64,000 nucleotides of DNA from Flectobacillus major DSM 103. GTDB taxonomy: Bacteria; Bacteroidota; Bacteroidia; Cytophagales; Spirosomataceae. Location: assembly GCF_000427405.1 (NCBI RefSeq), contig NZ_ATXY01000004.1, positions 1 through 64,000 of the forward strand, read 5' to 3'. The translations under genes and the position numbers were made by a program. Positions 1 to 64,000 of this stretch are shown here, piece by piece. The notes under the pieces were generated by a model. It made no database searches, was not told the DNA's origin, and worked only from the letters and a program-made list of their open reading frames with translations. The stretch's first letter is position 1. Each line of letters opens with the position of its first letter.

Positions 1-43
1 TACCCGAAAAGATTAATTAATACTGTGGATATACTTTTGTAGT

Positions 44-397
44 ATGAAATTACTGAAATATATACTTATCGTGCTAATTGGTCTACTATCTGTAGAGCAA
101 AAGTCTACGCATTTAGACAGTGTATATGCTATCGTTAAAAGCCATGTAAAAACCAGTCTGTTGCAAGGCTCTCATCTTTCAGTTTTCAATACGTTCAAAC
201 AAACTTCTTTTAACGATAATTCTTTTGATATAGAAATTGATGATGACGACGAAATTCGAGAATTAATCACATTTTCTGTACAAAAAACGCTTACCAATCC
301 TATCCAATATGTATTTTTTACGCAGGCTATAGTGCGTAAGAAAAGCGATTTCCAACAATCGACTCGTTACATATTATTTCGTCAACTCCTCATTTAG
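44..397 (+). CDS. Small exported protein of unknown function
   Basis: 117 residues with a hydrophobic N-terminus (about residues 1-18) that looks like a signal peptide or membrane anchor. The rest is polar, with an acidic run (DDDDE) near residue 67 and a basic end. I recognise no family. A TACTTTTG sequence at 32-39 fits the Bacteroidota -7 box TAnnTTTG but lies only 4 bases before the ATG, so the message would be nearly leaderless or the real start lies downstream. It precedes the TonB receptor by 78 bases on the same strand and could be cotranscribed with it. It is a plausible gene because the frame is open and the N-terminus is export-like, but nothing confirms it. Confidence 0.5.
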   Translation: MKLLKYILIVLIGLLSVEQKSTHLDSVYAIVKSHVKTSLLQGSHLSVFNTFKQTSFNDNSFDIEIDDDDEIRELITFSVQKTLTNPIQYVFFTQAIVRKKSDFQQSTRYILFRQLLI

Positions 398-475
398 GCC
401 ATAATTCATTTAACATTTAATTCTTCGTATATCCAAAAGGGTATATGCGTTAACTACTATATCTTAATCAAAATC

Positions 476-3400
476 ATGAAAAACAATTTTTATGCTAAGC
501 AATTTTGTCAATTGCTGACCACTCTCATTATGCTCTTTTGTGGCGTAAATACGTATGCTCAAATTACTACTTCGGCCATTTCGGGTCGAGTAAAAGACAA
601 AGCAGGCCACGAAATTCCGGGGGCTTCGGTTATTGCTACTTACTTGCCAACAGGAGCAAAATATGGCGTAGCTTCTAGTTCTGACGGCCATTTTACTATT
701 GCCAATATGAACCCTGGAGGGCCTTATAAAATTGTAGTAACTTTTGTAGGATATGCCCCTCAAGTAGCTGAAGGCTTGACGTTTAATTTGGGTTCTAATG
801 CCAATGTAGACTTTATTTTACAAGAAGAAAGTACCGCTTTGGCTGAAGTGGTGGTAAAAGGCGAAAAAGGCGGTACAAAGCTAGGAGCAGGTACTAATTT
901 GGGCGAGAACCAAATCAAAACCTTACCAACCTTGAGCAGAAGCCTTACCGATATGACCCGAATGACTCCTCAAAGTGCCAATAACTCGTTTGCAGGAACA
1001 AACTTTCGCTATAATAACGTAACTATCGACGGTACAATCAATAACGATGCCATTGGCTTTAGTCCATCGTTGGGAGGACAAAGCGGTACATCGGGTATGC
1101 CAGGGAGTAGTACAAGAACAAACCCTATTTCGTTAGATGCCATTCAGGATATACAGGTGTACATTGCTCCTTATGATGTCAAAATTGGTAATTTTACAGG
1201 TGGTTCAATCAATGCCGTAACCCGAAGTGGTACAAATGAAGTGACTGGGTCAGTGTATGGATTTGGGAGAAATGCTACTATTACAGGCCCTAATAATGCA
1301 GGCGATGGAGCTAAAGTTCCAAGCAGTTATTACGATTATCAGACAGGTTTTAGAGTGGGTTTACCTTTGATAAAAAACAAACTATTTTTCTTTACGAATG
1401 AAGAAATTACCCGCCGCCAAGAGCCACTTTTTTATGGGGCAGGTTATAAAGATGCCAACGGCAATCAGTTGTCGTTGATTGATGCAGCAACAGCACAAAA
1501 AATTACTGATTTTGTTAAAACTAATTATGGATTTGATGTTGGTGAAGCCAATAACTACAATATTTATGCTAAAAGTAATAAATTCTTTAATCGCTTAGAT
1601 TGGAATATCTCAGACAAACATCAGTTGTCGATTCGCAACAATTATATCACTTCAGAAGCCAGCAATCTTGAGCGTGATTTAGCGAATTTTAGGTTTTCTA
1701 GCATGGATTTCAAACAAATCAACAACCAAAATTCGACAGTAGCCGAGCTAAAAAGCCGTTTTGGGAATGCCTCTAATAGCCTCATTTTAGGGTATTCAGA
1801 TATTCATGATTACCGACAGCCTTTGAGTGGCAATGCGTCTTTTCCGCAGGTAGAAATTGCGGCTAATGGAGGTACTATTTTCTTAGGAAATGACCGTGAA
1901 GCAACGATTTTTAATATGCGTCAAAAAACCATTGAATTTACCGACAACTTTACTTGGTTTTCAGGGAAACATACATTTTTGGTAGGTACTCACAACGAAA
2001 TTTATCATATCAATTATGGCTTTGTCAATTCTTGGAATGGCCGTGTAGCATACCGTAATTTAGACGAGTTTTTTGCTGGAAAAGTAAACCGTGTGCGTGG
2101 CTCATATAATTTTACAAATAACGACCGCGATTATAACTTTGATAATCCGTATGCCAAATTCAATGTAGGAATGTTTAGTGTATATGCTCAGGACGAAATT
2201 CAGGTAAATGACCGTTTAAAACTTTCACCTGGCTTAAGGTTTGACTTAGCCACAACCGACTCGCCAGCGATTAGTACCATCGCCCACAATACGCCTATCG
2301 ACCCTAATGCGGGTACTACTTACAGTGCTACGCCACTGTCGCAGATTAATAATAAGATTTTTGGACAAGTATTGGTATCGCCAAGAATTGGCTTTAACTA
2401 TGATGTTAATGGCGACAAATCGTTGATTATTAGAGGTGGTTCGGGGATATTTACGGGTAAAATTCCTTTTGCTTGGCTAGGGTATGCCTTCTATAACGAT
2501 GGCGTTGGTTATGGTTCGTTTGATGTTAATAACCTTGCAACAAAAACTGGTGTAAAAGGTGATGTGCTGAAAGATGGTGCAAAAACTTTTGCTTTCAATA
2601 ACGGACAAGGCAACCAAACTCAGGTTGATGTTATGAATAATAACTTCAAAATGCCTCAGGTTTGGAGAAGTAGTTTGGCTGTTGATTATAATACCAATGG
2701 TTATAAATTTACCCTTGAAGGAATTTTTACAAAAACTATTAACGACCTAAAATTCCAACAAGTTAACCTCAAAGATTCTGTAAAATACTTTAGTTATGAT
2801 ACCGACCGTCAAATGCCTATTTATTTGTCGGGAGGAGCCTCTGGACAAAAAGTAAATACTGGATTCTCAAATGCTTATATGCTGTCTAACACTTCGCAAG
2901 GGTATCGTTATAGCTTGACGGGTCAGGTAGCCAAAAATTATAATTTTGGCTTGAATATCTCGGTAGCTTATACTTATGGCCAGTCATGGGATTTAACCAA
3001 TGGTATTCGTAACTCGATGGAGTCTAACTGGCAACTGAACCAGTCGTTGACACCAAACGACCCTAAATTAGCTTATTCAAACTTCGATATTCGTCATAGA
3101 ATTATAGCGTCGATTGGTTATAAAAAGCAATGGAATAAAACTCATGCAACTACCGTTTCAACAGTGATTAGTGCTCAGTCGGGCAATCCGTTTACATGGG
3201 GCTTTGTGAATGCTACATTGGCCAATACACCACAAGCTGCTGGCTTGGCATATATTTTCAAAGATACCGACGAGGCTACCAAATACATGGTTGATTATAA
3301 AGATGCTAACGGTACTACCATTACGGCAGCACAGCAGGCTCAGGAGTTTATGAATTTTGTCAATGCAGATTCGTATTTAAGTACCCGAAAAGGCACTTTT

Positions 3401-3730
3401 ACCGAGCGAAATACTGGCCGTACACCTTGGAACACAACAGCCGACCTCAGAATTATGCACGATATTGCTATCCATTCAGGTAAAAAGGCTCATACAATCC
3501 AAGTGTCGTTAGATGTCATCAATTTTACCAATTTATTGAATAGCGGTTGGGGAAGGGTGTATTTTGTATCAAATACCTTCAATTCAACGTCGAGTCTTGG
3601 ATTGGTTCGCAAAAACTCAGGTACAGCTGCCGACCCTGTTTATAACTTTATCAAGCCTTCTACTCCTTATTCGGTCGACCAATTGGCTTCTCGATACCAA
3701 GCTCAGTTGGGTTTGCGATATAGTTTTTAA
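476..3730 (+). CDS. TonB-dependent receptor, Oar-like, with carboxypeptidase-regulatory domain
   Basis: 1084-residue outer membrane receptor. A signal peptide ends near residue 28 (TYAQ). A CarboxypepD_reg-like beta-sandwich follows (about 33-115, with ISGRVKDKAGHEIPGASV and FVGYAP), then a plug domain (about 130-255, with TIDGTINND and the GGSINAVTRSGTN strand), then a large 22-strand type barrel that ends in aromatic LRYSF, the usual barrel-assembly signature. The plug-barrel layout without a SusD partner next to it resembles the Oar/OmpA-related TonB receptors of Bacteroidota and Myxococcota. The substrate cannot be read from the sequence. It is followed by a strong terminator. Confidence 0.95.
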   Translation: MKNNFYAKQFCQLLTTLIMLFCGVNTYAQITTSAISGRVKDKAGHEIPGASVIATYLPTGAKYGVASSSDGHFTIANMNPGGPYKIVVTFVGYAPQVAEGLTFNLGSNANVDFILQEESTALAEVVVKGEKGGTKLGAGTNLGENQIKTLPTLSRSLTDMTRMTPQSANNSFAGTNFRYNNVTIDGTINNDAIGFSPSLGGQSGTSGMPGSSTRTNPISLDAIQDIQVYIAPYDVKIGNFTGGSINAVTRSGTNEVTGSVYGFGRNATITGPNNAGDGAKVPSSYYDYQTGFRVGLPLIKNKLFFFTNEEITRRQEPLFYGAGYKDANGNQLSLIDAATAQKITDFVKTNYGFDVGEANNYNIYAKSNKFFNRLDWNISDKHQLSIRNNYITSEASNLERDLANFRFSSMDFKQINNQNSTVAELKSRFGNASNSLILGYSDIHDYRQPLSGNASFPQVEIAANGGTIFLGNDREATIFNMRQKTIEFTDNFTWFSGKHTFLVGTHNEIYHINYGFVNSWNGRVAYRNLDEFFAGKVNRVRGSYNFTNNDRDYNFDNPYAKFNVGMFSVYAQDEIQVNDRLKLSPGLRFDLATTDSPAISTIAHNTPIDPNAGTTYSATPLSQINNKIFGQVLVSPRIGFNYDVNGDKSLIIRGGSGIFTGKIPFAWLGYAFYNDGVGYGSFDVNNLATKTGVKGDVLKDGAKTFAFNNGQGNQTQVDVMNNNFKMPQVWRSSLAVDYNTNGYKFTLEGIFTKTINDLKFQQVNLKDSVKYFSYDTDRQMPIYLSGGASGQKVNTGFSNAYMLSNTSQGYRYSLTGQVAKNYNFGLNISVAYTYGQSWDLTNGIRNSMESNWQLNQSLTPNDPKLAYSNFDIRHRIIASIGYKKQWNKTHATTVSTVISAQSGNPFTWGFVNATLANTPQAAGLAYIFKDTDEATKYMVDYKDANGTTITAAQQAQEFMNFVNADSYLSTRKGTFTERNTGRTPWNTTADLRIMHDIAIHSGKKAHTIQVSLDVINFTNLLNSGWGRVYFVSNTFNSTSSLGLVRKNSGTAADPVYNFIKPSTPYSVDQLASRYQAQLGLRYSF

Positions 3731-3750
3731 GTAAGTTTTGGCTACAATCA

Positions 3751-3791
3751 AAATCGGCGAATCTTGGTATAAAAGGTTCGCCGATTTTTTT
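3751..3791 (+). terminator. Rho-independent terminator after the TonB receptor
   Basis: A perfect 11-bp stem (AAATCGGCGAA at 3751-3761 pairs with 3777-3787) with a 15-base loop, followed by a T run to 3791. It lies 20 bases after the receptor stop and separates it from the convergent replication gene. Confidence 0.85.
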
Positions 3792-3833
3792 GATAATCAA
3801 AAATTCAATCTCGGAATACTGCACACCTCAATT

Positions 3834-4895
3834 TTATGCCTTGGTTTTCTTTTTTACTAATCCTAAGCAAGCCAGTATCCAAGCGGTTCGGTTTTTTACT
3901 TTTGGGTGTACTCCATTGTTGAGTTCTATATCGAGCATAATAAACTGCCGCAATAAATCTTGGTTGGCTAAGATTTTTTCAATCTGGTAATCGGGCATAT
4001 TGTAATCTCGTTTCAAAATAATAGAGGCTGAAGTTACAAGAGAGTACGGGTCGGCCATTTGCTGTACAGCTACAGAAAGCTCTTCTTTTTCTCGGTTACT
4101 AATCGTAATGGCATTGATAATTGTAAAGGTTAGATGCGTAATATTTCTGAGTTTTTTATCAGTACTTTCATAGTCAAAATGAATGGGTTCGTAGCTACTT
4201 TCTGCTAGTTCTCGTTTGGCGGGTTCTATTACGTACTTTTTAAAGTCCTTGAAATTGGTATATTTTTCGGTATCTACTCCTAGTATTTTCCGAAGTTCAT
4301 CGATACTATAAATGAAAACACTTCTATTTTGTCCGATGTGCATCCTCAAAAGACGGTACATCGGGGTTGTATACACCGATTTAAAGCTCAATACGCTCTC
4401 CAATTTGTACTTGGCATACTGTTTCTCCAGATAGAATAAAAACGGCGAAATTTGGGGATTTGTGTAAAACTCCAAAAAACCTTTGTCGGGGTTGTATTCT
4501 ATTTTGATAAATGGAAAAATATGAATAAACTTTTCTTTCTTGGATGTCTTCGATATTTCTTCAATTGTAATAGGTTTTGAGCCAAGTGTGGCTGAGTATG
4601 TTTTTAAATCGGCATACTTGATATGCTTTGAAATATACCGCAGCGGAATCTTGATGATAAGCCCCGTTGTTGTTGACATATCTTTTGATTTATCAAAATC
4701 TATTTGATTAATAAAAAATTCAAAAATCTTTTGTTCGATACGACTGTAACGGGCATGACTTACAACCAAGTTATTGGGCAGGTAGTTATGAACCCTCTTC
4801 TCAATAAAAGTTTGTTCTTCAAAAAGATATTCTGCACTTTCAACGCTTGATTCTTCTTGCTGTTTTTTTTCTTTTTTTGTCATGTTCTTGCTCAT
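3834..4895 (-). CDS. Plasmid replication initiator, Rep_3/RepB superfamily
   Basis: 353 residues. After a charged, lysine-rich start, the segment NNLVVSHARYSRIEQKIFEF (about residues 40-60) is the typical opening of the first winged-helix domain of Rep_3 (RepB/RepE/Pi) initiators. The second winged helix follows at about 185-285 (YSIDELRKILGVD, then FKKYVIEPAKREL, the recognition-helix segment). Such proteins bind iterons as monomers to start replication and repress their own gene as dimers. The gene points away from a block of eight iterons and two DnaA boxes directly upstream, which is the usual arrangement. A second ATG lies 4 codons downstream (MTKK). The C-terminal tail beyond about 290 is specific to the Bacteroidota members. 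The function is well supported by both family and context. Confidence 0.9.
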   Translation of the reverse strand: MSKNMTKKEKKQQEESSVESAEYLFEEQTFIEKRVHNYLPNNLVVSHARYSRIEQKIFEFFINQIDFDKSKDMSTTTGLIIKIPLRYISKHIKYADLKTYSATLGSKPITIEEISKTSKKEKFIHIFPFIKIEYNPDKGFLEFYTNPQISPFLFYLEKQYAKYKLESVLSFKSVYTTPMYRLLRMHIGQNRSVFIYSIDELRKILGVDTEKYTNFKDFKKYVIEPAKRELAESSYEPIHFDYESTDKKLRNITHLTFTIINAITISNREKEELSVAVQQMADPYSLVTSASIILKRDYNMPDYQIEKILANQDLLRQFIMLDIELNNGVHPKVKNRTAWILACLGLVKKKTKA

Positions 4896-4963
4896 TGAAA
4901 ATTATGTTAGATGTAGGTTGGGTTTGTTATTTGGGGAGGCTTTAAGTTGTGCTGTTACAAAAG

Positions 4964-4972
4964 TTATCCACA
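4964..4972 (+). promoter_or_regulatory. DnaA box TTATCCACA
   Basis: Perfect match to the bacterial DnaA box, directly upstream of the initiator gene and followed by TTTT. It is the same 13-base string as the second box at 5252. Confidence 0.75.
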
Positions 4973-5017
4973 TTTTAAATGACTTATTCTTGAATATATG
5001 CTATAAATATACGTAAA

Positions 5018-5114
5018 AGTGTCCGAAAACTCCCCTTAGAGTGTCCGAAAACTCCCCTTATTTTCGTTTTAAGTGTCCGAAAACTCCCCTTAGAGTGTCC
5101 GAAAACTCCCCTTA
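5018..5114 (+). repeat. Iterons 1-4 (two tandem pairs)
   Basis: Four identical copies of GTGTCCGAAAACTCCCCTTA, at 5019-5038, 5041-5060, 5073-5092 and 5095-5114. Each is preceded by A. Starts are 22, 32 and 22 bp apart, close to two, three and two helical turns, so all four would face the same side of the DNA. They lie near the initiator gene and may serve both replication and autoregulation. Confidence 0.9.
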
Positions 5115-5251
5115 CGGTTTGTATATTACTGTATATCAAGCACTTACAAGCCCCCTAAATCATACAAATTATAAATGATAAATATATAAATCAAGAGAAA
5201 AATTTAAAAAAATTACTAAAAATAATAGGTTTTAGGTTTTATTTTCTGGAG

Positions 5252-5260
5252 TTATCCACA
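5252..5260 (+). promoter_or_regulatory. DnaA box TTATCCACA (second)
   Basis: Perfect DnaA box at the right edge of the AT-rich tract, between iteron groups 1-4 and 5-8. Its position next to a likely unwinding zone fits a role in opening the origin with host DnaA. Confidence 0.75.
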
Positions 5261-5310
5261 TTTTCAGCTTTAACAGTTTCCTTTGTTTTATTGAAAATAA
5301 AAATGCCGCG

Positions 5311-5594
5311 AGTGTCCGAAAACTCCCCTTATTTTCATAAAAATAAAGCTAAATGAGTCTTTATGAGACAAATACTAAAAATGCCCGAGTGTCTGAAAAC
5401 TCCCCTTACGGTTTTTTTGGCTAAAACCAAGACAGACAATTTTTAGTAAAAACTGGACTTCGAGTGTCCGAAAACTCCCCTTAGAGATATTTTGGGCCTT
5501 TTTTTCATGACAGAAAAGGCTTTTTCTGTCATTTTTAGGCCTATTTTAAGAGTTATAATCCTCTATTTGTTAGAGTGTCCGAAAACTCCCCTTA
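5311..5594 (+). repeat. Iterons 5-8 (dispersed group)
   Basis: Four more copies at 5312-5331, 5389-5408, 5464-5483 and 5575-5594 in the same direction as the first group. The copy at 5389 has one change (GTCTGA in place of GTCCGA). Spacings of 77, 75 and 111 bp are much wider than in the first group. This could be a second binding cluster used for copy-number control by handcuffing, which is inference. Confidence 0.88.
5507..5532. repeat. Perfect hairpin in the origin
   Basis: An 11-bp perfect inverted repeat (5507-5517 with 5522-5532, core TGACAGAAAA) around a GGCT loop. An outer GGCCT/AGGCC pair (5495-5499 and 5537-5541) could extend it. It lies between iterons 7 and 8. It might be a primosome or single-strand initiation signal, or a regulator site; the sequence does not decide. 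Confidence 0.6.
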
Positions 5595-5631
5595 TTAGTT
5601 TTTTTTACAAAATACTAATAAATATCCTCCT

Positions 5632-5687
5632 TTTTGTAGTAAAGTTATGACAAAATAGTATATATTTGTAACAACTTTACTACAAAA
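5632..5687 (+). promoter_or_regulatory. parA promoter inside a 15-bp inverted repeat (operator)
   Basis: TTTTGTAGTAAAGTT at 5632-5646 is repeated exactly as the reverse complement at 5673-5687. Between the arms lies TATATTTG (5661-5668), a perfect TAnnTTTG -7 box, which puts the transcript start near 5673 and a leader of about 24 bases before the parA ATG. An operator flanking and overlapping the promoter is what is expected for autorepression by a ParA with an N-terminal DNA-binding domain, as this one has. Confidence 0.7.
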
Positions 5688-5696
5688 TATTTTACA

Positions 5697-6650
5697 ATGC
5701 TTACACACGAAAATGCCTTAAAATTTTTTCGACATCGCCCTGCTATATCGGTTGCAGCAGTAGAAAAACAAGCCTCTATTCCTTCAGGAACAATTGCTCA
5801 GGCATTATCAAAAGGAAGACAACTCAGCGAAAAACACTTAGTAGCCCTAGATGGCGTGTTACGAGATTACGGATATACCGACGATTTATACCAAAAAGCT
5901 CGTGTTGTTTCGGTGATTAACCACAAAGGCGGTGTTGGCAAAACCACTACCGTTTGTTCGCTTGGTGAAGCATTGGCCAATAAAGGTTTTAAGGTTTTGA
6001 TGATAGACCTCGACCCACAAGGCAACCTCAGCCAAATCTTGGGTATCGAACAGCCCGAATCGCAAGTAGCAGATGCTTTGATTCACGATGCTGAGTTTCC
6101 AACGATAACGCTCGACGAAGGATTAGACCTTGCTCCTAGCGATATAGACTTAGGTAATGCCGAATACCAGCTCATATTAGTACCAGGAGGTGATTTACGC
6201 CTTAAAAACCGTATGACTCCCCTACTGACCAAATACGATTATATTTTGATTGACTGCCCTCCTTCTTTGGGTAAACTCACGGTTTCGGCCATGTATGCGT
6301 CCGACTCGTGCTTGATTACGATGCAACCCGAAATGGCCGCCATGAAAGGCGTAAATTCGTTGTTGGAGAAAATACACGAAATCAAGAAAAACCTTAATCC
6401 GATGCTCGATATAGATGGTTTGGTATTTACGATGGTCAAGAAAAACAGTGTACATGATGGAATCAAAGAAGCCGTTCGTCAAAATCTTCCTTTGCGTATT
6501 TTCAATACAGAAATAAAACATTTGGTTGATTTTCAGAAAGCTCAAGTAGCTGGTAATACCATTTCAAAGTTTGCCAATAATTCGGAAGCTGCAAGTCTTT
6601 ACAATGCTTTTTGTGCCGAATACATCGATTACCTTCAGTTTGTAAAATAA
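5697..6650 (+). CDS. parA: ParA partition ATPase with N-terminal helix-turn-helix
   Basis: 317 residues, a type Ia ParA. Residues 1-65 form a small helical DNA-binding domain, then the deviant Walker A KGGVGKTTT (77-85), Walker A' LMIDLDPQGN (101-110) and Walker B YILIDCPPS (182-190). The enzyme forms ATP-dependent filaments or gradients on the nucleoid and positions ParB-parS complexes so that each daughter cell inherits the replicon. The extra N-terminal domain is typical of plasmid ParAs that repress their own operon. parB starts 6 bases after the stop, so the two genes form an operon. Confidence 0.95.
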   Translation: MLTHENALKFFRHRPAISVAAVEKQASIPSGTIAQALSKGRQLSEKHLVALDGVLRDYGYTDDLYQKARVVSVINHKGGVGKTTTVCSLGEALANKGFKVLMIDLDPQGNLSQILGIEQPESQVADALIHDAEFPTITLDEGLDLAPSDIDLGNAEYQLILVPGGDLRLKNRMTPLLTKYDYILIDCPPSLGKLTVSAMYASDSCLITMQPEMAAMKGVNSLLEKIHEIKKNLNPMLDIDGLVFTMVKKNSVHDGIKEAVRQNLPLRIFNTEIKHLVDFQKAQVAGNTISKFANNSEAASLYNAFCAEYIDYLQFVK

Positions 6651-6656
6651 TTAGAA

Positions 6657-7565
6657 ATGGCTAAAATCAATATAGGCAATTTAATTGCTAGCAAAACCAA
6701 AGAGACATTCAGCAACAATCAGTTAATCAATAGTGAGACTGTCAAAAATAATATTCAAATTCTGGAAGAGCTTAGGGTTTTTATTCCACCTTTGGGCATA
6801 GATGAATATAGCCAGCTAGAGGCTAATATTATTAAAAATGGGTGTCGTGATGCCCTTACTGTTTGGGAAACAACCGCAGGAGTACTTGACCCTTCAGTAG
6901 ATAATCCACAAGTGCCACAGTATATTTTGGTAGATGGTCATAACCGATATGACATTTGCAAAAAGAACAATATTACCTTCAATGTACAATTAATGTCTTT
7001 TACTTCTTTGCAACAAGTAAAAGAGTATATGATTGATTTACAGTTAGGTAGGCGTAATTTAACCCCCGAACAAGTTTCCTATTTTAGAGGCTTACGTTTT
7101 CTAAATGAGAAAAATGATATAGGTAAATATGAGCGTCAGAACCATGCGGTTCAAAATGAACCTTATGATAAAACCGATGTTGGCGATACTGCCGAGCGTT
7201 TGGCAAACGAATTTAATGTAGCTCGTTCTACTATCAAGCGAGACGCGGCCTTTGCCAAAGGACTAAACAAACTGGACTCGTCATTGAGAAATGATATTTT
7301 GACAGGCAAAAAGAAAGTTGCTAAGGGAATGATTCAGGCTTTGGCAAAAGATAACGAGCTAACTCAACCTATAGAACAGCTAGAAGAGCTTGAGGCTATT
7401 GTACCAAAAAATCCAGAAGTTAGTAAATTCAATACGACTGATTTTGATTCAGACTATCAGTTGCTTCTTCAAACAGCCAATAAGTTTTATCAGGCCAAAA
7501 ACCAAAAATCTTTGCAAGAGTTACAGGCTTTAGTCAAAAAAATGGGAAGTTATATTGTAGAATAA
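6657..7565 (+). CDS. parB: ParB partition protein (centromere binding)
   Basis: 302 residues. The N-terminal ParB/sulfiredoxin-like fold (about 38-130) has LVDGHNRYDI at 91-100 in place of the classical GERR box, like the KorB or plasmid ParB branch. A helix-turn-helix follows at about 176-200 (TAERLANEFNVARSTIKRD). The C-terminal part (about 240-302) is likely the dimerisation and coiled segment. ParB loads at parS and interacts with the ParA encoded just upstream. Unusually, the coding sequence contains a copy of the putative parS palindrome (7144-7167), which encodes residues 163-170 in a linker just before the HTH. Confidence 0.93.
   Translation: MAKINIGNLIASKTKETFSNNQLINSETVKNNIQILEELRVFIPPLGIDEYSQLEANIIKNGCRDALTVWETTAGVLDPSVDNPQVPQYILVDGHNRYDICKKNNITFNVQLMSFTSLQQVKEYMIDLQLGRRNLTPEQVSYFRGLRFLNEKNDIGKYERQNHAVQNEPYDKTDVGDTAERLANEFNVARSTIKRDAAFAKGLNKLDSSLRNDILTGKKKVAKGMIQALAKDNELTQPIEQLEELEAIVPKNPEVSKFNTTDFDSDYQLLLQTANKFYQAKNQKSLQELQALVKKMGSYIVE
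7144..7167 (+). promoter_or_regulatory. Putative parS site inside parB
   Basis: ATGC-GGTTCAAAATGAACC-TTATG. The 15-bp palindrome and both flanks match the pair of sites downstream of parB, differing only in the central AAAA/TTTT. It lies in the parB frame (residues HAVQNEPY). The assignment as parS is inference from symmetry, repetition and location. Confidence 0.65.
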
Positions 7566-7591
7566 AAACCCAAAGATTTTGGTTAATAATC

Positions 7592-7659
7592 ATGCGGTTC
7601 ATTTTGAACCTTATGCTTTCAGGTTCATTGAAAAGCATAAGGTTCAAAATGAACCGCAT
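7592..7659. promoter_or_regulatory. Double parS-like site: 28-bp perfect inverted repeat downstream of parB
   Basis: Arms 7592-7619 and 7632-7659 are exact reverse complements over 28 bp, with a 12-base loop. Each arm contains the 15-bp palindrome GGTTCATTTTGAACC (7596-7610) or its complement (7641-7655), so palindromes are nested in a larger one. The loop carries a further half site (GGTTCATT). It sits 26 bp after the parB stop, a usual place for plasmid centromeres. A terminator is less likely because no T run follows. Confidence 0.72.
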
Positions 7660-7760
7660 ACTTTTTGGCATGTTTTAGTACAAAAGAACCTTAAAAGCAC
7701 ACAAATCTTTGGGGAAAGAAGGGCTTATTTGACTAAATTGCTTTTTTAGTTAATCCAAAA

Positions 7761-8666
7761 ATGAACATAATGAAAAAGACAAGTATTATTGGTGGTGTAC
7801 TGGTATGGTGTGCTCAGGTGGCAGTTGCTCAACTAGAAGGGCTAAATCTGATAAAACAAGGGGCTGAATTGGTACAGGTATCGAAGCAATTTACCTTCAC
7901 AGAAGGCCCAGCGGTAGATAAAAAAGGAAATATCTTTTTTACAGACCAGCCTAACGATAAAATTTGGAAATATGATACACACGGAAAACTAAGCCTTTTT
8001 ATGGATAAAACAGGTCGCTCGAATGGACTGTATTTTGATAAAAAAGGTAATCTGATAGCTTGTGCCGATGAAAAAAATGAAATTTGGGTGATTAACAATG
8101 GCAAAAAGACAAGCGTATTGCTCGACAATATTAAGGGACTAAAAGCCAATGGCCCTAACGATTTGTGGATAGATGCCAAAGGAGGAATTTATTTTACTGA
8201 CCCTTATTATCAACGTGATTATTGGGAACGAAAAAAAACTGAAATAACAGCCCAAAATGTTTATTATTTGCCCAAAGGCTCGAAGGAAGCCATGTTGGTA
8301 GACGACAACCTCAAACAGCCTAATGGTATTGTAGGTACACCCGACGGACAATATTTGTTTGTGGCAGATATACGTGATAACAAAACTTATAAATACCAGA
8401 TAAATCAGGATGGAACGCTGACCAATCGACAGCTCTTTGTTCAGCAAGGCTCGGACGGTATGGTCTTGGATAACCAAGGAAACTTATATTTGACTGGAAA
8501 AGGAGTTACGATTTATAATAGCCAAGGTACAAAGCTTGGCAATATACCAGTGCCGTCTAATTGGGTTGGTAATATTTGCTTTGGTGGCAAAGATCGTAAA
8601 ACGCTATTTATTACCGCTTCGGAGTCTGTATATACCTTACAGATGCAGGTGAGAGGAGTAGAATAA
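7761..8666 (+). CDS. Secreted SMP-30/gluconolactonase-like protein
   Basis: 301 residues with a signal peptide (cleavage near AVAQ, residue 24). A six-bladed beta-propeller of the SMP-30/gluconolactonase/LRE family follows: FTEGPAVDKKGNIFFTDQPND (about 47-67), the NGLYFD strand, NGPNDLWIDAKGGIYFTDPYYQ (about 132-155) and PNGIVGTPDGQYLFVAD. The glutamate in TEGP, the Asn in NGPND and the Asp in VADIRDN are the places of the metal ligands in this family. Enzymes of the family open sugar lactones, probably periplasmic here. A start three codons later (7770, MKKTS) is equally possible. It is likely a single-gene transcript, with a terminator after it. Confidence 0.88.
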   Translation: MNIMKKTSIIGGVLVWCAQVAVAQLEGLNLIKQGAELVQVSKQFTFTEGPAVDKKGNIFFTDQPNDKIWKYDTHGKLSLFMDKTGRSNGLYFDKKGNLIACADEKNEIWVINNGKKTSVLLDNIKGLKANGPNDLWIDAKGGIYFTDPYYQRDYWERKKTEITAQNVYYLPKGSKEAMLVDDNLKQPNGIVGTPDGQYLFVADIRDNKTYKYQINQDGTLTNRQLFVQQGSDGMVLDNQGNLYLTGKGVTIYNSQGTKLGNIPVPSNWVGNICFGGKDRKTLFITASESVYTLQMQVRGVE

Positions 8667-8721
8667 GTGTTTGTTAATCAGTAGCTTATAGTGGCTTGGT
8701 AGGAGTGGGATATCATAAAGA

Positions 8722-8752
8722 AAAGCCGTTACGATACGTAGCGGCTTTATCT
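8722..8752 (+). terminator. Terminator after the SMP-30 gene
   Basis: An 11-bp stem with one G-U pair (8722-8732 with 8738-8748, AAAGCCG/CGGCTTT) and a 5-base loop, followed by a short T-rich tail. Confidence 0.65.
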
Positions 8753-8838
8753 GATTTGCACCAATATGAAAATCCATTTGGACTTTCCCCCTCGACTAAT
8801 CAAGGGGAAATAGCAAAATGAACTACAACTAAAATATC

Positions 8839-9375
8839 TTATCGAGTAACCCATTCATTGACTTTCTTGTCATATATCAGTCTTGAATCAGGCCATTCTA
8901 TGTAATGTTTCATCGTTAAATATTTGTCCAGATTTCCTTCTTTTACGAGTTCTCTGAACAAAAAACGCCCTCTTTCCCTTACCACTTCTTCGTCTAAATG
9001 GGGCGTATTTACAATTTCTTCAAATACAGTAGGCATCAATGAACCCTCCTTTAATTGAAATTTTCCCAGAACACCTCTTCTAAATTTAGGGCTTCCACCT
9101 ACAGGTCGGATAACAAAAAAATAGCTTGTGCCATCAGGAGCTTGATAATAATTTTCTAAATAAAAACTTGGTAAACTTTTTATGTAAAAAGGGCGAAATT
9201 GTGTAGAAAACTTGGTTTGGTTATTAGCCCCAGTCGGCTTGATATAGATATAGGTGATAATATTGGTTAGTAAAGAATCTTTTTCCTGTTCAGAAAAATA
9301 ATGAGAAGCTTGATAAGAATCGTTTTTACACGAAAAAAATAAAGAAAGGCAAATGAGTAATGCAAAGTTTTTCAT
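8839..9375 (-). CDS. Lipoprotein of unknown function
   Basis: 178 residues with a lipoprotein signal (LFFSC, lipidated Cys at residue 16). The mature part is soluble and contains an apparent repeat-free alpha/beta domain with YYQAPDGTSYFFVIRPVGG near residues 82-100 and a basic end. I do not recognise the family. It is likely anchored in the outer membrane or inner membrane. It lies downstream of the lipoprotein/TonB receptor pair on the same strand but is separated from it by a terminator, so it is probably transcribed separately. Confidence 0.7.
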   Translation of the reverse strand: MKNFALLICLSLFFSCKNDSYQASHYFSEQEKDSLLTNIITYIYIKPTGANNQTKFSTQFRPFYIKSLPSFYLENYYQAPDGTSYFFVIRPVGGSPKFRRGVLGKFQLKEGSLMPTVFEEIVNTPHLDEEVVRERGRFLFRELVKEGNLDKYLTMKHYIEWPDSRLIYDKKVNEWVTR

Positions 9376-9421
9376 ATTGGTTGTGCAAAAAATGGGGTAT
9401 TTCTAATTTATTAAAAACAAA

Positions 9422-9456
9422 ACCCTATTTCGTGCTAGTATGGCACGAAATAGGGT
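9422..9456 (-). terminator. Terminator of the TonB receptor/lipoprotein operon
   Basis: A perfect 14-bp stem (9422-9435 with 9443-9456, ACCCTATTTCGTGC) with a 7-base loop. On the minus strand it follows the lipoprotein stop by 9 bases and is followed by a T-rich tract. Confidence 0.85.
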
Positions 9457-9465
9457 ATATTACTA

Positions 9466-11232
9466 CTATTGTTTGTAATTTTTAGCATCAGGGTTGTATT
9501 CTGCCCAACCCGAAGTCCAGTCTGTTGTACCGTTAAAAGCACCGATATAGTTAGCCGTTTCAAAACCCGATGGCAATGCTACAGCACCTTTTGTAAGGCT
9601 ATTTGTAGCAGCGGTATTGATAGTGAAATTAGGTGTTGCATTGAAAATACCAGCATTGATACCTGCCAATGTATAGTTAGCCAACAATTGGTTTCCTGTT
9701 TGTTTAGCAAACCAAGCTGAAGGAGTTTCTGTACCGATTAACAAGTTGTTGCTTGGCGTAGCTGTGTCGATATCTCTGATAGCAAAACCTCTTGGAGTAA
9801 ACGTAACCGAACCACCAGTACCAAAGCCATTGTCGCCCCATTTGTCAACACCAGCCACAACAATACCTTTCAATACCAAATCACCTTTGGCTGCATTGGC
9901 TGCTGTTGTACTACCGTCGATATATACACCATTTGGATAAGCCGTTACAAAAGTATTGTAGATTTTTAGTTTGTTGTTTCTGCGTAAGTGCATACCGTTT
10001 TGGAACTGTAACGAAATAGATGTTTCAGCCGCCGCTTTAGCTCCAATAATACTTACGTTGGCAAATGTAGCCGAAGTAAATGGCTCAGCAGCAGTACCTT
10101 GCCCGTCGTTATCAACTTCAAAGCCATTTGAACCAGACTGGTCGGCTTGTGTTGTACCTCTAAGACCTACAGCAAATTGAATATTACCGTGGAAACCAAA
10201 GTCAACATCGAAGTCATCGTCCAAACCTCTGTAAGCGATAAGGTGCTTAGCATTGGCCGATCCGCCAAACCACTCAAATGAGTCGTCAAGACCATACGAA
10301 GCCATAAGGTAGTCCATTGTAGTACCATTACCTACCGAGCCAAACGTAAATGAGTTCACTTCTTGGTTAGGGTTGATAGGTACACCAGCATATTCAACTC
10401 TAACATATTTCAACGAACCCGAGTTGTCGGTATCGTCAGTACCTCCGTGCCATGCTTTGTAGCCACCTTCTAATTGGTCAGAGCCACCAGCACGGTTGTT
10501 GATCGCTTTACCACAAATTACCAAGCCACCCCAGTCGCCTGGTTCACGAGCACCTGGGTCTCTTTCAGATGTAAATACAATAGGAGCACTAGCAGTACCG
10601 TTAGCAATGATTTTGCTACCACGTTGAACAATCAATGTACCTTTGGTAGCACGGTCGCCAATGATTACAGTACCAGCTTCGATAGTCAGTGTACCTGTAG
10701 TAGCACCAGCGTTGGCTACCTGAGTGGTGTCGGCACCTACACGAACAAAACCTACTAATTTGTAAATTTTGTCTTTTGTCCAGTTTACATTACCCGTCAA
10801 CAAGCCTTTTACTTCTACTACTTGTTTGGCAGGAATAGCCGAAATAGTTACTGTAATAAGCGATAACTCTGATTTTTGGCCAGCTTTGTCAGTAGCTTGA
10901 AGGCTAAAATTTACAGTAGAGCCACTCGCCAAACTTTCGATTTTGTAAGCATAAGTATAGTTGGCACTGCTTTCGCCTGCAAATGTTTTGGTTTCTAAAG
11001 GAGCACCGTTTTTCAAAAGAGTTACCGACTGCAATCCGCCAGGGGCATTGATAGATGCAGCCAGGCTGAGGTCTGCACCCGGAAGGCCCGACAATGCACT
11101 GTTAGTTACGCTGATGGTAGGTATTGGCGTTACCTCGTCGTCTTTTTTACAAGACTGTAATACAATGCCAACCGTTAAGAATAAAGCAAGCAAAAGGGTT
11201 GCTTTTCTTTGGAGAGTTTTAAAGCTCATCAT
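9466..11232 (-). CDS. Surface lipoprotein paired with the TonB receptor
   Basis: 588 residues. A lipoprotein signal ends at Cys28 (VLQSCKKDDE). An immunoglobulin-like domain follows (about 38-135, PTISVTNSALSGLPGADLSL), then a long right-handed beta-helix-like region with repeated short strands and rich in Gly, Asn and Asp (for example TIEAGTVIIGDRATKGTLIVQRGSKI and DDSFEWFGGSANAKHL). Proteins of this type are common directly after a TonB receptor of the kind encoded upstream and probably form its extracellular capture partner, in the same way that SusD does for SusC but without sequence similarity to SusD. It is 62 bases after the receptor gene. The ligand is unknown. Confidence 0.8.
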   Translation of the reverse strand: MMSFKTLQRKATLLLALFLTVGIVLQSCKKDDEVTPIPTISVTNSALSGLPGADLSLAASINAPGGLQSVTLLKNGAPLETKTFAGESSANYTYAYKIESLASGSTVNFSLQATDKAGQKSELSLITVTISAIPAKQVVEVKGLLTGNVNWTKDKIYKLVGFVRVGADTTQVANAGATTGTLTIEAGTVIIGDRATKGTLIVQRGSKIIANGTASAPIVFTSERDPGAREPGDWGGLVICGKAINNRAGGSDQLEGGYKAWHGGTDDTDNSGSLKYVRVEYAGVPINPNQEVNSFTFGSVGNGTTMDYLMASYGLDDSFEWFGGSANAKHLIAYRGLDDDFDVDFGFHGNIQFAVGLRGTTQADQSGSNGFEVDNDGQGTAAEPFTSATFANVSIIGAKAAAETSISLQFQNGMHLRRNNKLKIYNTFVTAYPNGVYIDGSTTAANAAKGDLVLKGIVVAGVDKWGDNGFGTGGSVTFTPRGFAIRDIDTATPSNNLLIGTETPSAWFAKQTGNQLLANYTLAGINAGIFNATPNFTINTAATNSLTKGAVALPSGFETANYIGAFNGTTDWTSGWAEYNPDAKNYKQ

Positions 11233-11294
11233 TTTACTAATTTTAGGTTATGAATTGATTCTTAGAGTTGTCTGTTTAGAAACCCTTGTTTTGT

Positions 11295-14090
11295 TTAATA
11301 AATTGAATATGTAAGTCCTAGTGAGAAAGAGCTACCCGGTTTGTAGTTTTGAATTACTTCGTCTTTATTTCTGTCAAAAATACCGTCACGGTTACCGTCT
11401 TGAAGAATCAAGAATGATTGGTTGAGGATATCCGATGCACTGGCTTTTACGACAAGTTTTTTTCCGATTTTTCTTGAAATATTAAGGTCTACTACATTTC
11501 TAGGCATTTCGTATAGGTCTGGGTAGCCATCAAAACCTACTGCGAAGATTCTTTTTCCTACTACGTTGTAAAGAACACTTCCTTGCCATGCTGTTTCGGG
11601 TGTGCCATAATACAACCCAAGGTTGAGGATATAAGGCGATTGCCCTTGGAGTGGACGGTCAACGGCAATTTTTTGGCTATTATCAGTAATTCTACTTTTA
11701 ATCAAAGCTCCGTTGAATATTAGGCTGGTATTTTTGATGATATGATTATCTGATAAGTTTTGTAACGATTTTCTTAACTCAACCTCAATCCCTGCGTCGT
11801 ATGCTTTGTCGAAGTTGTCAAAGTTGAAGTTTTTAGCTCCCAACGAACCTGCATTGGCATCTATTTCGGCTTCGATAGCATTTTTGAAATCTTTGTAAAA
11901 TAGGGCTACACTAACTACTTCGGCAGGTGTTGGGTAATATTCCCAACGGAAGTCGAAGTTGTGAATCTCGGCAGTTTTTAGGCTAGGATTACCATTATAT
12001 ACTACATTGAAGTTAAAGTCGTAGAAAGACAAAGGAGCGATTTCTCTGAACTCTGGACGGTTCAACGACATACCGTAGGCTGCTCTTAACAGCATTTTTT
12101 CTGAAAAGTTGTAGGTCATATTTACCGACGGAAGCACTTTGGTAATAGGGTTGTTGACATTTACAGCCGCTCCGCCAATGAAGGCACTTTTCAGGGATTG
12201 GGTGTTGTCTTCTACACGAACGCCAGCGATAATATTGAATTTCTTGGTGATTGGTACATTTACTTGTGCATAATAAGCCAACAATTTGTTTTCGGCTGTG
12301 TAAGAGTCATTTGGATTGGTTTGTTCGTCGATTAAGACGCCTCTCGATCCAAAGTTTTCTAGCTGGAATACCTTAGAAATATCGCTAAAATCTAACTGAG
12401 CCGATGCACTGCGTTTATAACCCAAGTTACGAGTTGAATAATCACGACTCTTCATTTCGTAGAATACCCCCCCTTTGATTTCTAATTCTTTTTGGTCGCC
12501 AAAGGCTACTTTTTTCGTAAGGTTTACACTTCCCGAATACGAATTTTCGTCAAGCTCGGTAAATACACGACCCAAATAAAAGGCTTGAGCCGTACCCACT
12601 GGGATAAATACCGTACGTTGGTCGGTTTGTGGGTCAACATCCGAGCGGTAACGTCTATAATCTGGTTGTTTTCTAAACGATTTGTTATAACCAGCAACCC
12701 AATCTACCGACAATTTACCTTCGTCAAAATCATGCTTTCCTGTAAGCTGGCCAGTATAAATACCACGATATACTTGGTCGAAAGAATGGTTGTTTTGGGT
12801 AGTACCATTTTCGATAACCGTACCAAAACGATTGGTATAATTAGCAATACTAGCTTGGTTAAATAGGTTTTTGAAGTTGAACGAATGCTTTTCATTGAGT
12901 TTCAACGACCAGTTGTGCATAATACCTACACGAATCGTGTTGTTATAGGTATCGTCGTTGAAGTCATAAATTTGCGATTTTGTATCGTTGATATTGGTAT
13001 TAAAATCATTTCTTTTGGCTCTGTAATACTGATTGGTATTGCTGTAGCTTACCGATGTAATATTGCCAAGTTTGATATTAGCATCAATTACTTTAAAATT
13101 TCCTGTAAAAGCATATCGCTGGTCGAGCATAGCCGTACCTTCATTGGCTACCCAGTCGTTTCTAAATGCCTTGCTATAGTTGGTAATAGCGTCAGTCCCT
13201 TGTGTAATAGGGTCGATTTTGGCTGGAATAATACTCGGTAAATCGTTATAACCATTATCAAAACCTGTCCAATAATTGTTGCCTCTGGCAGCACTTTTAA
13301 AGTTTTTGAAAGTAGTTCCATTTCTCAAACCAAAGCTTATATCAAATACAAAGCTGTTTCTTTCAGGAATACCCTTGGTAAATATTTTTACAATACCCCC
13401 ACCAAAATCGGCTGGTAGCTCTGCGGCAGGTGTTTTGTATACCAAGAATCTATCAATCTGAGAACTAGGAATAATATCAAAAGAAAACGATTTAACGTCG
13501 GTTTCCATACTAGGCGTAAAGGCATTATGCAACATTACGTTATTGTAACGTTGGCTTAGCCCTCTGATATTGATAAAGCGGTCGCCAATAATCGTAACAC
13601 CTGGTACACGCTTGGCTACTGCGGCAGCGTCTCTGTCTTGGGTTTTGCCAATCTGAGCCGCCGAAATACCACTAACAATTTGTTGGGCTGCTTTTATTTC
13701 TGAAATAACCGAAACCTCGGTATTGGTCAGTTTTTGTCCTACTACACGTACTTCTTGTAGTGTTGCACCTTCTTCTTCAATCACGGTGTTGATTTCGGTA
13801 ACTCTTTCAGCCTCAACTTTTACGTTAGGAATCGTTTTGGTTTTGTAACCTACAAACGAAATCTTTAAAGAATATACGCCTGGAACGACTCTGCTGAGCG
13901 AGAAAAAACCATTGATGTCGGCCGAAGTACCTTTGTTTTGTCCTTCAATAATTACGGTAGCACCAATAATGTCTTCTTTTGTAACAGCATCTTTGATATT
14001 TCCACGAATAGTACCAGTTTGTTGAGCTTGAATAAAGGAGATTGAGGAGAAGAATAACGATAATATCAGTAGTAAACGTTTATGAGTCAT
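11295..14090 (-). CDS. TonB-dependent receptor with carboxypeptidase-regulatory domain
   Basis: 931 residues. Signal peptide to about residue 22 (SFIQAQ), CarboxypepD_reg-like domain (about 26-112: GTIRGNIKDAVTKEDIIGATV, FVGYKTK), plug (about 120-235: the DAAAVAKRVPGVTI and INIRGLSQRYNNVMLHNA segments), then a beta-barrel ending in LGLTYSIY. The plug is like the Caulobacter-type receptor group (TIGR01782-like), not SusC. It is the first gene of a two-gene operon with the surface lipoprotein that follows. The substrate is unknown; the lack of sigma/anti-sigma genes next to it argues against autonomous trans-envelope signalling. Confidence 0.93.
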   Translation of the reverse strand: MTHKRLLLILSLFFSSISFIQAQQTGTIRGNIKDAVTKEDIIGATVIIEGQNKGTSADINGFFSLSRVVPGVYSLKISFVGYKTKTIPNVKVEAERVTEINTVIEEEGATLQEVRVVGQKLTNTEVSVISEIKAAQQIVSGISAAQIGKTQDRDAAAVAKRVPGVTIIGDRFINIRGLSQRYNNVMLHNAFTPSMETDVKSFSFDIIPSSQIDRFLVYKTPAAELPADFGGGIVKIFTKGIPERNSFVFDISFGLRNGTTFKNFKSAARGNNYWTGFDNGYNDLPSIIPAKIDPITQGTDAITNYSKAFRNDWVANEGTAMLDQRYAFTGNFKVIDANIKLGNITSVSYSNTNQYYRAKRNDFNTNINDTKSQIYDFNDDTYNNTIRVGIMHNWSLKLNEKHSFNFKNLFNQASIANYTNRFGTVIENGTTQNNHSFDQVYRGIYTGQLTGKHDFDEGKLSVDWVAGYNKSFRKQPDYRRYRSDVDPQTDQRTVFIPVGTAQAFYLGRVFTELDENSYSGSVNLTKKVAFGDQKELEIKGGVFYEMKSRDYSTRNLGYKRSASAQLDFSDISKVFQLENFGSRGVLIDEQTNPNDSYTAENKLLAYYAQVNVPITKKFNIIAGVRVEDNTQSLKSAFIGGAAVNVNNPITKVLPSVNMTYNFSEKMLLRAAYGMSLNRPEFREIAPLSFYDFNFNVVYNGNPSLKTAEIHNFDFRWEYYPTPAEVVSVALFYKDFKNAIEAEIDANAGSLGAKNFNFDNFDKAYDAGIEVELRKSLQNLSDNHIIKNTSLIFNGALIKSRITDNSQKIAVDRPLQGQSPYILNLGLYYGTPETAWQGSVLYNVVGKRIFAVGFDGYPDLYEMPRNVVDLNISRKIGKKLVVKASASDILNQSFLILQDGNRDGIFDRNKDEVIQNYKPGSSFSLGLTYSIY

Positions 14091-14529
14091 ATTGGTTATG
14101 AGTTAAAAATGGAGTCGTCCCAATTTTTAGTTGGAAACTATTTTTTACTCGACAAAATTAAGCCCCTAATATTACCTAATTATTACTCGCTGATTAATAT
14201 TAAATTAACTGAAATATATATTATTAAGTTTCTGATTTTCAGGTGTTTGGTGGATTTTTTGCCTTTCTTGAAGGTTTGAGATGATTTTTAAATCAAGGTT
14301 TTGTAAGAAAGGAAAGGTATTTAATATATCCTTAATATTTAAAAAATATTGAGGATATATAGTGCCTTATTATTATCGTTATTCTGCAAAAGATAGGATA
14401 CTAAAGAATAGACATTATCGGCAAATATGTGATATGTGTAATATCTTTAGGGTATTGTGTAACACCAAGTATAGCGATTATCGTCACCTTTGTTTAATGA
14501 TTATGAATTAGTCATCTAAACAAAATATC
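14091..14529. other. Intergenic region between TonB receptor and stress island
   Basis: A 439-bp AT-rich divergent region. It must hold the minus-strand promoter of the TonB receptor (not recognised) and carries the tandem-repeat promoter of csbD at 14436-14492. No RNA gene or ORF of note was seen. Confidence 0.7.
14436..14492 (+). promoter_or_regulatory. Tandem-repeat stress promoter, copy A
   Basis: GTGTAAT at 14436-14442 and GTGTAAC at 14457-14463, starting exactly 21 bp apart, then CACCTTTG at 14485-14492 as the -7 box (TTTG 32 bp after the second repeat start). The same design is found at 19569, 22296 and 45256. The proximal repeat overlaps the -33 region, as expected for an activator that contacts RNA polymerase. 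Confidence 0.65.
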
Positions 14530-14754
14530 ATGAACAAAGCTCCAGAGAAAGTTGCTGAAACCTTTAAAATTACTGGCGATTGGTATAGCCAATCACAACA
14601 GCTAAAGGACAAATTTGCTCAGCTCACCGATGCCGACTTAAAATTTGAAGTAGGTAAAGAAGAAGCCCTGTTGAGTAGAGTAGAAAACCGATTAAATAAA
14701 AAGCGACAAGAAGTCATTAATATTATCAAAAAAGGTCAGCCTGCAAAAGATTAA
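14530..14754 (+). CDS. CsbD-like stress protein
   Basis: 74 residues. The core ITGDWYSQSQQLKDKFAQLT and ADLKFEVGKEEALLSRVENRLNKKRQEV matches the CsbD pattern (GxW, KGKLKQ, LTDDDL, GKxxELxGRLQxK). It is more divergent than the second copy at 16543. CsbD proteins are small helical general-stress proteins of unknown biochemical role. It has its own promoter (14436-14492) with the tandem 21-bp repeats and heads the stress island. Confidence 0.8.
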   Translation: MNKAPEKVAETFKITGDWYSQSQQLKDKFAQLTDADLKFEVGKEEALLSRVENRLNKKRQEVINIIKKGQPAKD

Positions 14755-14879
14755 GTTGTTTTGAAAGGATAGAAATTGTGGTATTTGATAAATAGTCACA
14801 AGCTATCCCGTAAAAGCAATGAAAGGACAGCTCTTCATAAGACTGTTCTTTTCACCATACAATTTTACCTCTTAATACA

Positions 14880-15218
14880 TTGGAAAATTCAGAATTGGAA
14901 AAATCTAAAACCTTTATTATCGTCGAAATTATTGAATATATTCCTAATTCGGTCGTAATAAAAACTATTATTCGTAAAACAACGGGTAATGTATCTGCTG
15001 TTTCTTTTGATTCTGGAGAAGCTTTATCGGGGAAAATATCGGCATTTGATACATTTATTCAGGTAATAGACGGGCAGGCAGAAGTTGAAATAGACGGTAA
15101 ATCTAGTTTACTCGAAACAGGGCAAGCCATTATTATTCCTGCACACAAGTCTAGCACCATAAAGGCCAACGTGCGATTCAAGATGCTCTCTACTATTATT
15201 AAAAGTGGATATGAATGA
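14880..15218 (+). CDS. Small cupin-domain protein
   Basis: 112 residues forming a single cupin barrel: AFDTFIQVIDGQAEVEIDGK (about 59-78) is motif 1-like and LLETGQAIIIPAHKSSTIKA (about 81-100) is motif 2-like. The usual metal-binding histidines are mostly missing, since only the His in IIPAHKS remains, so it may be a binding protein rather than an enzyme. The reading frame starts with TTG at 14880 and there is no ATG near it. It lies between stress genes on the same strand. Confidence 0.75.
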   Translation: MENSELEKSKTFIIVEIIEYIPNSVVIKTIIRKTTGNVSAVSFDSGEALSGKISAFDTFIQVIDGQAEVEIDGKSSLLETGQAIIIPAHKSSTIKANVRFKMLSTIIKSGYE

Positions 15219-15302
15219 CCTTTGCTAGCTAAAAAACTAGCGAATATTGTTTCGTAACTATGGCTATATATATAATCTATTACACAATTAAAATACATTA
15301 CA

Positions 15303-15569
15303 ATGAAATCAAATAAAATATTTCTTAGCATATTGGCGGCTTTGGCGGCTGGTACTTTAATAGGCATTATTATAGCCCCAGAAAAAGGTAGTATCACAAG
15401 AAAGAATATTGTTGGAAAAGGCGAAGACTACCTCGACGAACTAAAAGACAAATACGAAGGTATTTTGGAAGTTATCAACAAAAAAGTACAAAGTACCTGG
15501 AACGAGGCTGAAGAGTTGGTGGCTAAAAATAAAGCTAACTTAGAAGACCACAAGAATATAAGCCTTTGA
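15303..15569 (+). CDS. YtxH-domain membrane-anchored stress protein
   Basis: 88 residues. One N-terminal membrane segment (about 5-25, with LAALAAGTLIGIIIAPEKG, the YtxH signature in which a glycine-rich helix ends in APxxG) and a charged amphipathic helical tail. YtxH proteins are found next to CsbD and BON proteins in general-stress clusters of Bacteroidota. The biochemical role is unknown. Next gene starts 51 bases downstream. Confidence 0.85.
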   Translation: MKSNKIFLSILAALAAGTLIGIIIAPEKGSITRKNIVGKGEDYLDELKDKYEGILEVINKKVQSTWNEAEELVAKNKANLEDHKNISL

Positions 15570-15620
15570 ATATAAGAGTTTTGTATTCGTTATAGTAAAA
15601 TATAAATTAAGAGATTTCTG

Positions 15621-15962
15621 ATGAACAACAACGCAACATCAATAGAAACGCTTTGCGAAAAAGCCGAAGATTATACCAAAACTACGATAGCATTATTTAG
15701 GCTTCGTACAATCGCTAAATCGGCTGATATAGTATCATCTTTGGCTGTTCAACTGCTTCTTGCTATTGTTGTTGCAATGGTTGTTTTGATGTTAACTGTC
15801 GGTGTAGCATTTTGGCTAGGCGAAGCCCTAGGAAAAATTTACTATGGCTTTTTTGTGGTAGCAGGTGTTTATGCTGTGGGTGCTATTATACTTTATATTC
15901 TGCGACGTCAATGGATTAAAGTGCCTATTAGCAACATTGTAATTGAGAATATGTTAAAATAA
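15621..15962 (+). CDS. Phage-holin-like (holin superfamily III type) membrane protein
   Basis: 113 residues with two membrane helices (about 37-62 and 70-95) between a short N-terminal amphipathic helix and a basic end. The layout is that of the Phage_holin_3_6 / putative Holin-X proteins that accompany YtxH genes in many bacteria. There is no phage context here; a role in the envelope under stress is likely. The next gene starts 6 bases after its stop, so these genes are cotranscribed. Confidence 0.75.
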   Translation: MNNNATSIETLCEKAEDYTKTTIALFRLRTIAKSADIVSSLAVQLLLAIVVAMVVLMLTVGVAFWLGEALGKIYYGFFVVAGVYAVGAIILYILRRQWIKVPISNIVIENMLK

Positions 15963-15968
15963 AAAAGT

Positions 15969-16394
15969 ATGAAAACCCCAAGCGAAACTGACGTATTGAA
16001 CGAAATGATTATTTTGTTGCACAACAAGCAAGTACAAGATTTACAGGCTTTGAAACAACAAACGGCTCAAATCTATGAAAATATGCAACCTATCAATATT
16101 CTGAAAAATACCTTTCAGGAAGTGGGCGTTGTACCCGACCTAAAAAACAATATTCTCAATACCATTATTGGACTAACAACTGGGTATATTTCTAAAAAAA
16201 TTATCATAGGCAATTCTCATAATCCCATTAAGAGAATACTAGGTACGATTTTAGAATTTACAATTGCCAATGTTGTCGCCAAAAATTCTACCAAAATTAT
16301 AACTGTTGTCGAAGCCTTGGTAAGTCAAGTTGCGACCTATAATAGTAAACCCAAAGACAAACTGCCCTCCGGGGGGGGGGGGATTGTGAATTAG
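15969..16394 (+). CDS. Small protein of the YtxH/holin gene group, with poly-G tract near its end
   Basis: 141 residues. The N-terminal half is an amphipathic helix (EMIILLHNKQVQDLQALKQQ), the middle is weakly hydrophobic (NNILNTIIGLTTGYISKKII and ILGTILEFTIANVVA) and could be a peripheral membrane part. I do not recognise a named family. It follows the holin-like gene with 6 bases and is probably part of the same transcript. A run of 12 G at 16371-16382 encodes the GGGG just before the stop, so slippage would change the end of the protein. Confidence 0.7.
   Translation: MKTPSETDVLNEMIILLHNKQVQDLQALKQQTAQIYENMQPINILKNTFQEVGVVPDLKNNILNTIIGLTTGYISKKIIIGNSHNPIKRILGTILEFTIANVVAKNSTKIITVVEALVSQVATYNSKPKDKLPSGGGGIVN
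16371..16382 (+). repeat. Homopolymer of 12 G near the 3' end of a gene
   Basis: G12 in otherwise AT-rich DNA. With 12 G the protein ends SGGGGIVN. With 13 G it would run on for 11 more residues (DCELVNWKVWI). With 11 G it would end SGGGGL. It is either a slippage site or a base-calling artefact. Confidence 0.7.
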
Positions 16395-16542
16395 TGAACT
16401 GGAAAGTATGGATTTAGATAATAAATATTGAAAATACCAATTGGTGAATATAAAATAGAACTTGATTTATTTACTAATCACTCAATCACAACTATCAGCT
16501 TTGTAATGTGATAATTTTTCAACATTTTAAATAGAAAATACT

Positions 16543-16728
16543 ATGAACACAATTGAAATTGAGGGTAATTGGGAAGAGCAAAAAGGAAAGCTAAAACAAA
16601 TGTTTGCTATCTTAACAGACGATGATTTGATGTTTGAGAAGGGTAAAAAACAAGAAATGTTGGGCAAGCTTCAGACCAAAGTAGGAAAAACCAAAGAGGA
16701 ATTTGACAAAATGATGTCGCAGTTGTAA
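16543..16728 (+). CDS. CsbD family stress protein
   Basis: 61 residues, a textbook CsbD: EGNWEEQKGKLKQMF, LTDDDLMFEKGKKQEMLGKL and KVGKTKEEFDKMM. This is the full usual length of the family. It is the second csbD in the island and closer to the consensus than the one at 14530. The BON-domain gene follows 32 bases later on the same strand. In other bacteria csbD is driven by general-stress sigma factors; the regulator here is unknown. Confidence 0.93.
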   Translation: MNTIEIEGNWEEQKGKLKQMFAILTDDDLMFEKGKKQEMLGKLQTKVGKTKEEFDKMMSQL

Positions 16729-16760
16729 TCAATTCTATTTCTTCCAAAACACCGAAACCA

Positions 16761-17423
16761 ATGAAAAGGAATGAAACGCTTCAAAAAGACGTTCAAGATG
16801 CCATTAAATGGGAACCATTATTGAATGCTGCCGAAATTGGGGTTACAGCCAAAGATGGTATTGTTACACTTTCTGGCGTGGTTGATAGCTATGCCAAAAA
16901 ATCGGAAGCAGAATATGCTACCAAAAATGTAACGGGTGTAAGGGCTATCGTCGAGAATATTACTATCAAGTTTGATACTACTGGCCAAAAAGATGATGCC
17001 GATATTGCCAAAGATGTAGTTAATGCTCTTGGCTGGAGCTGGGCTGTACCAAAAGATAGAGTACAGGTAAAAGTAGAAGAGGGCTGGGTAACTTTGGAAG
17101 GTGAACTTTTCTGGAATTATGAAAAACAAGCTGCTCAAAAAGCTATCAAAGATATTGTCGGTATTACAGGGGTTACCAATGGCATCAAGATTAAGTCGGA
17201 AACCCATGATGAAATCGAAAAAAAGAATATCGAAAATGCTCTTATCCGCAACTGGTCTGTTGATAATCAGGACATTATCGTAAATGTATTGGGTAATACC
17301 GTTACCCTTACTGGAACGGTACGTTCTTTATACCAAAAAGATGAAGCCGAACGTATGGCATGGAATGCCCCTGGGGTATGGACTGTCAATAACGAATTAA
17401 CAGTAGAATATAATGACGATTAG
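16761..17423 (+). CDS. BON-domain protein (OsmY-like)
   Basis: 220 residues with three BON domains in a row, at about 6-72 (ITVTAKDGIVTLSGVV-type core with VTGVRAIVENI), 82-147 (VKVEEGWVTLEGELFW, GITGVTNGIKI) and 152-217 (VNVLGNTVTLTGTV, APGVWTVNNELTV). OsmY-like proteins bind membranes or phospholipids and help the envelope under osmotic stress. There is no signal peptide, so this one appears cytoplasmic, unlike E. coli OsmY. It follows csbD in the same direction and is closed by a terminator. Confidence 0.93.
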   Translation: MKRNETLQKDVQDAIKWEPLLNAAEIGVTAKDGIVTLSGVVDSYAKKSEAEYATKNVTGVRAIVENITIKFDTTGQKDDADIAKDVVNALGWSWAVPKDRVQVKVEEGWVTLEGELFWNYEKQAAQKAIKDIVGITGVTNGIKIKSETHDEIEKKNIENALIRNWSVDNQDIIVNVLGNTVTLTGTVRSLYQKDEAERMAWNAPGVWTVNNELTVEYNDD

Positions 17424-17433
17424 AGGGTTGGCT

Positions 17434-17466
17434 AAAAATGGGATAGTATATACTTTCCCGTTTTTA
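17434..17466 (+). terminator. Terminator after the BON-domain gene
   Basis: A 10-bp stem with one U-G pair (AAAAATGGGA at 17434-17443 with TCCCGTTTTT at 17456-17465) and a 12-base loop, with the T run in the right arm. Confidence 0.7.
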
Positions 17467-17669
17467 TTATGCACTATATAATCTTCATTTTTGATGTATT
17501 TATTGCCTATCAAAATACAGGTAATGGTTTGATTAAAAGGAATATAGCTGACATAATCAGAAGTGTGATTTATACAATATTTTACGGTAAATATGTAATA
17601 GCAATCTGATGAAATTAGGCCAACCATGTATCATGGTTATGTAGCCAACCAATAAACCTAATTGAATAA

Positions 17670-17849
17670 ATGGGAAAAAGACTATCTGGAAAAGTCAGAA
17701 TACTGCCAGCTCTTTGTTTCCTAATACCATATCTAGTAGTAGGATATATACTACATAAGTCTGTTAATATAAAATCAATATGCCTATTGACTTTACTGAT
17801 ACATACTACTACAACGATATGCCCAAAAATAGAACTTGTTTATGAATAA
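17670..17849 (+). CDS. Possible small membrane protein
   Basis: An open frame of 59 codons from ATG, in the otherwise empty 17467-17906 stretch. Two hydrophobic segments (ILPALCFLIPYLVVGYIL and SICLLTLLIHTTTTI) and a basic N-terminus would give a small two-helix membrane protein. No family recognised and no clear promoter, so this may be chance. Confidence 0.3.
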   Translation: MGKRLSGKVRILPALCFLIPYLVVGYILHKSVNIKSICLLTLLIHTTTTICPKIELVYE

Positions 17850-17906
17850 TTAAAAGCAATAGTTTCGCACCTATTGTTTTCAACATATTACCCTTACTAA
17901 ATAGAA

Positions 17907-18350
17907 TTGATGAAAAAAATACTATTACCCCTAGGACTGAGTTTACTTATGGTACTTACAATGATAGTCAGTTGTATCAATACCCCCGCTCAGCGAGTAC
18001 GAAATGCCCAAAACAAAGTGGTTGAAGCCAACAAAGATTTGAATAAGGCCAATGAAGAATATGTAGCCGATATTCAAAATTATCGCCATGAAATAGCTGA
18101 TAAAATCTTGGAAAACAACCAAAGTATAGCTAAGCTCAATGCTCAGAAGAAACTAGGCCAAGCCCCCGACAATATTGAGTACAACCAAAAAGTAGCCGAC
18201 CTTGAGCAAAAAAATAATGAGATGAGAGTCAAGTTAGATAATTATAAGCTCGAAGGCAAAGACCAATGGCAAGTTTTCAAAACCAAATTTAGCCAAGATA
18301 TGGACAACCTCGGAACGGCAGTTAAAACGTTAGTATCCAAAATTAAATAA
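17907..18350 (+). CDS. Coiled-coil stress lipoprotein, paralogue 1
   Basis: 147 residues. A lipoprotein signal (MIVSC, lipidated Cys at about residue 23), then a long charged helix (KVVEANKDLNKANEEYVADIQ), and a conserved end with WQVFKTKFSQDMDNLGTAV. The second copy at 22593 has the same layout and the same end (WGIFKQNFNRDMDALGKSI). This end recalls the sll1863-type stress-response proteins, a tentative assignment. It is probably anchored to a membrane and exposed to the periplasm. Function unknown. It has its own transcription unit between the BON and OMP genes. Confidence 0.75.
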   Translation: MMKKILLPLGLSLLMVLTMIVSCINTPAQRVRNAQNKVVEANKDLNKANEEYVADIQNYRHEIADKILENNQSIAKLNAQKKLGQAPDNIEYNQKVADLEQKNNEMRVKLDNYKLEGKDQWQVFKTKFSQDMDNLGTAVKTLVSKIK

Positions 18351-18535
18351 TCAAGCATTTTTTGTAATATTCTTATAATGAGTGTATTATATGTATATTT
18401 TGTTTTTTGATATTATATAATATACCAACTATGCTATTATTGATAAGTATTAGTGCAAAGTTTAGTACTCATATTTAATCACTCATTTATCTAGTTCTGA
18501 ACACCTATACACGATAAAACTAATTCAATACAAAA

Positions 18536-19174
18536 ATGAAAAAAGTAACTTTAATGTTTGCGATGTTATTGGCTGCAACCAGCTATATCAATGCCCAAGA
18601 TAGTAGCGATAAGCGTGACAACATCATGTTTGGTCTAAAAGCTGGTACAAATTACTCTAATGTGTATGACTCACAAGGAGAGGCATTCAATGCCAATGCA
18701 AAATATGGAGTAGCCGCAGGGGTATATTTAGGGATTCCGTTTGGTAAATTAATTGGAATTCAGCCAGAAGTACTCTTTTCGCAGAAGGGTTTCCAAGCAA
18801 CAGGAAAAATCCTAGGTAGTACTTATGATTTTACTCGTACTACTTCTTATATAGATGTGCCTATTTTCTTAGCTATCAAACCCATCAAATTTATTACTAT
18901 TTTGGCAGGCCCGCAGTTTTCTTATTTAATCAAACAGAAAGATGTATTTGCCGATGGAACAACAACGGTTGCACAAGAAACAGAATTTAGTAATGATAAC
19001 CTTCGCAAAAATATTATGTGTTTTGTTGGAGGTGTCGACATAAACCTAAATCACCTTGTGATAGGGGCTAGAGCTGGTTGGGATGTACAAAACAACAGTG
19101 GTTCGGGTAGTTCAACTACCCCTCGTTATAAAAATGCTTGGTTACAAGCTACGATTGGTTTTAACTTATATTGA
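18536..19174 (+). CDS. Outer membrane beta-barrel protein (PF13568-like porin family)
   Basis: 212 residues. Signal peptide to about residue 20 (SYINAQ). The mature part has eight amphipathic strands (FGLKAGTNYSNVYD, YGVAAGVYLGIPF, IGIQPEVLFSQKGF, SYIDVPIFLAIKP, ITILAGPQFSYLI, VGGVDINLNHLVIGARAGWD, YKNAWLQATIGFNLY), which is the small outer-membrane barrel type common in Bacteroidota. The last residue is aromatic. It may be a structural or adaptor OMP that is made under stress; no substrate can be deduced. Confidence 0.88.
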   Translation: MKKVTLMFAMLLAATSYINAQDSSDKRDNIMFGLKAGTNYSNVYDSQGEAFNANAKYGVAAGVYLGIPFGKLIGIQPEVLFSQKGFQATGKILGSTYDFTRTTSYIDVPIFLAIKPIKFITILAGPQFSYLIKQKDVFADGTTTVAQETEFSNDNLRKNIMCFVGGVDINLNHLVIGARAGWDVQNNSGSGSSTTPRYKNAWLQATIGFNLY

Positions 19175-19190
19175 TGAATAGGGGCGTTTG

Positions 19191-19224
19191 ACCAACTAAC
19201 GTATATAAATTTGAGTTAGTTGGT
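19191..19224 (+). terminator. Hairpin after the OMP gene (weak terminator)
   Basis: Perfect 10-bp stem, ACCAACTAAC at 19191-19200 with GTTAGTTGGT at 19215-19224, 17 bases after the OMP stop. No T run follows, so termination is uncertain. Confidence 0.4.
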
Positions 19225-19509
19225 TATACTCATAGTTCATATAATAGGCTATTGGTTTGAATAGTAATAGCTAGAAAACACTTTATGCCATCTGCCTAAA
19301 TGAGAGAATGGGTTGTTTTACTCAAAAAACTACAACTTTATGTTACAACCCTTATTTTTTAAATAATTAATGATGAAATAGTTAATATGTTTATTGGTTA
19401 GATAGCAATATCGTGAATGCTTTAATCTACGATATTCAATTTCCAGTACATCAATAACTAATTCTATCAAAGTCTTTATCAATTAAGCAAAACAGTGTGA
19501 AGAGAGATG

Positions 19510-19545
19510 AAATCGTTCTGTACTATTACGGAACGATTTTTTGTG
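19510..19545 (+). terminator. Rho-independent terminator in the 19.2-19.8 kb intergenic region
   Basis: A 13-bp stem with one wobble pair (AAATCGTTC at 19510-19518 with GAACGATTT at 19531-19539, extended inward) and a 4-base loop, followed by TTTT. It lies 336 bases after the OMP stop, with no annotated gene in between, so it either ends a long 3' UTR or an unrecognised RNA. Confidence 0.7.
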
Positions 19546-19568
19546 TTGTCGGCTCTTATCTGTGAATT

Positions 19569-19624
19569 ATATAACTATCTATATGTATTATGTAACGTCA
19601 TTTGGGCAGAAATCAGCAACTTTA
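19569..19624 (+). promoter_or_regulatory. Tandem-repeat stress promoter, copy B
   Basis: ATATAAC at 19569-19575 and ATGTAAC at 19590-19596 (21 bp apart), then CAACTTTA at 19617-19624 as the -7 box, 31 bp from the second repeat start to TTTA. The last base deviates from TTTG. It would drive the GT4-toroid gene through a long leader. Confidence 0.6.
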
Positions 19625-19798
19625 CTTAATATCATAACTGAGCCACTAATTACTAAAAATAGCTTTAAGCAAGAATAAGAATATCTTTCCTGAATTAAAT
19701 GTAAAAATCTGTATAACAGAATGTTATATTTTTTGGGCTAGTAAGCTTTAGCTTATGTAATCTTCATTATTAATTAGTCATTACTAAATTCGGAAAAG

Positions 19799-22159
19799 GT
19801 GAGAAAGAGAATAGCCATAAACCATACCAATAATGTGACCGTTGAAGGAGCGATTGAAGTTTTTTCAACACAAAACCAACAGGACATCGCAGCCATAGAG
19901 TCGTCATTACCAGAAATACTGTTTGTAACATCGTATCCACCTCGTGAGTGTGGTATTGCCACATATTCGCAGGATTTGGTAAAAGCCCTCAACAATAAAT
20001 TTAACCATTCATTTTCGTTGAAAGTGTGTGCTTTAGAATCGGAAAGCGAGCAGCACCATTATCCCAAAGAGGTAAAATATATACTAAATACCAGTGTACC
20101 AAAGGCTTTTGTGAAATTAGCTAAAAAAATCAACGAAGATACCACCATCCAAATTGTCATGATTCAGCATGAGTTTGGCTTCTTTGATAGTACCAAAGAT
20201 GAATTTTTGTTATTCCAGAGCCTCCTTACCAAGCCCATTGTCATTGTGTTTCATACGGTGCTACCATTGCCTCAATTGTCCTTAAAAACACACGTTCAGC
20301 AGGTGGCTAGTACAGCGGCGGCAGTGATTGTAATGACCCATTTTTCATCGGATGTCCTCATCAATGATTATGATATTCTTCCCGAAAAAATTACAGTAAT
20401 TCCGCATGGCACACACCTAGTACCTCATGCCGACCAAGAATTACTAAAGGTCAAATACGATTTGTCCGGAAAAACCGTACTTTCTACTTTTGGTTTATTG
20501 AGTTCGGGCAAAAGTATAGAAACAACTTTAGAGGCACTTCCTGCTATTATAGAGCATAATCCCGACGTGCTTTTCTTAATAATTGGAAAAACACACCCTT
20601 CGGTAGTAAAGCGTGAGGGCGAAAAATATCGACAAATGCTTGAACATAAAGCATCGGCACTCCATTTAGAAAAACACGTGCGATTTATCAATGCTTTTCT
20701 GCCCCTCGATACCCTACTCGAATATTTGCAGCTTACTGATATTTATCTGTTTACTTCTAAAGACCCCAACCAAGCCGTAAGTGGTACGTTCTCGTATGCT
20801 ATTAGCTGTGGTTGTCCTATTATTTCTACACCTATTCCTCACGCACGTGAAGTTTTACAAAATGATGCAGGAATTATTATAGACTTTGAAAACGCCGAGC
20901 AATTGACCTATGCCGTCAATAGCTTAATCAGCGATGCTGCTTTGCGAAAAAGTATTAGCTCTAACGGACTCCACCGAATGGCCTCTACGGCTTGGGAAAA
21001 TGCCGCTATTGCTCATGCTATTCTTTTTGAAGGCATTAGCAACGAACATATTACCTTACATTATCATATTCCTGTTATAAACCTTGACCATATCAAGAAA
21101 ATGACCACCAATTTTGGTATGATTCAGTTTGCCCAGATTAATCATCCCGATATTGATACAGGCTATACCCTCGACGACAACGCACGGGCTATGGTGGCTT
21201 TATGTCAACACTTTGAGCTTACCAACGACCCCGCCGATATACCTTATATCAGTACCTATTTTAATTTTATTAAGTTTTGTTTACAGCCCGAAGGCTATTT
21301 CCTCAATTATGTCGACGAGCAATTTACCTTTACTGAGCAAAACCACGCTACCAATTTGGCCGACTCCAACGGTCGAGCTATTTGGGCTTTGGGCTATCTG
21401 ATTTCTGTTGGAAATCTGTTGCCTCACAAGCTGATTGCCGAAGCAGAGGCTACATTACAAAGCACTTTGGACAATATTAGCAAGATTCACTCTACTCGTG
21501 CTATGGCTTTTGCTATCAAGGGTTTATTTTATGCTAATAGCAAAAACGGAACTTATCAAAACCTTCCGTTTATAGAAAAACTAGCCAATAGACTCGTACA
21601 AATGTACCGTCATGAGTCTAGTAGCGAATGGGAATGGTTTGAAAGCTATTTAACCTACGCCAACAGTATTTTGCCCGAAGCTATGTTATGTGCTTGGCTT
21701 GCCACGGGTAATCCAATTTACAAATCAATAGCCAAATCTTCGTTTGACTTTTTGTTATCCAAAACCTTCCGTGACGATAGCATTAAAGTAATTTCAAATA
21801 AAAGTTGGTTACAAAAAGGCGAAGAACAATTTCCGCCAGCTATTGGTGGCGAACAGCCCATTGATATTGCCTATACGATTTTGGCACTCAGCAAATTTTA
21901 TGGTGTGTTCAAAGAAGAAGAGTATATGAAAAAAATGGAAACCTCGTTCAATTGGTTTTTAGGGAATAACCATTTGCACCAAATTATCTATAATCCTTGT
22001 ACAGGGGGCTGTTATGATGGGCTAGAAGAAACGTCTGTTAATCTTAACCAAGGAGCTGAATCTACAGTGAGTTACCTAATGGCACGATTAACCATCGAAA
22101 AATCATTTAAAAATAGCTTAATTGATTCTTTGCAAGAAGAAGACTCTCTACAAATTTGA
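19799..22159 (+). CDS. Two-domain protein: GT4 glycosyltransferase fused to an alpha/alpha-toroid domain
   Basis: 786 residues. The N-terminal part (about 38-410) is a GT-B glycosyltransferase of the GT4 type: PPRECGIATYSQDLVKAL (start of the acceptor domain), VIPHGTH, the donor domain from STFGLLSSGKSIETTLEAL, and the ISCGCPIISTPIPHAREVL plus GIIIDFENAEQL segment with the EX7E region altered. The C-terminal part (about 430-770) is helical with paired-helix repeats (YTLDDNARAMVALCQHFEL, NGRAIWALGYLISVGN, EWEWFESYLTYANSILPEAML, GGEQPIDIAYTILALSKFY), as in alpha/alpha-toroid glycoside hydrolases. Such fusions occur with GH130 genes (one is at 46107). No signal peptide, so cytosolic. The start is GTG; no ATG is available in frame before residue 100. 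Confidence 0.85.
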   Translation: MRKRIAINHTNNVTVEGAIEVFSTQNQQDIAAIESSLPEILFVTSYPPRECGIATYSQDLVKALNNKFNHSFSLKVCALESESEQHHYPKEVKYILNTSVPKAFVKLAKKINEDTTIQIVMIQHEFGFFDSTKDEFLLFQSLLTKPIVIVFHTVLPLPQLSLKTHVQQVASTAAAVIVMTHFSSDVLINDYDILPEKITVIPHGTHLVPHADQELLKVKYDLSGKTVLSTFGLLSSGKSIETTLEALPAIIEHNPDVLFLIIGKTHPSVVKREGEKYRQMLEHKASALHLEKHVRFINAFLPLDTLLEYLQLTDIYLFTSKDPNQAVSGTFSYAISCGCPIISTPIPHAREVLQNDAGIIIDFENAEQLTYAVNSLISDAALRKSISSNGLHRMASTAWENAAIAHAILFEGISNEHITLHYHIPVINLDHIKKMTTNFGMIQFAQINHPDIDTGYTLDDNARAMVALCQHFELTNDPADIPYISTYFNFIKFCLQPEGYFLNYVDEQFTFTEQNHATNLADSNGRAIWALGYLISVGNLLPHKLIAEAEATLQSTLDNISKIHSTRAMAFAIKGLFYANSKNGTYQNLPFIEKLANRLVQMYRHESSSEWEWFESYLTYANSILPEAMLCAWLATGNPIYKSIAKSSFDFLLSKTFRDDSIKVISNKSWLQKGEEQFPPAIGGEQPIDIAYTILALSKFYGVFKEEEYMKKMETSFNWFLGNNHLHQIIYNPCTGGCYDGLEETSVNLNQGAESTVSYLMARLTIEKSFKNSLIDSLQEEDSLQI

Positions 22160-22295
22160 GTAATCTCAATAATTTGATGAATTGCTGATACATCCATCAA
22201 GCAAAATCTGCCATTTGCGGTTTTGTTTGATTATTAGTTTTTTATATACAATTTAATACATGGTATATCTATTAAAGAAGGCCAATGTGTGAATT

Positions 22296-22352
22296 ATGTA
22301 ACTTATAACAAGGTTTGTGTAACACTTTAGCCAAGTTAAAAGCTCAACTTTG
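22296..22352 (+). promoter_or_regulatory. Tandem-repeat stress promoter, copy C
   Basis: ATGTAAC at 22296-22302 and GTGTAAC at 22317-22323 (21 bp apart), then CAACTTTG at 22345-22352, with 32 bp from the second repeat start to TTTG. The leader to the ATG at 22389 would be about 32 bases. This is the clearest of the four copies. Confidence 0.68.
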
Positions 22353-22388
22353 TAGAGTAGAACTTCTAAACCCCTTAGAACAAACTGT

Positions 22389-22544
22389 ATGAGTAATCTT
22401 CTTTATGTTATCGCAATTATTTTAGTTATTATTTGGGCAACAGGCTTTTTTGGCTTTCACGGAGGAAATATTCTTCACATTCTTTTGGTCATTGCTGTGG
22501 TAGCCGTATTACTACGGATTATCAGAGGAAAGGGCTCTCTTTAA
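22389..22544 (+). CDS. lmo0937-family small membrane protein
   Basis: 51 residues. Two hydrophobic helices (LYVIAIILVIIWATGFFGF and ILHILLVIAVVAVLLRII) joined by a HGGN turn and a short basic end (RGKGSL). The sequence IIWATGFFGF-HGGNILHILLVIAV is the characteristic pattern of the lmo0937 family of stress-associated membrane peptides, which are widespread in Bacteroidota and Firmicutes. It has its own tandem-repeat promoter and is followed after 48 bases by the coiled-coil lipoprotein, so the two are probably cotranscribed. Confidence 0.88.
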   Translation: MSNLLYVIAIILVIIWATGFFGFHGGNILHILLVIAVVAVLLRIIRGKGSL

Positions 22545-22592
22545 GGATTATCGTATTATTTCAAAATATCAAAAATTAAACCAAAGTAAGCA

Positions 22593-23054
22593 ATGAAAAT
22601 CCAACACTTTAATATAGTTCTTCTTACCTTTCTAGCCATTATAGGCTTGACAAACTGTAATACTTCGCCCGAGAAAAAAGAAGCAAAAGTAGAAGAAGCT
22701 AAAGCCGATGTTGTTGAAGCTACCAAAGATCTACAACAAGCTCGCTCGGATTCTGTTAATGAGTATCGTAAATACAAGGTTGAAGCCGAAACTAGGCTCG
22801 CCGAAAATGAACGTATAATCGGTGAGATTGAAGAAAAACTCAAAACCGAAGATGCCAAAACTCGTGCATCATTAGAAAAAGACTTAAATGTACTTAATCA
22901 GAAAAATGCGGATTTGAAATTCAAAATCCAAAATTATGAAGAAGGTCCTAAAGAAAAATGGGGCATATTTAAGCAAAATTTCAATCGTGATATGGATGCC
23001 TTAGGCAAGTCGATATCTTCATTGGCCGAAAAAAACATGAAAAAAAATAAATAG
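22593..23054 (+). CDS. Coiled-coil stress lipoprotein, paralogue 2
   Basis: 153 residues. Lipoprotein signal (GLTNC, Cys22), then a long alternating-charge helix (EKKEAKVEEAKADVVEATKD, then ETRLAENERIIGEIEEKL) and the end WGIFKQNFNRDMDALGKSI, shared with the protein at 17907. The layout and the end suggest a common family, possibly the sll1863-type stress proteins. It lies directly after the lmo0937-type gene and closes that short operon, with a terminator 103 bases downstream. Confidence 0.78.
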   Translation: MKIQHFNIVLLTFLAIIGLTNCNTSPEKKEAKVEEAKADVVEATKDLQQARSDSVNEYRKYKVEAETRLAENERIIGEIEEKLKTEDAKTRASLEKDLNVLNQKNADLKFKIQNYEEGPKEKWGIFKQNFNRDMDALGKSISSLAEKNMKKNK

Positions 23055-23156
23055 AAAATGTTTTTGTTGTGGTGACAAAAAGCAAGTGAACCCTCATAAA
23101 CGAAAGTGTTTGTGGCAAAGGTTCTTAATACTTAATCAATATTCCTTGTAGTACAT

Positions 23157-23203
23157 AAACCTTATTTTGATTCAATTTTGTTGGATTAAGATAAGGTTTT
23201 TTT
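23157..23203 (+). terminator. Terminator after coiled-coil lipoprotein 2
   Basis: A 9-bp outer stem (AAACCTTAT at 23157-23165 with ATAAGGTTT at 23191-23199), continued inward by further imperfect pairs, and seven T at the end. Confidence 0.75.
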
Positions 23204-23341
23204 GCAACAGCCCGCTTCATATCAGTCCTATCTCAAATTATGATAGTTGTTATTTTTTGTGCAGAAATCAAATAATTCAGCTACTTTGTGGCATCAAGGT
23301 TTTTGTCAAAAACTAAAGCAACAATCCATCTGATGTAAACT

Positions 23342-25849
23342 ATGATAGAAAATGAATTTTGGCAATTTGATGCCAGTTATTGGTTTCAACAATTAAATAG
23401 CTCAGAAAAAGGGCTATCTCGACAAGAGGCAGCAGTTTTACTTCAAAACTCCACCAACCACAAAAAAGAAGCATCACGATTTATAAAGGATTTACAACTA
23501 TTTATAGCTCAATTCAAAAGCCCACTTATGCTTTTATTGATTGGAGCTGTAATTCTTTCGGCGTTTTTGGGCGATACCTCCGATGTCTTCATTATTATGT
23601 TTATTGTGTTATCTACGGGGCTGTTAAGTTTTTTTCAAGAAAGAAATGCTAGTAGGGTGGTAGAAAAACTACAATCTATGATTTCGTTGAAAAGTACAGT
23701 TATTAGAGACAACCAACCAATAGAAATCAACTCGTTAGAGATTGTGACGGGCGATATTCTGGTATTCAAAGCGGGCGATATGATTCCAGCCGATTGCCTT
23801 ATTATTGAAGATAATGAGCTGAATGCCAACGAAGCTAGTCTTACGGGCGAGTCGTACCCAGTAAGAAAACAAGCTGGCATACTGCCAGCAAAAACAGAGC
23901 TGTCTAAAAGAACCAATTGCCTGTGGGAAGGAGCTAGTATTGTGAGTGGCAACGCCAAAGCAGTGGTAATTGCAACGGGCAATAATACCATATTTGGTCA
24001 AATAGCCCAGAGTGCCTCAACAACGATTGAGACTACTTTTGAAAAAGGTATCAAAGATTTTGGTTTCTTTTTGATGAAAATAACCCTTGTGTTATCGGTT
24101 TTTATTTTGGTCATTAATTTACTCAATCACAAAAGCCCTATCGACTCTGCCCTTTTTGCCTTGGCCTTGGCGGTAGGTATGGCTCCTGAGTTGTTGCCAG
24201 CTATTACTACCATTGCCATGAGTGCAGGTGCTAAAAGAATGCTCGAAAAAAAGGTAATTGTCAAAAAATTGGCCTCTATTCAAAACCTAGGCGAAGTGAA
24301 CCTGCTTTGTACCGACAAAACTGGTACTATTACCGAAGGCTCAATCAAGGTGGTAGGCTTGGTCAATGAAGCAGGGCAAGCAAGTGAATGGGTAAAACAA
24401 TTGGCTTTTTGGAATGCCACTCACGAAAGCGGTTATGCCAATCCGATGGACGATGCCCTTAGGCGGCTAAACGTTGATGCGAGCAATTCCGCCCAAAAAA
24501 TTGGTGAAATACCCTATGATTTTCTCCGCAAACGCCTCAGTATTGCTGTCAAAACCAACGAAGAGCGTTTGCTGATTACCAAAGGGGCATTTGCTCAAGT
24601 TATAGAAATATGCTCGACAGTACAGCTCGACAATGGTGTTGTTGAGGATATAGCCTTACATCAAGCCGCTTTAGTAAGTAAATTTGAACAATTTGGCATG
24701 TCTGGATTGCGTGCTATTGCCATTTGTTATAAAAATATTGAAACAGATATTATCACCAAAAATGATGAAACTGCCATGACGCTGGCAGGGTTTATTTTAT
24801 TGGAAGACCCTGTAAAAGAGGGTATTGTCGAAACCATCGAAGAGCTACACAAATTGCATGTAAACCTAAAAGTAATTACAGGCGACAATAAAAACGTAGC
24901 AGCATCAATCGCTCAAAAAATAGGTATTATCAACCCCAAAGTACTCACAGGGGGCGAAATAGTCAATACAAGCCCCGAAGCCCTGCAGCACTTGGTTAAG
25001 CAAACTCATATTTTTGCAGAAGTAGAACCCCAGCAAAAAGAAAGAATTATTTTGGCTCTTCGCAGGTCTTATACTGTAGCTTATATAGGCGATGGCATCA
25101 ACGATGTTTCTGCTATTAATGCCGCAGACGTGGGTATATCGGTCGAAAATGCCGTAGATGTAGCTCGTGAAGCCGCCGATTTTGTGTTGATGGAAAAAAG
25201 CCTAATGGTATTGGTTGATGGTATTAAAGAAGGTAGAAAAACTTTTGCCAATACACTGAAGTATATTTTTATCAATACAGGTTCTACCTTTGGCAATATG
25301 TTTAGTGTAGCTTTTGCTTCTTTGCTATTGCCTTTTTTACCTATGCTGCCCAAGCAGATTTTGTTGATGAATTTTATTACCGACTTCCCTTATTTGACGG
25401 TAGCTTCCGACAATGTAGACCAAGAACAGCTCAATAAACCTGGCAAGTGGGACTTGAGGTTTATCCGCAACTATATGCTTATTTTTGGTATTCATAGTTC
25501 ATTGTTCGATATTCTAACGTTTCTTACGCTATTGTATGTTCTCAAAGTAAAAGAATCGGCTTTTCAGACAGGCTGGTTTATCGAGTCTATTCTTACAGAA
25601 CTATTCATTTTGTTTATTATCAGAACCCATAAAAATTTCTTCAAAAGCCAACCAGGAAAATACCTTTTTCTATTAAGCATTTTAGGACTTGTACTTACGC
25701 TTGGGTTGCCATATATGCCCTTTGCCAACGATATAGGTTTAACACCATTGCCCTTTATCAATCTAGGTGCAATGTTGTTGATAGTGGTAGCTTATATCAT
25801 TACGGCCGATATACTAAAGGTGTGGTTTTTTAAAAAATACCGTAGCTAG
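23342..25849 (+). CDS. mgtA: Magnesium-type P-type ATPase (P-IIIB)
   Basis: 835 residues. Cation ATPase N-terminal domain (about 5-60), two membrane helices, actuator with TGES (LTGESYPV near residue 167), helix pair with the MgtA/B signature VGMAPELLPAITTIAMSAGAKRM, phosphorylation site CTDKTGTIT near 325, nucleotide-binding domain, hinge GDGINDVSAI near 585, and C-terminal helices with the MgtA-type segment FITDFPYLTVASDNVDQEQLNKPGKWD. The C-terminal block from KPGKWD to SGWFIES-like QTGWFIES is specific to Mg2+ transporters. Predicted role: Mg2+ import driven by ATP under low Mg2+ or stress. No riboswitch-like leader was seen in the 140 bases upstream of the start. Confidence 0.9.
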   Translation: MIENEFWQFDASYWFQQLNSSEKGLSRQEAAVLLQNSTNHKKEASRFIKDLQLFIAQFKSPLMLLLIGAVILSAFLGDTSDVFIIMFIVLSTGLLSFFQERNASRVVEKLQSMISLKSTVIRDNQPIEINSLEIVTGDILVFKAGDMIPADCLIIEDNELNANEASLTGESYPVRKQAGILPAKTELSKRTNCLWEGASIVSGNAKAVVIATGNNTIFGQIAQSASTTIETTFEKGIKDFGFFLMKITLVLSVFILVINLLNHKSPIDSALFALALAVGMAPELLPAITTIAMSAGAKRMLEKKVIVKKLASIQNLGEVNLLCTDKTGTITEGSIKVVGLVNEAGQASEWVKQLAFWNATHESGYANPMDDALRRLNVDASNSAQKIGEIPYDFLRKRLSIAVKTNEERLLITKGAFAQVIEICSTVQLDNGVVEDIALHQAALVSKFEQFGMSGLRAIAICYKNIETDIITKNDETAMTLAGFILLEDPVKEGIVETIEELHKLHVNLKVITGDNKNVAASIAQKIGIINPKVLTGGEIVNTSPEALQHLVKQTHIFAEVEPQQKERIILALRRSYTVAYIGDGINDVSAINAADVGISVENAVDVAREAADFVLMEKSLMVLVDGIKEGRKTFANTLKYIFINTGSTFGNMFSVAFASLLLPFLPMLPKQILLMNFITDFPYLTVASDNVDQEQLNKPGKWDLRFIRNYMLIFGIHSSLFDILTFLTLLYVLKVKESAFQTGWFIESILTELFILFIIRTHKNFFKSQPGKYLFLLSILGLVLTLGLPYMPFANDIGLTPLPFINLGAMLLIVVAYIITADILKVWFFKKYRS

Positions 25850-25891
25850 TGGAGTAATGTGTTGGTTGTCAGTGTAGTATGGCGTTTAGGT

Positions 25892-25925
25892 GTCAAGAGG
25901 TTAATGAATTTATCAACCTCTTGGC
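25892..25925. terminator. Hairpin between convergent genes (bidirectional terminator)
   Basis: CAAGAGGTT at 25894-25902 with AACCTCTTG at 25915-25923, extended by G-C and G-U pairs outside, loop of 12. It lies between mgtA and the convergent ppk1 gene. There is no clear T run. Confidence 0.5.
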
Positions 25926-25943
25926 GGTGTCAAAGTGGGTACT

Positions 25944-27995
25944 CTATCTTTTATTTTTTAAAAACTCATAAATAGCTTCTTGCGAACGAACTGCATTTCC
26001 AGTGGTTTTGATTGGAATATTAGGTACTGTATTGCTGAGTTGTACTGCCTGTAGGTTATCCTGCCACTGCATATCAAGTAAGGTTAGTAGTTCATTCTTA
26101 ATTTCAGGGTCAAAAATTGGGAAACAGACCTCGATACGACGGTATATATTGCGATTCATCCAGTCGGACGAACCCATAAATACGTTATTTTGACCATTGT
26201 TATGAAATACAAAAATCCGACCATGTTCCAGATATTTGTCGATAATTCGGTGTACTTTAATATGTTCGCTCATACCCGCCACCTCAGGGATTAGGCAACA
26301 GATACCTCTCACAATCAGGTTGATCTTGACTCCTGCATTGGAAGCTTCGTAGAGTTTTTGGATTAAAACTTGCTCTTCGAGGTTATTGAGTTTGATAGTG
26401 ATTGAGGCAGGAAGCCCCTGTTTGGCATTGGCAATTTCTTGGTCTATTAGCTGAACAAACTTTTGGAGCAAATTAAACTGAGCTACAAGTAAGTACTGAA
26501 AACTGGTAATATCTGAAATAGCAGGTTTTTTCTTTTTCTTACTAAGAAAGTGAAAAACCTGTTTCATTTCGTCGAGCATATCCTGATGCGAAGTCAGTAA
26601 AATATGGTCGGTATAAAACCGTGCGGTACTTTCGTTAAGATTTCCAGTAGCCAACAACCCCAAATACGATATTGAATCTCCTTGTTTTTTCTTGATAAGG
26701 GCAATTTTGGCATGTACCTTTAGCGAGGGAATACTATAAATAATTTTGACACCTTCAGCCTTCATTTTTTTGGCCCATTTAATATTATTTCCTTCATCAA
26801 ACCGAGCTTTTAATTCTACCAAAACCGTTACTTTTTTGCCATTTTTGGCGGCACTAATCAACGCATTCACAATTCGGGAATCGCTAGCAACTCGGTATAG
26901 TGTCACATAGATTTCTTCGACGTGTGTATCCATAGCAGCTTCATTGAAAAAACGCAACACCGTATCATACGACTGGTACGGAGCATGAATCATCATATCT
27001 TTTTGCTGAATTAAGTCGAGAAGTAAGCCGTCTTGTTGTTCAAAAGGGTGTGGTGTTGGCTTCCAAGTATCGTATCTAAACTGAGGTTGCTGTATAGGCA
27101 AAGAGGCAAAATCTTTGGAATTATGATAAACACCCCCCGCAACCAAGCTAGATTTACGCAGGTTGAGTTTTTGTACCAAAGTTTGGATAACCTCGTTGGG
27201 CGTATTGGCATCATAAAGGCAACGTGTTGCATAGCCAAAGTCTCGTTTGGCTATGAGTTTTTCCATTTTTTCAACCAAATCACCTTTATAATCATCCTCC
27301 AAAGAAAGGTCGGCATCGCGGGTAATTTTGAAATTATAAAAACCATTGACTGTATACCTTTTTAGCATAAGAGGCAAAAAAGTTTTGATAATATCTTCCA
27401 AAAAAAGAATGTATTGAATCCCATTTTTATTCAATGAAAAAAATCTAGGAAGCTGCTCGGAAGGAATATTAATCATCAACAAATCTGGCGATAGCGTGGT
27501 ATCGTCGACAACATCCACAAGGGCATAGAGCTTATTGTTTTCAGGAAAACAAACACAATTTTCGTCCGATAAGCGAATAGGCTGTAAAAAAGCTAATATT
27601 TGCGAAAAAAAATAAGCCTTAGCTTCTGGTATTACAACTTCGGGAATGGCCTCGTTATAAACAAGATGAATCTGATTTTTTCGTAACTCAGGAATAAGTT
27701 CTTGCGAAAGTATTTTTCCAAAAAGTTGTAATTGAGCATTGACAATTATTTGAATTTTGGAAAAAGTATCTTGATTGTTTTTTTTATTTTCTAGGTTTTC
27801 CTTTACGGCTATTTTCTTGAGAGCAATAAGGGCAGGAATACGTACACGATAAAATTCATCTAAGTTAGACGAATAAATGGCCAAGAACTTAATTCGTTCC
27901 AAAAGGGGTACAGATTTAGATTGGGCTTCTTGTAGTACTCTTTCGTTGAAATATAACCAGCTAATATCTCTATCAAAAAAACTAAAATGCGACAT
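25944..27995 (-). CDS. ppk1: Polyphosphate kinase 1
   Basis: 683 residues from ATG at 27995 (an upstream ATG would add 12 residues without homology). It starts FFDRDISWLYFNERVLQEA, the classical PPK1 N-terminus, with SSNLDEFYRVRI. In the middle and C-terminal PLD-like domains, PSLKVHAKIALI carries the phosphorylated His, followed by LATGNLNESTARFYTD. The C-terminal domain has LIVRGICCLIPEVAG and MGSSDWMNRNIYRRIEV. It makes polyphosphate from ATP at the inner membrane and is linked to stress and stationary-phase survival. It lies in the stress island but on the opposite strand to mgtA. Confidence 0.95.
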   Translation of the reverse strand: MSHFSFFDRDISWLYFNERVLQEAQSKSVPLLERIKFLAIYSSNLDEFYRVRIPALIALKKIAVKENLENKKNNQDTFSKIQIIVNAQLQLFGKILSQELIPELRKNQIHLVYNEAIPEVVIPEAKAYFFSQILAFLQPIRLSDENCVCFPENNKLYALVDVVDDTTLSPDLLMINIPSEQLPRFFSLNKNGIQYILFLEDIIKTFLPLMLKRYTVNGFYNFKITRDADLSLEDDYKGDLVEKMEKLIAKRDFGYATRCLYDANTPNEVIQTLVQKLNLRKSSLVAGGVYHNSKDFASLPIQQPQFRYDTWKPTPHPFEQQDGLLLDLIQQKDMMIHAPYQSYDTVLRFFNEAAMDTHVEEIYVTLYRVASDSRIVNALISAAKNGKKVTVLVELKARFDEGNNIKWAKKMKAEGVKIIYSIPSLKVHAKIALIKKKQGDSISYLGLLATGNLNESTARFYTDHILLTSHQDMLDEMKQVFHFLSKKKKKPAISDITSFQYLLVAQFNLLQKFVQLIDQEIANAKQGLPASITIKLNNLEEQVLIQKLYEASNAGVKINLIVRGICCLIPEVAGMSEHIKVHRIIDKYLEHGRIFVFHNNGQNNVFMGSSDWMNRNIYRRIEVCFPIFDPEIKNELLTLLDMQWQDNLQAVQLSNTVPNIPIKTTGNAVRSQEAIYEFLKNKR

Positions 27996-28027
27996 AATAA
28001 TATATTTTAAGTAAATACCGAAGACGG

Positions 28028-28067
28028 GCAAAGATTGTTATAATCGACCTAAAGTTAGTCTAACTTT
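28028..28067 (-). promoter_or_regulatory. ppk1 promoter and palindrome
   Basis: On the minus strand, CAATCTTTG is a -7 like element about 33 bases before the start codon (28029-28036). Just upstream at 28051-28067 lies AAAGTTAGTCTAACTTT, an 8-bp perfect dyad around a single base, which may be an operator. The remaining intergenic stretch 28068-28328 holds nothing that I recognise. Confidence 0.4.
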
Positions 28068-28328
28068 TATAAAATAACGTTGAACTATATTAAGAAGTGA
28101 TAATGATTTGTGGTATTTATATTATTATGTTGTAATACTACTGATAACCAGCAGTTAAGAGATTTAATCCTGAAAATCAGAAAATCTTGATGCTTAATCT
28201 ACTCTTATCTTTATAGGAACTTTATGCGGTCTGTAATTACTTGAAAGTTATGTTTTAAAACAGAACGAGCAGATTTTTTAATAGATTAAGTGGATTTAGT
28301 GTGCTGGCAATAACATTACCCAGTATTG

Positions 28329-29252
28329 CTATTTAATAGCATGAAGTATCATTCCTATCATTACAAGGGCGATACCTAGTAGTTCGATGTTGTTAGGAAA
28401 ACTAACGGATAAAAATAACATTTCGCCAATTAACGTAAATATGACTTCAGCCGATTGTGTGGCTTCGATAGTGGCAAGTTGTTTTTCATCGCTGCGAACC
28501 ATGTCGGTTGCCGTAAAAAAAAGTATGGTAGCAATAACTCCAGAACAGACAGCTACAATAAATGTCTGAACTAATTGACCACTTGGCGGAGTAACATGAT
28601 TTATCAATAATTCAAAACCGCTTAGAAGTATCCAAAATGGCATACTGCATAGTATCATGCCTAAAATTCTTTGATAAACATCTAACTTCCCGTCGACTAA
28701 TTGCATCATTTTTCTGTTGCCGATAGGATAGGCAAATGAGGCAATCAGCACAGGAATTAGCCCTAATAATAACTCAGACATCGAGATAGATTGAGCATGA
28801 GTAATTTGCATGATGGCAATACCCAATAATATAATTCCTGAAAATAGAAATGGCTTTTTGAGTTGCTCAATCTGGTTATTTTGGGTCTTGTTGACGAACA
28901 AAGAAACTATCATTCCTGCGATGATTGTGAATTGCCAAGTACTAGCAATCAGCCATGAAGGACCAAATGATGCCGCAAAAGTAAGCATCGAATAAAATAT
29001 TCCAAACCCTACAGAACTCCATAATAACCACCATTTTAAGTTTTTTCGTAGCTCAAGAACGAGTTCATGAAAGTTTTTTCTATAAACAACAATAGCTAAA
29101 AAAAATGGGAGCATCCAGTAAAACCGCAATGAGGCACTCCAAACCCAACTTCCTCCAGTGATTGAAAGTTTTCGATTAATAATAAACGTAAATGCAAAAA
29201 ACAAAGAAGAAAGCAATCCGAGTACAATTGCCAAGTTTTTAGAAGGTTTCAT
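28329..29252 (-). CDS. DMT-superfamily exporter (multidrug resistance efflux type)
   Basis: 307 residues with ten predicted membrane helices in two EamA-like halves (about 8-145 and 155-305). Segments such as FAFTFIINRKLSITGGSWVWSASLRF and SSDEKQLATIEATQSAEVIFTLIGE fit the PF13536 (multidrug resistance efflux transporter, EmrE) group of the drug/metabolite transporters. The substrate is not determinable. It is probably in one transcript orientation with the alpha/beta hydrolase upstream, with an 80-base gap. Confidence 0.82.
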   Translation of the reverse strand: MKPSKNLAIVLGLLSSLFFAFTFIINRKLSITGGSWVWSASLRFYWMLPFFLAIVVYRKNFHELVLELRKNLKWWLLWSSVGFGIFYSMLTFAASFGPSWLIASTWQFTIIAGMIVSLFVNKTQNNQIEQLKKPFLFSGIILLGIAIMQITHAQSISMSELLLGLIPVLIASFAYPIGNRKMMQLVDGKLDVYQRILGMILCSMPFWILLSGFELLINHVTPPSGQLVQTFIVAVCSGVIATILFFTATDMVRSDEKQLATIEATQSAEVIFTLIGEMLFLSVSFPNNIELLGIALVMIGMILHAIK

Positions 29253-29332
29253 TTGATTGATTTTTGACTTTGTTCTTATTTTAAACAGCCCTTATGGTGT
29301 CTCAGTACTCCATAAGGGCTGTTTCTCATTTC

Positions 29333-30238
29333 TTATTTGTTGGCAAATTTTTCAAGCTCTTGATTGAATTTTGTAGCTTCTTCTACAAACAAGGCGTGTC
29401 CACTTTCTTCAAATTTTACGATATACGAATTTTTGATTCCTTTGTTCAACTCTTCTGCCAAAGGGAAAGGACAAAGTTTATCCTGTGTTCCATGAAATAT
29501 GGCTACTGGAATGTTAATTTTTGCCAATACAGGTCGCAAGTCGAGGTCAAGTAAGGCAGTAATAGATTGTGTTGTGGCATAAGGAGATGCCTCTAAATTG
29601 ATACTTTCCAACCATTTTTCAACATTTTTAGAAATATTACCTTCTTTTGCTGGGAAGGCACTTCCAAAACCAGCAATTAAATCTTGTCGTTGAGTCATGG
29701 TTTGATTGATTAAATTCGCACCAGCAGCTGCAGTAACACCAAATGGAGAACTATCTCTTTGTTTCCAAGATGGGGCAGCAGCACCAAACAGAGCCAATTT
29801 ACTTACATGAGCAGCATTGTATTTAGTTACGTAATGAATCACAACTGCACCGCCCATCGAAAAACCACCTAAAACTGCATTTTGAATCTTTAATTTTTCT
29901 AGTACAATTTTAATATCATCCGAAAACACATCGAAATTATACTTACCATAAGGTTTATCAGATTTTCCAAAGCCACGTAATGTAATACCAATTACTCTAA
30001 ATCCTTTTTGAACCAAATATTGATATTGATATTCATACATGGCATCACTCAATGGCCACCCGTGAATCAAAACGATAGGCTTACCAGTTCCGAGGTCAGT
30101 TACGTGTAAGCGTACATTTTTTTCTACTTCGATGTACTCTGCTCTTCCTGCCGAAGCTGGCACTCTTTTGGTTTGAGCGATTAGGCTATTAGTAAAAAGA
30201 GAAACTAAAATTGCGATTGCTAAAATTGTCTTTTTCAT
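29333..30238 (-). CDS. Exported alpha/beta hydrolase (chloroperoxidase/esterase-like)
   Basis: 301 residues from ATG at 30238 (MKKTILAIAIL, signal peptide ending near IAQ, residue 21). The alpha/beta-hydrolase fold is clear: oxyanion segment HGWPLS, the cap-preceding GFGKSDKP, nucleophile elbow GGFSMGGA (Ser), acid in FHGTQDKLCP (Asp), and catalytic His in ESGHALF. Closest in pattern to the non-heme chloroperoxidase/arylesterase branch. Because it carries a signal peptide it should act in the periplasm. A minus-strand -7 box CAACTTTG lies at 30278-30285. The long ORF start upstream (30280) overlaps this promoter and is not used. Confidence 0.9.
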   Translation of the reverse strand: MKKTILAIAILVSLFTNSLIAQTKRVPASAGRAEYIEVEKNVRLHVTDLGTGKPIVLIHGWPLSDAMYEYQYQYLVQKGFRVIGITLRGFGKSDKPYGKYNFDVFSDDIKIVLEKLKIQNAVLGGFSMGGAVVIHYVTKYNAAHVSKLALFGAAAPSWKQRDSSPFGVTAAAGANLINQTMTQRQDLIAGFGSAFPAKEGNISKNVEKWLESINLEASPYATTQSITALLDLDLRPVLAKINIPVAIFHGTQDKLCPFPLAEELNKGIKNSYIVKFEESGHALFVEEATKFNQELEKFANK

Positions 30239-30277
30239 GTTTGTATTTGTTAGAATTGTTGTTGTTTTTTGATGATA

Positions 30278-30285
30278 CAAAGTTG
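30278..30285 (-). promoter_or_regulatory. -7 box of the alpha/beta hydrolase gene
   Basis: CAACTTTG followed by TA on the minus strand, 40 bases before the start codon. It is the same -7 type as for osmC (32080-32087) and the tandem-repeat promoters. Confidence 0.5.
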
Positions 30286-30377
30286 GGGCAATTTGTCTTG
30301 TGCCTCAATGGACGCTTTTCGCTTTTGGTTGTACTTTTTACCCATTGATAAAAAAATGCTTTTGATGTTCGCAAAAC

Positions 30378-30409
30378 ACAAAAAAAGCATGACCTTTTGA
30401 GCCATGCCT
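30378..30409 (-). terminator. Terminator of the AraC regulator gene
   Basis: On the minus strand, a 10-bp stem with wobble pairs (AGGCATGGCT / GGTCATGCTT) around CAAAA and a run of seven T, 24 bases after the regulator stop. Confidence 0.72.
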
Positions 30410-30432
30410 TGTTGATATTTTATAGAATTACC

Positions 30433-31263
30433 TTAAAATTGCTTTCGAAAAGATGTTGGAGATATACCCGTATGCTTTGTGAAAAACCTAACGAAATAGG
30501 CATCATCTTCATAGTTTAGGCTATAGGCAATCTCTTTGACACTGAGTGTGGTATGTGCCAAAAGCCTCTTGCTTTCGAGGATTATTCTATGTTTGATAAT
30601 ATCGTTTGGCGTATTTTTACTCAGTAAACTGATTTTTTTACTGAGGTTTTTGGGGGTTATAAACAGCATGTCGGCATAATCTGCTACGGTATGATGCGTT
30701 TTGTAATGTTGCTCTACGAGCTTGCTAAATTTTCTTAAAAACTGTACATCAACGTGCTTACTGTCGTCGGCCAATTGATGTTGTTGTTTCCAAATTCTAG
30801 TTGATTTCAAAATAATGAGTTTCAGTAAGATTCGTAGCATTTCTTCCGTATTAGCATCATCCGTTATCATTTCTAAGCGAATCTCTTCAATGATATTTTT
30901 GACATTGGCTGACTGGCTGGAATCTAATTCAATAAAAGGAACTTCAAAAACATTATTGTATAAGATACCGTCACAAGCAACCTCTTGGTCGTGAAGTTCG
31001 ATACAATAAAAATCTCGATTGAAATAAATTAAATCGCCATCATTGGGGGTATCATCCAATGGCTGAATTACCACTTTAGGATTGACAAAAAGTAAAGCAT
31101 CGGCCTTTAAATGAAACGCTTGAAAATCTACTTTTACTCTGAAGCCTGCAGGTAAAAATAAAACTTTGATATGTTCATGAACACCCGTGAGCGAATTATC
31201 ACTAGTATTAATTTCTGATAGTTTGATATTACCAAACTGTTTATAGGTAAATTCTTTGAGCAT
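30433..31263 (-). CDS. AraC-family transcriptional regulator
   Basis: 276 residues. The N-terminal cupin-like sensing domain (about 20-110) includes VACDGILYNNVFEVPFIEL, shared with the paralogue at 32295. The C-terminal AraC domain (about 185-276) has two helix-turn-helix units (TVADYADMLFITPKNLSKKI and SVKEIAYSLNYEDDAYFVRFFTKHTGISPTSFRK). It lies upstream of the alpha/beta hydrolase on the same strand with its own terminator. It is likely to control the hydrolase, osmC or the DMT exporter; the target cannot be seen. Confidence 0.9.
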   Translation of the reverse strand: MLKEFTYKQFGNIKLSEINTSDNSLTGVHEHIKVLFLPAGFRVKVDFQAFHLKADALLFVNPKVVIQPLDDTPNDGDLIYFNRDFYCIELHDQEVACDGILYNNVFEVPFIELDSSQSANVKNIIEEIRLEMITDDANTEEMLRILLKLIILKSTRIWKQQHQLADDSKHVDVQFLRKFSKLVEQHYKTHHTVADYADMLFITPKNLSKKISLLSKNTPNDIIKHRIILESKRLLAHTTLSVKEIAYSLNYEDDAYFVRFFTKHTGISPTSFRKQF

Positions 31264-31439
31264 TTGCGGTTTTAGGAGTCGGTTTTGGAGAGTTAAAACT
31301 TGATAGTATTTATTTTTTTGGGGCGAATTTCAAAGATAAAAAAAATAGAGGACATAATAATTTTTATTGTAGGCTATAGATAGGTATTTGAAAAAGTACA
31401 AACAGCTTCAATCTCAATGATAGTTTTAATTCGTCGATA

Positions 31440-31600
31440 CATGATTCATCCCGAATTTTTAGAACAAACAAGGCGGTCGAAATTAGGTTTTCGACCGCCT
31501 TGTTTGATTAATAGTCAAAAAATGCACGATGGTTTACCTCATGAATCCCAATAAACACAAACACGAGGTCTTTATTTTAAATTACCCCAAAATTCGGGAT
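31440..31600. repeat. Nested palindromic intergenic element, copy A
   Basis: Outer ends CATGATTCATCCCGAATTTT (31440-31459) and CCAAAATTCGGGAT (31587-31600) are inverted. Inside lies an 18-bp perfect stem (31465-31482 with 31489-31506, containing GGCGGTCGAAA) with a 6-base loop. It starts about 15 bases after the osmC stop and resembles copy B at 47249. It probably also acts as a terminator for osmC. The 31264-31439 stretch before it holds the AraC gene promoter, not recognised. Confidence 0.6.
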
Positions 31601-31614
31601 TTTAACATCGTTGA

Positions 31615-32031
31615 CTACAATAATGTAGCTTTCAAAGTAATTTCGGCATTGAATAATTTTGAGATAGGACAATTCACTTTGGCATGATTTACCAATTCTT
31701 CAAATTTTGCTTGGTCTAAGCCTTCTGCTTTTACTGATGTACTAAGGTTGATAGTTGTGATAGTGCCATTTTCTAAGATAACTTCAGATACAGTATCAAT
31801 ACTATCGGCTGTAAAACCTGCTCCTTGTAAGTTAAAGGCCAGTTGCATCGAGAAACAACCCGCATGAGCAGCCCCTACCAATTCTTCAGGATTTGTACCA
31901 ATACCATCTTCAAAACGAGTATTGAATGAATATTGTGTTGCATTTAATACACCACTTGGCGAATTCAAAGTTCCTTTTCCTGATTTACCTGAACCAATCC
32001 ATTGAGCTGAAGCACTTCTTTTAATTTGCAT
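31615..32031 (-). CDS. osmC: OsmC-family peroxiredoxin
   Basis: 138 residues. The family features are SGVLNATQYSFNTRFEDG, GTNPEELVGAAHAGCFSMQLAF with the peroxidatic Cys near residue 59, and VNCPISKLFNA with the second Cys near 119. It reduces organic hydroperoxides with dithiol cofactors and is a common osmotic/oxidative stress protein of the cytoplasm. The promoter is at 32080-32087. It lies between two paralogous AraC regulators, which suggests that one of them controls it. Confidence 0.95.
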   Translation of the reverse strand: MQIKRSASAQWIGSGKSGKGTLNSPSGVLNATQYSFNTRFEDGIGTNPEELVGAAHAGCFSMQLAFNLQGAGFTADSIDTVSEVILENGTITTINLSTSVKAEGLDQAKFEELVNHAKVNCPISKLFNAEITLKATLL

Positions 32032-32079
32032 GATTGCTTATTTGTTTTTGAGTGAAAAATCTTTGTTAATTGAACAATA

Positions 32080-32087
32080 CAAAGTTG
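32080..32087 (-). promoter_or_regulatory. -7 box of osmC
   Basis: Minus-strand CAACTTTG followed by TA, 49 bases before the start codon of osmC. Confidence 0.5.
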
Positions 32088-32294
32088 CGATATTCTTATC
32101 TGCAAAAGAATGAATGAATCACGCCAAAGCATGGACAAATTTCACCTTTGGCTCTCTTTTATAATAATGGTCAAGTTAGGAATATTACTTTTTCTATATT
32201 TTTTAGTATATAAATGCAGAATATATTCAAAAATACTAAAGAATCGTAAAAAAAAATTCTGATTTGTTGAAAAAATAATGCTTTTAACGAAAAC

Positions 32295-33206
32295 TTAAAA
32301 TTCGATATTTAACTTACGTGCTTGGTCTTCGCCAACGGTTTTTCGGTAATGCAAAGGCGAGGTATCGGTATTTTTTTTGAAAAGTCGACTAAAATAATAT
32401 TCGTCATCAAAGCCCAAATTATAGGCTATTTCTTTTACAGACTTATCGGTAAGATATAGCTCCCGCTTGGCTTCCATCATAAGGCGCTCTTGAATCATTT
32501 CAGAAGGTGATTTATCAAAATGCTTTTTGGTGATTTTGCCCAATGCTTTTAGACTAATATTCAACGAATCGGCATAAAAACTCGGTGAATGTTCTTTGAT
32601 AAAATATTGCTCGATATGCTCTTTGAGTTTTTGCAAAACAGGTCGTTCGGGTACACTTACTACAGCCTCGTTTTGGCTATGAGCATCTTGTTCTTGGGTT
32701 TTGAAGCGAGTAGTATGAATCAAAAAAATCTTGAGATACGATACCAGTAAGTCGTACTGAGCCAATTCCTGCTGTTGTATTTCATCAATCATTTGTTGTA
32801 GCAGAATGTCCAACATAGCACGTTGCTGGTTATTGAGCTGTACAAAAGGAGTATCGTAGAGGTTATTGAACAATACGCCATTGCAAGATACCTCTTTTTG
32901 ATGCTTGAGAATACAGAAAAAATCGGGGTGAAAATTGATAATCGTAAGGTCAAGGACTTCGTCTGTTTCGAGTTTGAAGGGCTGATAAGGACTAAAAAAC
33001 AAAACTGCATTTTCTTGAACCTGATGCGTAGCGAGGTCGGCTTTGAGGGTAATATTACCTTTATTGAGGCAAATTAATGTAAAGTAATTATAACGTGATA
33101 AATCCGAAAAAGGATTTTCAGAGTCATTTTTCCAAATTTTGAAGGTTAAATCCTTAGAATCTGGCTTGTTAATACTGTAAGATAGTGCTGTTGGCAGTTG
33201 GGTCAT
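32295..33206 (-). CDS. AraC-family transcriptional regulator (paralogue)
   Basis: 303 residues from ATG at 33206 (MTQLPTALSYSI). An upstream ATG at 33263 adds 19 hydrophobic residues that look non-native for the family. Sensing domain (about 30-120) with VSCNGVLFNNLYDTPFVQL, like its neighbour at 30433, then AraC-type HTH units at about 205-295 (SFYADSLNISLKALGKITKK and SVKEIAYNLGFDDEYYFSRLFKKNTDTSPLHYRK). Faces osmC on the same strand, 264 bases upstream of it. Confidence 0.9.
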   Translation of the reverse strand: MTQLPTALSYSINKPDSKDLTFKIWKNDSENPFSDLSRYNYFTLICLNKGNITLKADLATHQVQENAVLFFSPYQPFKLETDEVLDLTIINFHPDFFCILKHQKEVSCNGVLFNNLYDTPFVQLNNQQRAMLDILLQQMIDEIQQQELAQYDLLVSYLKIFLIHTTRFKTQEQDAHSQNEAVVSVPERPVLQKLKEHIEQYFIKEHSPSFYADSLNISLKALGKITKKHFDKSPSEMIQERLMMEAKRELYLTDKSVKEIAYNLGFDDEYYFSRLFKKNTDTSPLHYRKTVGEDQARKLNIEF

Positions 33207-33291
33207 AATACTAAATGATAAAATAGATAAGCAAAATACACAAGCATAGTTGATTTGCAACAATATATATCCAAGTTTGTAAAACTATCAA

Positions 33292-33334
33292 ATACAATAG
33301 CCCGTGAAAGAAGAACTCACACGGGCTATTGTAT
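33292..33334 (-). terminator. Terminator of the RND efflux operon
   Basis: A perfect 15-bp stem (33292-33306 with 33320-33334, ATACAATAGCCCGTG) with a 13-base loop, 17 bases after the stop of the adaptor gene on the minus strand. Confidence 0.8.
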
Positions 33335-33351
33335 CACAACACAAGTAGTGC

Positions 33352-34470
33352 TTATTTGGCTATATTAACAGGGAAGCCATTACGTACTTCTTCGCTTGCC
33401 ACTTTGACGAGGGTATCGCCTTGCTTTAAATCTCCAAAAATTTCGACATTACCATCTACTTCTCTACCTTTTTGTACATCTACCCATTCGGCTTTGCCAT
33501 TAACCACACGTACCACAAATACTCTTTCTGGAGCCACCACCAAAGCCGACTTAGGCACAATAAATGTGCTTTCTTTTGAAGGTAAGGTAATTTTCACTTC
33601 GGCTACCATACCCGGCAGTAGCTTTTTGGCACTATTGTCTATATCCATTTCAATTCGTTCTGCACGCAAACGTGTATCCAACGAACCCGCCATACGCTTT
33701 ACTTTGGCATGAAAAACTTCGTTTGGACGAGCTTTTACAGAAAATGACACTTCGGTATTGTTGCTCAAATAAGCCGTATATACCTCAGGAATAGCCACCG
33801 CTAATCTTAGTATGCGTTGGTTTTGAAGAAAAAACATAGGTTTTTCAGAACCCTTGCCCGAAGGCCCTACATAAGCCCCTAAGCTAATATTACGTACCGA
33901 AATAGTGCCATCGAAAGGAGCACGTACTTCCAAATAGTTTTTGGTATCGGCTATTTCTTTGTAATTAGCTTTGGCAGCTTCCAAAATAGCCATATCTGCA
34001 TTTTTACGTGCCAAGGCTTGGTCTAATTCGTTCGGCGAAATCGTTCCTGGCGTTTGGCTTGTTTGCAGCAAACGGTCGTAATTGGCCTTACTGGCAATAT
34101 ATACCGCTTCTTGTGATTTTAGGCGAGACGAAGCTGCTGTAAGTTGAGCCGTAATTTCGGGAGCATCTAATACCGCCAATAACTGCCCAGCTTTTACTTC
34201 CGAGCCAACATCTACTGTCATTTGTCGTACAAAGCTATTCACCTTTGCGTACAAGTCCACATCTTGTTTGGCGGTTAATTCGCCAGGAATCTGCAAGGCC
34301 GACGACATAATACCTTTTTCTAAAGCAATGGTTTCTACGGTTGTTATTGTTGGGGCTGCTTCCTTTTTTTCTTCGGTTTTGGCTTCCGATGTGCCACAAC
34401 TATATAATATGATAGACGAAACAAATATTCCCGCTACGAGAACCGTGTATTTTAAATGAGCTGATTTCAT
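33352..34470 (-). CDS. RND efflux periplasmic adaptor (membrane fusion protein)
   Basis: 372 residues. Lipoprotein signal (LYSCGTSEA, Cys25). The HlyD/AcrA layout is complete: barrel-sandwich/lipoyl halves (about 55-100, KQDVDLYAKVNSFVRQMTVDVGSEVKAGQ, and 190-215, VRAPFDGTISVRNISLGAYV), an alpha-helical hairpin between them, then the beta-barrel and membrane-proximal domains (about 230-372). It bridges the inner membrane pump and the TolC channel. It is the last gene of the operon, 110 bases after the pump. Confidence 0.94.
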   Translation of the reverse strand: MKSAHLKYTVLVAGIFVSSIILYSCGTSEAKTEEKKEAAPTITTVETIALEKGIMSSALQIPGELTAKQDVDLYAKVNSFVRQMTVDVGSEVKAGQLLAVLDAPEITAQLTAASSRLKSQEAVYIASKANYDRLLQTSQTPGTISPNELDQALARKNADMAILEAAKANYKEIADTKNYLEVRAPFDGTISVRNISLGAYVGPSGKGSEKPMFFLQNQRILRLAVAIPEVYTAYLSNNTEVSFSVKARPNEVFHAKVKRMAGSLDTRLRAERIEMDIDNSAKKLLPGMVAEVKITLPSKESTFIVPKSALVVAPERVFVVRVVNGKAEWVDVQKGREVDGNVEIFGDLKQGDTLVKVASEEVRNGFPVNIAK

Positions 34471-34580
34471 ATTTATTCATCAATTAGATTACAAATTCGT
34501 TTTTTGTATCAGAGTAAAAAATATAAGTAAAAAGTGGTTAGGTAAATAAGAATGCTGAGTAATAGCTGTACCTTATTTCA

Positions 34581-37500
34581 CTAGGCTTTGCTATCATAAA
34601 TACTCGGAATATAATGTTTACTTTCACGGTCTTCGGGGTCGAGAGATACCGAAGTAGTAGAAGTTTTTTCTTGAAACCATGCAAATACCAATGGTAAGAA
34701 TACCAACGCTGCTACCGTAGAAGCCAACAGCCCTCCAATTACGGCACGAGCCAAAGGTGATGTTTGATCGCCCCCTTCACCCAAGCCCGAGGCCATCGGA
34801 ATCATCCCTACTACCATGGCTACGCTGGTCATCAAGATAGGCCTTAAACGCAAAGCTGCTGCCTCACGAGCCGACTCAAGGGCATTGCCATTGTGCAAAC
34901 GAAGGTGTTCGGCATTGGTAATCAGTAATACCGCATTGGCAATAGATACCCCCACCGACATGATTATACCCATATAAGATTGAAGGTTGAGGGTTGAATG
35001 CGTTAATTTGAGCATCAACAAGGCCCCCAATAATACCGCAGGAATAGTAGTTAGTACTACAAAAGAAACCTTAAATGACTGAAAATTAGCAGCCAACATC
35101 AAGAAAATTACGATAATAGCTACTATCAAGCCCGACTGTAAGCTATCGAGGGTTTCGGTAAGTACTTTGCTCAATCCTACTGGTTCGATAGTCAATCCAC
35201 GTGGTAGCTCGCCCAAAGAATCAATAGCTTTTGTTACGCCAGTAGTGGCAGCACCCAAATCGGTTTTGTACAAATTGGCTGTTACCGAAATAACAGGTAC
35301 GGCTCCAAGGTTATCATTTTCGCCATAGGTTACATCTTGCTGAATTGTAGCAACATCGCCCAATACTGGTCGGGTAGCATTTTTTGAAATAGGAATTTCG
35401 TTAATGTCGTTGATACTCTTGATTTTGTTTTCGGGTACTTGTACCTGTACGCTATAGGTTTGGTTTGATTTTTCGTCTACCCAAACACTTTTGTCTGAAT
35501 ACCTTGACGACGACGTAGATGCCGTAATAGAACGAGAAATTTCGGCAATATCGACACCCAACTGGGCAGCACGAACACGGTCGATAGAAATATTGATAGC
35601 TGGGTATTTGGTAGATTGTCCAATCTGAACATCTCTTAGGTAATCCAACTGTTTGAGTTTTTCTACAACCTTATTGGCATATTCTTCATTATTCTTTTTA
35701 TTTCTTCCCGAAATCCTCACCTCGATAGGTGTGGGTGAGCCTTGGCTCAGGATTTTATCTGTTAGTTCGATCGGCTCAAACGACAGTTGTAAATCGGGCA
35801 TAGCAGCTTTGATTTTCTTTCTGAAATCTTCTTTCAAATCTTCTAAATCTACTTTATAATGCTCGTGCAATTGTACCTGTAATACGGCTTCTTGTGGGCC
35901 ACTCATAAACAAATAGATAGGACTTGTCGAGAATAACCCAGGGTGTTGCCCTACAAAAGCCGAAGTAATAGAGATATTTTCACGACCTACCATTTGCTCC
36001 AGAATACTAACCGACTTAATGAGTTTTTCTTCAGTACGTTCTATTCGTGTTCCTTGTTTGGCTCTTAAACGTACCTGAAACTGGCTTCCGTTGGCTTTAG
36101 GGAGTACATCTCGCCCAATATTAGTAAGTAATAGGTACGTTGCCAAGCTTGCCAATATCAAATAGCCAACAATAATAGGCTTGCGATAGGGTAAAATTCT
36201 ATCCATAAATCGCATAAATCTATTTCTGAATCTATCAAAAATACCTATTTTGATTGGTTCTTTGGGTGCTTCTACCAACACCTTTTTCTGATTCAAAGTA
36301 TCGTTTTCCGACTCAGGACTTAATCCTGTTTGTTGAAATTCTTCATCTTCGCTCAGGGTTTTTCCAGCTTTTTGTGCGTGTTCTTTTTCATGCCCTTTCA
36401 TGAGCCAGTTGGCCATAATAGGAACAAATGTTTGGGATAAAAGGAACGAAACAAGCATGGAAAAACCAATAGCCAAAGCCAATGGTAAAAACAATGCCCC
36501 TGGAATACCTTTCATGGTGAAGGCAGGTGCAAATACCGCCAAAATACAGAATAAAATCAATAATTTGGGAAAAGCAATTTCTTTACAAGCATCCCAAATG
36601 GCCAGAGCCTTGGGCTTGCCCATGTCTAAATGCTGGTGGATATTTTCTATGGTTACGGTAGATTCATCAACCAAAATACCAATTGCCAAAGATAAACCAC
36701 TCAGGGTCATGATATTGATGGTTTGTCCAAACAACTGGAGAAACAATACTCCAGCAATAATCGAGGTAGGGATCGTTAGGATTACAATAAATGCTCCACG
36801 AGTATCGCCCAAAAATAAAAGTACCATCAAACCCGTAAGTACAGCCCCAATGGCCCCTTCGCTCAACAAACTTTTTACGGCATTGATTACATACACACTT
36901 TGGTCAAACTCATACGACAGCTCGACATCTTCGGGCAACTGGCTTTGGAAACGAGGTAATGCTTTTTTCAAATTTTGAACGACATCCCATGTAGAAGCAT
37001 CGGCCGACTTGGTAATAGCCATATATACCGAACGCTTTCCATTGACAAGGGCATAGCTACTGGTAATATCGGCACCATCTTCGACGGTAGCTACATCTCG
37101 TAAATACAAATTGGCAACACTTCCTTTGAACAACGGAATATCTTCAAAATCTGTAAGCTTTTTGATAGTAGTATTAACGGGTGTAATATAGTTGTAGTCG
37201 CCAATACGGACGTTACCTGATGGCGAAGTTTGGTTATTTAAACGAATCGCCTCAACAATTTGGTCGGGTGTAACATTGTGCGAACGCATCAACTCAGGGT
37301 CGGCTTTAATAACTACCGTTCTGATATTGCCCCCAAAAGGTGGTGGTGCTACCAAGCCTGGAATAGAAGTAAATGACGACCTAATATAGGTATTGGCCAA
37401 GTCGAGAAGTTCGTTGTTTGACCTCACTTTACTACTTAAAACCAATTCGCCTACAGGTAATGTTGAGGCATCGAAACGCAAAATAAAGGGAGGTTGCGAC

Positions 37501-37865
37501 CCAGGCGGAAATATGGCCTGAGCCCTATTACTAAACGCCGCTACCTCGGCGGCAGCTTGTGCCATGTTGGTACCTTGATAAAAAGTTAATTTTATTAGGG
37601 TAAGTCCTTGAATATTTTTGGTTTCGATACTTTTTACCCCCGAAACATATAATAACAAATTGACATACTGCTTACCAAAAAACGTTTCCATTTGGGTAGG
37701 AGTGTACCCCCCAAATGGGTGAGAAATATAAATAACAGGCAAGTTCATATCTGGAAAAATGTCTATCTTGATATTTCTGATAGAATTAATGCCAAAAAAC
37801 AATAAACCTGCTACCAGTACCAAAATGGTAATGGGTTTTCTGAGGGCTGTTCTAATTAAATTCAT
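34581..37865 (-). CDS. RND efflux pump, inner membrane transporter
   Basis: 1094 residues, of AcrB/MdtB size plus an insert. First helix NLIRTALRKPITILVLVAGL, two large periplasmic loops, central helices with LAIGILVDESTVTIENIHQHL, and a second half with GVSIANAVLLITNAEHLR, ASALRLRPIL-type segment AAALRLRPILMTSVAMVVGMIPMA. In the fourth helix the classical Asp-Asp of the proton relay is Asp-Glu (VDEST). A roughly 60-residue acidic/basic cytoplasmic insert (about 490-550, HEKEHAQKAGKTLSEDEEFQ) lies between the halves. The multidrug or organic toxicant subgroup (not the metal type) is the most likely, because the metal-efflux motif is absent. Confidence 0.93.
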   Translation of the reverse strand: MNLIRTALRKPITILVLVAGLLFFGINSIRNIKIDIFPDMNLPVIYISHPFGGYTPTQMETFFGKQYVNLLLYVSGVKSIETKNIQGLTLIKLTFYQGTNMAQAAAEVAAFSNRAQAIFPPGSQPPFILRFDASTLPVGELVLSSKVRSNNELLDLANTYIRSSFTSIPGLVAPPPFGGNIRTVVIKADPELMRSHNVTPDQIVEAIRLNNQTSPSGNVRIGDYNYITPVNTTIKKLTDFEDIPLFKGSVANLYLRDVATVEDGADITSSYALVNGKRSVYMAITKSADASTWDVVQNLKKALPRFQSQLPEDVELSYEFDQSVYVINAVKSLLSEGAIGAVLTGLMVLLFLGDTRGAFIVILTIPTSIIAGVLFLQLFGQTINIMTLSGLSLAIGILVDESTVTIENIHQHLDMGKPKALAIWDACKEIAFPKLLILFCILAVFAPAFTMKGIPGALFLPLALAIGFSMLVSFLLSQTFVPIMANWLMKGHEKEHAQKAGKTLSEDEEFQQTGLSPESENDTLNQKKVLVEAPKEPIKIGIFDRFRNRFMRFMDRILPYRKPIIVGYLILASLATYLLLTNIGRDVLPKANGSQFQVRLRAKQGTRIERTEEKLIKSVSILEQMVGRENISITSAFVGQHPGLFSTSPIYLFMSGPQEAVLQVQLHEHYKVDLEDLKEDFRKKIKAAMPDLQLSFEPIELTDKILSQGSPTPIEVRISGRNKKNNEEYANKVVEKLKQLDYLRDVQIGQSTKYPAINISIDRVRAAQLGVDIAEISRSITASTSSSRYSDKSVWVDEKSNQTYSVQVQVPENKIKSINDINEIPISKNATRPVLGDVATIQQDVTYGENDNLGAVPVISVTANLYKTDLGAATTGVTKAIDSLGELPRGLTIEPVGLSKVLTETLDSLQSGLIVAIIVIFLMLAANFQSFKVSFVVLTTIPAVLLGALLMLKLTHSTLNLQSYMGIIMSVGVSIANAVLLITNAEHLRLHNGNALESAREAAALRLRPILMTSVAMVVGMIPMASGLGEGGDQTSPLARAVIGGLLASTVAALVFLPLVFAWFQEKTSTTSVSLDPEDRESKHYIPSIYDSKA

Positions 37866-37868
37866 CGG

Positions 37869-39269
37869 TTATCTAGCTTGTTTCATAAGTAAATCGACAT
37901 CTCCATTGGTAGCGGCTTTGAGCAATAAAGCCTGCCAAACATTGGCATAAGCCACATTGATATTGGTTTCGGCACGGTTAAGTACAAAAAGCGATTGGGT
38001 AAGGTCGATAATATTGGACAATCCATTTTTATAAAGCAAAGCCTTTTGCTCATAAGCATTTTTGGCAGCTTCTAGCTGAATTGGCGATTCTTGGTAGCTC
38101 AACAAAGCGTTGGCAATACGTTGGTCGGCCAATATGTATTGGTTTTGCAACTGATTTTGGGTTTGAGCATATTCGTATTTGAGGGCTTCTGTAATCAGCT
38201 TTTGTGCTTCTATTTGCTTTTTGATTTTGGTAGGAGCCATAAAATTCCAGAATACCCCTGCTCCGATCAAAAAATTACTTCTACTTGGCGAAATACCGCC
38301 AAAATAACTACCATCTATATGTTGGTTGTCGGGTGTATAATCATTCTTAAAGCCTGATGCCTTGGTCTGAAATGCTCCAAATAAGTTGACTGTAGGCAGT
38401 TTATTTCTTAGATACAGTTTCTGTAAATTATCAGAAATGGTAATTCGTGATTCAAAAAACTTTAGAGTAGGATTGCTATCAATTGTTGTTGCCGATGACA
38501 ATACGCTTGGTATACTCACAAAATATATACTGTCTAGCTCAAAATGCTGAGGAGCAAGATTGAGCAGTACCGCCAATTGGCTATTGGCTTGAATCTCAAT
38601 ATTTTGGGCATCTATTACACTCAAGCGAGCATTGGACACTTCGGCGTTGGCAATCGACGAGTCTACTCCTGCATTTAGGCCATTTTTGGCTCTAGCTTTT
38701 ACTACTTCTTGTAATGCCGTTACACGTTTGAGGTTGGCTTTGCTTACTTCTACAAACTTTTGGGCTGCTAATACATTAAAATAAGCTCCGCCGATTTTGA
38801 TAGTATGAGCAAATTTCTCTTGTAGTACATCCAACGAATCACGCACTACTTGCGATTTGGCCACTTCTAGGGTAGCTGCCAAACGGCCAAATGAATACGC
38901 CTCCCAGTTGATATTGGTAGCATATAAAGCCCCAAAGGCCGTGTTCCAATTCTGTGAAGTAGCATTGGGCCCAGCGGCGGCTATACCAACACCCTTATAC
39001 GAATACAGTGGCCCAAACTGACCGTTGGCTGTACCATAGTTTTGTTGAATGGCGGTATTGACATCGGGCAAAAACTGGCGACGAGCGTTATCAACCATAA
39101 CCGATGAGGCTTCTTGGTATCGTTGTTTTGCTTTGATTGAATTGAAATTTTGTAAACCCATTTTGATGGCTTCCGAAAGGGTTAGAATGGGTTGCTGAGC
39201 CATCGTATTTCTCGTTGTTAGCCAACACACAAAGAGAAATAGCCATTTTGCATAGCGTTTCAAAGACAT
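37869..39269 (-). CDS. TolC-family outer membrane efflux channel
   Basis: 466 residues. Signal peptide ending about residue 24 (TMAQQ), then the two TolC-like repeats with long helices (ASSVMVDNARRQFLPDVNTAIQQ, KLYLRNKLPTVNLFGAF, IKKQIEAQKLITEALKYEYAQTQNQLQNQYILADQRIANALLSYQ). It is the first gene of the operon, with the pump starting 3 bases after its stop, which is unusual as the channel is often last. Two-component genes lie divergently 415 bases away. Confidence 0.93.
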   Translation of the reverse strand: MSLKRYAKWLFLFVCWLTTRNTMAQQPILTLSEAIKMGLQNFNSIKAKQRYQEASSVMVDNARRQFLPDVNTAIQQNYGTANGQFGPLYSYKGVGIAAAGPNATSQNWNTAFGALYATNINWEAYSFGRLAATLEVAKSQVVRDSLDVLQEKFAHTIKIGGAYFNVLAAQKFVEVSKANLKRVTALQEVVKARAKNGLNAGVDSSIANAEVSNARLSVIDAQNIEIQANSQLAVLLNLAPQHFELDSIYFVSIPSVLSSATTIDSNPTLKFFESRITISDNLQKLYLRNKLPTVNLFGAFQTKASGFKNDYTPDNQHIDGSYFGGISPSRSNFLIGAGVFWNFMAPTKIKKQIEAQKLITEALKYEYAQTQNQLQNQYILADQRIANALLSYQESPIQLEAAKNAYEQKALLYKNGLSNIIDLTQSLFVLNRAETNINVAYANVWQALLLKAATNGDVDLLMKQAR

Positions 39270-39408
39270 AGTTTTTACAGTGATTTAAAGACTAAATAGA
39301 GCTAGCTTTAGATTGATACAATTTTAGCTAAAATGTTGATGGAGCGATAATAACCAAAGTGAGGGTATCAATCGTGGGAAAAGTCTCTATTTAATCGTGT
39401 GATTCCTC

Positions 39409-39442
39409 AAATTTTAAAGAAGATTTTGAGGAGATTTTGAAG
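39409..39442. promoter_or_regulatory. 11-bp direct repeats, likely response-regulator site near the efflux promoter
   Basis: AGATTTTGAGG (39421-39431) and AGATTTTGAAG (39432-39442) are directly adjacent repeats with an 11-bp period; AAATTTTAAAG at 39409-39419 is a weaker third unit. OmpR/PhoB-type regulators bind such direct repeats. The regulator encoded at 39685 belongs to that family. Confidence 0.45.
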
Positions 39443-39640
39443 TTGATAATAAAATTTATTTCAAAATAGCTACATCTTGTATTATATTGCCGATTTGTTA
39501 ATTGTTCAATATAATTATAATTTTATTTTTTTACATAAAAGCAAGTCTATCAATATGATTTATATTGGTATGATTTTAATAATTACAGTAAGTTTCTGAA
39601 AATCAATATTTTATATTAAAGCCTATTAGTAATTCAAAAA

Positions 39641-39662
39641 TCTTCAAATTTTCTTCAAAAAG
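39641..39662 (+). promoter_or_regulatory. 11-bp direct repeats near the response-regulator start
   Basis: TCTTCAAATTT (39641-39651) and TCTTCAAAAAG (39652-39662), in the opposite orientation to the set at 39409 (shared core CTTCAAA). They lie just before the regulator gene and may mediate autoregulation. Confidence 0.4.
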
Positions 39663-39684
39663 AATTTTGAATTTTGACCCCAAT

Positions 39685-40368
39685 ATGAAAATACTCGTAA
39701 TAGAAGATAATACAGAACTGGCTAGAAATCTCCAGCAGTTTCTCAGCAAAGAAGGCATAATTTGCGAATTTTGCTATACTTATCAGCAGGCAGAGGATAG
39801 ACTTCTGTCATTTGACTACGACTGTGTGGTATTGGATATTATGCTACCCGATGGCAATGGACTTGATATACTGAAGCTTATTAAAAAAAATAGACTTCAG
39901 AGTAATATTCTTATCATTTCGGCCAAAAACTCGCTTGACGATAAGATCAATGGTTTGGAATTGGGGGCAGACGACTATTTGACCAAACCTTTTCACTTGT
40001 CGGAACTACTGGCTAGGCTGAGGGCTATTTATCGAAGAAATGTATTGGGGGGCGACAATATTGTGGTTTTTAATGAGCTAACTATCAATACCTTAACCCA
40101 TGAAGTAAAAGTACACGATACATTGTTGGATTTGACCAAAAAGGAGTTTGATTTGTTGGTGTATTTTTTGGCGAATAAAAATAGGGTTATTACTCGCCAG
40201 TCAATTGCCGAACACTTGTGGGGCGATTATACCGACAACCTAGCTAATTTTGATTTTGTGTATCAGCACGTAAAAAATTTGCGAAAAAAAATTAGTGCTT
40301 CCAATGGTAAAGACTATATTGGTACGGTGTATGGGCTTGGTTATAAGTTTGAAACCAATCCAAAATAA
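39685..40368 (+). CDS. OmpR-family response regulator
   Basis: 227 residues from ATG at 39685 (MKILVIEDN). Receiver domain about 1-120 with the acidic pair in IEDN, phosphorylation Asp in CVVLDIMLPDG and Lys in DDYLTKPFHLSEL. Winged-helix DNA-binding domain about 130-225 (NELTINTLTHEVKVHDTLLDLTKKEFDLLVYF, ITRQSIAEHLWGDY, VKNLRKKI, GTVYGLGYKFE). It pairs with the kinase gene 104 bases downstream and probably controls the divergent efflux operon. An upstream TTG at 39667 would add 6 residues. Confidence 0.93.
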   Translation: MKILVIEDNTELARNLQQFLSKEGIICEFCYTYQQAEDRLLSFDYDCVVLDIMLPDGNGLDILKLIKKNRLQSNILIISAKNSLDDKINGLELGADDYLTKPFHLSELLARLRAIYRRNVLGGDNIVVFNELTINTLTHEVKVHDTLLDLTKKEFDLLVYFLANKNRVITRQSIAEHLWGDYTDNLANFDFVYQHVKNLRKKISASNGKDYIGTVYGLGYKFETNPK

Positions 40369-40472
40369 AGGATTGATTATAATAGCTTCCTCAAAAAGGT
40401 ATTGTATTTTCAAAAAGCTATTATTGCCTAAATATAAAAAGCTCATTTTCAACTATATAGTTGTTCAATAAT

Positions 40473-41774
40473 ATGAAACTCATCAATAAATTTACGTCTT
40501 GGTATCTTGCTATTTCGGCCTTTGTTTTACTGGCAGGTGGAATTCTTACGTTTTATAGTTTTGAATCACATATTGAAATTGCCCAAGCCAAAGAACAAGA
40601 AAAGTTGCTGAGACATATTTGTCAGAAAATAGAAAAAGGTGTTCCTGCCGAAAAATTGGTGCGAGAACAACTTCAAATTCGAGAAATACCTTATTCGTTG
40701 CCTATTCAAAAAGTTACTTTGTCCGATACAATTGCTTGGAGTCCACAGCTGCAAAGAGTAGATAAACAAATTAAGGCAGCGGCTTCGTACAAAATACAAG
40801 GCAAACACTATTACATATCGGTGTACAACATGATGATCAATGCCGATGATGTAACACAAGTTGTATTTGAGTCGATGTTAGAAATATTCTTATTGCTAAT
40901 TTTATTACTCGGCATTTTTTTACGTTTAGGCTCAGAAAGAATATTAGCCCCTTTTAATCATACCCTTGAAGTAATTCACCGTTTTTCACTCAAACAAAAG
41001 CAAACCATTGTTTTGCCAGAAAGCAATACCACCGAGTTTCAGGAGCTAAACCATTTTTTACAAAAAATGATGAATAAAGCCATCTGTGACTACAATTCGT
41101 TAAAAGAATTTTCGGAGAACGCTTCGCACGAACTACAAACCCCCTTAGCTATTATTCAAGGAAAATTGGAGCTTTTGATGCAATCCAATATCAACGACGA
41201 ACAAGCTACCCTTATCCTAACGGCTTTGAATGCCCTTGACAAGCTTACCAAAACCAACCAGTCGCTGATATTATTGACCAAACTCGAAAATCAAGAATAT
41301 GAAAGTATCAAAGAAATAGACTTTAGTGAGCTTATCAAGGAATCTATCGAGGGTTTTGAGGAACTCCTCGAAATGAAGTCTATTCAACTAGAACAAGATA
41401 TAGAAGATAACGTATCCTTGCGTTTGCATCCTGTGTTGGCCAGTATTTTACTCAATAACCTATTTAGTAATGCTATTCGGCACAACATTTGCCAAGGCAA
41501 TATCATTGTTAAATTAACGCCTTCAAAACTGTATATCCAGAATTCGGGAACGCCACCTACTGTACCTACCAAAGAGCTATTCCGCAGATTCAAAAAAGGA
41601 AATCCTGATTCTATTGGCTTAGGCTTGTCGATTGTACAACAAATTTGCGAGCTTCATTTTTTTGATATTCAATACGATTATCAAGACGGCTCACATAGGT
41701 TTGTGGTGTGTTTTAAAAATGCCAAAACCAATCGAGAAAATCAGTTTATTGAACATTCGAGCCTAGACGTGTAG
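40473..41774 (+). CDS. Sensor histidine kinase
   Basis: 433 residues from ATG at 40473. Two membrane helices (about 9-29 and 135-158) enclose a periplasmic domain of about 105 residues (30-134) that could sense envelope signals or the pump substrate. HAMP-like linker, then H-box FSENASHELQTPLAIIQGKLELL (about 215-237), N-box LLNNLFSNAIRHN and G-box GLGLSIVQQICELH. The N-box to G-box part is short but complete. It forms a two-component system with the upstream regulator. An upstream TTG is possible but adds only 4 residues. Confidence 0.93.
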   Translation: MKLINKFTSWYLAISAFVLLAGGILTFYSFESHIEIAQAKEQEKLLRHICQKIEKGVPAEKLVREQLQIREIPYSLPIQKVTLSDTIAWSPQLQRVDKQIKAAASYKIQGKHYYISVYNMMINADDVTQVVFESMLEIFLLLILLLGIFLRLGSERILAPFNHTLEVIHRFSLKQKQTIVLPESNTTEFQELNHFLQKMMNKAICDYNSLKEFSENASHELQTPLAIIQGKLELLMQSNINDEQATLILTALNALDKLTKTNQSLILLTKLENQEYESIKEIDFSELIKESIEGFEELLEMKSIQLEQDIEDNVSLRLHPVLASILLNNLFSNAIRHNICQGNIIVKLTPSKLYIQNSGTPPTVPTKELFRRFKKGNPDSIGLGLSIVQQICELHFFDIQYDYQDGSHRFVVCFKNAKTNRENQFIEHSSLDV

Positions 41775-41959
41775 CTTATACCGATTTAATGCCTAAATTA
41801 GGTATTAAAATAATGACAATCAGTCAAATACACTGCCTATTTGTTTTTCTGATTATTTGACATTTTTTAGCATAAGTTTTTCTGCCATAGTTATCTACAA
41901 ATCGTACTGGCCTTTTAGCCCTCCGATTTTGTACAATTACTTATTAAACCAACTATAAT

Positions 41960-44455
41960 ATGTTTAACAATACCTTTGGCATAACAGGTTTAACAAAAAA
42001 ACAGGTAGCTACAGCACGTAAAAAGCACGGTACGAATACTTTAACTTATAAAAAAGAGAATAATTTTTGGACTGCCCTCACAAATTTGGCAAAAGAACCC
42101 ATGGTGATTTTGTTGTTTGTGGCATCGTGTATTTATCTTATTAGTGGAAAATGGGGCGATAGCTTTTTTTTAGCTTCAGCTTTGGTGCTAGAATGTGCCA
42201 TTTCGCTTTATCAAGATTCTAGAAGTAGAAATGCTTTGGAAAAACTCAAAGATATTACACAGCCTAATTGTAAGGTAATACGAGATGGAAAAATAGTAGC
42301 AATTAAAAGCGAAGAAATCGTACTTGGCGACAACCTCCTGACAGAAGAAGGAGCGTTGATTGCTGCCGATGGTATTATTGTTCATGCCAATGATTTTTCG
42401 GTTAATGAATCTATTCTTACAGGCGAATCTTTACCAGTTATAAAAGATACCCCCTCCGATCAAAATGCTGTATTTCAGGGGGCTATGGTAGCTAGTGGCT
42501 TGGCAATTGTGCGTGTTACGGCAATCGGCAACCAAACCAAGCTTGGCAAAATAGGAAAAAGCCTAGAGGGTATTCAAGAAGAAAAAACACCCTTAGAACT
42601 TCAAATAACCAACTTTGTCAAGAAAATGGCCTTTAGTGGGCTAATCGTCTTTGTTATTTTTTGGGCTATCAATTACTATCACTCGCACAATATTTTGGAT
42701 AGCCTATTGAAAGCGTTGACGTTGGCCATGAGTATTTTGCCCGAAGAAATTCCCATTGCATTTACTACTTTTATGGCAATTGGAGCTTGGCGTTTGATGA
42801 ACATGGGTATTGTGGTAAAACAAATGAAAACAGTAGAAACACTGGGTAGTGCTACTGTAATTTGTACCGATAAAACAGGGACACTTACCGAAAACAAAAT
42901 GAGTTTGGCCAAAGTGTTTGCCTTGTCGACAGGGCGGATTTCGGAAAGTAATGTAGCTTTTACCGAACAAGAAAAAGAAGTGTTGTCATTGGCTGTATGG
43001 GCTAGCGAGGTTTTGCCATTCGACCCTATGGAAATAGCCTTGCATACTGCCTATTCCGACTTTGTAGAACACGACCAACGGCCTGCATATAGCATTATTC
43101 ATGAATATGCATTGACTGGAAAGCCCCCTATGATGACTCATATTTTTGAGAATGAATCAAATCACCGTATTATTGCCGCCAAGGGTGCTCCCGAAGCCCT
43201 TATTGCAGCCTCAAGTCTAAACGAGATTCAAAAACAACAAATATATAAAGCCATCAATACTTTGGCAGTAGACGGCTATCGAGTATTGGGCGTTGCTGAA
43301 GCCGTTTTTACAGGCTCAGATTTTCCAGAAAATCAACAAGATTTACCCTTTGAACTCAAAGGGTTAGTCGCTTTTTATGACCCACCCAAACACAATATTC
43401 AGGCTGTATTGAACGATTTTTATACGGCGGGTATTTCGGTCAAAATTATTACTGGCGACAACACCGCCACAACTACCGCTATTGCCAAGCAAATAGGGTT
43501 TAAGGGTTATGAAAATAGTATTACTGGCGACGAACTGATGCAGCTTTCAGACCATGAATTAGCCAAACAGGTTCAGCAAATCCAGTTATTTACTCGGATG
43601 TTTCCCGATGCCAAGTTGAGGGTAATCAATGCTTTGAAAGCCCAAAATGAGATTGTTGCTATGACAGGCGATGGAGTCAATGACGGCCCAGCCCTAAAAG
43701 CGGCTCATATAGGCATAGCCATGGGCAAAAAAGGTACAGAAATAGCCAAACAAGCAGCTTCTTTGATTTTGGTTGAAGATGATTTATCCAAAATGGTACA
43801 TGCTGTTGGGGTAGGAAGACGCATTTATGCCAATCTCAAAAAAGCAATTCAGTACATCATTTCTATTCATATTCCGATTATCCTTACGGTATTTATTCCG
43901 CTTACTTTGGGCTGGGCGTATCCCAATATTTTTTCACCAATCCATATTATTTTCTTAGAACTTATTATGGGGCCTACCTGCTCGATTATCTATGAAAATG
44001 AGCCTATGGAAAAAAATACCATGACCCAAAAACCAAGACCATTGACCAACACTTTTTTTAGTTGGAAAGAACTTACTACCAGTATGATACAAGGCTTGGT
44101 AATTACGACTGGAACATTGCTAGTGTATCTGTATGCCGTAAGCCAAAACGCTGGCGAAGAGATAACCCGTACAATGGTTTTTACGGTATTGATAGCCGCC
44201 AATATTTTTCTAACCTTGGTCAATCGCTCTTTTTACTATTCAATTTTTACTACATTACAATACAAAAACAACCTTGTTTGGTTGATTATTGGTATTACTG
44301 CTTCGCTAGCAGGAATAACACTTTTGGTAAAACCCGTTAGTGACTTCTTTGAGTTCAAGCAGTTAAGTGCCTTACAATTAGGAATTTGTGTGGTGATGGG
44401 CTTTGTATCTGTAATGTGGTATGAGCTGGTTAAATGGGTAAAAAGGATGCTTTGA
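41960..44455 (+). CDS. Cation-transporting P-type ATPase (P-II-like)
   Basis: 831 residues. N-terminal domain about 1-60, actuator LTGESLPVIKD near 155-165, M4 motif SILPEEIPIAFTTFMAIGAWRL (about 255-276), phosphorylation site CTDKTGTLTENK near 310, hinge GDGVNDGPALKAA near 572, and six C-terminal helices with FLELIMGPTCSIIYENEPMEKNTM. The PEEIP motif replaces the PEGLP of Ca2+-ATPases, so calcium is not certain; the family is seen in Bacteroidota stress loci. It is a second ATPase beside the Mg-type one at 23342. It has its own unit: no near upstream gene on this strand and a convergent regulator after it. Confidence 0.88.
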   Translation: MFNNTFGITGLTKKQVATARKKHGTNTLTYKKENNFWTALTNLAKEPMVILLFVASCIYLISGKWGDSFFLASALVLECAISLYQDSRSRNALEKLKDITQPNCKVIRDGKIVAIKSEEIVLGDNLLTEEGALIAADGIIVHANDFSVNESILTGESLPVIKDTPSDQNAVFQGAMVASGLAIVRVTAIGNQTKLGKIGKSLEGIQEEKTPLELQITNFVKKMAFSGLIVFVIFWAINYYHSHNILDSLLKALTLAMSILPEEIPIAFTTFMAIGAWRLMNMGIVVKQMKTVETLGSATVICTDKTGTLTENKMSLAKVFALSTGRISESNVAFTEQEKEVLSLAVWASEVLPFDPMEIALHTAYSDFVEHDQRPAYSIIHEYALTGKPPMMTHIFENESNHRIIAAKGAPEALIAASSLNEIQKQQIYKAINTLAVDGYRVLGVAEAVFTGSDFPENQQDLPFELKGLVAFYDPPKHNIQAVLNDFYTAGISVKIITGDNTATTTAIAKQIGFKGYENSITGDELMQLSDHELAKQVQQIQLFTRMFPDAKLRVINALKAQNEIVAMTGDGVNDGPALKAAHIGIAMGKKGTEIAKQAASLILVEDDLSKMVHAVGVGRRIYANLKKAIQYIISIHIPIILTVFIPLTLGWAYPNIFSPIHIIFLELIMGPTCSIIYENEPMEKNTMTQKPRPLTNTFFSWKELTTSMIQGLVITTGTLLVYLYAVSQNAGEEITRTMVFTVLIAANIFLTLVNRSFYYSIFTTLQYKNNLVWLIIGITASLAGITLLVKPVSDFFEFKQLSALQLGICVVMGFVSVMWYELVKWVKRML

Positions 44456-44501
44456 ATAAAGACAAAGGCAAGACTTAAATAAAAGTATGCACTACGCTTA
44501 C

Positions 44502-45074
44502 TTATATGTTGTTATTTTCTAAATTTTCTAAGTTGTTGCGTTTTTGTTTGAGTTGTTTGTAAAACGAGGGTGATAAACCCGTGATTTTTTTAAATTGATT
44601 AGATAAATGTGCAACACTACTGTAGTGGAGCTTATAAGATATTTCGGTTAAGTTCAGTTCATCGTACAGTAAAAGCTCTTTTACTTTTTCGATTTTATGA
44701 ACAATAATAAACTGCTGAATAGTGATACCTTTTACTTCCGAAAAAATATTGGAAAGATACGTATAGTCGTAGTTGAGTTTTTCACTGATATAATCCGAAT
44801 AATTGATTTTGGGGAGTTCGTCGGAATAATGAATCATTTCGATAACGACATTTTTTATCTTATCAATCAAGATACTTTTTTTGTCGTCGAGTAGCTCTAA
44901 GCCAGATTTTAGGAGGTTAATTTTTAATTTTGAATACTGTTGTTCTGTAATGTCTTCTAAGATTTCAACAACGCCTAGGTCGATTGAAACATGATGTAAG
45001 CCAAGTTTCAGGAGTTCTTCTTTGACTAACATTTTACAACGAAGACTAATCATATATTTAATATATAAAAGCAT
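44502..45074 (-). CDS. AraC-family regulator with HMA-like N-terminal domain
   Basis: 190 residues. Residues 1-60 (YIKYMISLRCKMLVKEELLK, VSIDLGVVEILEDIT) look like a heavy-metal-associated ferredoxin-type fold, in which the usual CxxC has become SLRC so only one Cys remains. The C-terminal AraC domain is about 90-185 (YISEKLNYDYTYLSNIFSE and NLTEISYKLHYSSVAHLSNQFKKITGLSPSFYKQL). Such proteins occur in Bacteroidota stress loci. The gene diverges from the tandem-repeat promoter at 45256, so it could bind such repeats, but that is inference. It lies convergent to the P-type ATPase at 41960. Confidence 0.85.
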   Translation of the reverse strand: MLLYIKYMISLRCKMLVKEELLKLGLHHVSIDLGVVEILEDITEQQYSKLKINLLKSGLELLDDKKSILIDKIKNVVIEMIHYSDELPKINYSDYISEKLNYDYTYLSNIFSEVKGITIQQFIIVHKIEKVKELLLYDELNLTEISYKLHYSSVAHLSNQFKKITGLSPSFYKQLKQKRNNLENLENNNI

Positions 45075-45255
45075 ATTTATAGGGGGGTGTGTATAAAGTA
45101 AGTATAGTACTTAAAGGTACATATAACTAAAAGAAATATACGACGAAACAATATTTATCATTTTTTTGGTATAATTTATTGATTTACAGTGTGTTGTTTT
45201 CATCGGTATACGTAGCTGTTTTATAGAAAAACAAAAATCCAATAATCAGTGATAT

Positions 45256-45311
45256 ATGTAACTTTTAGGGATAATTGTATAACATTATTGGCGATAATAG
45301 TACCATCTTTG
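45256..45311 (+). promoter_or_regulatory. Tandem-repeat stress promoter, copy D
   Basis: ATGTAAC at 45256-45262 and GTATAAC at 45277-45283 (21 bp apart), then CATCTTTG at 45304-45311, 31 bp from the second repeat to TTTG. It lies in the divergent region beside the HMA-AraC gene and before the small protein at 45356. Confidence 0.6.
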
Positions 45312-45355
45312 AGGTTGAATATTGGTACTCAGTATTCACACAACAAACCCACAAC

Positions 45356-45511
45356 ATGTATACACATATTTATGTCATCAATCTGCTATTAATATTAATA
45401 TGGGGAATAGGTTTTTTAAAAATTCAAAAGCTACAACTCGTTGAATGCAACGAACACAAGGATATTACTCCCCCTTTTAAATCAGGATTTATAGGATTAA
45501 GCAAATTTTAA
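45356..45511 (+). CDS. Small membrane peptide downstream of a stress promoter
   Basis: 51 residues from ATG at 45356. One hydrophobic helix (YVINLLLILIWGIGFLKI) and a polar end. The ILIWGIGFL segment is reminiscent of lmo0937-type peptides but the second helix is missing, so no family is assigned. The frame could extend upstream to a TTG at 45275, but that lies inside the promoter. The leader from the -7 box would be about 40 bases. It is moderately likely to be a gene because of the promoter. Confidence 0.5.
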   Translation: MYTHIYVINLLLILIWGIGFLKIQKLQLVECNEHKDITPPFKSGFIGLSKF

Positions 45512-45520
45512 TGAGAGTAA

Positions 45521-45716
45521 ACAGTATGTTTGGATTAACAGGATTGAAGGGATTTTGGATTAATAATAGGAATTTTGAGGGTTGTTTTTGAACAGATAAA
45601 TTCACTCAATGAATATTTTTCTGATTTAGCTAGCGAATTTATTCGTCAGTTACACAGGTTTAACCAACTTCATTATCCTAAAATCTAACAACCTCTATCA
45701 ATCCAAACATCCTGTT
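45521..45716. repeat. MITE-like element with imperfect terminal inverted repeats
   Basis: The left end (45521-45556, with ATGTTTGGATTAACAGGATT) and the reverse complement of the right end (45680-45716, with AACAGGATGTTTGGATT) share about 36 bases of imperfect similarity, so the ~196-bp piece is bounded by inverted repeats. No transposase is encoded. It lies between two small genes. Confidence 0.45.
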
Positions 45717-45783
45717 AATGCTGTTCAAAATATTAATTACTTATTTCAAATTAATCCAGAAAACCCAGTTTAGACTATCTCTT

Positions 45784-45942
45784 ATGGAACATAAATATAA
45801 AGAAGGTGATATTGTATTTGCCAAAGTGAATCCAACGCTAAAACTAAAAGTACGACGCTATGTATCAAGAGTGTACTTTTGTCAGATATTCGATGACCCA
45901 AACTCCAAAGAATTAGTCTATTTTGAGCGTGAACTACTATAA
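45784..45942 (+). CDS. Small conserved-looking protein
   Basis: 52 residues from ATG at 45784 (MEHKYKEGDIVFAKVNPTLK), a better start than the one 22 codons upstream, which adds a segment inside the inverted-repeat element. Basic, with the hydrophobic patch YVSRVYFCQIF and a FERELL end. The fold looks like a small beta-barrel (SH3- or KOW-like), but I do not recognise a family. It lies just upstream of the GH130 gene. Confidence 0.55.
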   Translation: MEHKYKEGDIVFAKVNPTLKLKVRRYVSRVYFCQIFDDPNSKELVYFERELL

Positions 45943-46106
45943 ATAAGAATCCTTATTTTTTACAATAAATACTTGACTTTAAAAGTTCAAAGTTACTTTG
46001 TACAACTACTTAATATCGCAACGAATATAGTCTCTTCCCCAACATCGCCCTTAAATTACACCTAGTAATTTTTTTACGAAAGCAAGCTTGAATAAACAAT
46101 AAAAGG

Positions 46107-47153
46107 ATGATAGAAGTAAAAAAAGAAGGCATTTTATTAGAAAAAACAGCCTTCGGTTTTGAAAGTGATGGGGTATTAAATCCTGCTGTTATTATGGACA
46201 AAGGTATTATTCATTTATTTTACCGAGCCGTCAGCAAAGGAAATTATTCTACGATTGGGTATTGTCGACTAAGTGGCCCTATGACAGTAGAAGAACGATT
46301 AGAAAATCCGCTACTTTTCCCGCAAGCTCCTTTTGAGTCGCATGGAGTTGAGGACCCTCGAATTGTTAAAATTGACCAACTTTTTTATTTGACGTATACT
46401 GCTTATGATGGCATAAATTCATTAGGAGCACTGGCAACCTCGCTCGACCTAGAGCAATTTGATAAAAAAGGAATTCTTGTGCCTTGTTTAACCTTCAACG
46501 AATTTGCCCATTTATCTGAATCTAAATCGCCCCTCAATGAAAAGTATTTAAGATATAACGACCCGAAAAGTATTCATGATAAAAATGATAGTCAAATCTT
46601 TGTTTGGGACAAAAATCTGGTGTTTTTTCCAAGAAAAATCCAAGGTAAGTTTTTCTTTTTGCATAGAATAAAGCCCGATATTCAGATTGTAGTGGTAGAT
46701 TCTTTGGAAGAGCTTACGCCCAATTTCTGGCAAAACTACTTTCTTAATTTAGGAAAAAACATTTTGTTATCGCCCCTCCATGAACACGAAGTAAGTTATA
46801 TTGGTGGCGGATGCCCCCCTATCGAAACCGATGAAGGTTGGCTTTTGATTTATCATGGTGTACACGATACCGTAAAGGGCTATGTTTATTCGGCTTGTGC
46901 AGCCTTATTAGACTTAGAAAACCCTCAGAACGAGCTAGCAAGACTACCTTATCCATTATTTAGTCCCGACCTCGAATGGGAGCTAAAAGGGCAAGTCAAT
47001 AATGTATGTTTTCCTTCGGGAGCATTGGTAATCGACGATACACTGTATATTTATTATGGTGCAGCCGACGAGCATATTGCTTGTGCTTCAGTAAGTGTAA
47101 CATCGCTTTTGAAAGAATTGCTACAACACAGATACCAAGGTTTGTTGAATTAG
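46107..47153 (+). CDS. GH130-family glycoside phosphorylase/hydrolase
   Basis: 348 residues. A five-bladed beta-propeller of glycoside hydrolase family 130: NPAVIMDKGIIHLFYRAVSK, SHGVEDPRIVKIDQLFYLTYTAYDG (with the catalytic-type Asp in VEDPR), the long blade linker, GGGCPPIETDEGWLLIYHGV, and CFPSGALVIDDTLYIYYGAAD. GH130 enzymes act on beta-mannosyl linkages, usually by phosphorolysis. No signal peptide, so cytosolic. GH130 genes often go with the GT4-toroid proteins, one of which is 24 kb away. The strand ILVPCLTFNEFAHLSESKSPLNE is an insert in this protein. A promoter with -7 TACTTTG is possible at about 45990-46000. Confidence 0.93.
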   Translation: MIEVKKEGILLEKTAFGFESDGVLNPAVIMDKGIIHLFYRAVSKGNYSTIGYCRLSGPMTVEERLENPLLFPQAPFESHGVEDPRIVKIDQLFYLTYTAYDGINSLGALATSLDLEQFDKKGILVPCLTFNEFAHLSESKSPLNEKYLRYNDPKSIHDKNDSQIFVWDKNLVFFPRKIQGKFFFLHRIKPDIQIVVVDSLEELTPNFWQNYFLNLGKNILLSPLHEHEVSYIGGGCPPIETDEGWLLIYHGVHDTVKGYVYSACAALLDLENPQNELARLPYPLFSPDLEWELKGQVNNVCFPSGALVIDDTLYIYYGAADEHIACASVSVTSLLKELLQHRYQGLLN

Positions 47154-47248
47154 ATTAAGTAGTTGATATTTAGTGTGATATATGTTATAGTTTATTCTTA
47201 TAAATAAAGCAAAAAGTTTTTAGTAAGTGTGAGTGTACAGCCCAAAAA

Positions 47249-47447
47249 CATGATTCATCCCTAATTGAGTGAATAAGTGATTATTCTTTATGTCTACCTT
47301 GCAGCAATATAGACGTAATATTTTGTGTCTAAAAATCAGTTATTCAGTAGATTAATATCAAAAAGTCGGTCGAAAATTGTTTTTCGACCGACTTTTTGAT
47401 AAACAGTTGGAGCATAACCCTAGTTCCAAAATTCGGGATGACTCATG
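47249..47447. repeat. Nested palindromic intergenic element, copy B
   Basis: Outer ends CATGATTCATCCCTAATT (47249-47266) and AAATTCGGGATGACTCATG (47429-47447) are inverted with 16 of 18 matches. In the middle is a perfect 20-bp stem (47357-47376 with 47381-47400, containing AAGTCGGTCGAAAA) with a 4-base loop. It lies 26 bases after the stop of the gene at 47473 on the minus strand. The stem shares GGTCGAAA/TTTCGACC with copy A at 31440. Confidence 0.6.
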
Positions 47448-47472
47448 TTTTGGGTATAAAACCTATTGAATA

Positions 47473-47868
47473 TTATTCTACAATCATTTTTCTGTACGAT
47501 GCTTCGGATGAAGAATCAAGGTTGACTGTTCTTTTCAAAGTTTCGTTACCATCTGTAATTTCAATGGTATAAAGGCCATCCTCAGCACTACTAAAATCAT
47601 ATTTTCCATGGTAAGTGCGAGTATTTTTGGTAATGTTTTCACGGTTGATAATTCTTCCGTCTTTGTCTTTTATCACAATACTAACAGTTTTTCCTGTTAA
47701 TTTATCGAGCATCAAGTGCATATCTAAAGTGCCAGCACCACGGTATAAGCCAATGGCGAATGTCTTTGTTTTATTGCTGTTGGCACTGGCATCGTTGTCA
47801 GTGGTGTTTGCCCAGATAGAAGAAGTTGTAAGAGTAACGATTGCGAGAACTTTTAATAGAGATTTCAT
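47473..47868 (-). CDS. Secreted small beta-sandwich protein of unknown function
   Basis: 131 residues. Signal peptide to about residue 20 (SSIWA-N). The mature part (TKTFAIGLYRGAGTLDMHLMLDKLTGKTVSIVIKD, then GRIINRENITK and DGLYTIEITDGNETLKRTVNL) has the short alternating strands of an immunoglobulin-like or DUF3244/Por-tail-like fold. Known relatives of this type are exported proteins of Bacteroidota; no enzyme function is visible. It is followed by the palindromic element copy B. Confidence 0.65.
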   Translation of the reverse strand: MKSLLKVLAIVTLTTSSIWANTTDNDASANSNKTKTFAIGLYRGAGTLDMHLMLDKLTGKTVSIVIKDKDGRIINRENITKNTRTYHGKYDFSSAEDGLYTIEITDGNETLKRTVNLDSSSEASYRKMIVE

Positions 47869-48163
47869 TTTTTTATTTGTTTAGATACGGTTATGACAAA
47901 ATTAGTTTTAGGTATAATAATCTGTAAGTCAGGTTTTTGTGTTATTGTTGATCCAAAATTAGTCGAAGTTTTTTTGTTATCCATACAAAAAACAATGGTC
48001 GGTAAGAGAGATTGATAAACGGTTGTTATGGTATTTTGGAGAAAATAAATACTATAAAAACAAGGCTAAGTTATATTTGGTAAAGCTTGTTGAAGTTCGC
48101 AATTTTCGGGTTTTATGTCTATCAAAAGCATCGTACTTTTGACGTATCAAACTATCAAGCATT

Positions 48164-49024
48164 ATGAACGAGCAAGACCAAATCAATTATTATCGAATAG
48201 CCACCGCAATCAATTACATACAAAAGCATTTCAGAAGTCAACCTACTTTAGAAGAAATTGCCGAGGCAGTTCATTTAAGTCCTTTTCATTTCCAACGCCT
48301 GTTTACCGAATGGGCAGGGGTAAGCCCCAAAAAGTTTCTTCAATACATTAGTGTTGAATATGCCAAAGATATTCTGAAAGAGAAAAAAGCTACGCTTATC
48401 GATGCCGTCCAAGAAACGGGCTTGTCTGGTACGGGTCGCTTGCACGACCTTTTTGTCAATGTAGAAGGTATGACCCCTGGCGAATTTAAAAATGGAGGAG
48501 AACATTTGGCTATCAATTATAGCTATGCCGAAAGTCCTTTTGGGCATATATTAGTAGCGTCGACCACCAAAGGAATTTGCTACATGGTATTTATCCAAAA
48601 TGAACATGAGGCTTTTGAAGACCTTAAACGCCATTTTCCTAAAGCTCATTTTCGACAAATTACAGACAGAATACAACAAAATGCCCTGCATATTTTTTCG
48701 TCAGATTGGAATAAATTAGATGAGATAAAACTGCATTTGAAAGGAACAGATTTTCAGTTGAAAGTTTGGAAAACACTTTTACAAATCCCTTTAGGAAGCC
48801 TAAGTACTTATGGCGAAATCGCCGAAAAAATCCAAAACCCCAACGCTTCCCGAGCAGTAGGTACGGCCATAGGAAGCAACCCTGTAGCTTTTTTGATTCC
48901 ATGCCATAGGGTAATTCAGGCGACAGGAGCGATTGGCGGATATATGTGGAATCCTATTCGTAAAACAGCAATTATAGGCTGGGAAGCCGCCCGACTAAGC
49001 CCTGATTTTTTGACGACAAATTAA
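48164..49024 (+). CDS. Methylated-DNA-protein-cysteine methyltransferase fused to an AraC domain (Ada-like)
   Basis: 286 residues. N-terminal AraC domain (about 10-105: IATAINYIQKHFRSQPTLEEIAEAVHLSPFHFQRLFTEWAGVSPKKF), then Ogt-type repair domain (about 120-280) with the active-site IPCHRVI and the recognition-helix segment SLSTYGEIAEKIQNPNASRAVGTAIGSN. It lacks the Ada N-terminal metal domain with its acceptor Cys. It removes O6-alkyl groups from guanine and may control its own locus. Regulation of and cooperation with the AlkB gene downstream is likely; the two are in tandem on one strand. Confidence 0.93.
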   Translation: MNEQDQINYYRIATAINYIQKHFRSQPTLEEIAEAVHLSPFHFQRLFTEWAGVSPKKFLQYISVEYAKDILKEKKATLIDAVQETGLSGTGRLHDLFVNVEGMTPGEFKNGGEHLAINYSYAESPFGHILVASTTKGICYMVFIQNEHEAFEDLKRHFPKAHFRQITDRIQQNALHIFSSDWNKLDEIKLHLKGTDFQLKVWKTLLQIPLGSLSTYGEIAEKIQNPNASRAVGTAIGSNPVAFLIPCHRVIQATGAIGGYMWNPIRKTAIIGWEAARLSPDFLTTN

Positions 49025-49137
49025 ATTTTTTTTTTAATATATTGATTATTAGTATGTTATTGTATTTTGTAAAAAATAAGCCTAAAAAACTTGAAGCAAA
49101 ATGCAATAGCTGAAATTTTTTATGAATCAGCTGCTCA

Positions 49138-49163
49138 GTACAAAATCCCTTTTTGTACTTTTT
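49138..49163 (+). terminator. Terminator after the Ada-like gene
   Basis: GTACAAAA at 49138-49145 pairs with TTTTGTAC at 49151-49158 around TCCCT, then five T. It lies inside the longest possible AlkB frame (49122 start), which argues that AlkB starts at a later ATG. Confidence 0.7.
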
Positions 49164-49217
49164 CCAGAACAAGAGGCTCGGATGGGTAGTTATAGAAAAG
49201 ATATTAAACTTAGCAAT

Positions 49218-49829
49218 ATGGAATTATTTAGTGATGCAATTACCCGTAACTTATTGCCCAAAGATGGTATAGTGCAGTATTATGGCAAGATATTGTCAGG
49301 ACAGGATGCTCATTTTTTTTACCAAAAACTTATGGATTCTATAGCATGGAAAAACGATGAAGCAGTTATTTTTGGTAAACACATTATTACCAAACGCAAA
49401 GTAGCTTGGTATGGCGATAGCCGTTATTCGTACACTTATTCTAATACAACCAAAGAGGCTTTGTTATGGACAGAAGAACTATTGATTTTGAAAAAATTAG
49501 TAGAGGAAATAACCCAAACTCATTATAACTCATGCCTGCTCAATTTGTATCATGATGGCAACGAAGGTATGGCATGGCATAGCGACGACGAAAAGGCATT
49601 GGGCAAAGATACCTCTATTGCATCGTTAAGTTTTGGTGCAACCCGTCGATTTTCGTTGAAGCACAAACAAACTCAAGAAACCCTATCTATCGATTTAGAG
49701 AGTGGTTCTTTGCTAGAAATGAAAGGTACAACCCAAACCCATTGGTTACATAGCTTGCCCAAAACCAAAAGGGTGTCGACCCCACGTATTAATCTTACCT
49801 TTAGGACTATGGTATTGCAAGACGGGTAA
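49218..49829 (+). CDS. AlkB-like DNA demethylase (2OG-Fe(II) oxygenase)
   Basis: 203 residues from ATG at 49218 (MELFSDAITRNLLPKDGIVQYYG). The jelly-roll with AlkB features is complete: HIITKRKVAWYGD (substrate-lid part), CLLNLYHDGNEGMAWHSDDE with the HxD iron site, and the second His plus the 2OG-binding Arg pair in HWLHSLPKTKRVSTPRINLTFR. It repairs N1-methyladenine and N3-methylcytosine by oxidative demethylation. Earlier starts at 49182 or 49122 are open, but the hairpin at 49138-49163 favours a later one. It is the second alkylation-repair gene of the pair. Confidence 0.92.
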   Translation: MELFSDAITRNLLPKDGIVQYYGKILSGQDAHFFYQKLMDSIAWKNDEAVIFGKHIITKRKVAWYGDSRYSYTYSNTTKEALLWTEELLILKKLVEEITQTHYNSCLLNLYHDGNEGMAWHSDDEKALGKDTSIASLSFGATRRFSLKHKQTQETLSIDLESGSLLEMKGTTQTHWLHSLPKTKRVSTPRINLTFRTMVLQDG

Positions 49830-49867
49830 AAGACGGTTTTGGCTTACCTCAACCGTCTGAAGGGGTA

Positions 49868-50635
49868 TTAGTTGTTTTTAGCTCCAGCATCAATCCACTT
49901 TTTGATAACAGATAGCTGGCAATCAGTTAGTTTGCTTATTGGCGGCATGGCTGCATACCCACTCTGATAGGTCACAGAGCCATAAAGGCGTTTGTTGTCA
50001 ACGTATGTTTTAATACTTGTATAGTTTTCTAAATTAACCCCACCCGAAATAGACCCCGTTTTGTGGCAACCAATACAGTTGGTAGCCAACAATGGCATAA
50101 TTGTTTTAGAGAACGTTACATGTTGGGTATCTACTACTACCGCACAATTTACATTTTTTGCACCTTGCAAAATCCACTTAGCAATAACGTCGGTTTGTGT
50201 TTTGGATAATGCCTGTGCAGGTGGTGGCGGCATTCTTTCGTTGTCGGTACGAGTCATAAGGGTATAAATCTTACTTTTGCTAGGACTTCCTGCGGTAATA
50301 CCTTTCTTTGTGATAGTGGCATACGAGGTTAGCTCATAGCCATCGGCACGAGTTTTGGCATCATGACAGCCACTTGTGGCACAGTTACTAACAATAAATG
50401 GTAATACTTGCGTATTAAAGCAAATAGAATCGCCCTTAGAGGCATTGCTAGAGGTATTGCCACAGGTATTGGTATTTGCTGTGGTACTACTATCGCTAGC
50501 CGAGGTACTTCCCGTGTTGTTTTCGGTAGGACTTGTTGTTGTTATATCGTTGGGCGAAGGGTCGCCTTTAATATTTTGGCAAGCTGGTATTGCAAGTAAT
50601 AGTCCCATACTTCCCAATAGCATGATTTGCTTCAT
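49868..50635 (-). CDS. Di-haem c-type cytochrome lipoprotein
   Basis: 255 residues. Lipoprotein signal (LLAIPACQ, Cys19), then a Ser/Thr-rich linker (about 30-65), and two cytochrome c-like domains. The first has NCATSGCH (CX4CH, an atypical haem site), the second NCIGCHKTG (canonical CXXCH). Both domains have the Met-Pro-Pro ligand region (RMPPPPA and AMPPISKL). It should be anchored outside the inner membrane. It is the last gene of the redox operon, 2 bases after yceI. It is probably an electron carrier. Confidence 0.88.
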   Translation of the reverse strand: MKQIMLLGSMGLLLAIPACQNIKGDPSPNDITTTSPTENNTGSTSASDSSTTANTNTCGNTSSNASKGDSICFNTQVLPFIVSNCATSGCHDAKTRADGYELTSYATITKKGITAGSPSKSKIYTLMTRTDNERMPPPPAQALSKTQTDVIAKWILQGAKNVNCAVVVDTQHVTFSKTIMPLLATNCIGCHKTGSISGGVNLENYTSIKTYVDNKRLYGSVTYQSGYAAMPPISKLTDCQLSVIKKWIDAGAKNN

Positions 50636-50637
50636 GA

Positions 50638-51186
50638 TTAAGGCTTTTTTAGGGTTAAAGAAAACTTGTTTTTTACGGCAATTGTTTCGGCTATTTTTTC
50701 AAATACCAATTTGGGAATCTCTATGTTGTGGTCGGTTAATTTTATGTCAAAATTGCATGTAATATCCAGTTTATCAGATAATTTACTAATTTTAGCCTTA
50801 AAGACTTTGTCTTGTTTGACACCGTGTATTTCCAATATACCCTTTACGGTTACTTCATAAGTTCCGTCTTTTTCTCCATCAATATTTTCTAAAAACTTTC
50901 CTTTAAAAGTACTTATGGGGTACTTCTCAGACTCCATATAGTTTTCATTAAAATGCTCTTCCATCAGTTTATTAGGAAACCGAAACGCTGCATTTTGTAT
51001 CCTTACGGCAACATCTTTGGTGGCAATATTCAGTGCTGCCGAAACATTCCTGTTTTCAGCACTGATATTTTCCATAGGGGTTTTCGAAAAAAAGCTTGTA
51101 AAACCTGTATTGCCTATATATACCTGTCCAGAGGTATTGATACTAGATAATGAGCTGATTAGTAATAGTATAATGAGGTTTTTCAT
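50638..51186 (-). CDS. YceI-family exported protein
   Basis: 182 residues from ATG at 51186. Signal peptide about residue 19 (SINTSGQ). YceI lipocalin-like barrel: MENISAENRNVSAALNIATKDVAVRIQNAAF, FPNKLMEEHFNENYMESEKYPISTFKGKF, GILEIHGVKQDKVFKAKI, and FDIKLTDHNIEIPKLVFEKIAETIAV. YceI proteins bind isoprenoid-like lipids in the periplasm; the ligand here is unknown. It overlaps its neighbours closely: 4 bases after the DUF5777 gene and 2 bases before cytochrome c. The long upstream frame up to 51294 lies within the DUF5777 gene and is not used. Confidence 0.9.
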   Translation of the reverse strand: MKNLIILLLISSLSSINTSGQVYIGNTGFTSFFSKTPMENISAENRNVSAALNIATKDVAVRIQNAAFRFPNKLMEEHFNENYMESEKYPISTFKGKFLENIDGEKDGTYEVTVKGILEIHGVKQDKVFKAKISKLSDKLDITCNFDIKLTDHNIEIPKLVFEKIAETIAVKNKFSLTLKKP

Positions 51187-51190
51187 TGTG

Positions 51191-52105
51191 TTATTGATGT
51201 TTTTTTTGAGCAGATTTATCAAAACTAAATACCCTTGAAATATTAAAACCATAGAATATATCCCCACTCGACCACTGTCCTGTTGTTTGGCCAATCAAAG
51301 CTCTTTCCATCATACCTTTTGAATTGGAAAGATGTAATTGAAAAACGTGCCCACCTGTTTCAATATCAAAACCCACCGAAAGGGCATTGGTAAATTGAGG
51401 GTCACGCAGGGGCGTATCACCAATTTGAGAAGGGGTATAATAATATTCGGCATTGAATGAGGTTCGTTTACTCAGCTTGAATCTACCGCCGATGCCCAAG
51501 CTATAAAGCGTATTGGCATCTATGGGTGTTTCGGATTTGTTGCGGTGCAATACCGTTGGAGCAAGCTGCAAAGAAAGCTTTTCGCCAAATTTTCGTGCAA
51601 TCAAAAGTTGGGCACAATAGCTTTGTCGTTCTACATTGTTGAAATACATTCTATTGGGCGATGTAGGTTGTGTGGTAGTATACCCTGCCACCAATGCCGT
51701 AATGGTTACAGGCATTGATACGCTACCTGTTGACTGACGTAGCACTTTATACTTGGCATAATAGTCGTATACTTTTTCTGAGCTAGAACGCCCCAGCCCA
51801 ATGGTGAGGCGATTGGTCAGCCCATATTCTAAGCCTAGTCGAATCGTAGATTGGTCTAAGCCAAAGAGTTCGGTAAAACCTGAGTTGACCGCTCCAAATC
51901 GGTGAGAAACTCTAAAATCTAAGTGTTTTTCGGCAATTGTTTCGACTGAGTGGCCACTCACCAAACGAGTAGATTTGAACGTTGCCGTTGTATAAATTGG
52001 AATATCGTTCTGTTCTTTGGAAAGTACATCTAATAAGTCATCTTGTGCAAAAGACATAGGAATTCCAGCGAGCCAAAGCCCGAATATGACTACCCAACGT
52101 TTCAT
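51191..52105 (-). CDS. DUF5777-family outer membrane beta-barrel
   Basis: 304 residues. Signal peptide to about residue 20 (PMSFAQ). Amphipathic strands through the mature part (STRLVSGHSVETIAEKHLDFRVSHRFG, GLEYGLTNRLTIGLGRSS, GIGGRFKLSKRTSFNAEYYYTPSQ, ALSVGFDIETGGHVFQLHLSN, GDIFYGFNISRVFSF). The FRVSHRFG opening and the TGGHVFQLHLSNS strand are characteristic of DUF5777 barrels, which occur in Bacteroidota beside YceI and cytochrome c genes. Its role may be a pore or a docking barrel for the periplasmic redox proteins; this is inference. Confidence 0.88.
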   Translation of the reverse strand: MKRWVVIFGLWLAGIPMSFAQDDLLDVLSKEQNDIPIYTTATFKSTRLVSGHSVETIAEKHLDFRVSHRFGAVNSGFTELFGLDQSTIRLGLEYGLTNRLTIGLGRSSSEKVYDYYAKYKVLRQSTGSVSMPVTITALVAGYTTTQPTSPNRMYFNNVERQSYCAQLLIARKFGEKLSLQLAPTVLHRNKSETPIDANTLYSLGIGGRFKLSKRTSFNAEYYYTPSQIGDTPLRDPQFTNALSVGFDIETGGHVFQLHLSNSKGMMERALIGQTTGQWSSGDIFYGFNISRVFSFDKSAQKKHQ

Positions 52106-52179
52106 AATGTAATTTTTTAAGCTTTTTGGTTGATAGAATACAAAAAACAGAATATTGGTAATTGGCTGATTACCAATGC

Positions 52180-52623
52180 TTAATTAGTGACAGTTAGCAT
52201 ATTGCCTGATATACTTACCTTAAATACCTTGATGCCAGCTCGTCCATTACTGTTTTGGCCAACTCCAGCTTTATTGAATACTGCTCCATGTGCTGTACAG
52301 TAAAATTGATTATTGGTGAACATAATCTCTTTTCTTCCTTCATGGCTACAGGTTTGGGTTACGGCTACGTACTCGGTGGTACTTACTCGGGCTAGTACTA
52401 CATTGTTTTGGCGAATATACCCACCCACGGTTTTTAATGGCGATGCAGCCGACGATGTTAGGTCGATACTCAACAATTCGCCTGTGGCATCGGGCGTAAT
52501 AGCACTTTCATTTTGGCAAGAGCTCAATGATGCTCCTGTACAATAAACCGCTAATAAAGCAGCACCTTTGATTCCTAAATTTTTTAGGAATTCATTGCGT
52601 TTAATTTTTTCAGAATGATTCAT
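52180..52623 (-). CDS. Rieske [2Fe-2S] protein
   Basis: 147 residues from ATG at 52623. N-terminal twin part with RNEFLKNLGIKGAALLAVYCTG is a membrane anchor or lipoprotein/Tat-like signal (LSSCQNES, candidate Cys). The Rieske cluster ligands are visible in CSHEG (Cys-x-His) and CTAHG (Cys-x-x-His), separated by 16 residues. Small soluble Rieske domains carry electrons in the periplasm. It lies in the middle of the redox operon after the barrel-type protein of the sigma pair, 74 bases before the DUF5777 gene. Confidence 0.9.
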   Translation of the reverse strand: MNHSEKIKRNEFLKNLGIKGAALLAVYCTGASLSSCQNESAITPDATGELLSIDLTSSAASPLKTVGGYIRQNNVVLARVSTTEYVAVTQTCSHEGRKEIMFTNNQFYCTAHGAVFNKAGVGQNSNGRAGIKVFKVSISGNMLTVTN

Positions 52624-52704
52624 CTTGTAATAGTGATTGGGGGTATGATATTTTATATACAAGATGAAATCATGCTAAAAGGGTTGGGTGTACCCAAAAA
52701 AAAA

Positions 52705-54078
52705 TTAAAAATGCCATTTCAATCCTACCTTTAGGCCAAGGTTATGGACATAGGATTGTAGAGGTAAATCCCTTACAAAGCTATTGATAGTTTTGTTGTA
52801 ATAAGGCTCTAACCACACAGAGGTATGATGTGATAAATCCATTTCGGCACCTATACCTAGGTTATAACTCCAAAACGATTGTGTATTACTAAACGAACCT
52901 AGTGTTGCATAAAAATCATGCCCGTCGGGTTCATAGATTTCTACTTGTAGTGCTTGTCGATACGGCATATTATAACTCAAACCCCCTATGCCGTATAGAG
53001 CAAGGTACTTTTGGTTACGATTTGTTTTTTTTAACTTCAACTGAAACACATTGTATTTGAGCGAAATAGGTATTTTAATAAAACTTACTTTATGTTCATC
53101 TTCCGACTCCAACGAAATCGTATTACCAATAGCTGGTATTGTTGTCATTTCTTCGTTTGGAATAGTAGCTACTCCAAAAACAGTTTTGTATAAATAGTTT
53201 ACTTGACCATTGACAAGTTCGGCCTGAATCGGAAATTTTCGAATAGCACTTGCAAACTGAATACTGCTCCATTCTATACCAGTGCTAATGCTCAGCCTTG
53301 AATTGAGGTCGAAACTAGCCCTGAGTCCATAAGAGCTAGCTTTTTCTATCGTTTCGTTACCATAATTAAATGCTTCTGGCTCAGACCTGTACACGGTGAG
53401 GTCGCCCCATTCTGGGGAATAGAAGGCCGATATAGCCAAACGATTAATAAAAGGCGTTTTGCTAGACTGAGGCTTGGTAGCTGATACTGCTGCCACAGAA
53501 GTTTTTGGTATACCCATACTAGGTAGCCCAAAATGACTATTAAAGGGTATGTATGGATTACCTTCTTTGGCCGTAAGAATTTCCTCTTGAGATTCTACAG
53601 CAGTGCTAAGAGGGGGATTGGGGTCAGTTACTATATTTTTGGTATCTGAAGTAGAGTTTTTATCATTTGTTAAAGCGTTAAGGTTACGATTACCGATATT
53701 ATGATTTTCAATTAGGTTCTTGGGTACATTTTCGGGTGTTGTATGATTGTTTAGGTAAACATACTTTACGACATTACGACGAATCAATATGGTATCGTGT
53801 TGAATAGCTTGGCTATGTTGCCGAGTATAATCTATTGCTTTAGGCGAGACATCGGCCGTTTTTTTGAGAAATAACAGATACATTGCCCCTCCCAATAAAA
53901 TTGTAACAAGGCTAGCATAAATACCCAGCCATTGGGTATATTTTTTGTACCGCAAAAGTTGCGTTTGTATGGCTAGTAGTCTGAGGTTTTCCCAAATTCC
54001 AGATGGAGGTGGTATGGAAATTCCGTCAATGGCAGACCTAAAAACCTTTCCTATTTCGTTTGATTCTTGATTGCTCAT
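52705..54078 (-). CDS. Membrane-anchored protein with C-terminal beta-barrel, partner of the ECF sigma factor
   Basis: 457 residues. A cytoplasmic N-terminal segment (1-47: IGKVFRSAIDGISIPPPSGIWENLRL), one membrane helix (about 48-70), a long low-complexity linker (75-205), and a C-terminal part (about 205-457) of beta strands with the outer-membrane PF13568-like pattern (SRLSISTGIEWSSIQFAS, WSYNLGIGAEMDLSHHTSVWLEPYYNKTIN). The gene starts 5 bases after the sigma gene, as anti-sigma factors do, so it may be an unusual anti-sigma factor that connects to the outer membrane. A plain FecR or zinc-finger anti-sigma is not seen. Confidence 0.75.
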   Translation of the reverse strand: MSNQESNEIGKVFRSAIDGISIPPPSGIWENLRLLAIQTQLLRYKKYTQWLGIYASLVTILLGGAMYLLFLKKTADVSPKAIDYTRQHSQAIQHDTILIRRNVVKYVYLNNHTTPENVPKNLIENHNIGNRNLNALTNDKNSTSDTKNIVTDPNPPLSTAVESQEEILTAKEGNPYIPFNSHFGLPSMGIPKTSVAAVSATKPQSSKTPFINRLAISAFYSPEWGDLTVYRSEPEAFNYGNETIEKASSYGLRASFDLNSRLSISTGIEWSSIQFASAIRKFPIQAELVNGQVNYLYKTVFGVATIPNEEMTTIPAIGNTISLESEDEHKVSFIKIPISLKYNVFQLKLKKTNRNQKYLALYGIGGLSYNMPYRQALQVEIYEPDGHDFYATLGSFSNTQSFWSYNLGIGAEMDLSHHTSVWLEPYYNKTINSFVRDLPLQSYVHNLGLKVGLKWHF

Positions 54079-54083
54079 TGTAT

Positions 54084-54635
54084 TTATTTTTTAATATCGT
54101 ACATCATTTGTGAAACCCATTTTTGTAAAAGTTTTCTTGCATCAAATAAATTGGATTTGGAAGTTCCCTCAGAGATACCCAATTGACTAGCAATTTCGTG
54201 GTGTTTAAAACCCTCAAACTCATATAAGTTAAATATTAGACGATAAGTAGGAGGAAGCTTTTGTACCAACTCCAGCAATTCTTCTGCATGAATTCGGCTG
54301 AGGATTTCTTCTGCTGCCACAGGATGATGGCTGTCGTAGTCTGTAGGCAAATGGCCTAAACTTCGGTTATGGACATTCTTTCGGTAAAACTCTAAGGCTA
54401 CGTTTACGATAATTCGCCGAATCCAACCTTCCAAAGAGCCTTCACCTTTAAATTGATCCAGGTGCTGGAACACTCGCATAAACCCTTCTTGTAGCAAGTC
54501 TTTGGCTTCTTCAAAATTTGATGAATAACGAACACAAACAACCATCATTTTTGAAGCATATTGATGATAGAGTGTGCTGTAGGCTTGTTCATCTCCTCTT
54601 AAACAACGCTTTATAATTTCAGATTGAGTTTTCAA
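54084..54635 (-). CDS. ECF RNA polymerase sigma factor
   Basis: 183 residues. Region 2 is at about 12-85 (EQAYSTLYHQYASKMMVVCVRYSSNFEEAKDLLQEGFMRVFQHL, then GWIRRIIVNVALEFYRKN) and region 4 at about 120-175 (LPPTYRLIFNLYEFEGFKHHEIASQLGISEGTSKSNLFDARKLL), typical of Bacteroidota ECF sigma factors. It heads the operon with the membrane/barrel protein, Rieske, DUF5777, YceI and cytochrome c genes, and is likely to drive its own operon. No clear signal for the inducing stimulus. Confidence 0.94.
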   Translation of the reverse strand: MKTQSEIIKRCLRGDEQAYSTLYHQYASKMMVVCVRYSSNFEEAKDLLQEGFMRVFQHLDQFKGEGSLEGWIRRIIVNVALEFYRKNVHNRSLGHLPTDYDSHHPVAAEEILSRIHAEELLELVQKLPPTYRLIFNLYEFEGFKHHEIASQLGISEGTSKSNLFDARKLLQKWVSQMMYDIKK

Positions 54636-55216
54636 ATAAAGATGGTTTTTGTTTTATTATAAGCTAATTAAATGGCATTTTGGAGTAACTGATTGAAGGA
54701 ATCGTGCCGAATAATGTTTGGTGGCTAAATAACTGATGGTTGAAGTTAAAAATCCAAATCTATTTTGCAGGATTACTTGTCATTAAGATGAAAATGATAA
54801 AAAATAGTTGGGTGTGTGAATGCTTTTTTGTAAAAATAAATTAATGGATTGATTATTAGTGATTTAATAGTGGTTTTTTAGGGCTGTACTACTTTTTCTT
54901 GCCAGATGGCTAAGAATATTTTCTATTAAAAAGAAAAGATTAAAAGCGATATTTTGTAATATTGCCTATAGATTATGTAGATTTATAACAATCGACCAAT
55001 ACGCTTATCTATTAAAAACAGGCATTTTTTATGAATTTTATGAAAAACGGCTATTTGTCTGTTTGTTATTTTATTATAAAAGTGTATTTTTTTGTTTTTG
55101 TAGAAAAAACAGGTTGTTGAAATCAGCTTTATTATAGAAGTACTAAATAAAAATAGCTTGATCATTCGTATTATGAATACTGGGATAGTTTTGTAATTTC
55201 ACCAACTCCTTTCTCA
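54636..55216. other. AT-rich region without a recognisable gene
   Basis: About 580 bp between the ECF sigma operon promoter and the decayed sigma gene. It is rich in A/T runs and I see no ORF, RNA or repeat that stands out. It holds the operon promoter (minus strand) near 54640-54660, where a CATCTTTA sequence might be a -7 box. Confidence 0.6.
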
Positions 55217-55680
55217 ATGAAAAGCTACTTATCCCTAAAGATATAAATAAAACGACGTTACATACTGACCATGAACTTTATGCCCTGATACAGCAAGGCG
55301 ACTCTTTTGCTTTCGACGAAATTTATGAAAGATATTGGGCCAAGTTGTATGCTTATGCCTACAATAGGCTTCGAGAAAAAGAGGTTTGTGAAGAGATTAT
55401 TCAAGATGTATTTGTAGAATCGTACCACTACTCAGATCACCAGCTCGCTTTCGGGCTATCTTTATCAGGCTGTCAAGTTTCAGATGCTCAATTTTATCAA
55501 ATCTACTTGGGTACGGAGTAGCGATTTAGAGCATTTTCTTCATTTTAGAGAACAGCTATTTGACGATTCCAACAACGAACATATTGCAGTGAACGACCTA
55601 CGAGCCATGCTTGAAAAAAGTATGGCCGATTTGCCCGAAAAGTGCCAAGAAGTATTTCGTCTTAGCTGTATTCAGCGTTC
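55217..55680 (+). pseudogene. Decayed ECF sigma factor gene with at least two frameshifts
   Basis: Read in the correct frames, the DNA gives the start of an ECF sigma factor. From the ATG at 55217 the frame closes after nine codons; one more A in the A4 tract would give MKKLLIPKDINKTTLHTDHE, followed by GDSFAFDEIYERYWAKLY and EEIIQDVFVES (region 2). Around 55420-55440 the frame shifts again, after which LSGYLYQAVKFQML and STWVRSSDLEHF, then MADLPEKCQEVFRLS (start of region 4), follow. The rest of region 4 (HTH) is missing and joined to a TlpA-type sequence. It is clearly a remnant and not a functional sigma gene. Confidence 0.8.
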
Positions 55681-56287
55681 TATATGGTCAATTTGTTTGG
55701 CTACTGCACGTCCTAATTCATTGATAAGTGCTTTTATTATTTATAGCTATTTTACAAGGGCTGGTTCGGAAGAAAAAGCCAAAACCTATTATAACCTTCT
55801 AGCCAAAAATGCTCAAGCTACTTATTATGGAACGAATATTAAAGAATTTTTGGATAATTCGGCCAAAGTAGATGTTGGCAAAATGGCTCCTGCATTTAGT
55901 ATGGCCGACACAACAGGCAATGCCTTTACGTTGGCTTCACTAAAAGGTAAATACGTTTTGGTAGATTTTTGGGCAAGTTGGTGCGGGCCTTGTAGAAAAG
56001 AAAATCCTAATGTAGTAAAAGCATATAATGAATACCGTGATAAAAACTTTGAAATAGTGGGCGTGTCATTGGACGATAAAAAAAGTAATTGGGTAAAGGC
56101 TATCAATGCCGACAAACTTACTTGGGTACATGTTTCGGACTTAAAAGGATGGCAAAATGAAGCTGCCAAAATGTATGCTGTAAGTGCTGTTCCGATGAAC
56201 TTTTTGTTGGATAAAAATGGTAAAATCATTGCCAAAAACCTCAGAAGTGAAGAGTTACATAAAAAATTAGCAGAATTGATCCATTAA
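55484..56287 (+). pseudogene. Chimeric ORF: sigma-factor remnant joined to the C-terminal part of a TlpA-family oxidoreductase
   Basis: An open frame of 267 codons from ATG at 55484. Residues 1-65 are the in-frame sigma factor piece (NFIKSTWVRSSDLEHF to CQEVFRLS). From about residue 77 (PNSLISAFIIYSYFTRAG) to the end it is a TlpA/thioredoxin-like protein with ASWCGPCRKENP, the CxxC site, and AVPMNFLLDKNGKI. The TlpA part lacks its signal peptide and N-terminal DUF4369-like domain, so it would stay in the cytoplasm. A deletion that joined two genes is the simplest explanation. Whether the product is expressed is unknown. Confidence 0.7.
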
Positions 56288-56330
56288 TAGGCTTTTCAAG
56301 CTATCGTTGGTTTCAATAGTACCCCTAATA

Positions 56331-56364
56331 AAAAAGCTACGACTGTATAACAGCGTAGCTTTTT
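56331..56364. terminator. Bidirectional terminator between the chimeric ORF and GH127 gene
   Basis: A perfect 11-bp stem (AAAAAGCTACG at 56331-56341 with CGTAGCTTTTT at 56354-56364) with A and T runs on the two sides, so it can work for both convergent transcripts. Confidence 0.82.
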
Positions 56365-56385
56365 TACATTCATCATCATTCAATT

Positions 56386-58794
56386 TTACTTAACTGTCCA
56401 TTCATGAACGCCCGAAGCATTGTCTGCTGGGAGTTTCACTTCCATTTTAAGGGCTTTAGTATTGATTGGTTCAAACACAATAGTATTGAATTGGTCTTTG
56501 CTAGCGGCGGTTTGCGAAATCACTTTTACAGGAATCCACTGGCCATCTTTTTGATAGAAAAGCTGATACGAAACAGGAATTCTACAACCACCCCAAGGGC
56601 TATCGTCGAGCCAATAAATACTAGAGTTTGAAACGGTATATTCTTTATCAAAATCGTATTGAATATATTCGGTTGTATTTTTTTTAGGCCACCAATGTAA
56701 AAAGTTACCACTTTTATCATTAGAATCCTGTACATCAAACTGGTCGTTGAGAGCCTTCAACATCAGAACATTAGTAACCGACCCCGATACTTTACTTTTA
56801 GTAGCAATTGTTGGAGCAGCCTTAGGTCGAGCTGCCGAAGCCTCGTAAGGAATCCAAACTTCCATTTCGGCCGAACCTCTATTAGCCCAAGCATAGTACG
56901 GAATAGCTTTTACTTCTTGCTGAGTTTGAATAAGCTGATCAGAATCTAGTTGGCGTTTGGTGGATGAGCCTTTCATACTCAAGGTTATTACGCCATTCAG
57001 TATATCGGGCTGATAATTAGCTGTTACTGGAGCATTTTTGTCAACAACAATATTCATCACCGAGGCATCCTGATTATCATGACCTTCCAAGCAATACACA
57101 ATAGGGCCACGTTGCAACGCAAACCTTGATTTATCGGCCTTTACGCTGTCTTTGGCTATTATTTTTCTTACGTTCATCGGCAAATCAAGCGTGATTTTAT
57201 CGCCCTTATTCCAAGTACGATTAATTACGGCATAACCCTTTTCTATTGTATAAACCAATGGCTTTCCATTCAGTACAATACTAACTGGAGAACTAGGGGC
57301 ATCGTCTTGGTATAAGTCGCCAGCAATAGGCTGATTAATAGCCCAACCCGGTATACGAATATGTAGGGTAAAAGGTTTTTTCTTGTTGGGGCTTAGGGTT
57401 ATTTCATTTTTGCCATCCCAAGGATAATTAGTTTGTTGCGAAATTTGTAAGGCAGTATTAGGCAACAGAATACTGGCATTACCTCCTACAAAAAGGTTTA
57501 TATACAAATCATTTTGGTTTTGGGCATATACATAACCTGGCACAGAAGGCAAAAAGCGAGTCATATTTGAAACACAACAGGCACAATCCCACCAAGCTCG
57601 GCGTTGGTGCTGCCCTAAAGAGGCCAGAGGATTGGGGTAAAAAAACTTATCGCCGCTCAAGGATATACCCGAAAGTAACCCATTGTAAAGAGTTCTTTCC
57701 AAAACATCAATATATTTGGCATCGCCATGTAACAAAAACATTCTATTGTTCCAGTATACATTGGCAATAGCAGCACACGTTTCGGCATAAGCACTCATAT
57801 TGGGCAAATCAAAATTATCCCCAAAAGCCTCGCCATTGCCAGTAGCCCCAATACCACCTGTGATATAGATTTTTTTGTCGACGACATCGTGCCAAATGTC
57901 ATCAATAGCTGCTAAATATTGCTTATCGCCCGTCAACGCCGCTACATCGGCCATACTGGTGTACATGTAAGTCGCACGTACGGCATGGCCAACGGCGGTG
58001 TGTTGGTCAACAACCTTCTTGTGCGACTGACTGTACTCTTGGTTCATGTGCCCCTCTAGCCCACGTAAATCCAAGAAGAATTTAGCCAAATCGAGATACG
58101 CTTTTTTGCCTGTAACCCGATAAAGTTTGGTTAAGCCTGTTTCTACAATCTGATGTCCTGGAAAACGCTCTTCTTTGCCCCAGCCAAATGTTTTTACCAA
58201 TAAATCAGCATTTTTAGTAGCAATATTCAAAAAATTCTTTTTACCTGTAGCCTGATAGTGGGCTACAGCAGCCTCAAACAAATGCCCCGAATTATAAAGC
58301 TCATGGCTCAAATCTTCTTCTTTTTCCCAGCGTTTTGTACCAATCCATTCGTGTGGCTTTTTTAACTTCATAGTTCTGAAAGTGTACAAATAACCGTCGG
58401 GTTCTTGTGCCGAGCCAATGGCTGTGATCAGGGTATCTAGGTATTTCTCAAGAGCAGGGTCTTTCTTGGTTTGTAAGCTATACGATGCCCCTTCTATAAC
58501 TTTGTATAAATCGGTATCATCAAAGGTAAAAGACGTACTTTTATCGGCAGGCAATAGTCCTGCTGCCTTTTTAAAATTATCAATACGTCCTGTAATCTTA
58601 CACTGATTCAGGGTGTAAGGGATTGTTACATTGGCATTTATCTGCATTTTGGGGGTCCAAAAATTATCATGAAAATGCACCTGTGTAAAAGCTACAGGCT
58701 GAATCGGGTAGTCTTTGTGCTGCCCTATTGCTACAAAAGCAAGTTGGGAAAAGCCATATACTAACGCAATTTTTTTACCTATCGAAAATAGCAT
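56386..58794 (-). CDS. GH127 beta-L-arabinofuranosidase
   Basis: 802 residues with a signal peptide (cleavage about residue 24, VAIGQ). The GH127 (alpha/alpha)6 barrel spans about 40-560: PYTLNQCKITGRIDNFKKAAG, HELYNSGHLFEAAVAHYQATGKKNFLNIA, DQHTAVGHAVRATYMYTSMADVAALTG, AYAETCAAIANVYWNNRM (Glu and zinc-ligand Cys), and RAWWDCACCVSNMTRFL with the paired Cys of the catalytic site. C-terminal beta-sandwich domains follow (about 570-800), the last resembling F5/8 type C. It releases L-arabinofuranose from plant or glycoprotein-derived glycans outside the inner membrane. It stands alone; no sugar transport genes are near it. Confidence 0.93.
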   Translation of the reverse strand: MLFSIGKKIALVYGFSQLAFVAIGQHKDYPIQPVAFTQVHFHDNFWTPKMQINANVTIPYTLNQCKITGRIDNFKKAAGLLPADKSTSFTFDDTDLYKVIEGASYSLQTKKDPALEKYLDTLITAIGSAQEPDGYLYTFRTMKLKKPHEWIGTKRWEKEEDLSHELYNSGHLFEAAVAHYQATGKKNFLNIATKNADLLVKTFGWGKEERFPGHQIVETGLTKLYRVTGKKAYLDLAKFFLDLRGLEGHMNQEYSQSHKKVVDQHTAVGHAVRATYMYTSMADVAALTGDKQYLAAIDDIWHDVVDKKIYITGGIGATGNGEAFGDNFDLPNMSAYAETCAAIANVYWNNRMFLLHGDAKYIDVLERTLYNGLLSGISLSGDKFFYPNPLASLGQHQRRAWWDCACCVSNMTRFLPSVPGYVYAQNQNDLYINLFVGGNASILLPNTALQISQQTNYPWDGKNEITLSPNKKKPFTLHIRIPGWAINQPIAGDLYQDDAPSSPVSIVLNGKPLVYTIEKGYAVINRTWNKGDKITLDLPMNVRKIIAKDSVKADKSRFALQRGPIVYCLEGHDNQDASVMNIVVDKNAPVTANYQPDILNGVITLSMKGSSTKRQLDSDQLIQTQQEVKAIPYYAWANRGSAEMEVWIPYEASAARPKAAPTIATKSKVSGSVTNVLMLKALNDQFDVQDSNDKSGNFLHWWPKKNTTEYIQYDFDKEYTVSNSSIYWLDDSPWGGCRIPVSYQLFYQKDGQWIPVKVISQTAASKDQFNTIVFEPINTKALKMEVKLPADNASGVHEWTVK

Positions 58795-58857
58795 ATTTTA
58801 AAGAAGTTAAAAGGTAAATAAAAGTATGTTGTGGAGCCTTGAAGCTTTTTTTATTCA

Positions 58858-60279
58858 CTAAAAATCTTGTTTTTTTCTAAGTAATAAATAATATACAGGA
58901 ATTCCCAATAGTACAATTCCTAGGCCAGGCCATGTAAATGAGGGTTTGTAAATTAGCAATAAAATACAAATACTAGAAGCTGCCAAGATATATAACAATG
59001 GCAAAAATGGATAGGCAAAAGCCTTGTAAGGACGTGGCAAATGTGGTTTGGTGATACGCAAACGAATAATACCCACAATGGTAAGTATATAAAAAATTAA
59101 TACCACAAATATCACATAATCAAGTAGTTGTCCGTATTTTCCACTTAGGCATAATACCGAAGCCCAAACGCATTGAATCCAAAGGGCTTTTTCTGGAACG
59201 GCATTTTTGTTGAGTTGTGCTACACTTTTGAAAAACAAACCATCCTTGGCCATTGTATAATACACCCTTGCCCCCGAAAGAATCAAGCCATTGTTACAGC
59301 CAAAGGTAGAAATCATCAGAAATAAGGCTACAATGTTAGTGCCTATATCTCCAAAAATATGCTGTGAAGCTAATACGCCTACACGGTCGTTTTCGGCAAA
59401 AGCTATTGCTGATAAATCCAATACCGATAGGTACATAATATTGGTAAAGAGGTAAATACTCGTAACAATCAAAGTGCCTAAAAATAAACTAAGACCGATA
59501 TTGCGTTGAGGGTTTTGGATTTCGCCTGCAATAAAAGTAACGTTATTCCAAGAATCGCTACTAAACAAACTGCCTACCATACTAGCGGCTATTGCCCCAA
59601 AAATGGCCATGCCTGTATAAGGTACAATACCCGTAGGTGTAAGTTGTTGAATACTAAAGCCCGTAAGCCAGTTTTGTTGCCAAATTTGGTGTTTTGCTCC
59701 CATTATAAAACCAAAAATAACCAAGCCAAACAAGGCCAAAAGTTTGGTTACTGTAAAAATGGATTGTACAAACTTACCATGTTGAACGCCACGTGTATTT
59801 ATATACGTTAGTAGAACAACTAGGCCTATCGACGTGATTTGAGCAGCCGATATTTGAAAGAAGGAGGTACTAAGAAGGATATTTTTTTCACTTAGTACAG
59901 GAAATAAATAGGCCGAAAATTTGCTAAAAGCTACACCCACGGCTGCAATTGAACCTGTTTGGATTACACCAAAGAAACTCCACCCATACAAAAAACCTAC
60001 CAACGGATTGAACGCTTCTTTGAGATAAATATACTGCCCACCCGCTTTGGGAAACATGCCACTTAATTCACCATAGCTAAGGGCTGCGGCTACAGTTAGT
60101 AACCCCGTAATCAGCCATATAACTAATAAACCACCAGCCGAGCCTACATTTCGGACGATGTCGGCACTTACTAAAAAGATACCTGAGCCAATCATCGAGC
60201 CTGCTACAATCATAGTAGCATCAAATAGCTTGAACGACCTTTTGAAGGTATTTTGTGAATCAATATCTGTTTCTGACAT
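58858..60279 (-). CDS. APC-family amino acid permease
   Basis: 473 residues with twelve predicted membrane helices. The first helix carries the substrate-binding glycine motif MIVAGSMIGSGIFLVSADIV, with the usual FLYGWSFFGVIQTGS and LSGARVYYTMAKDGLFFKSVAQLNKNAVPEKALWIQC motifs of the APC (amino acid/polyamine/organocation) superfamily, LAT/CAT-like branch. The gene lies with the hydroxyproline catabolic genes on the same strand, so it may import proline derivatives, which is inference. It is separated from the epimerase gene by 410 bases. Confidence 0.9.
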   Translation of the reverse strand: MSETDIDSQNTFKRSFKLFDATMIVAGSMIGSGIFLVSADIVRNVGSAGGLLVIWLITGLLTVAAALSYGELSGMFPKAGGQYIYLKEAFNPLVGFLYGWSFFGVIQTGSIAAVGVAFSKFSAYLFPVLSEKNILLSTSFFQISAAQITSIGLVVLLTYINTRGVQHGKFVQSIFTVTKLLALFGLVIFGFIMGAKHQIWQQNWLTGFSIQQLTPTGIVPYTGMAIFGAIAASMVGSLFSSDSWNNVTFIAGEIQNPQRNIGLSLFLGTLIVTSIYLFTNIMYLSVLDLSAIAFAENDRVGVLASQHIFGDIGTNIVALFLMISTFGCNNGLILSGARVYYTMAKDGLFFKSVAQLNKNAVPEKALWIQCVWASVLCLSGKYGQLLDYVIFVVLIFYILTIVGIIRLRITKPHLPRPYKAFAYPFLPLLYILAASSICILLLIYKPSFTWPGLGIVLLGIPVYYLLLRKKQDF

Positions 60280-60689
60280 AAGTGGGCTAGTTTGAGGGTT
60301 TGAATGTCTAGATAATCAAGAAGTAAATAGGCTATTAAAAGCAATACGTTGTTAATTTCCGACGCTAATTTTTTACCTAATGCCTTTATTTGCCTAAATA
60401 CTCCTGCATTGTTTTTTATTAATAGTGCAAAAAATACGATGGTGGTTAGTTAAATACAGATACTAAAGTTGTTTTAAATGCTTCGGCTTCGAGTATATAC
60501 TATTGTTTAGTAATTAAATGATAATCAGTGTTTTAATATCAAAGTCTTTTATATTTTTAATTTTATGCACTAATGTATATTGAATAAATAAAAAGGCGGT
60601 AGGTTGCCAGCAAATTAATCAAGCCAAAAATTAACCAAAATGGCCCTACTCACCTTTTCTATTAGTCAAAAAGAATGTTGTTTTTTTAC
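60280..60689. other. Intergenic region before the APC permease gene
   Basis: 410 bp. Near 60594-60656 there is an imperfect inverted repeat (AAGGCGGTAGG against CCTACTCACCTT) that may be a weak terminator of the epimerase gene. Otherwise AT-rich and without ORFs or repeats that I can support. Confidence 0.5.
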
Positions 60690-61691
60690 TTATAATACCT
60701 GAAAGCCATAAGCATAGGGGTCGTCGTTGGGGTCGATATTGATGGTATTATAGCCATAAATTCTAGCCCACCCCTCAATACTCGGTCGAATAGCTGGCGT
60801 ATCGCCCACTTTAGTTTCCTCTTCGATACGTCCTATAAATTTAGAGCCAATAATACTTTCATGGATAAACTCATCACCTTTCTTGAGTTTACCTTTGGCA
60901 TACCATTGTGCCATTCTGGCCGAAGTACCTGTACCACAAGGCGAGCGGTCGATAGCCTTGTCGCCATAAAATACAGCATTGCGGGCTGTAGAAGTAGAGT
61001 CTAGGACATCGCCTGTCCACAAAATATGCGAACAGCCTTTGATAGTATCGTTTTCGGGATGAACAAAACTATATTGTTCGTTGATTCTGTTTCTTAATAC
61101 TCTACTCCAACTAATTAGCTGGTCGGCGTTATAATGCTGTAACCCTTTGAAGTTTTCTTGTACATCAACAATAGCATAAAAATTACCTCCATACGAAACG
61201 TCTACCGTAAGCATACCCAAGTCAGGGCATTCAACGCTAAGGTTTTCGGCAGCCAAAAAAGAGGCTACATTGGTCAGCTTAACACTTTTCACCTTGGTTT
61301 GTTCTTGCACGTAATCAATTAATACCAAACCCGCAGGAGCTTCCATTCTGATTTTGCCAGCTGTTTTAGGAACAATCAAGCCTTCCTCTACTGCAATTGT
61401 AATTGTACCAATAGTACCGTGTCCGCACATAGGAAGGCAACCACTTGTTTCAATAAACAAAACTGCTACGTCGTTTTCGGGATTGTGTGGTGGGTACAAA
61501 ATACTACCGCTCATCATATCATGACCACGAGGCTCAAACATCAACCCTTTTCTTATCCAATCGTAATTTTGTAAGAAATATTGACGTTTTTCGCTCATGG
61601 TATTACCTATTAAGTTAGGGCCACCACCCGCCACCAATCTGACAGGATTTCCGCAAGTATGGGCATCTATACAAAAAAAAGTCTTTTTCAA
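60690..61691 (-). CDS. 4-hydroxyproline 2-epimerase (proline racemase family)
   Basis: 333 residues from TTG at 61691 (KKTFFCIDAHTCGNPVRLVAGGG, the usual start of the family; a GTG at 61718 would add 9 residues). Two catalytic Cys are present: the first in MCGHGTIG (about residue 88) and the second in SPCGTGTSARM (about residue 248). The Cys pair, rather than Cys/Thr, fits a racemase/epimerase and not a trans-3-hydroxyproline dehydratase. It converts trans-4-hydroxy-L-proline to cis-4-hydroxy-D-proline. It lies between the permease and the dehydrogenase genes. Confidence 0.92.
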   Translation of the reverse strand: MKKTFFCIDAHTCGNPVRLVAGGGPNLIGNTMSEKRQYFLQNYDWIRKGLMFEPRGHDMMSGSILYPPHNPENDVAVLFIETSGCLPMCGHGTIGTITIAVEEGLIVPKTAGKIRMEAPAGLVLIDYVQEQTKVKSVKLTNVASFLAAENLSVECPDLGMLTVDVSYGGNFYAIVDVQENFKGLQHYNADQLISWSRVLRNRINEQYSFVHPENDTIKGCSHILWTGDVLDSTSTARNAVFYGDKAIDRSPCGTGTSARMAQWYAKGKLKKGDEFIHESIIGSKFIGRIEEETKVGDTPAIRPSIEGWARIYGYNTINIDPNDDPYAYGFQVL

Positions 61692-61821
61692 ATGGATAGT
61701 ATTTATGTGCCATGGCACGTGATTAACTATAACAAACTAGGGTGAATTAGTGATTAACAACTAGGGCTGTACAAAAGTTTTTATCTTGTTCAAAAGAGTT
61801 ATTATTCATTGTTTTTTAACG

Positions 61822-61882
61822 TGTAGTGGTAACTCTTACGGTTGCCATTTTGAATGTGGTAACCGTAAGAGTTACCACTACA
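61822..61882. repeat. 26-bp inverted repeat between hydroxyproline genes
   Basis: 61822-61847 is the reverse complement of 61857-61882 with one mismatch (25 of 26). The loop is 9 bases. Each arm also has its own inner dyad (GGTAAC-N7-GTTGCC on the left, GGTAACC-N6-GTTACC on the right). It could be a terminator of the dehydrogenase gene (89 bases after its stop), or an operator before the epimerase gene. Confidence 0.6.
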
Positions 61883-61970
61883 ACAATTTTATTTTAATGA
61901 TAATACGCAACTAATTAACAACTCACAATTCTTTTGCACACTCCTCATCAATTCACCCTAATACAGGGTT

Positions 61971-63437
61971 TTACTGTTGGAATACATTATCTACAATACG
62001 CCAAATTTTGAGCGGATTATCATTTTTTAGTTCATCTGGTAGCATCCAGTCTCTAAAACCTTGTAGACAAATCGGTTTTACCCAACGTTTAATAGCACTT
62101 GTACCTACAGAAGTATATTTGGCATCGAAAGTAGAAGGATATGCTCCTCCATGAACCATACTTGCGGTTACCTCGACACCTGTAGGAGGAGCATTCAATA
62201 TGACACGTCCAGCCAATGAGGTTTGTAAGGCTACTATTTCTTGATAATTTTTAATATCATCGTCGGTTGCCATTAAAGTTGCTGTGAGTTGTCCTTTTAG
62301 ATTTTTTAGGGTATTCGCCAAATCGTTTTTATCTTCACAAACAACAATCAAAGCATAAGGGCCAAAAGCCTCTTCGTGTAAAGTTGGGTTTGCAATAAAA
62401 GCTTTTGAACTCACCTTGGCAATAGTAGGGAAAGGCGTTTGTTCGTCGTCCGATGTACGAGTATTGGTAACAACCCCCACACCAGCCTGCTGTACCATTG
62501 TTTCTACTGCTGTATTATAGGCTTTTGCAATACCCAAATGCAACATTTTGTGCAATGGAGCTTGGCTGATTTCGGTCTGTAAATAAGCCATAAAAGAGCT
62601 AAGCCCTTCGCTTTCAATAGCAAATAACAACCCTGGTTTTGTACAAAACTGTCCCATACCCAAGGTAATAGAACCTGCAAAGGTTTTGGCCAAACTGGCA
62701 GCGTTAAGAGTCAAAGTTTCGGGAAATAGTACCACAGGATTAATGCTACTCATTTCGGCATATATAGGAATCGGTATTTCACGTTGTTGTGCATAGCTTT
62801 GTAAAGCCTTGCCACCCGCTTGCGAACCTGTAAAACCTACAGCTGTAGTATTGGGATGCAGGATTAATGCACGCCCCACTTCAGCACCTGCACCCAAAAG
62901 ATGTTGTACCGTTTGAGGATGTAATCCACAACGCTTTATGGCTTTTTGAATAGCCGAAAATACCAATTCAGAAGTACGAGCATGAGCCGAATGGCCTTTG
63001 ATAACCACCGACGACCCCGAAGCCAAAGCACTGGCGGTATCGCCACCAGCAGTTGAAAAAGCAAATGGAAAATTACTAGCTCCAAATACTACTACTGGCC
63101 CAATCGGAACAAGCATTTTGCGTGTATCGGGTTTTGGGGGAACACGTTCGGCATTGGGCGAATCAATAGTAGCTTCTACCCAAGAGCCTTCAGCTACTAG
63201 CTGAGCAAACATTTTTAGTTGGCCAGTTGTACGTCCTATCTCACCATTGAGGCGAGGAAAAGGCAAATTAGTTTCTTGATGAGCAGTAGCTACTAAAGCG
63301 TCACGCAAGGATTCTATTTCCTCGGCAATGGCTACCAAAAATTCAGCTCGCTTTTTACCCGAAACCTTTTGATATATCTCAAAAGCCTCTTGTGCTAGCG
63401 TCATTGCCTCCGATACTATTGATTGATATGATGACAT
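61971..63437 (-). CDS. Alpha-ketoglutarate semialdehyde dehydrogenase (aldehyde dehydrogenase family)
   Basis: 488 residues. ALDH fold with the NAD(P) segment (GPVVVFGASNFPFAFSTAGGDTASALASG), the glutamate strand AEMSSINPVVLFPE, and the active-site GMGQFCTKPGLLF (Cys near residue 265). The ending GTSAIKRWVKPICLQGFRDWMLPDELKNDNPL is typical of 2,5-dioxovalerate (alpha-ketoglutarate semialdehyde) dehydrogenases. It oxidises the semialdehyde to 2-oxoglutarate, the last step of hydroxyproline or pentose degradation. The neighbouring deaminase and epimerase fix the pathway as hydroxyproline degradation. It follows the deaminase by 52 bases. Confidence 0.92.
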   Translation of the reverse strand: MSSYQSIVSEAMTLAQEAFEIYQKVSGKKRAEFLVAIAEEIESLRDALVATAHQETNLPFPRLNGEIGRTTGQLKMFAQLVAEGSWVEATIDSPNAERVPPKPDTRKMLVPIGPVVVFGASNFPFAFSTAGGDTASALASGSSVVIKGHSAHARTSELVFSAIQKAIKRCGLHPQTVQHLLGAGAEVGRALILHPNTTAVGFTGSQAGGKALQSYAQQREIPIPIYAEMSSINPVVLFPETLTLNAASLAKTFAGSITLGMGQFCTKPGLLFAIESEGLSSFMAYLQTEISQAPLHKMLHLGIAKAYNTAVETMVQQAGVGVVTNTRTSDDEQTPFPTIAKVSSKAFIANPTLHEEAFGPYALIVVCEDKNDLANTLKNLKGQLTATLMATDDDIKNYQEIVALQTSLAGRVILNAPPTGVEVTASMVHGGAYPSTFDAKYTSVGTSAIKRWVKPICLQGFRDWMLPDELKNDNPLKIWRIVDNVFQQ

Positions 63438-63489
63438 GTAATTATCTATAAATTAATGAGTTGTTGAGAAATAGCCTCCCAATAACACC

Positions 63490-64000
63490 TTATATTTCGA
63501 TTGAATGATAATCTGGCAAAGTTGGACGAACAGCAATTGCTCCATCAATAAGGGTCAATAATCTTTCTCTTTCTTCACCAACCAAAGTAAGTCTTGGGGC
63601 ACGTACTGCCTCGCTACCAATACCAGCACGAGCTTCGGCAAGTTTAATATATTGTACTAATTTTGGATGAATATCTAACTCTAATAAAGGCATAAACCAA
63701 CGGTATATTTTGATGGCTTCTTCATAACGCCCAGCCTTTACAAGTTTATAAATTGCTACTGTTTCGGCTGGAAAAGCACAAACCAAACCCGCAACCCAAC
63801 CGTCGGCACCCATTACCAACTGCTCCATCGCAATAGTATCTACTCCACAAAGAATCTTGAACCTATCACCAAATAGATTTCTCATGCGTGTAACGTTGGT
63901 CAAATCACGAGTGGATTCTTTTACAGCTTGAATGTTTTCGCAAGCTGCCAATTCTTTGAACATATCTAGGGTAACCTCGATTTTATAATCAACAGGGTTG
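63490..64000 (-). CDS. 1-pyrroline-4-hydroxy-2-carboxylate deaminase (DHDPS family), partial
   Basis: The C-terminal 170 or so residues of a dihydrodipicolinate synthase-family protein. The frame is open to the window edge, and the visible part starts NPVDYKIEVTLDMFKELA. Motifs: the Schiff-base lysine in QAVKESTRD (about residue 14 of the visible fragment from the Met), CGVDTIAMEQLVMGADGWVAG, and the helical end with HPKLVQYIKLAEARAGIG. In the context of the epimerase and the ketoglutarate semialdehyde dehydrogenase, it is the deaminase that converts the oxidised hydroxyproline to alpha-ketoglutarate semialdehyde. The start lies outside the window. Confidence 0.85.
   Translation of the reverse strand, partial: NPVDYKIEVTLDMFKELAACENIQAVKESTRDLTNVTRMRNLFGDRFKILCGVDTIAMEQLVMGADGWVAGLVCAFPAETVAIYKLVKAGRYEEAIKIYRWFMPLLELDIHPKLVQYIKLAEARAGIGSEAVRAPRLTLVGEERERLLTLIDGAIAVRPTLPDYHSIEI

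Follow-up and report, generated by a model that had tools for sequence, protein, structure and literature searches.

AraC-type activators read operators in a 21-bp register, and such operators are a known kind: at araI1-I2, the direct repeat keeps this register next to the -35 region. LytTR proteins likewise bind direct repeats, with a register of about 21 bp. General stress regulons of the SigB or RpoS type presumably overlap in their kinds of target (CsbD, YtxH, OsmC, Dps/ferritin, OsmY/BON type) with the genes described below. No SigB or RpoS is known from Bacteroidota. For Flavobacterium psychrophilum, the sigma factors named in PMC9723704 are the primary one, sigma54 and seven of the ECF type, and the paper gives a -7 box, TAnnTTTG, at -12 to -5. 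This -7 box is shared with the promoters studied here and was used for their geometry; its passages on promoters describe sigma-factor motifs, not the present repeat, and a search of its main text found none of the terms "AraC", "direct repeat" and "CsbD". The open-licence literature, to which our search was confined (subscription papers lay outside it), yielded no paper on the operator motif or on a Bacteroidota regulon paired with HMA-AraC.

The circuit considered here was recognized in a 64,000-nt stretch of Flectobacillus major DSM 103 DNA (the window; contig NZ_ATXY01000004.1, positions 1 to 64,000). It shares with the AraC/XylS family a double helix-turn-helix (HTH) domain and a direct repeat in 21-bp register at the -33/-35 region. 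It differs from AraC in that the candidate regulator, HMA-AraC, has an HMA-like domain of about 65 residues instead of the arabinose/cupin-type domain, and in that the candidate targets are many and dispersed, with an operator that often overlaps or adjoins the regulator gene. Unlike control by SigB or RpoS, it implies no alternative sigma factor, since its promoters have a -7 box of modified housekeeping type. We consider it probable that the four window sites are copies of a widespread Bacteroidota activator operator which, bound by an HMA-AraC dimer, would drive small proteins of envelope or stress type.

A scan of the whole window for RTRTAAY-N14-RTRTAAY gave matches at 14436, 19569, 22296 and 45256 (sites A to D), all on the + strand, and no further match inside the window; 100 dinucleotide shuffles gave a mean of 0.14 and a maximum of 1. 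The preliminary description had placed four sites here, with repeat starts 21 bp apart and a TTTG or TTTA 31-32 bp after the second repeat start, and was correct in both respects, the latter distance being 32 bp at A and C and 31 bp at B and D. Side-by-side comparison also brought out an upstream GTGAWWT common to all four, absent from that description. The longer form of the operator reads AAnGTGTGAATTATGTAAC-N11-AATTATGTAACAC, followed 20-21 bp on by a -7 box of the CAnCTTTG type, and sites A to D fit the extended pattern GTGAWWTRTRTAAY-N11-WTTRTRTAAC with zero mismatches. Site A (14429..14492, + strand; 42.1 bits) has its GTGA box at 14429, repeats at 14436 and 14457 and the -7 box CACCTTTG at 14485-14492. 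Site B (19562..19624, + strand; 42.0 bits) has repeats at 19569 and 19590 and the -7 box CAACTTTA at 19617-19624. Site C (22289..22352, + strand), with repeats at 22296 and 22317 and the -7 box CAACTTTG at 22345-22352, is the top-scoring operator match on its own plasmid (58.7 bits). Site D (45249..45311, + strand; 44.3 bits), with repeats at 45256 and 45277 and the -7 box CATCTTTG at 45304-45311, is divergent from the HMA-AraC gene, whose start lies 175 bp away. A weak fifth site, E (17558..17623, + strand; 27.8 bits), has no proper -7 box.

The genes behind these sites largely bear out the preliminary description. It had named csbD as the gene behind A: a CsbD-like ORF is indeed present (14530-14754, + strand), but stays under the curated cut-offs. 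Site A heads a + strand gene run comprising cupin (14880), YtxH (15303), holin-like (15621), CsbD (16543) and BON (16761) genes, and Pfam supports the YtxH, CsbD, BON, DUF5670 and OMP genes of the window. Site E precedes a short ORF (17670) and a lipoprotein ORF of sll1863 type (about 17907-18350). As that description had proposed, B precedes a gene for a GT4-type glycosyltransferase of 786 aa (19799..22159, + strand), C a gene for a membrane peptide of the lmo0937 family (22389..22544, + strand; NF033488, E 1.5e-15), and D a gene for a small membrane-type peptide of 51 aa (45356..45511, + strand). The lmo0937 gene is followed by an sll1863-like lipoprotein ORF (22593-23054) that falls below the cut-off. 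The peptide encoded behind D has no NCBIfam match and resembles the lmo0937 product behind C over 20 residues only, 9 of them identical. Membership of single genes shifts: in the congener G002, the GT4 ortholog lacks an operator, though the island there has four.

The preliminary description had also proposed scanning the genome with the repeat plus a CAnCTTTG box at 31-32 bp. The plain repeat by itself proved unspecific, while the four window sites are specific: RTRTAAY-N14-RTRTAAY occurs 17 times genome-wide as against 6 times for a reversed control, and none of the 13 matches outside the window has a -7 box at the right distance or is recovered by the operator model at E values up to 5. Seven of the 13 fall within ORFs of 100 aa or more. 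These 13 matches look like chance, and the plain pattern was dropped for genome scans; it had to be extended for specificity. With the operator model, the genome has seven sites at E<=0.01, five of them in the window, and the rest of the 132-kb plasmid has no match up to E 2. A scan with the extended pattern also gives a fifth own copy, on the chromosome. The chromosomal site at C6:3249009 (L184 9009-9081) lies ahead of a lipoprotein ORF; lipoproteins of similar appearance, likewise behind an operator, occur in G002 and G013. The seventh site, at about C6:1576211 (24.2 bits), consists of the second half-site and the -7 box only and is probably a partial match; it stands directly before an ORF for a CopA-type ATPase (identified by eye), which adjoins a paralogue of HMA-AraC.

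The operator is found throughout the class Bacteroidia. Allowing up to two mismatches, the extended pattern occurs at 22 places in 13 of 39 relatives (reversed control, 2), and of the 18 that lie outside the window, 13 are followed by a -7-type box, 20-21 bp past the second repeat. With up to one mismatch, 38 of 396 class genomes contain it, at 81 places in all (reversed control, 1), one pair of places in G294 being the same sequence on two contig ends. In a profile of 79 sites, positions that played no part in the search are conserved as well: A at -4 in 75 sites, T at 17 in 64 and A at 35 in 60. A sequence-only model (A1/R1) built from 72 of the 79 listed sites matched at E<=0.01 in 160 of the 396 Bacteroidia genomes, some of which had supplied training sites; about 4 would be expected from the E-value. 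Of the searches of the class, one scored up to 8 candidates per genome and the one with the model up to 12. In named genomes, an exact scan matched at least 117 stretches. Among the 80 loci listed, 77 are Bacteroidota by title (Flavobacterium, Mucilaginibacter, Emticicia, Lutibacter, Paludibacter, Maribellus, Draconibacterium and others), two come from one "uncultured bacterium" bin and one from an Ignavibacteriae bin.

The preliminary description would have been weakened by sites without a preference for promoters or by a freely varying spacing, and neither is what we found. Among the 139 sites of the 80 loci listed (up to two mismatches), 127 are followed by a -7-type box, as defined by a permissive pattern, at 20-22 bp from the second repeat. 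An ORF starts 50-400 bp away (median 102) in 114, and a single site falls within an ORF of more than 120 aa. As for spacing, of 19 TRTAAY pairs downstream of the AraC stop on the same strand, taken from 40 loci chosen by their AraC gene alone, 10 have a spacing of 21 bp, with no other value occurring twice.

In the 79-site profile, the operator resolves into four boxes, GTGTGA, TGTAAC, a weak box and TGTAAC, spaced about 9-11 bp apart. These would lie in consecutive major grooves along one side of the helix, as expected for two tandem AraC-type double-HTH domains. With the -7 box at -12 to -5 (PMC9723704), the second repeat would fall at about -40 to -33, where a -33 element would normally sit. 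As a rule, the first letter of the -7 box is C instead of T; G294, a genome without the AraC gene, has TAATTTTG. We envisage that an HMA-AraC dimer binds the two half-sites, 21 bp or two turns apart, on one DNA face, and that the half-site nearer the promoter stands in for the -33 element next to the -7 box. With C for the first T of that box and a half-site at -33, RNA polymerase would need the activator.

The same boxes allow another partition, in which dimers of CRP/FNR type would bind in tandem, one to each copy, the copies being imperfect TGTGA-N6-TAACA palindromes. The first copy, TGTGA-ATTATR-TAACT, suits such a protein, and its distance to the -7 box would presumably fit class II activation. 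The second copy, however, lacks the TGTGA half (0.17-1.03 bits at positions 20-24 vs 1.12-2.00 at -1 to 3), so that dyad symmetry is not found in each copy, and no CRP gene was noticed when the surroundings of the sites were read by eye. We regard this possibility as highly improbable. The direct-repeat operator in 21-bp register on one DNA face is what the sequences display, and HMA-AraC would be the protein binding there.

The HMA-AraC gene (44502..45074, - strand) encodes a protein of 190 aa with an HMA-like N-terminal and an AraC-type DNA-binding domain. The latter is a double-HTH domain by Pfam (PF12833, E 2e-16; also PF00165), and a Foldseek search with the AF2 model of the protein (mean pLDDT 90) matched its AraC-type fold to MarA, AraT and ToxT. 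The N-terminal domain has the ferredoxin-like beta-alpha-beta-beta-alpha-beta fold, with GolB and Atx1 as Foldseek matches (E 0.11-0.15; TM for the target 0.70-0.71); Pfam finds no HMA match in the protein at E 0.01. The metal-binding CxxC motif is absent, the window protein reading SLRC. In the operator-linked group, the first Cys of the motif is mostly gone from the HMA-like domain: 77% of 61 operator-linked sequences have Ser at position 10, as against Cys in 94% of 18 paralogues. The CxxC paralogues, such as G000 C6:1578835 on the chromosome of the same strain and one on plasmid pRUNSL02 of Runella slithyformis, have the same two-domain layout with about 40-50% identity, and differ in keeping the Cys at position 10. 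At L342 (1212-1263 and 3785-4372), the chromosomal paralogue lies beside the CopA-type ATPase ORF, as judged by eye; that of the R. slithyformis plasmid (L369) lies beside multicopper oxidase and RND efflux genes. Since both stand next to copper-type genes, the operator-linked group may descend from metal sensors. No operator was found beside CxxC paralogues at E<=0.01 in 20 paralogue loci; one match adjoining the AraC gene reaches E 0.16, and in 4 of the 20 an operator-like match at E<=0.01 occurs elsewhere within about 4 kb. In G150 and G396 (L152, L154), two genes of the same strand come after HMA-AraC, the first for a receiver-bearing PAS histidine kinase and the second for a single-domain response regulator, an order hinting at a phosphorelay in the same circuit.

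The preliminary description had read the repeat as an AraC-type site and singled out the gene at 44502 as the obvious candidate regulator. Both suggestions are supported by the co-occurrence of operator and gene, which makes HMA-AraC, on sequence grounds, the best candidate. The operator is present in 69 of 73 genomes with a close HMA-AraC (E<=1e-60) vs 31 of 181 without a homolog at E<=1e-25, and in 41 of 69 and 19 of 73 genomes of the two intermediate groups (Fisher 3e-27, kinship ignored here as in the other tests). Counted by genus, a close HMA-AraC goes with the operator in 58 of 62. At loci chosen by their AraC gene alone, all 11 with a close protein (at least 55% identity, a line fixed before the test) have an operator within 1.5 kb, vs 0 of 18 with a distant one (51% or less; Fisher 3e-8). 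Three of the 11 adjacent sites (G000, G013, G020) had trained the model; G002, G017, G024 and G040 had given it other sites, and G006, G014, G042 and G047 none. In 34 genomes with a close AraC and up to three sites, 24 have an operator within 400 bp of that gene at E<=0.5, and 22 at E<=0.01, a count based on 46 of 49 matches (the three weakest, below 10 bits, being left out) and on a set in which sites of G156, G274 and G380 were in the model. In 12 of these 34, the match extends into the gene at its 3' end. In 8 (L304, L307, L308, L316, L319, L320, L322, L326), the TGA stop of AraC is the TGA of the first operator box, so that the last codons and stop, often ...GAAAATGTG-TGA, double as the first box for the next gene. 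On a plasmid of Runella rosea, an ice-binding gene with two operator matches is divergent from the HMA-AraC gene.

Because AraC is itself a member of the regulon, linkage alone is no proof that it reads the operator. Seven genomes with 4-12 scored sites (G173, G180, G209, G251, G294, G362, G423) yielded no HMA-AraC in tblastn searches, nor did eight with 1-3 sites (G063, G117, G146, G304, G340, G383, G422, G445). Among the 55 genomes with at least four sites, AraC is close in 39, middle in 7 and distant or lacking in 9. Operator-rich genomes without a detectable HMA-AraC oblige us to consider a second binder, or a gene in missing DNA. Another Bacteroidota DNA-binding protein might read the operator, HMA-AraC being just a frequent regulon member or co-regulator. 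Pooled sites from genomes without HMA-AraC show the same base preferences, as such a protein would predict, and in some genomes the operator lies upstream of the AraC gene. We nonetheless think this unlikely: HMA-AraC was the only recurrent DNA-binding family when clustered ORFs from 40 island loci and the window were inspected by eye, distant HMA-AraC genes do not share the operator, and genomes with 1-3 sites usually have one beside AraC, which is unexpected for the target of a global regulator. A substitute sought near the sites in genomes without AraC gave nothing recurrent; in the response regulators encoded near sites, the only DNA-binding domains recognised were one of LuxR type (L143) and one LytTR (L139), neither recurrent. 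Three congeners (G001, G003, G004) have no close AraC, the best being 37-46% identical; at two mismatches, the pattern matches once in G001, with a -7 box at the right distance, once in G003, inside an ORF, and not at all in G004.

A LytTR regulator had been offered in the preliminary description as the alternative to an AraC-type activator. The genome has 44 LytTR matches, one of them on the same plasmid: a lone LytTR protein of 117 aa encoded beyond the window (G000 C4:81718-82071, L018; - strand), with a TGTAAC-like sequence upstream. This plasmid protein has no close ortholog in operator-rich genomes (44 genomes searched), and was rejected as the reader on that account; its best matches elsewhere are in congeners, at 44-47%, whether or not these have a close HMA-AraC, and G294, with at least 12 sites, has none. 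We also take the extra GTGTGA box, 9 bp upstream, to be foreign to the LytTR repeat consensus. Binding of these direct repeats by a regulator of LytTR type seems very hard to credit, and we retain HMA-AraC as the candidate reader.

The candidate targets were compiled from 319 distinct sites, with up to five following genes each and family names assigned by eye; those with 2-4 mismatches had to show a -7 box to be included. The commonest families are ice-binding-like DUF3494 proteins (59 genes in 35 loci), CsbD-like proteins (34) and OMP barrels (25), followed by sll1863-type lipoproteins (24), response regulators (24), HMA-AraC itself (22), histidine kinases (21), OmpA-like (21), YtxH-like (18) and lmo0937 (16) proteins. 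Pfam backs single examples of Ice_binding, DUF6600, OmpA, YceI, ferritin, OsmC and OMP_b-brl_2. HMA-AraC would switch on CsbD, lmo0937, YtxH, OMP, sll1863-type lipoproteins, ice-binding-like proteins and others, as well as its own gene in several genomes. The label "stress" derives from the kinds of target genes and should be read as provisional. What the sequences show directly is the operator with its conservation, geometry and targets, and its pairing with this AraC subfamily; from these we infer the binding and activation by HMA-AraC, its stress role and the existence of a signal.

On a wider scale, and with rather less than even confidence, these data may be taken to outline an undescribed, Bacteroidota-wide envelope or general stress regulon run by an HMA-fold AraC activator, with no alternative sigma factor. 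The activator would derive from a metal-sensing HMA-AraC through loss of the metal-binding Cys, its operator could overlap the regulator's stop codon, plasmids and islands would serve the circuit as vehicles, and some lineages would have kept the operator network after the regulator was lost, under another binder. The operator model, a named regulator family and the 319 distinct sites make the question of Bacteroidota stress regulation directly testable. If the proposal is true, CsbD, lmo0937, YtxH, DUF6600 and ice-binding-like DUF3494 proteins, all of little-known role, come under one control.

The lmo0937 upstream regions of relatives were also considered as orthologous promoters and set aside: among 30 loci (L022-L051), eleven of which were read with a TRTAAY listing, the exact 21-bp pair occurs only in the window's own L045, and a 2-mismatch operator copy in L034 lies elsewhere than the lmo0937 upstream region. 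Upstream of several relatives' lmo0937 genes (L022, L024, L028, L030 and other loci), the repeat is replaced, as judged by eye, by a sigma54-like -24/-12 element (TGGCAC or TGGTAT, 5 bp, TTTG-like).
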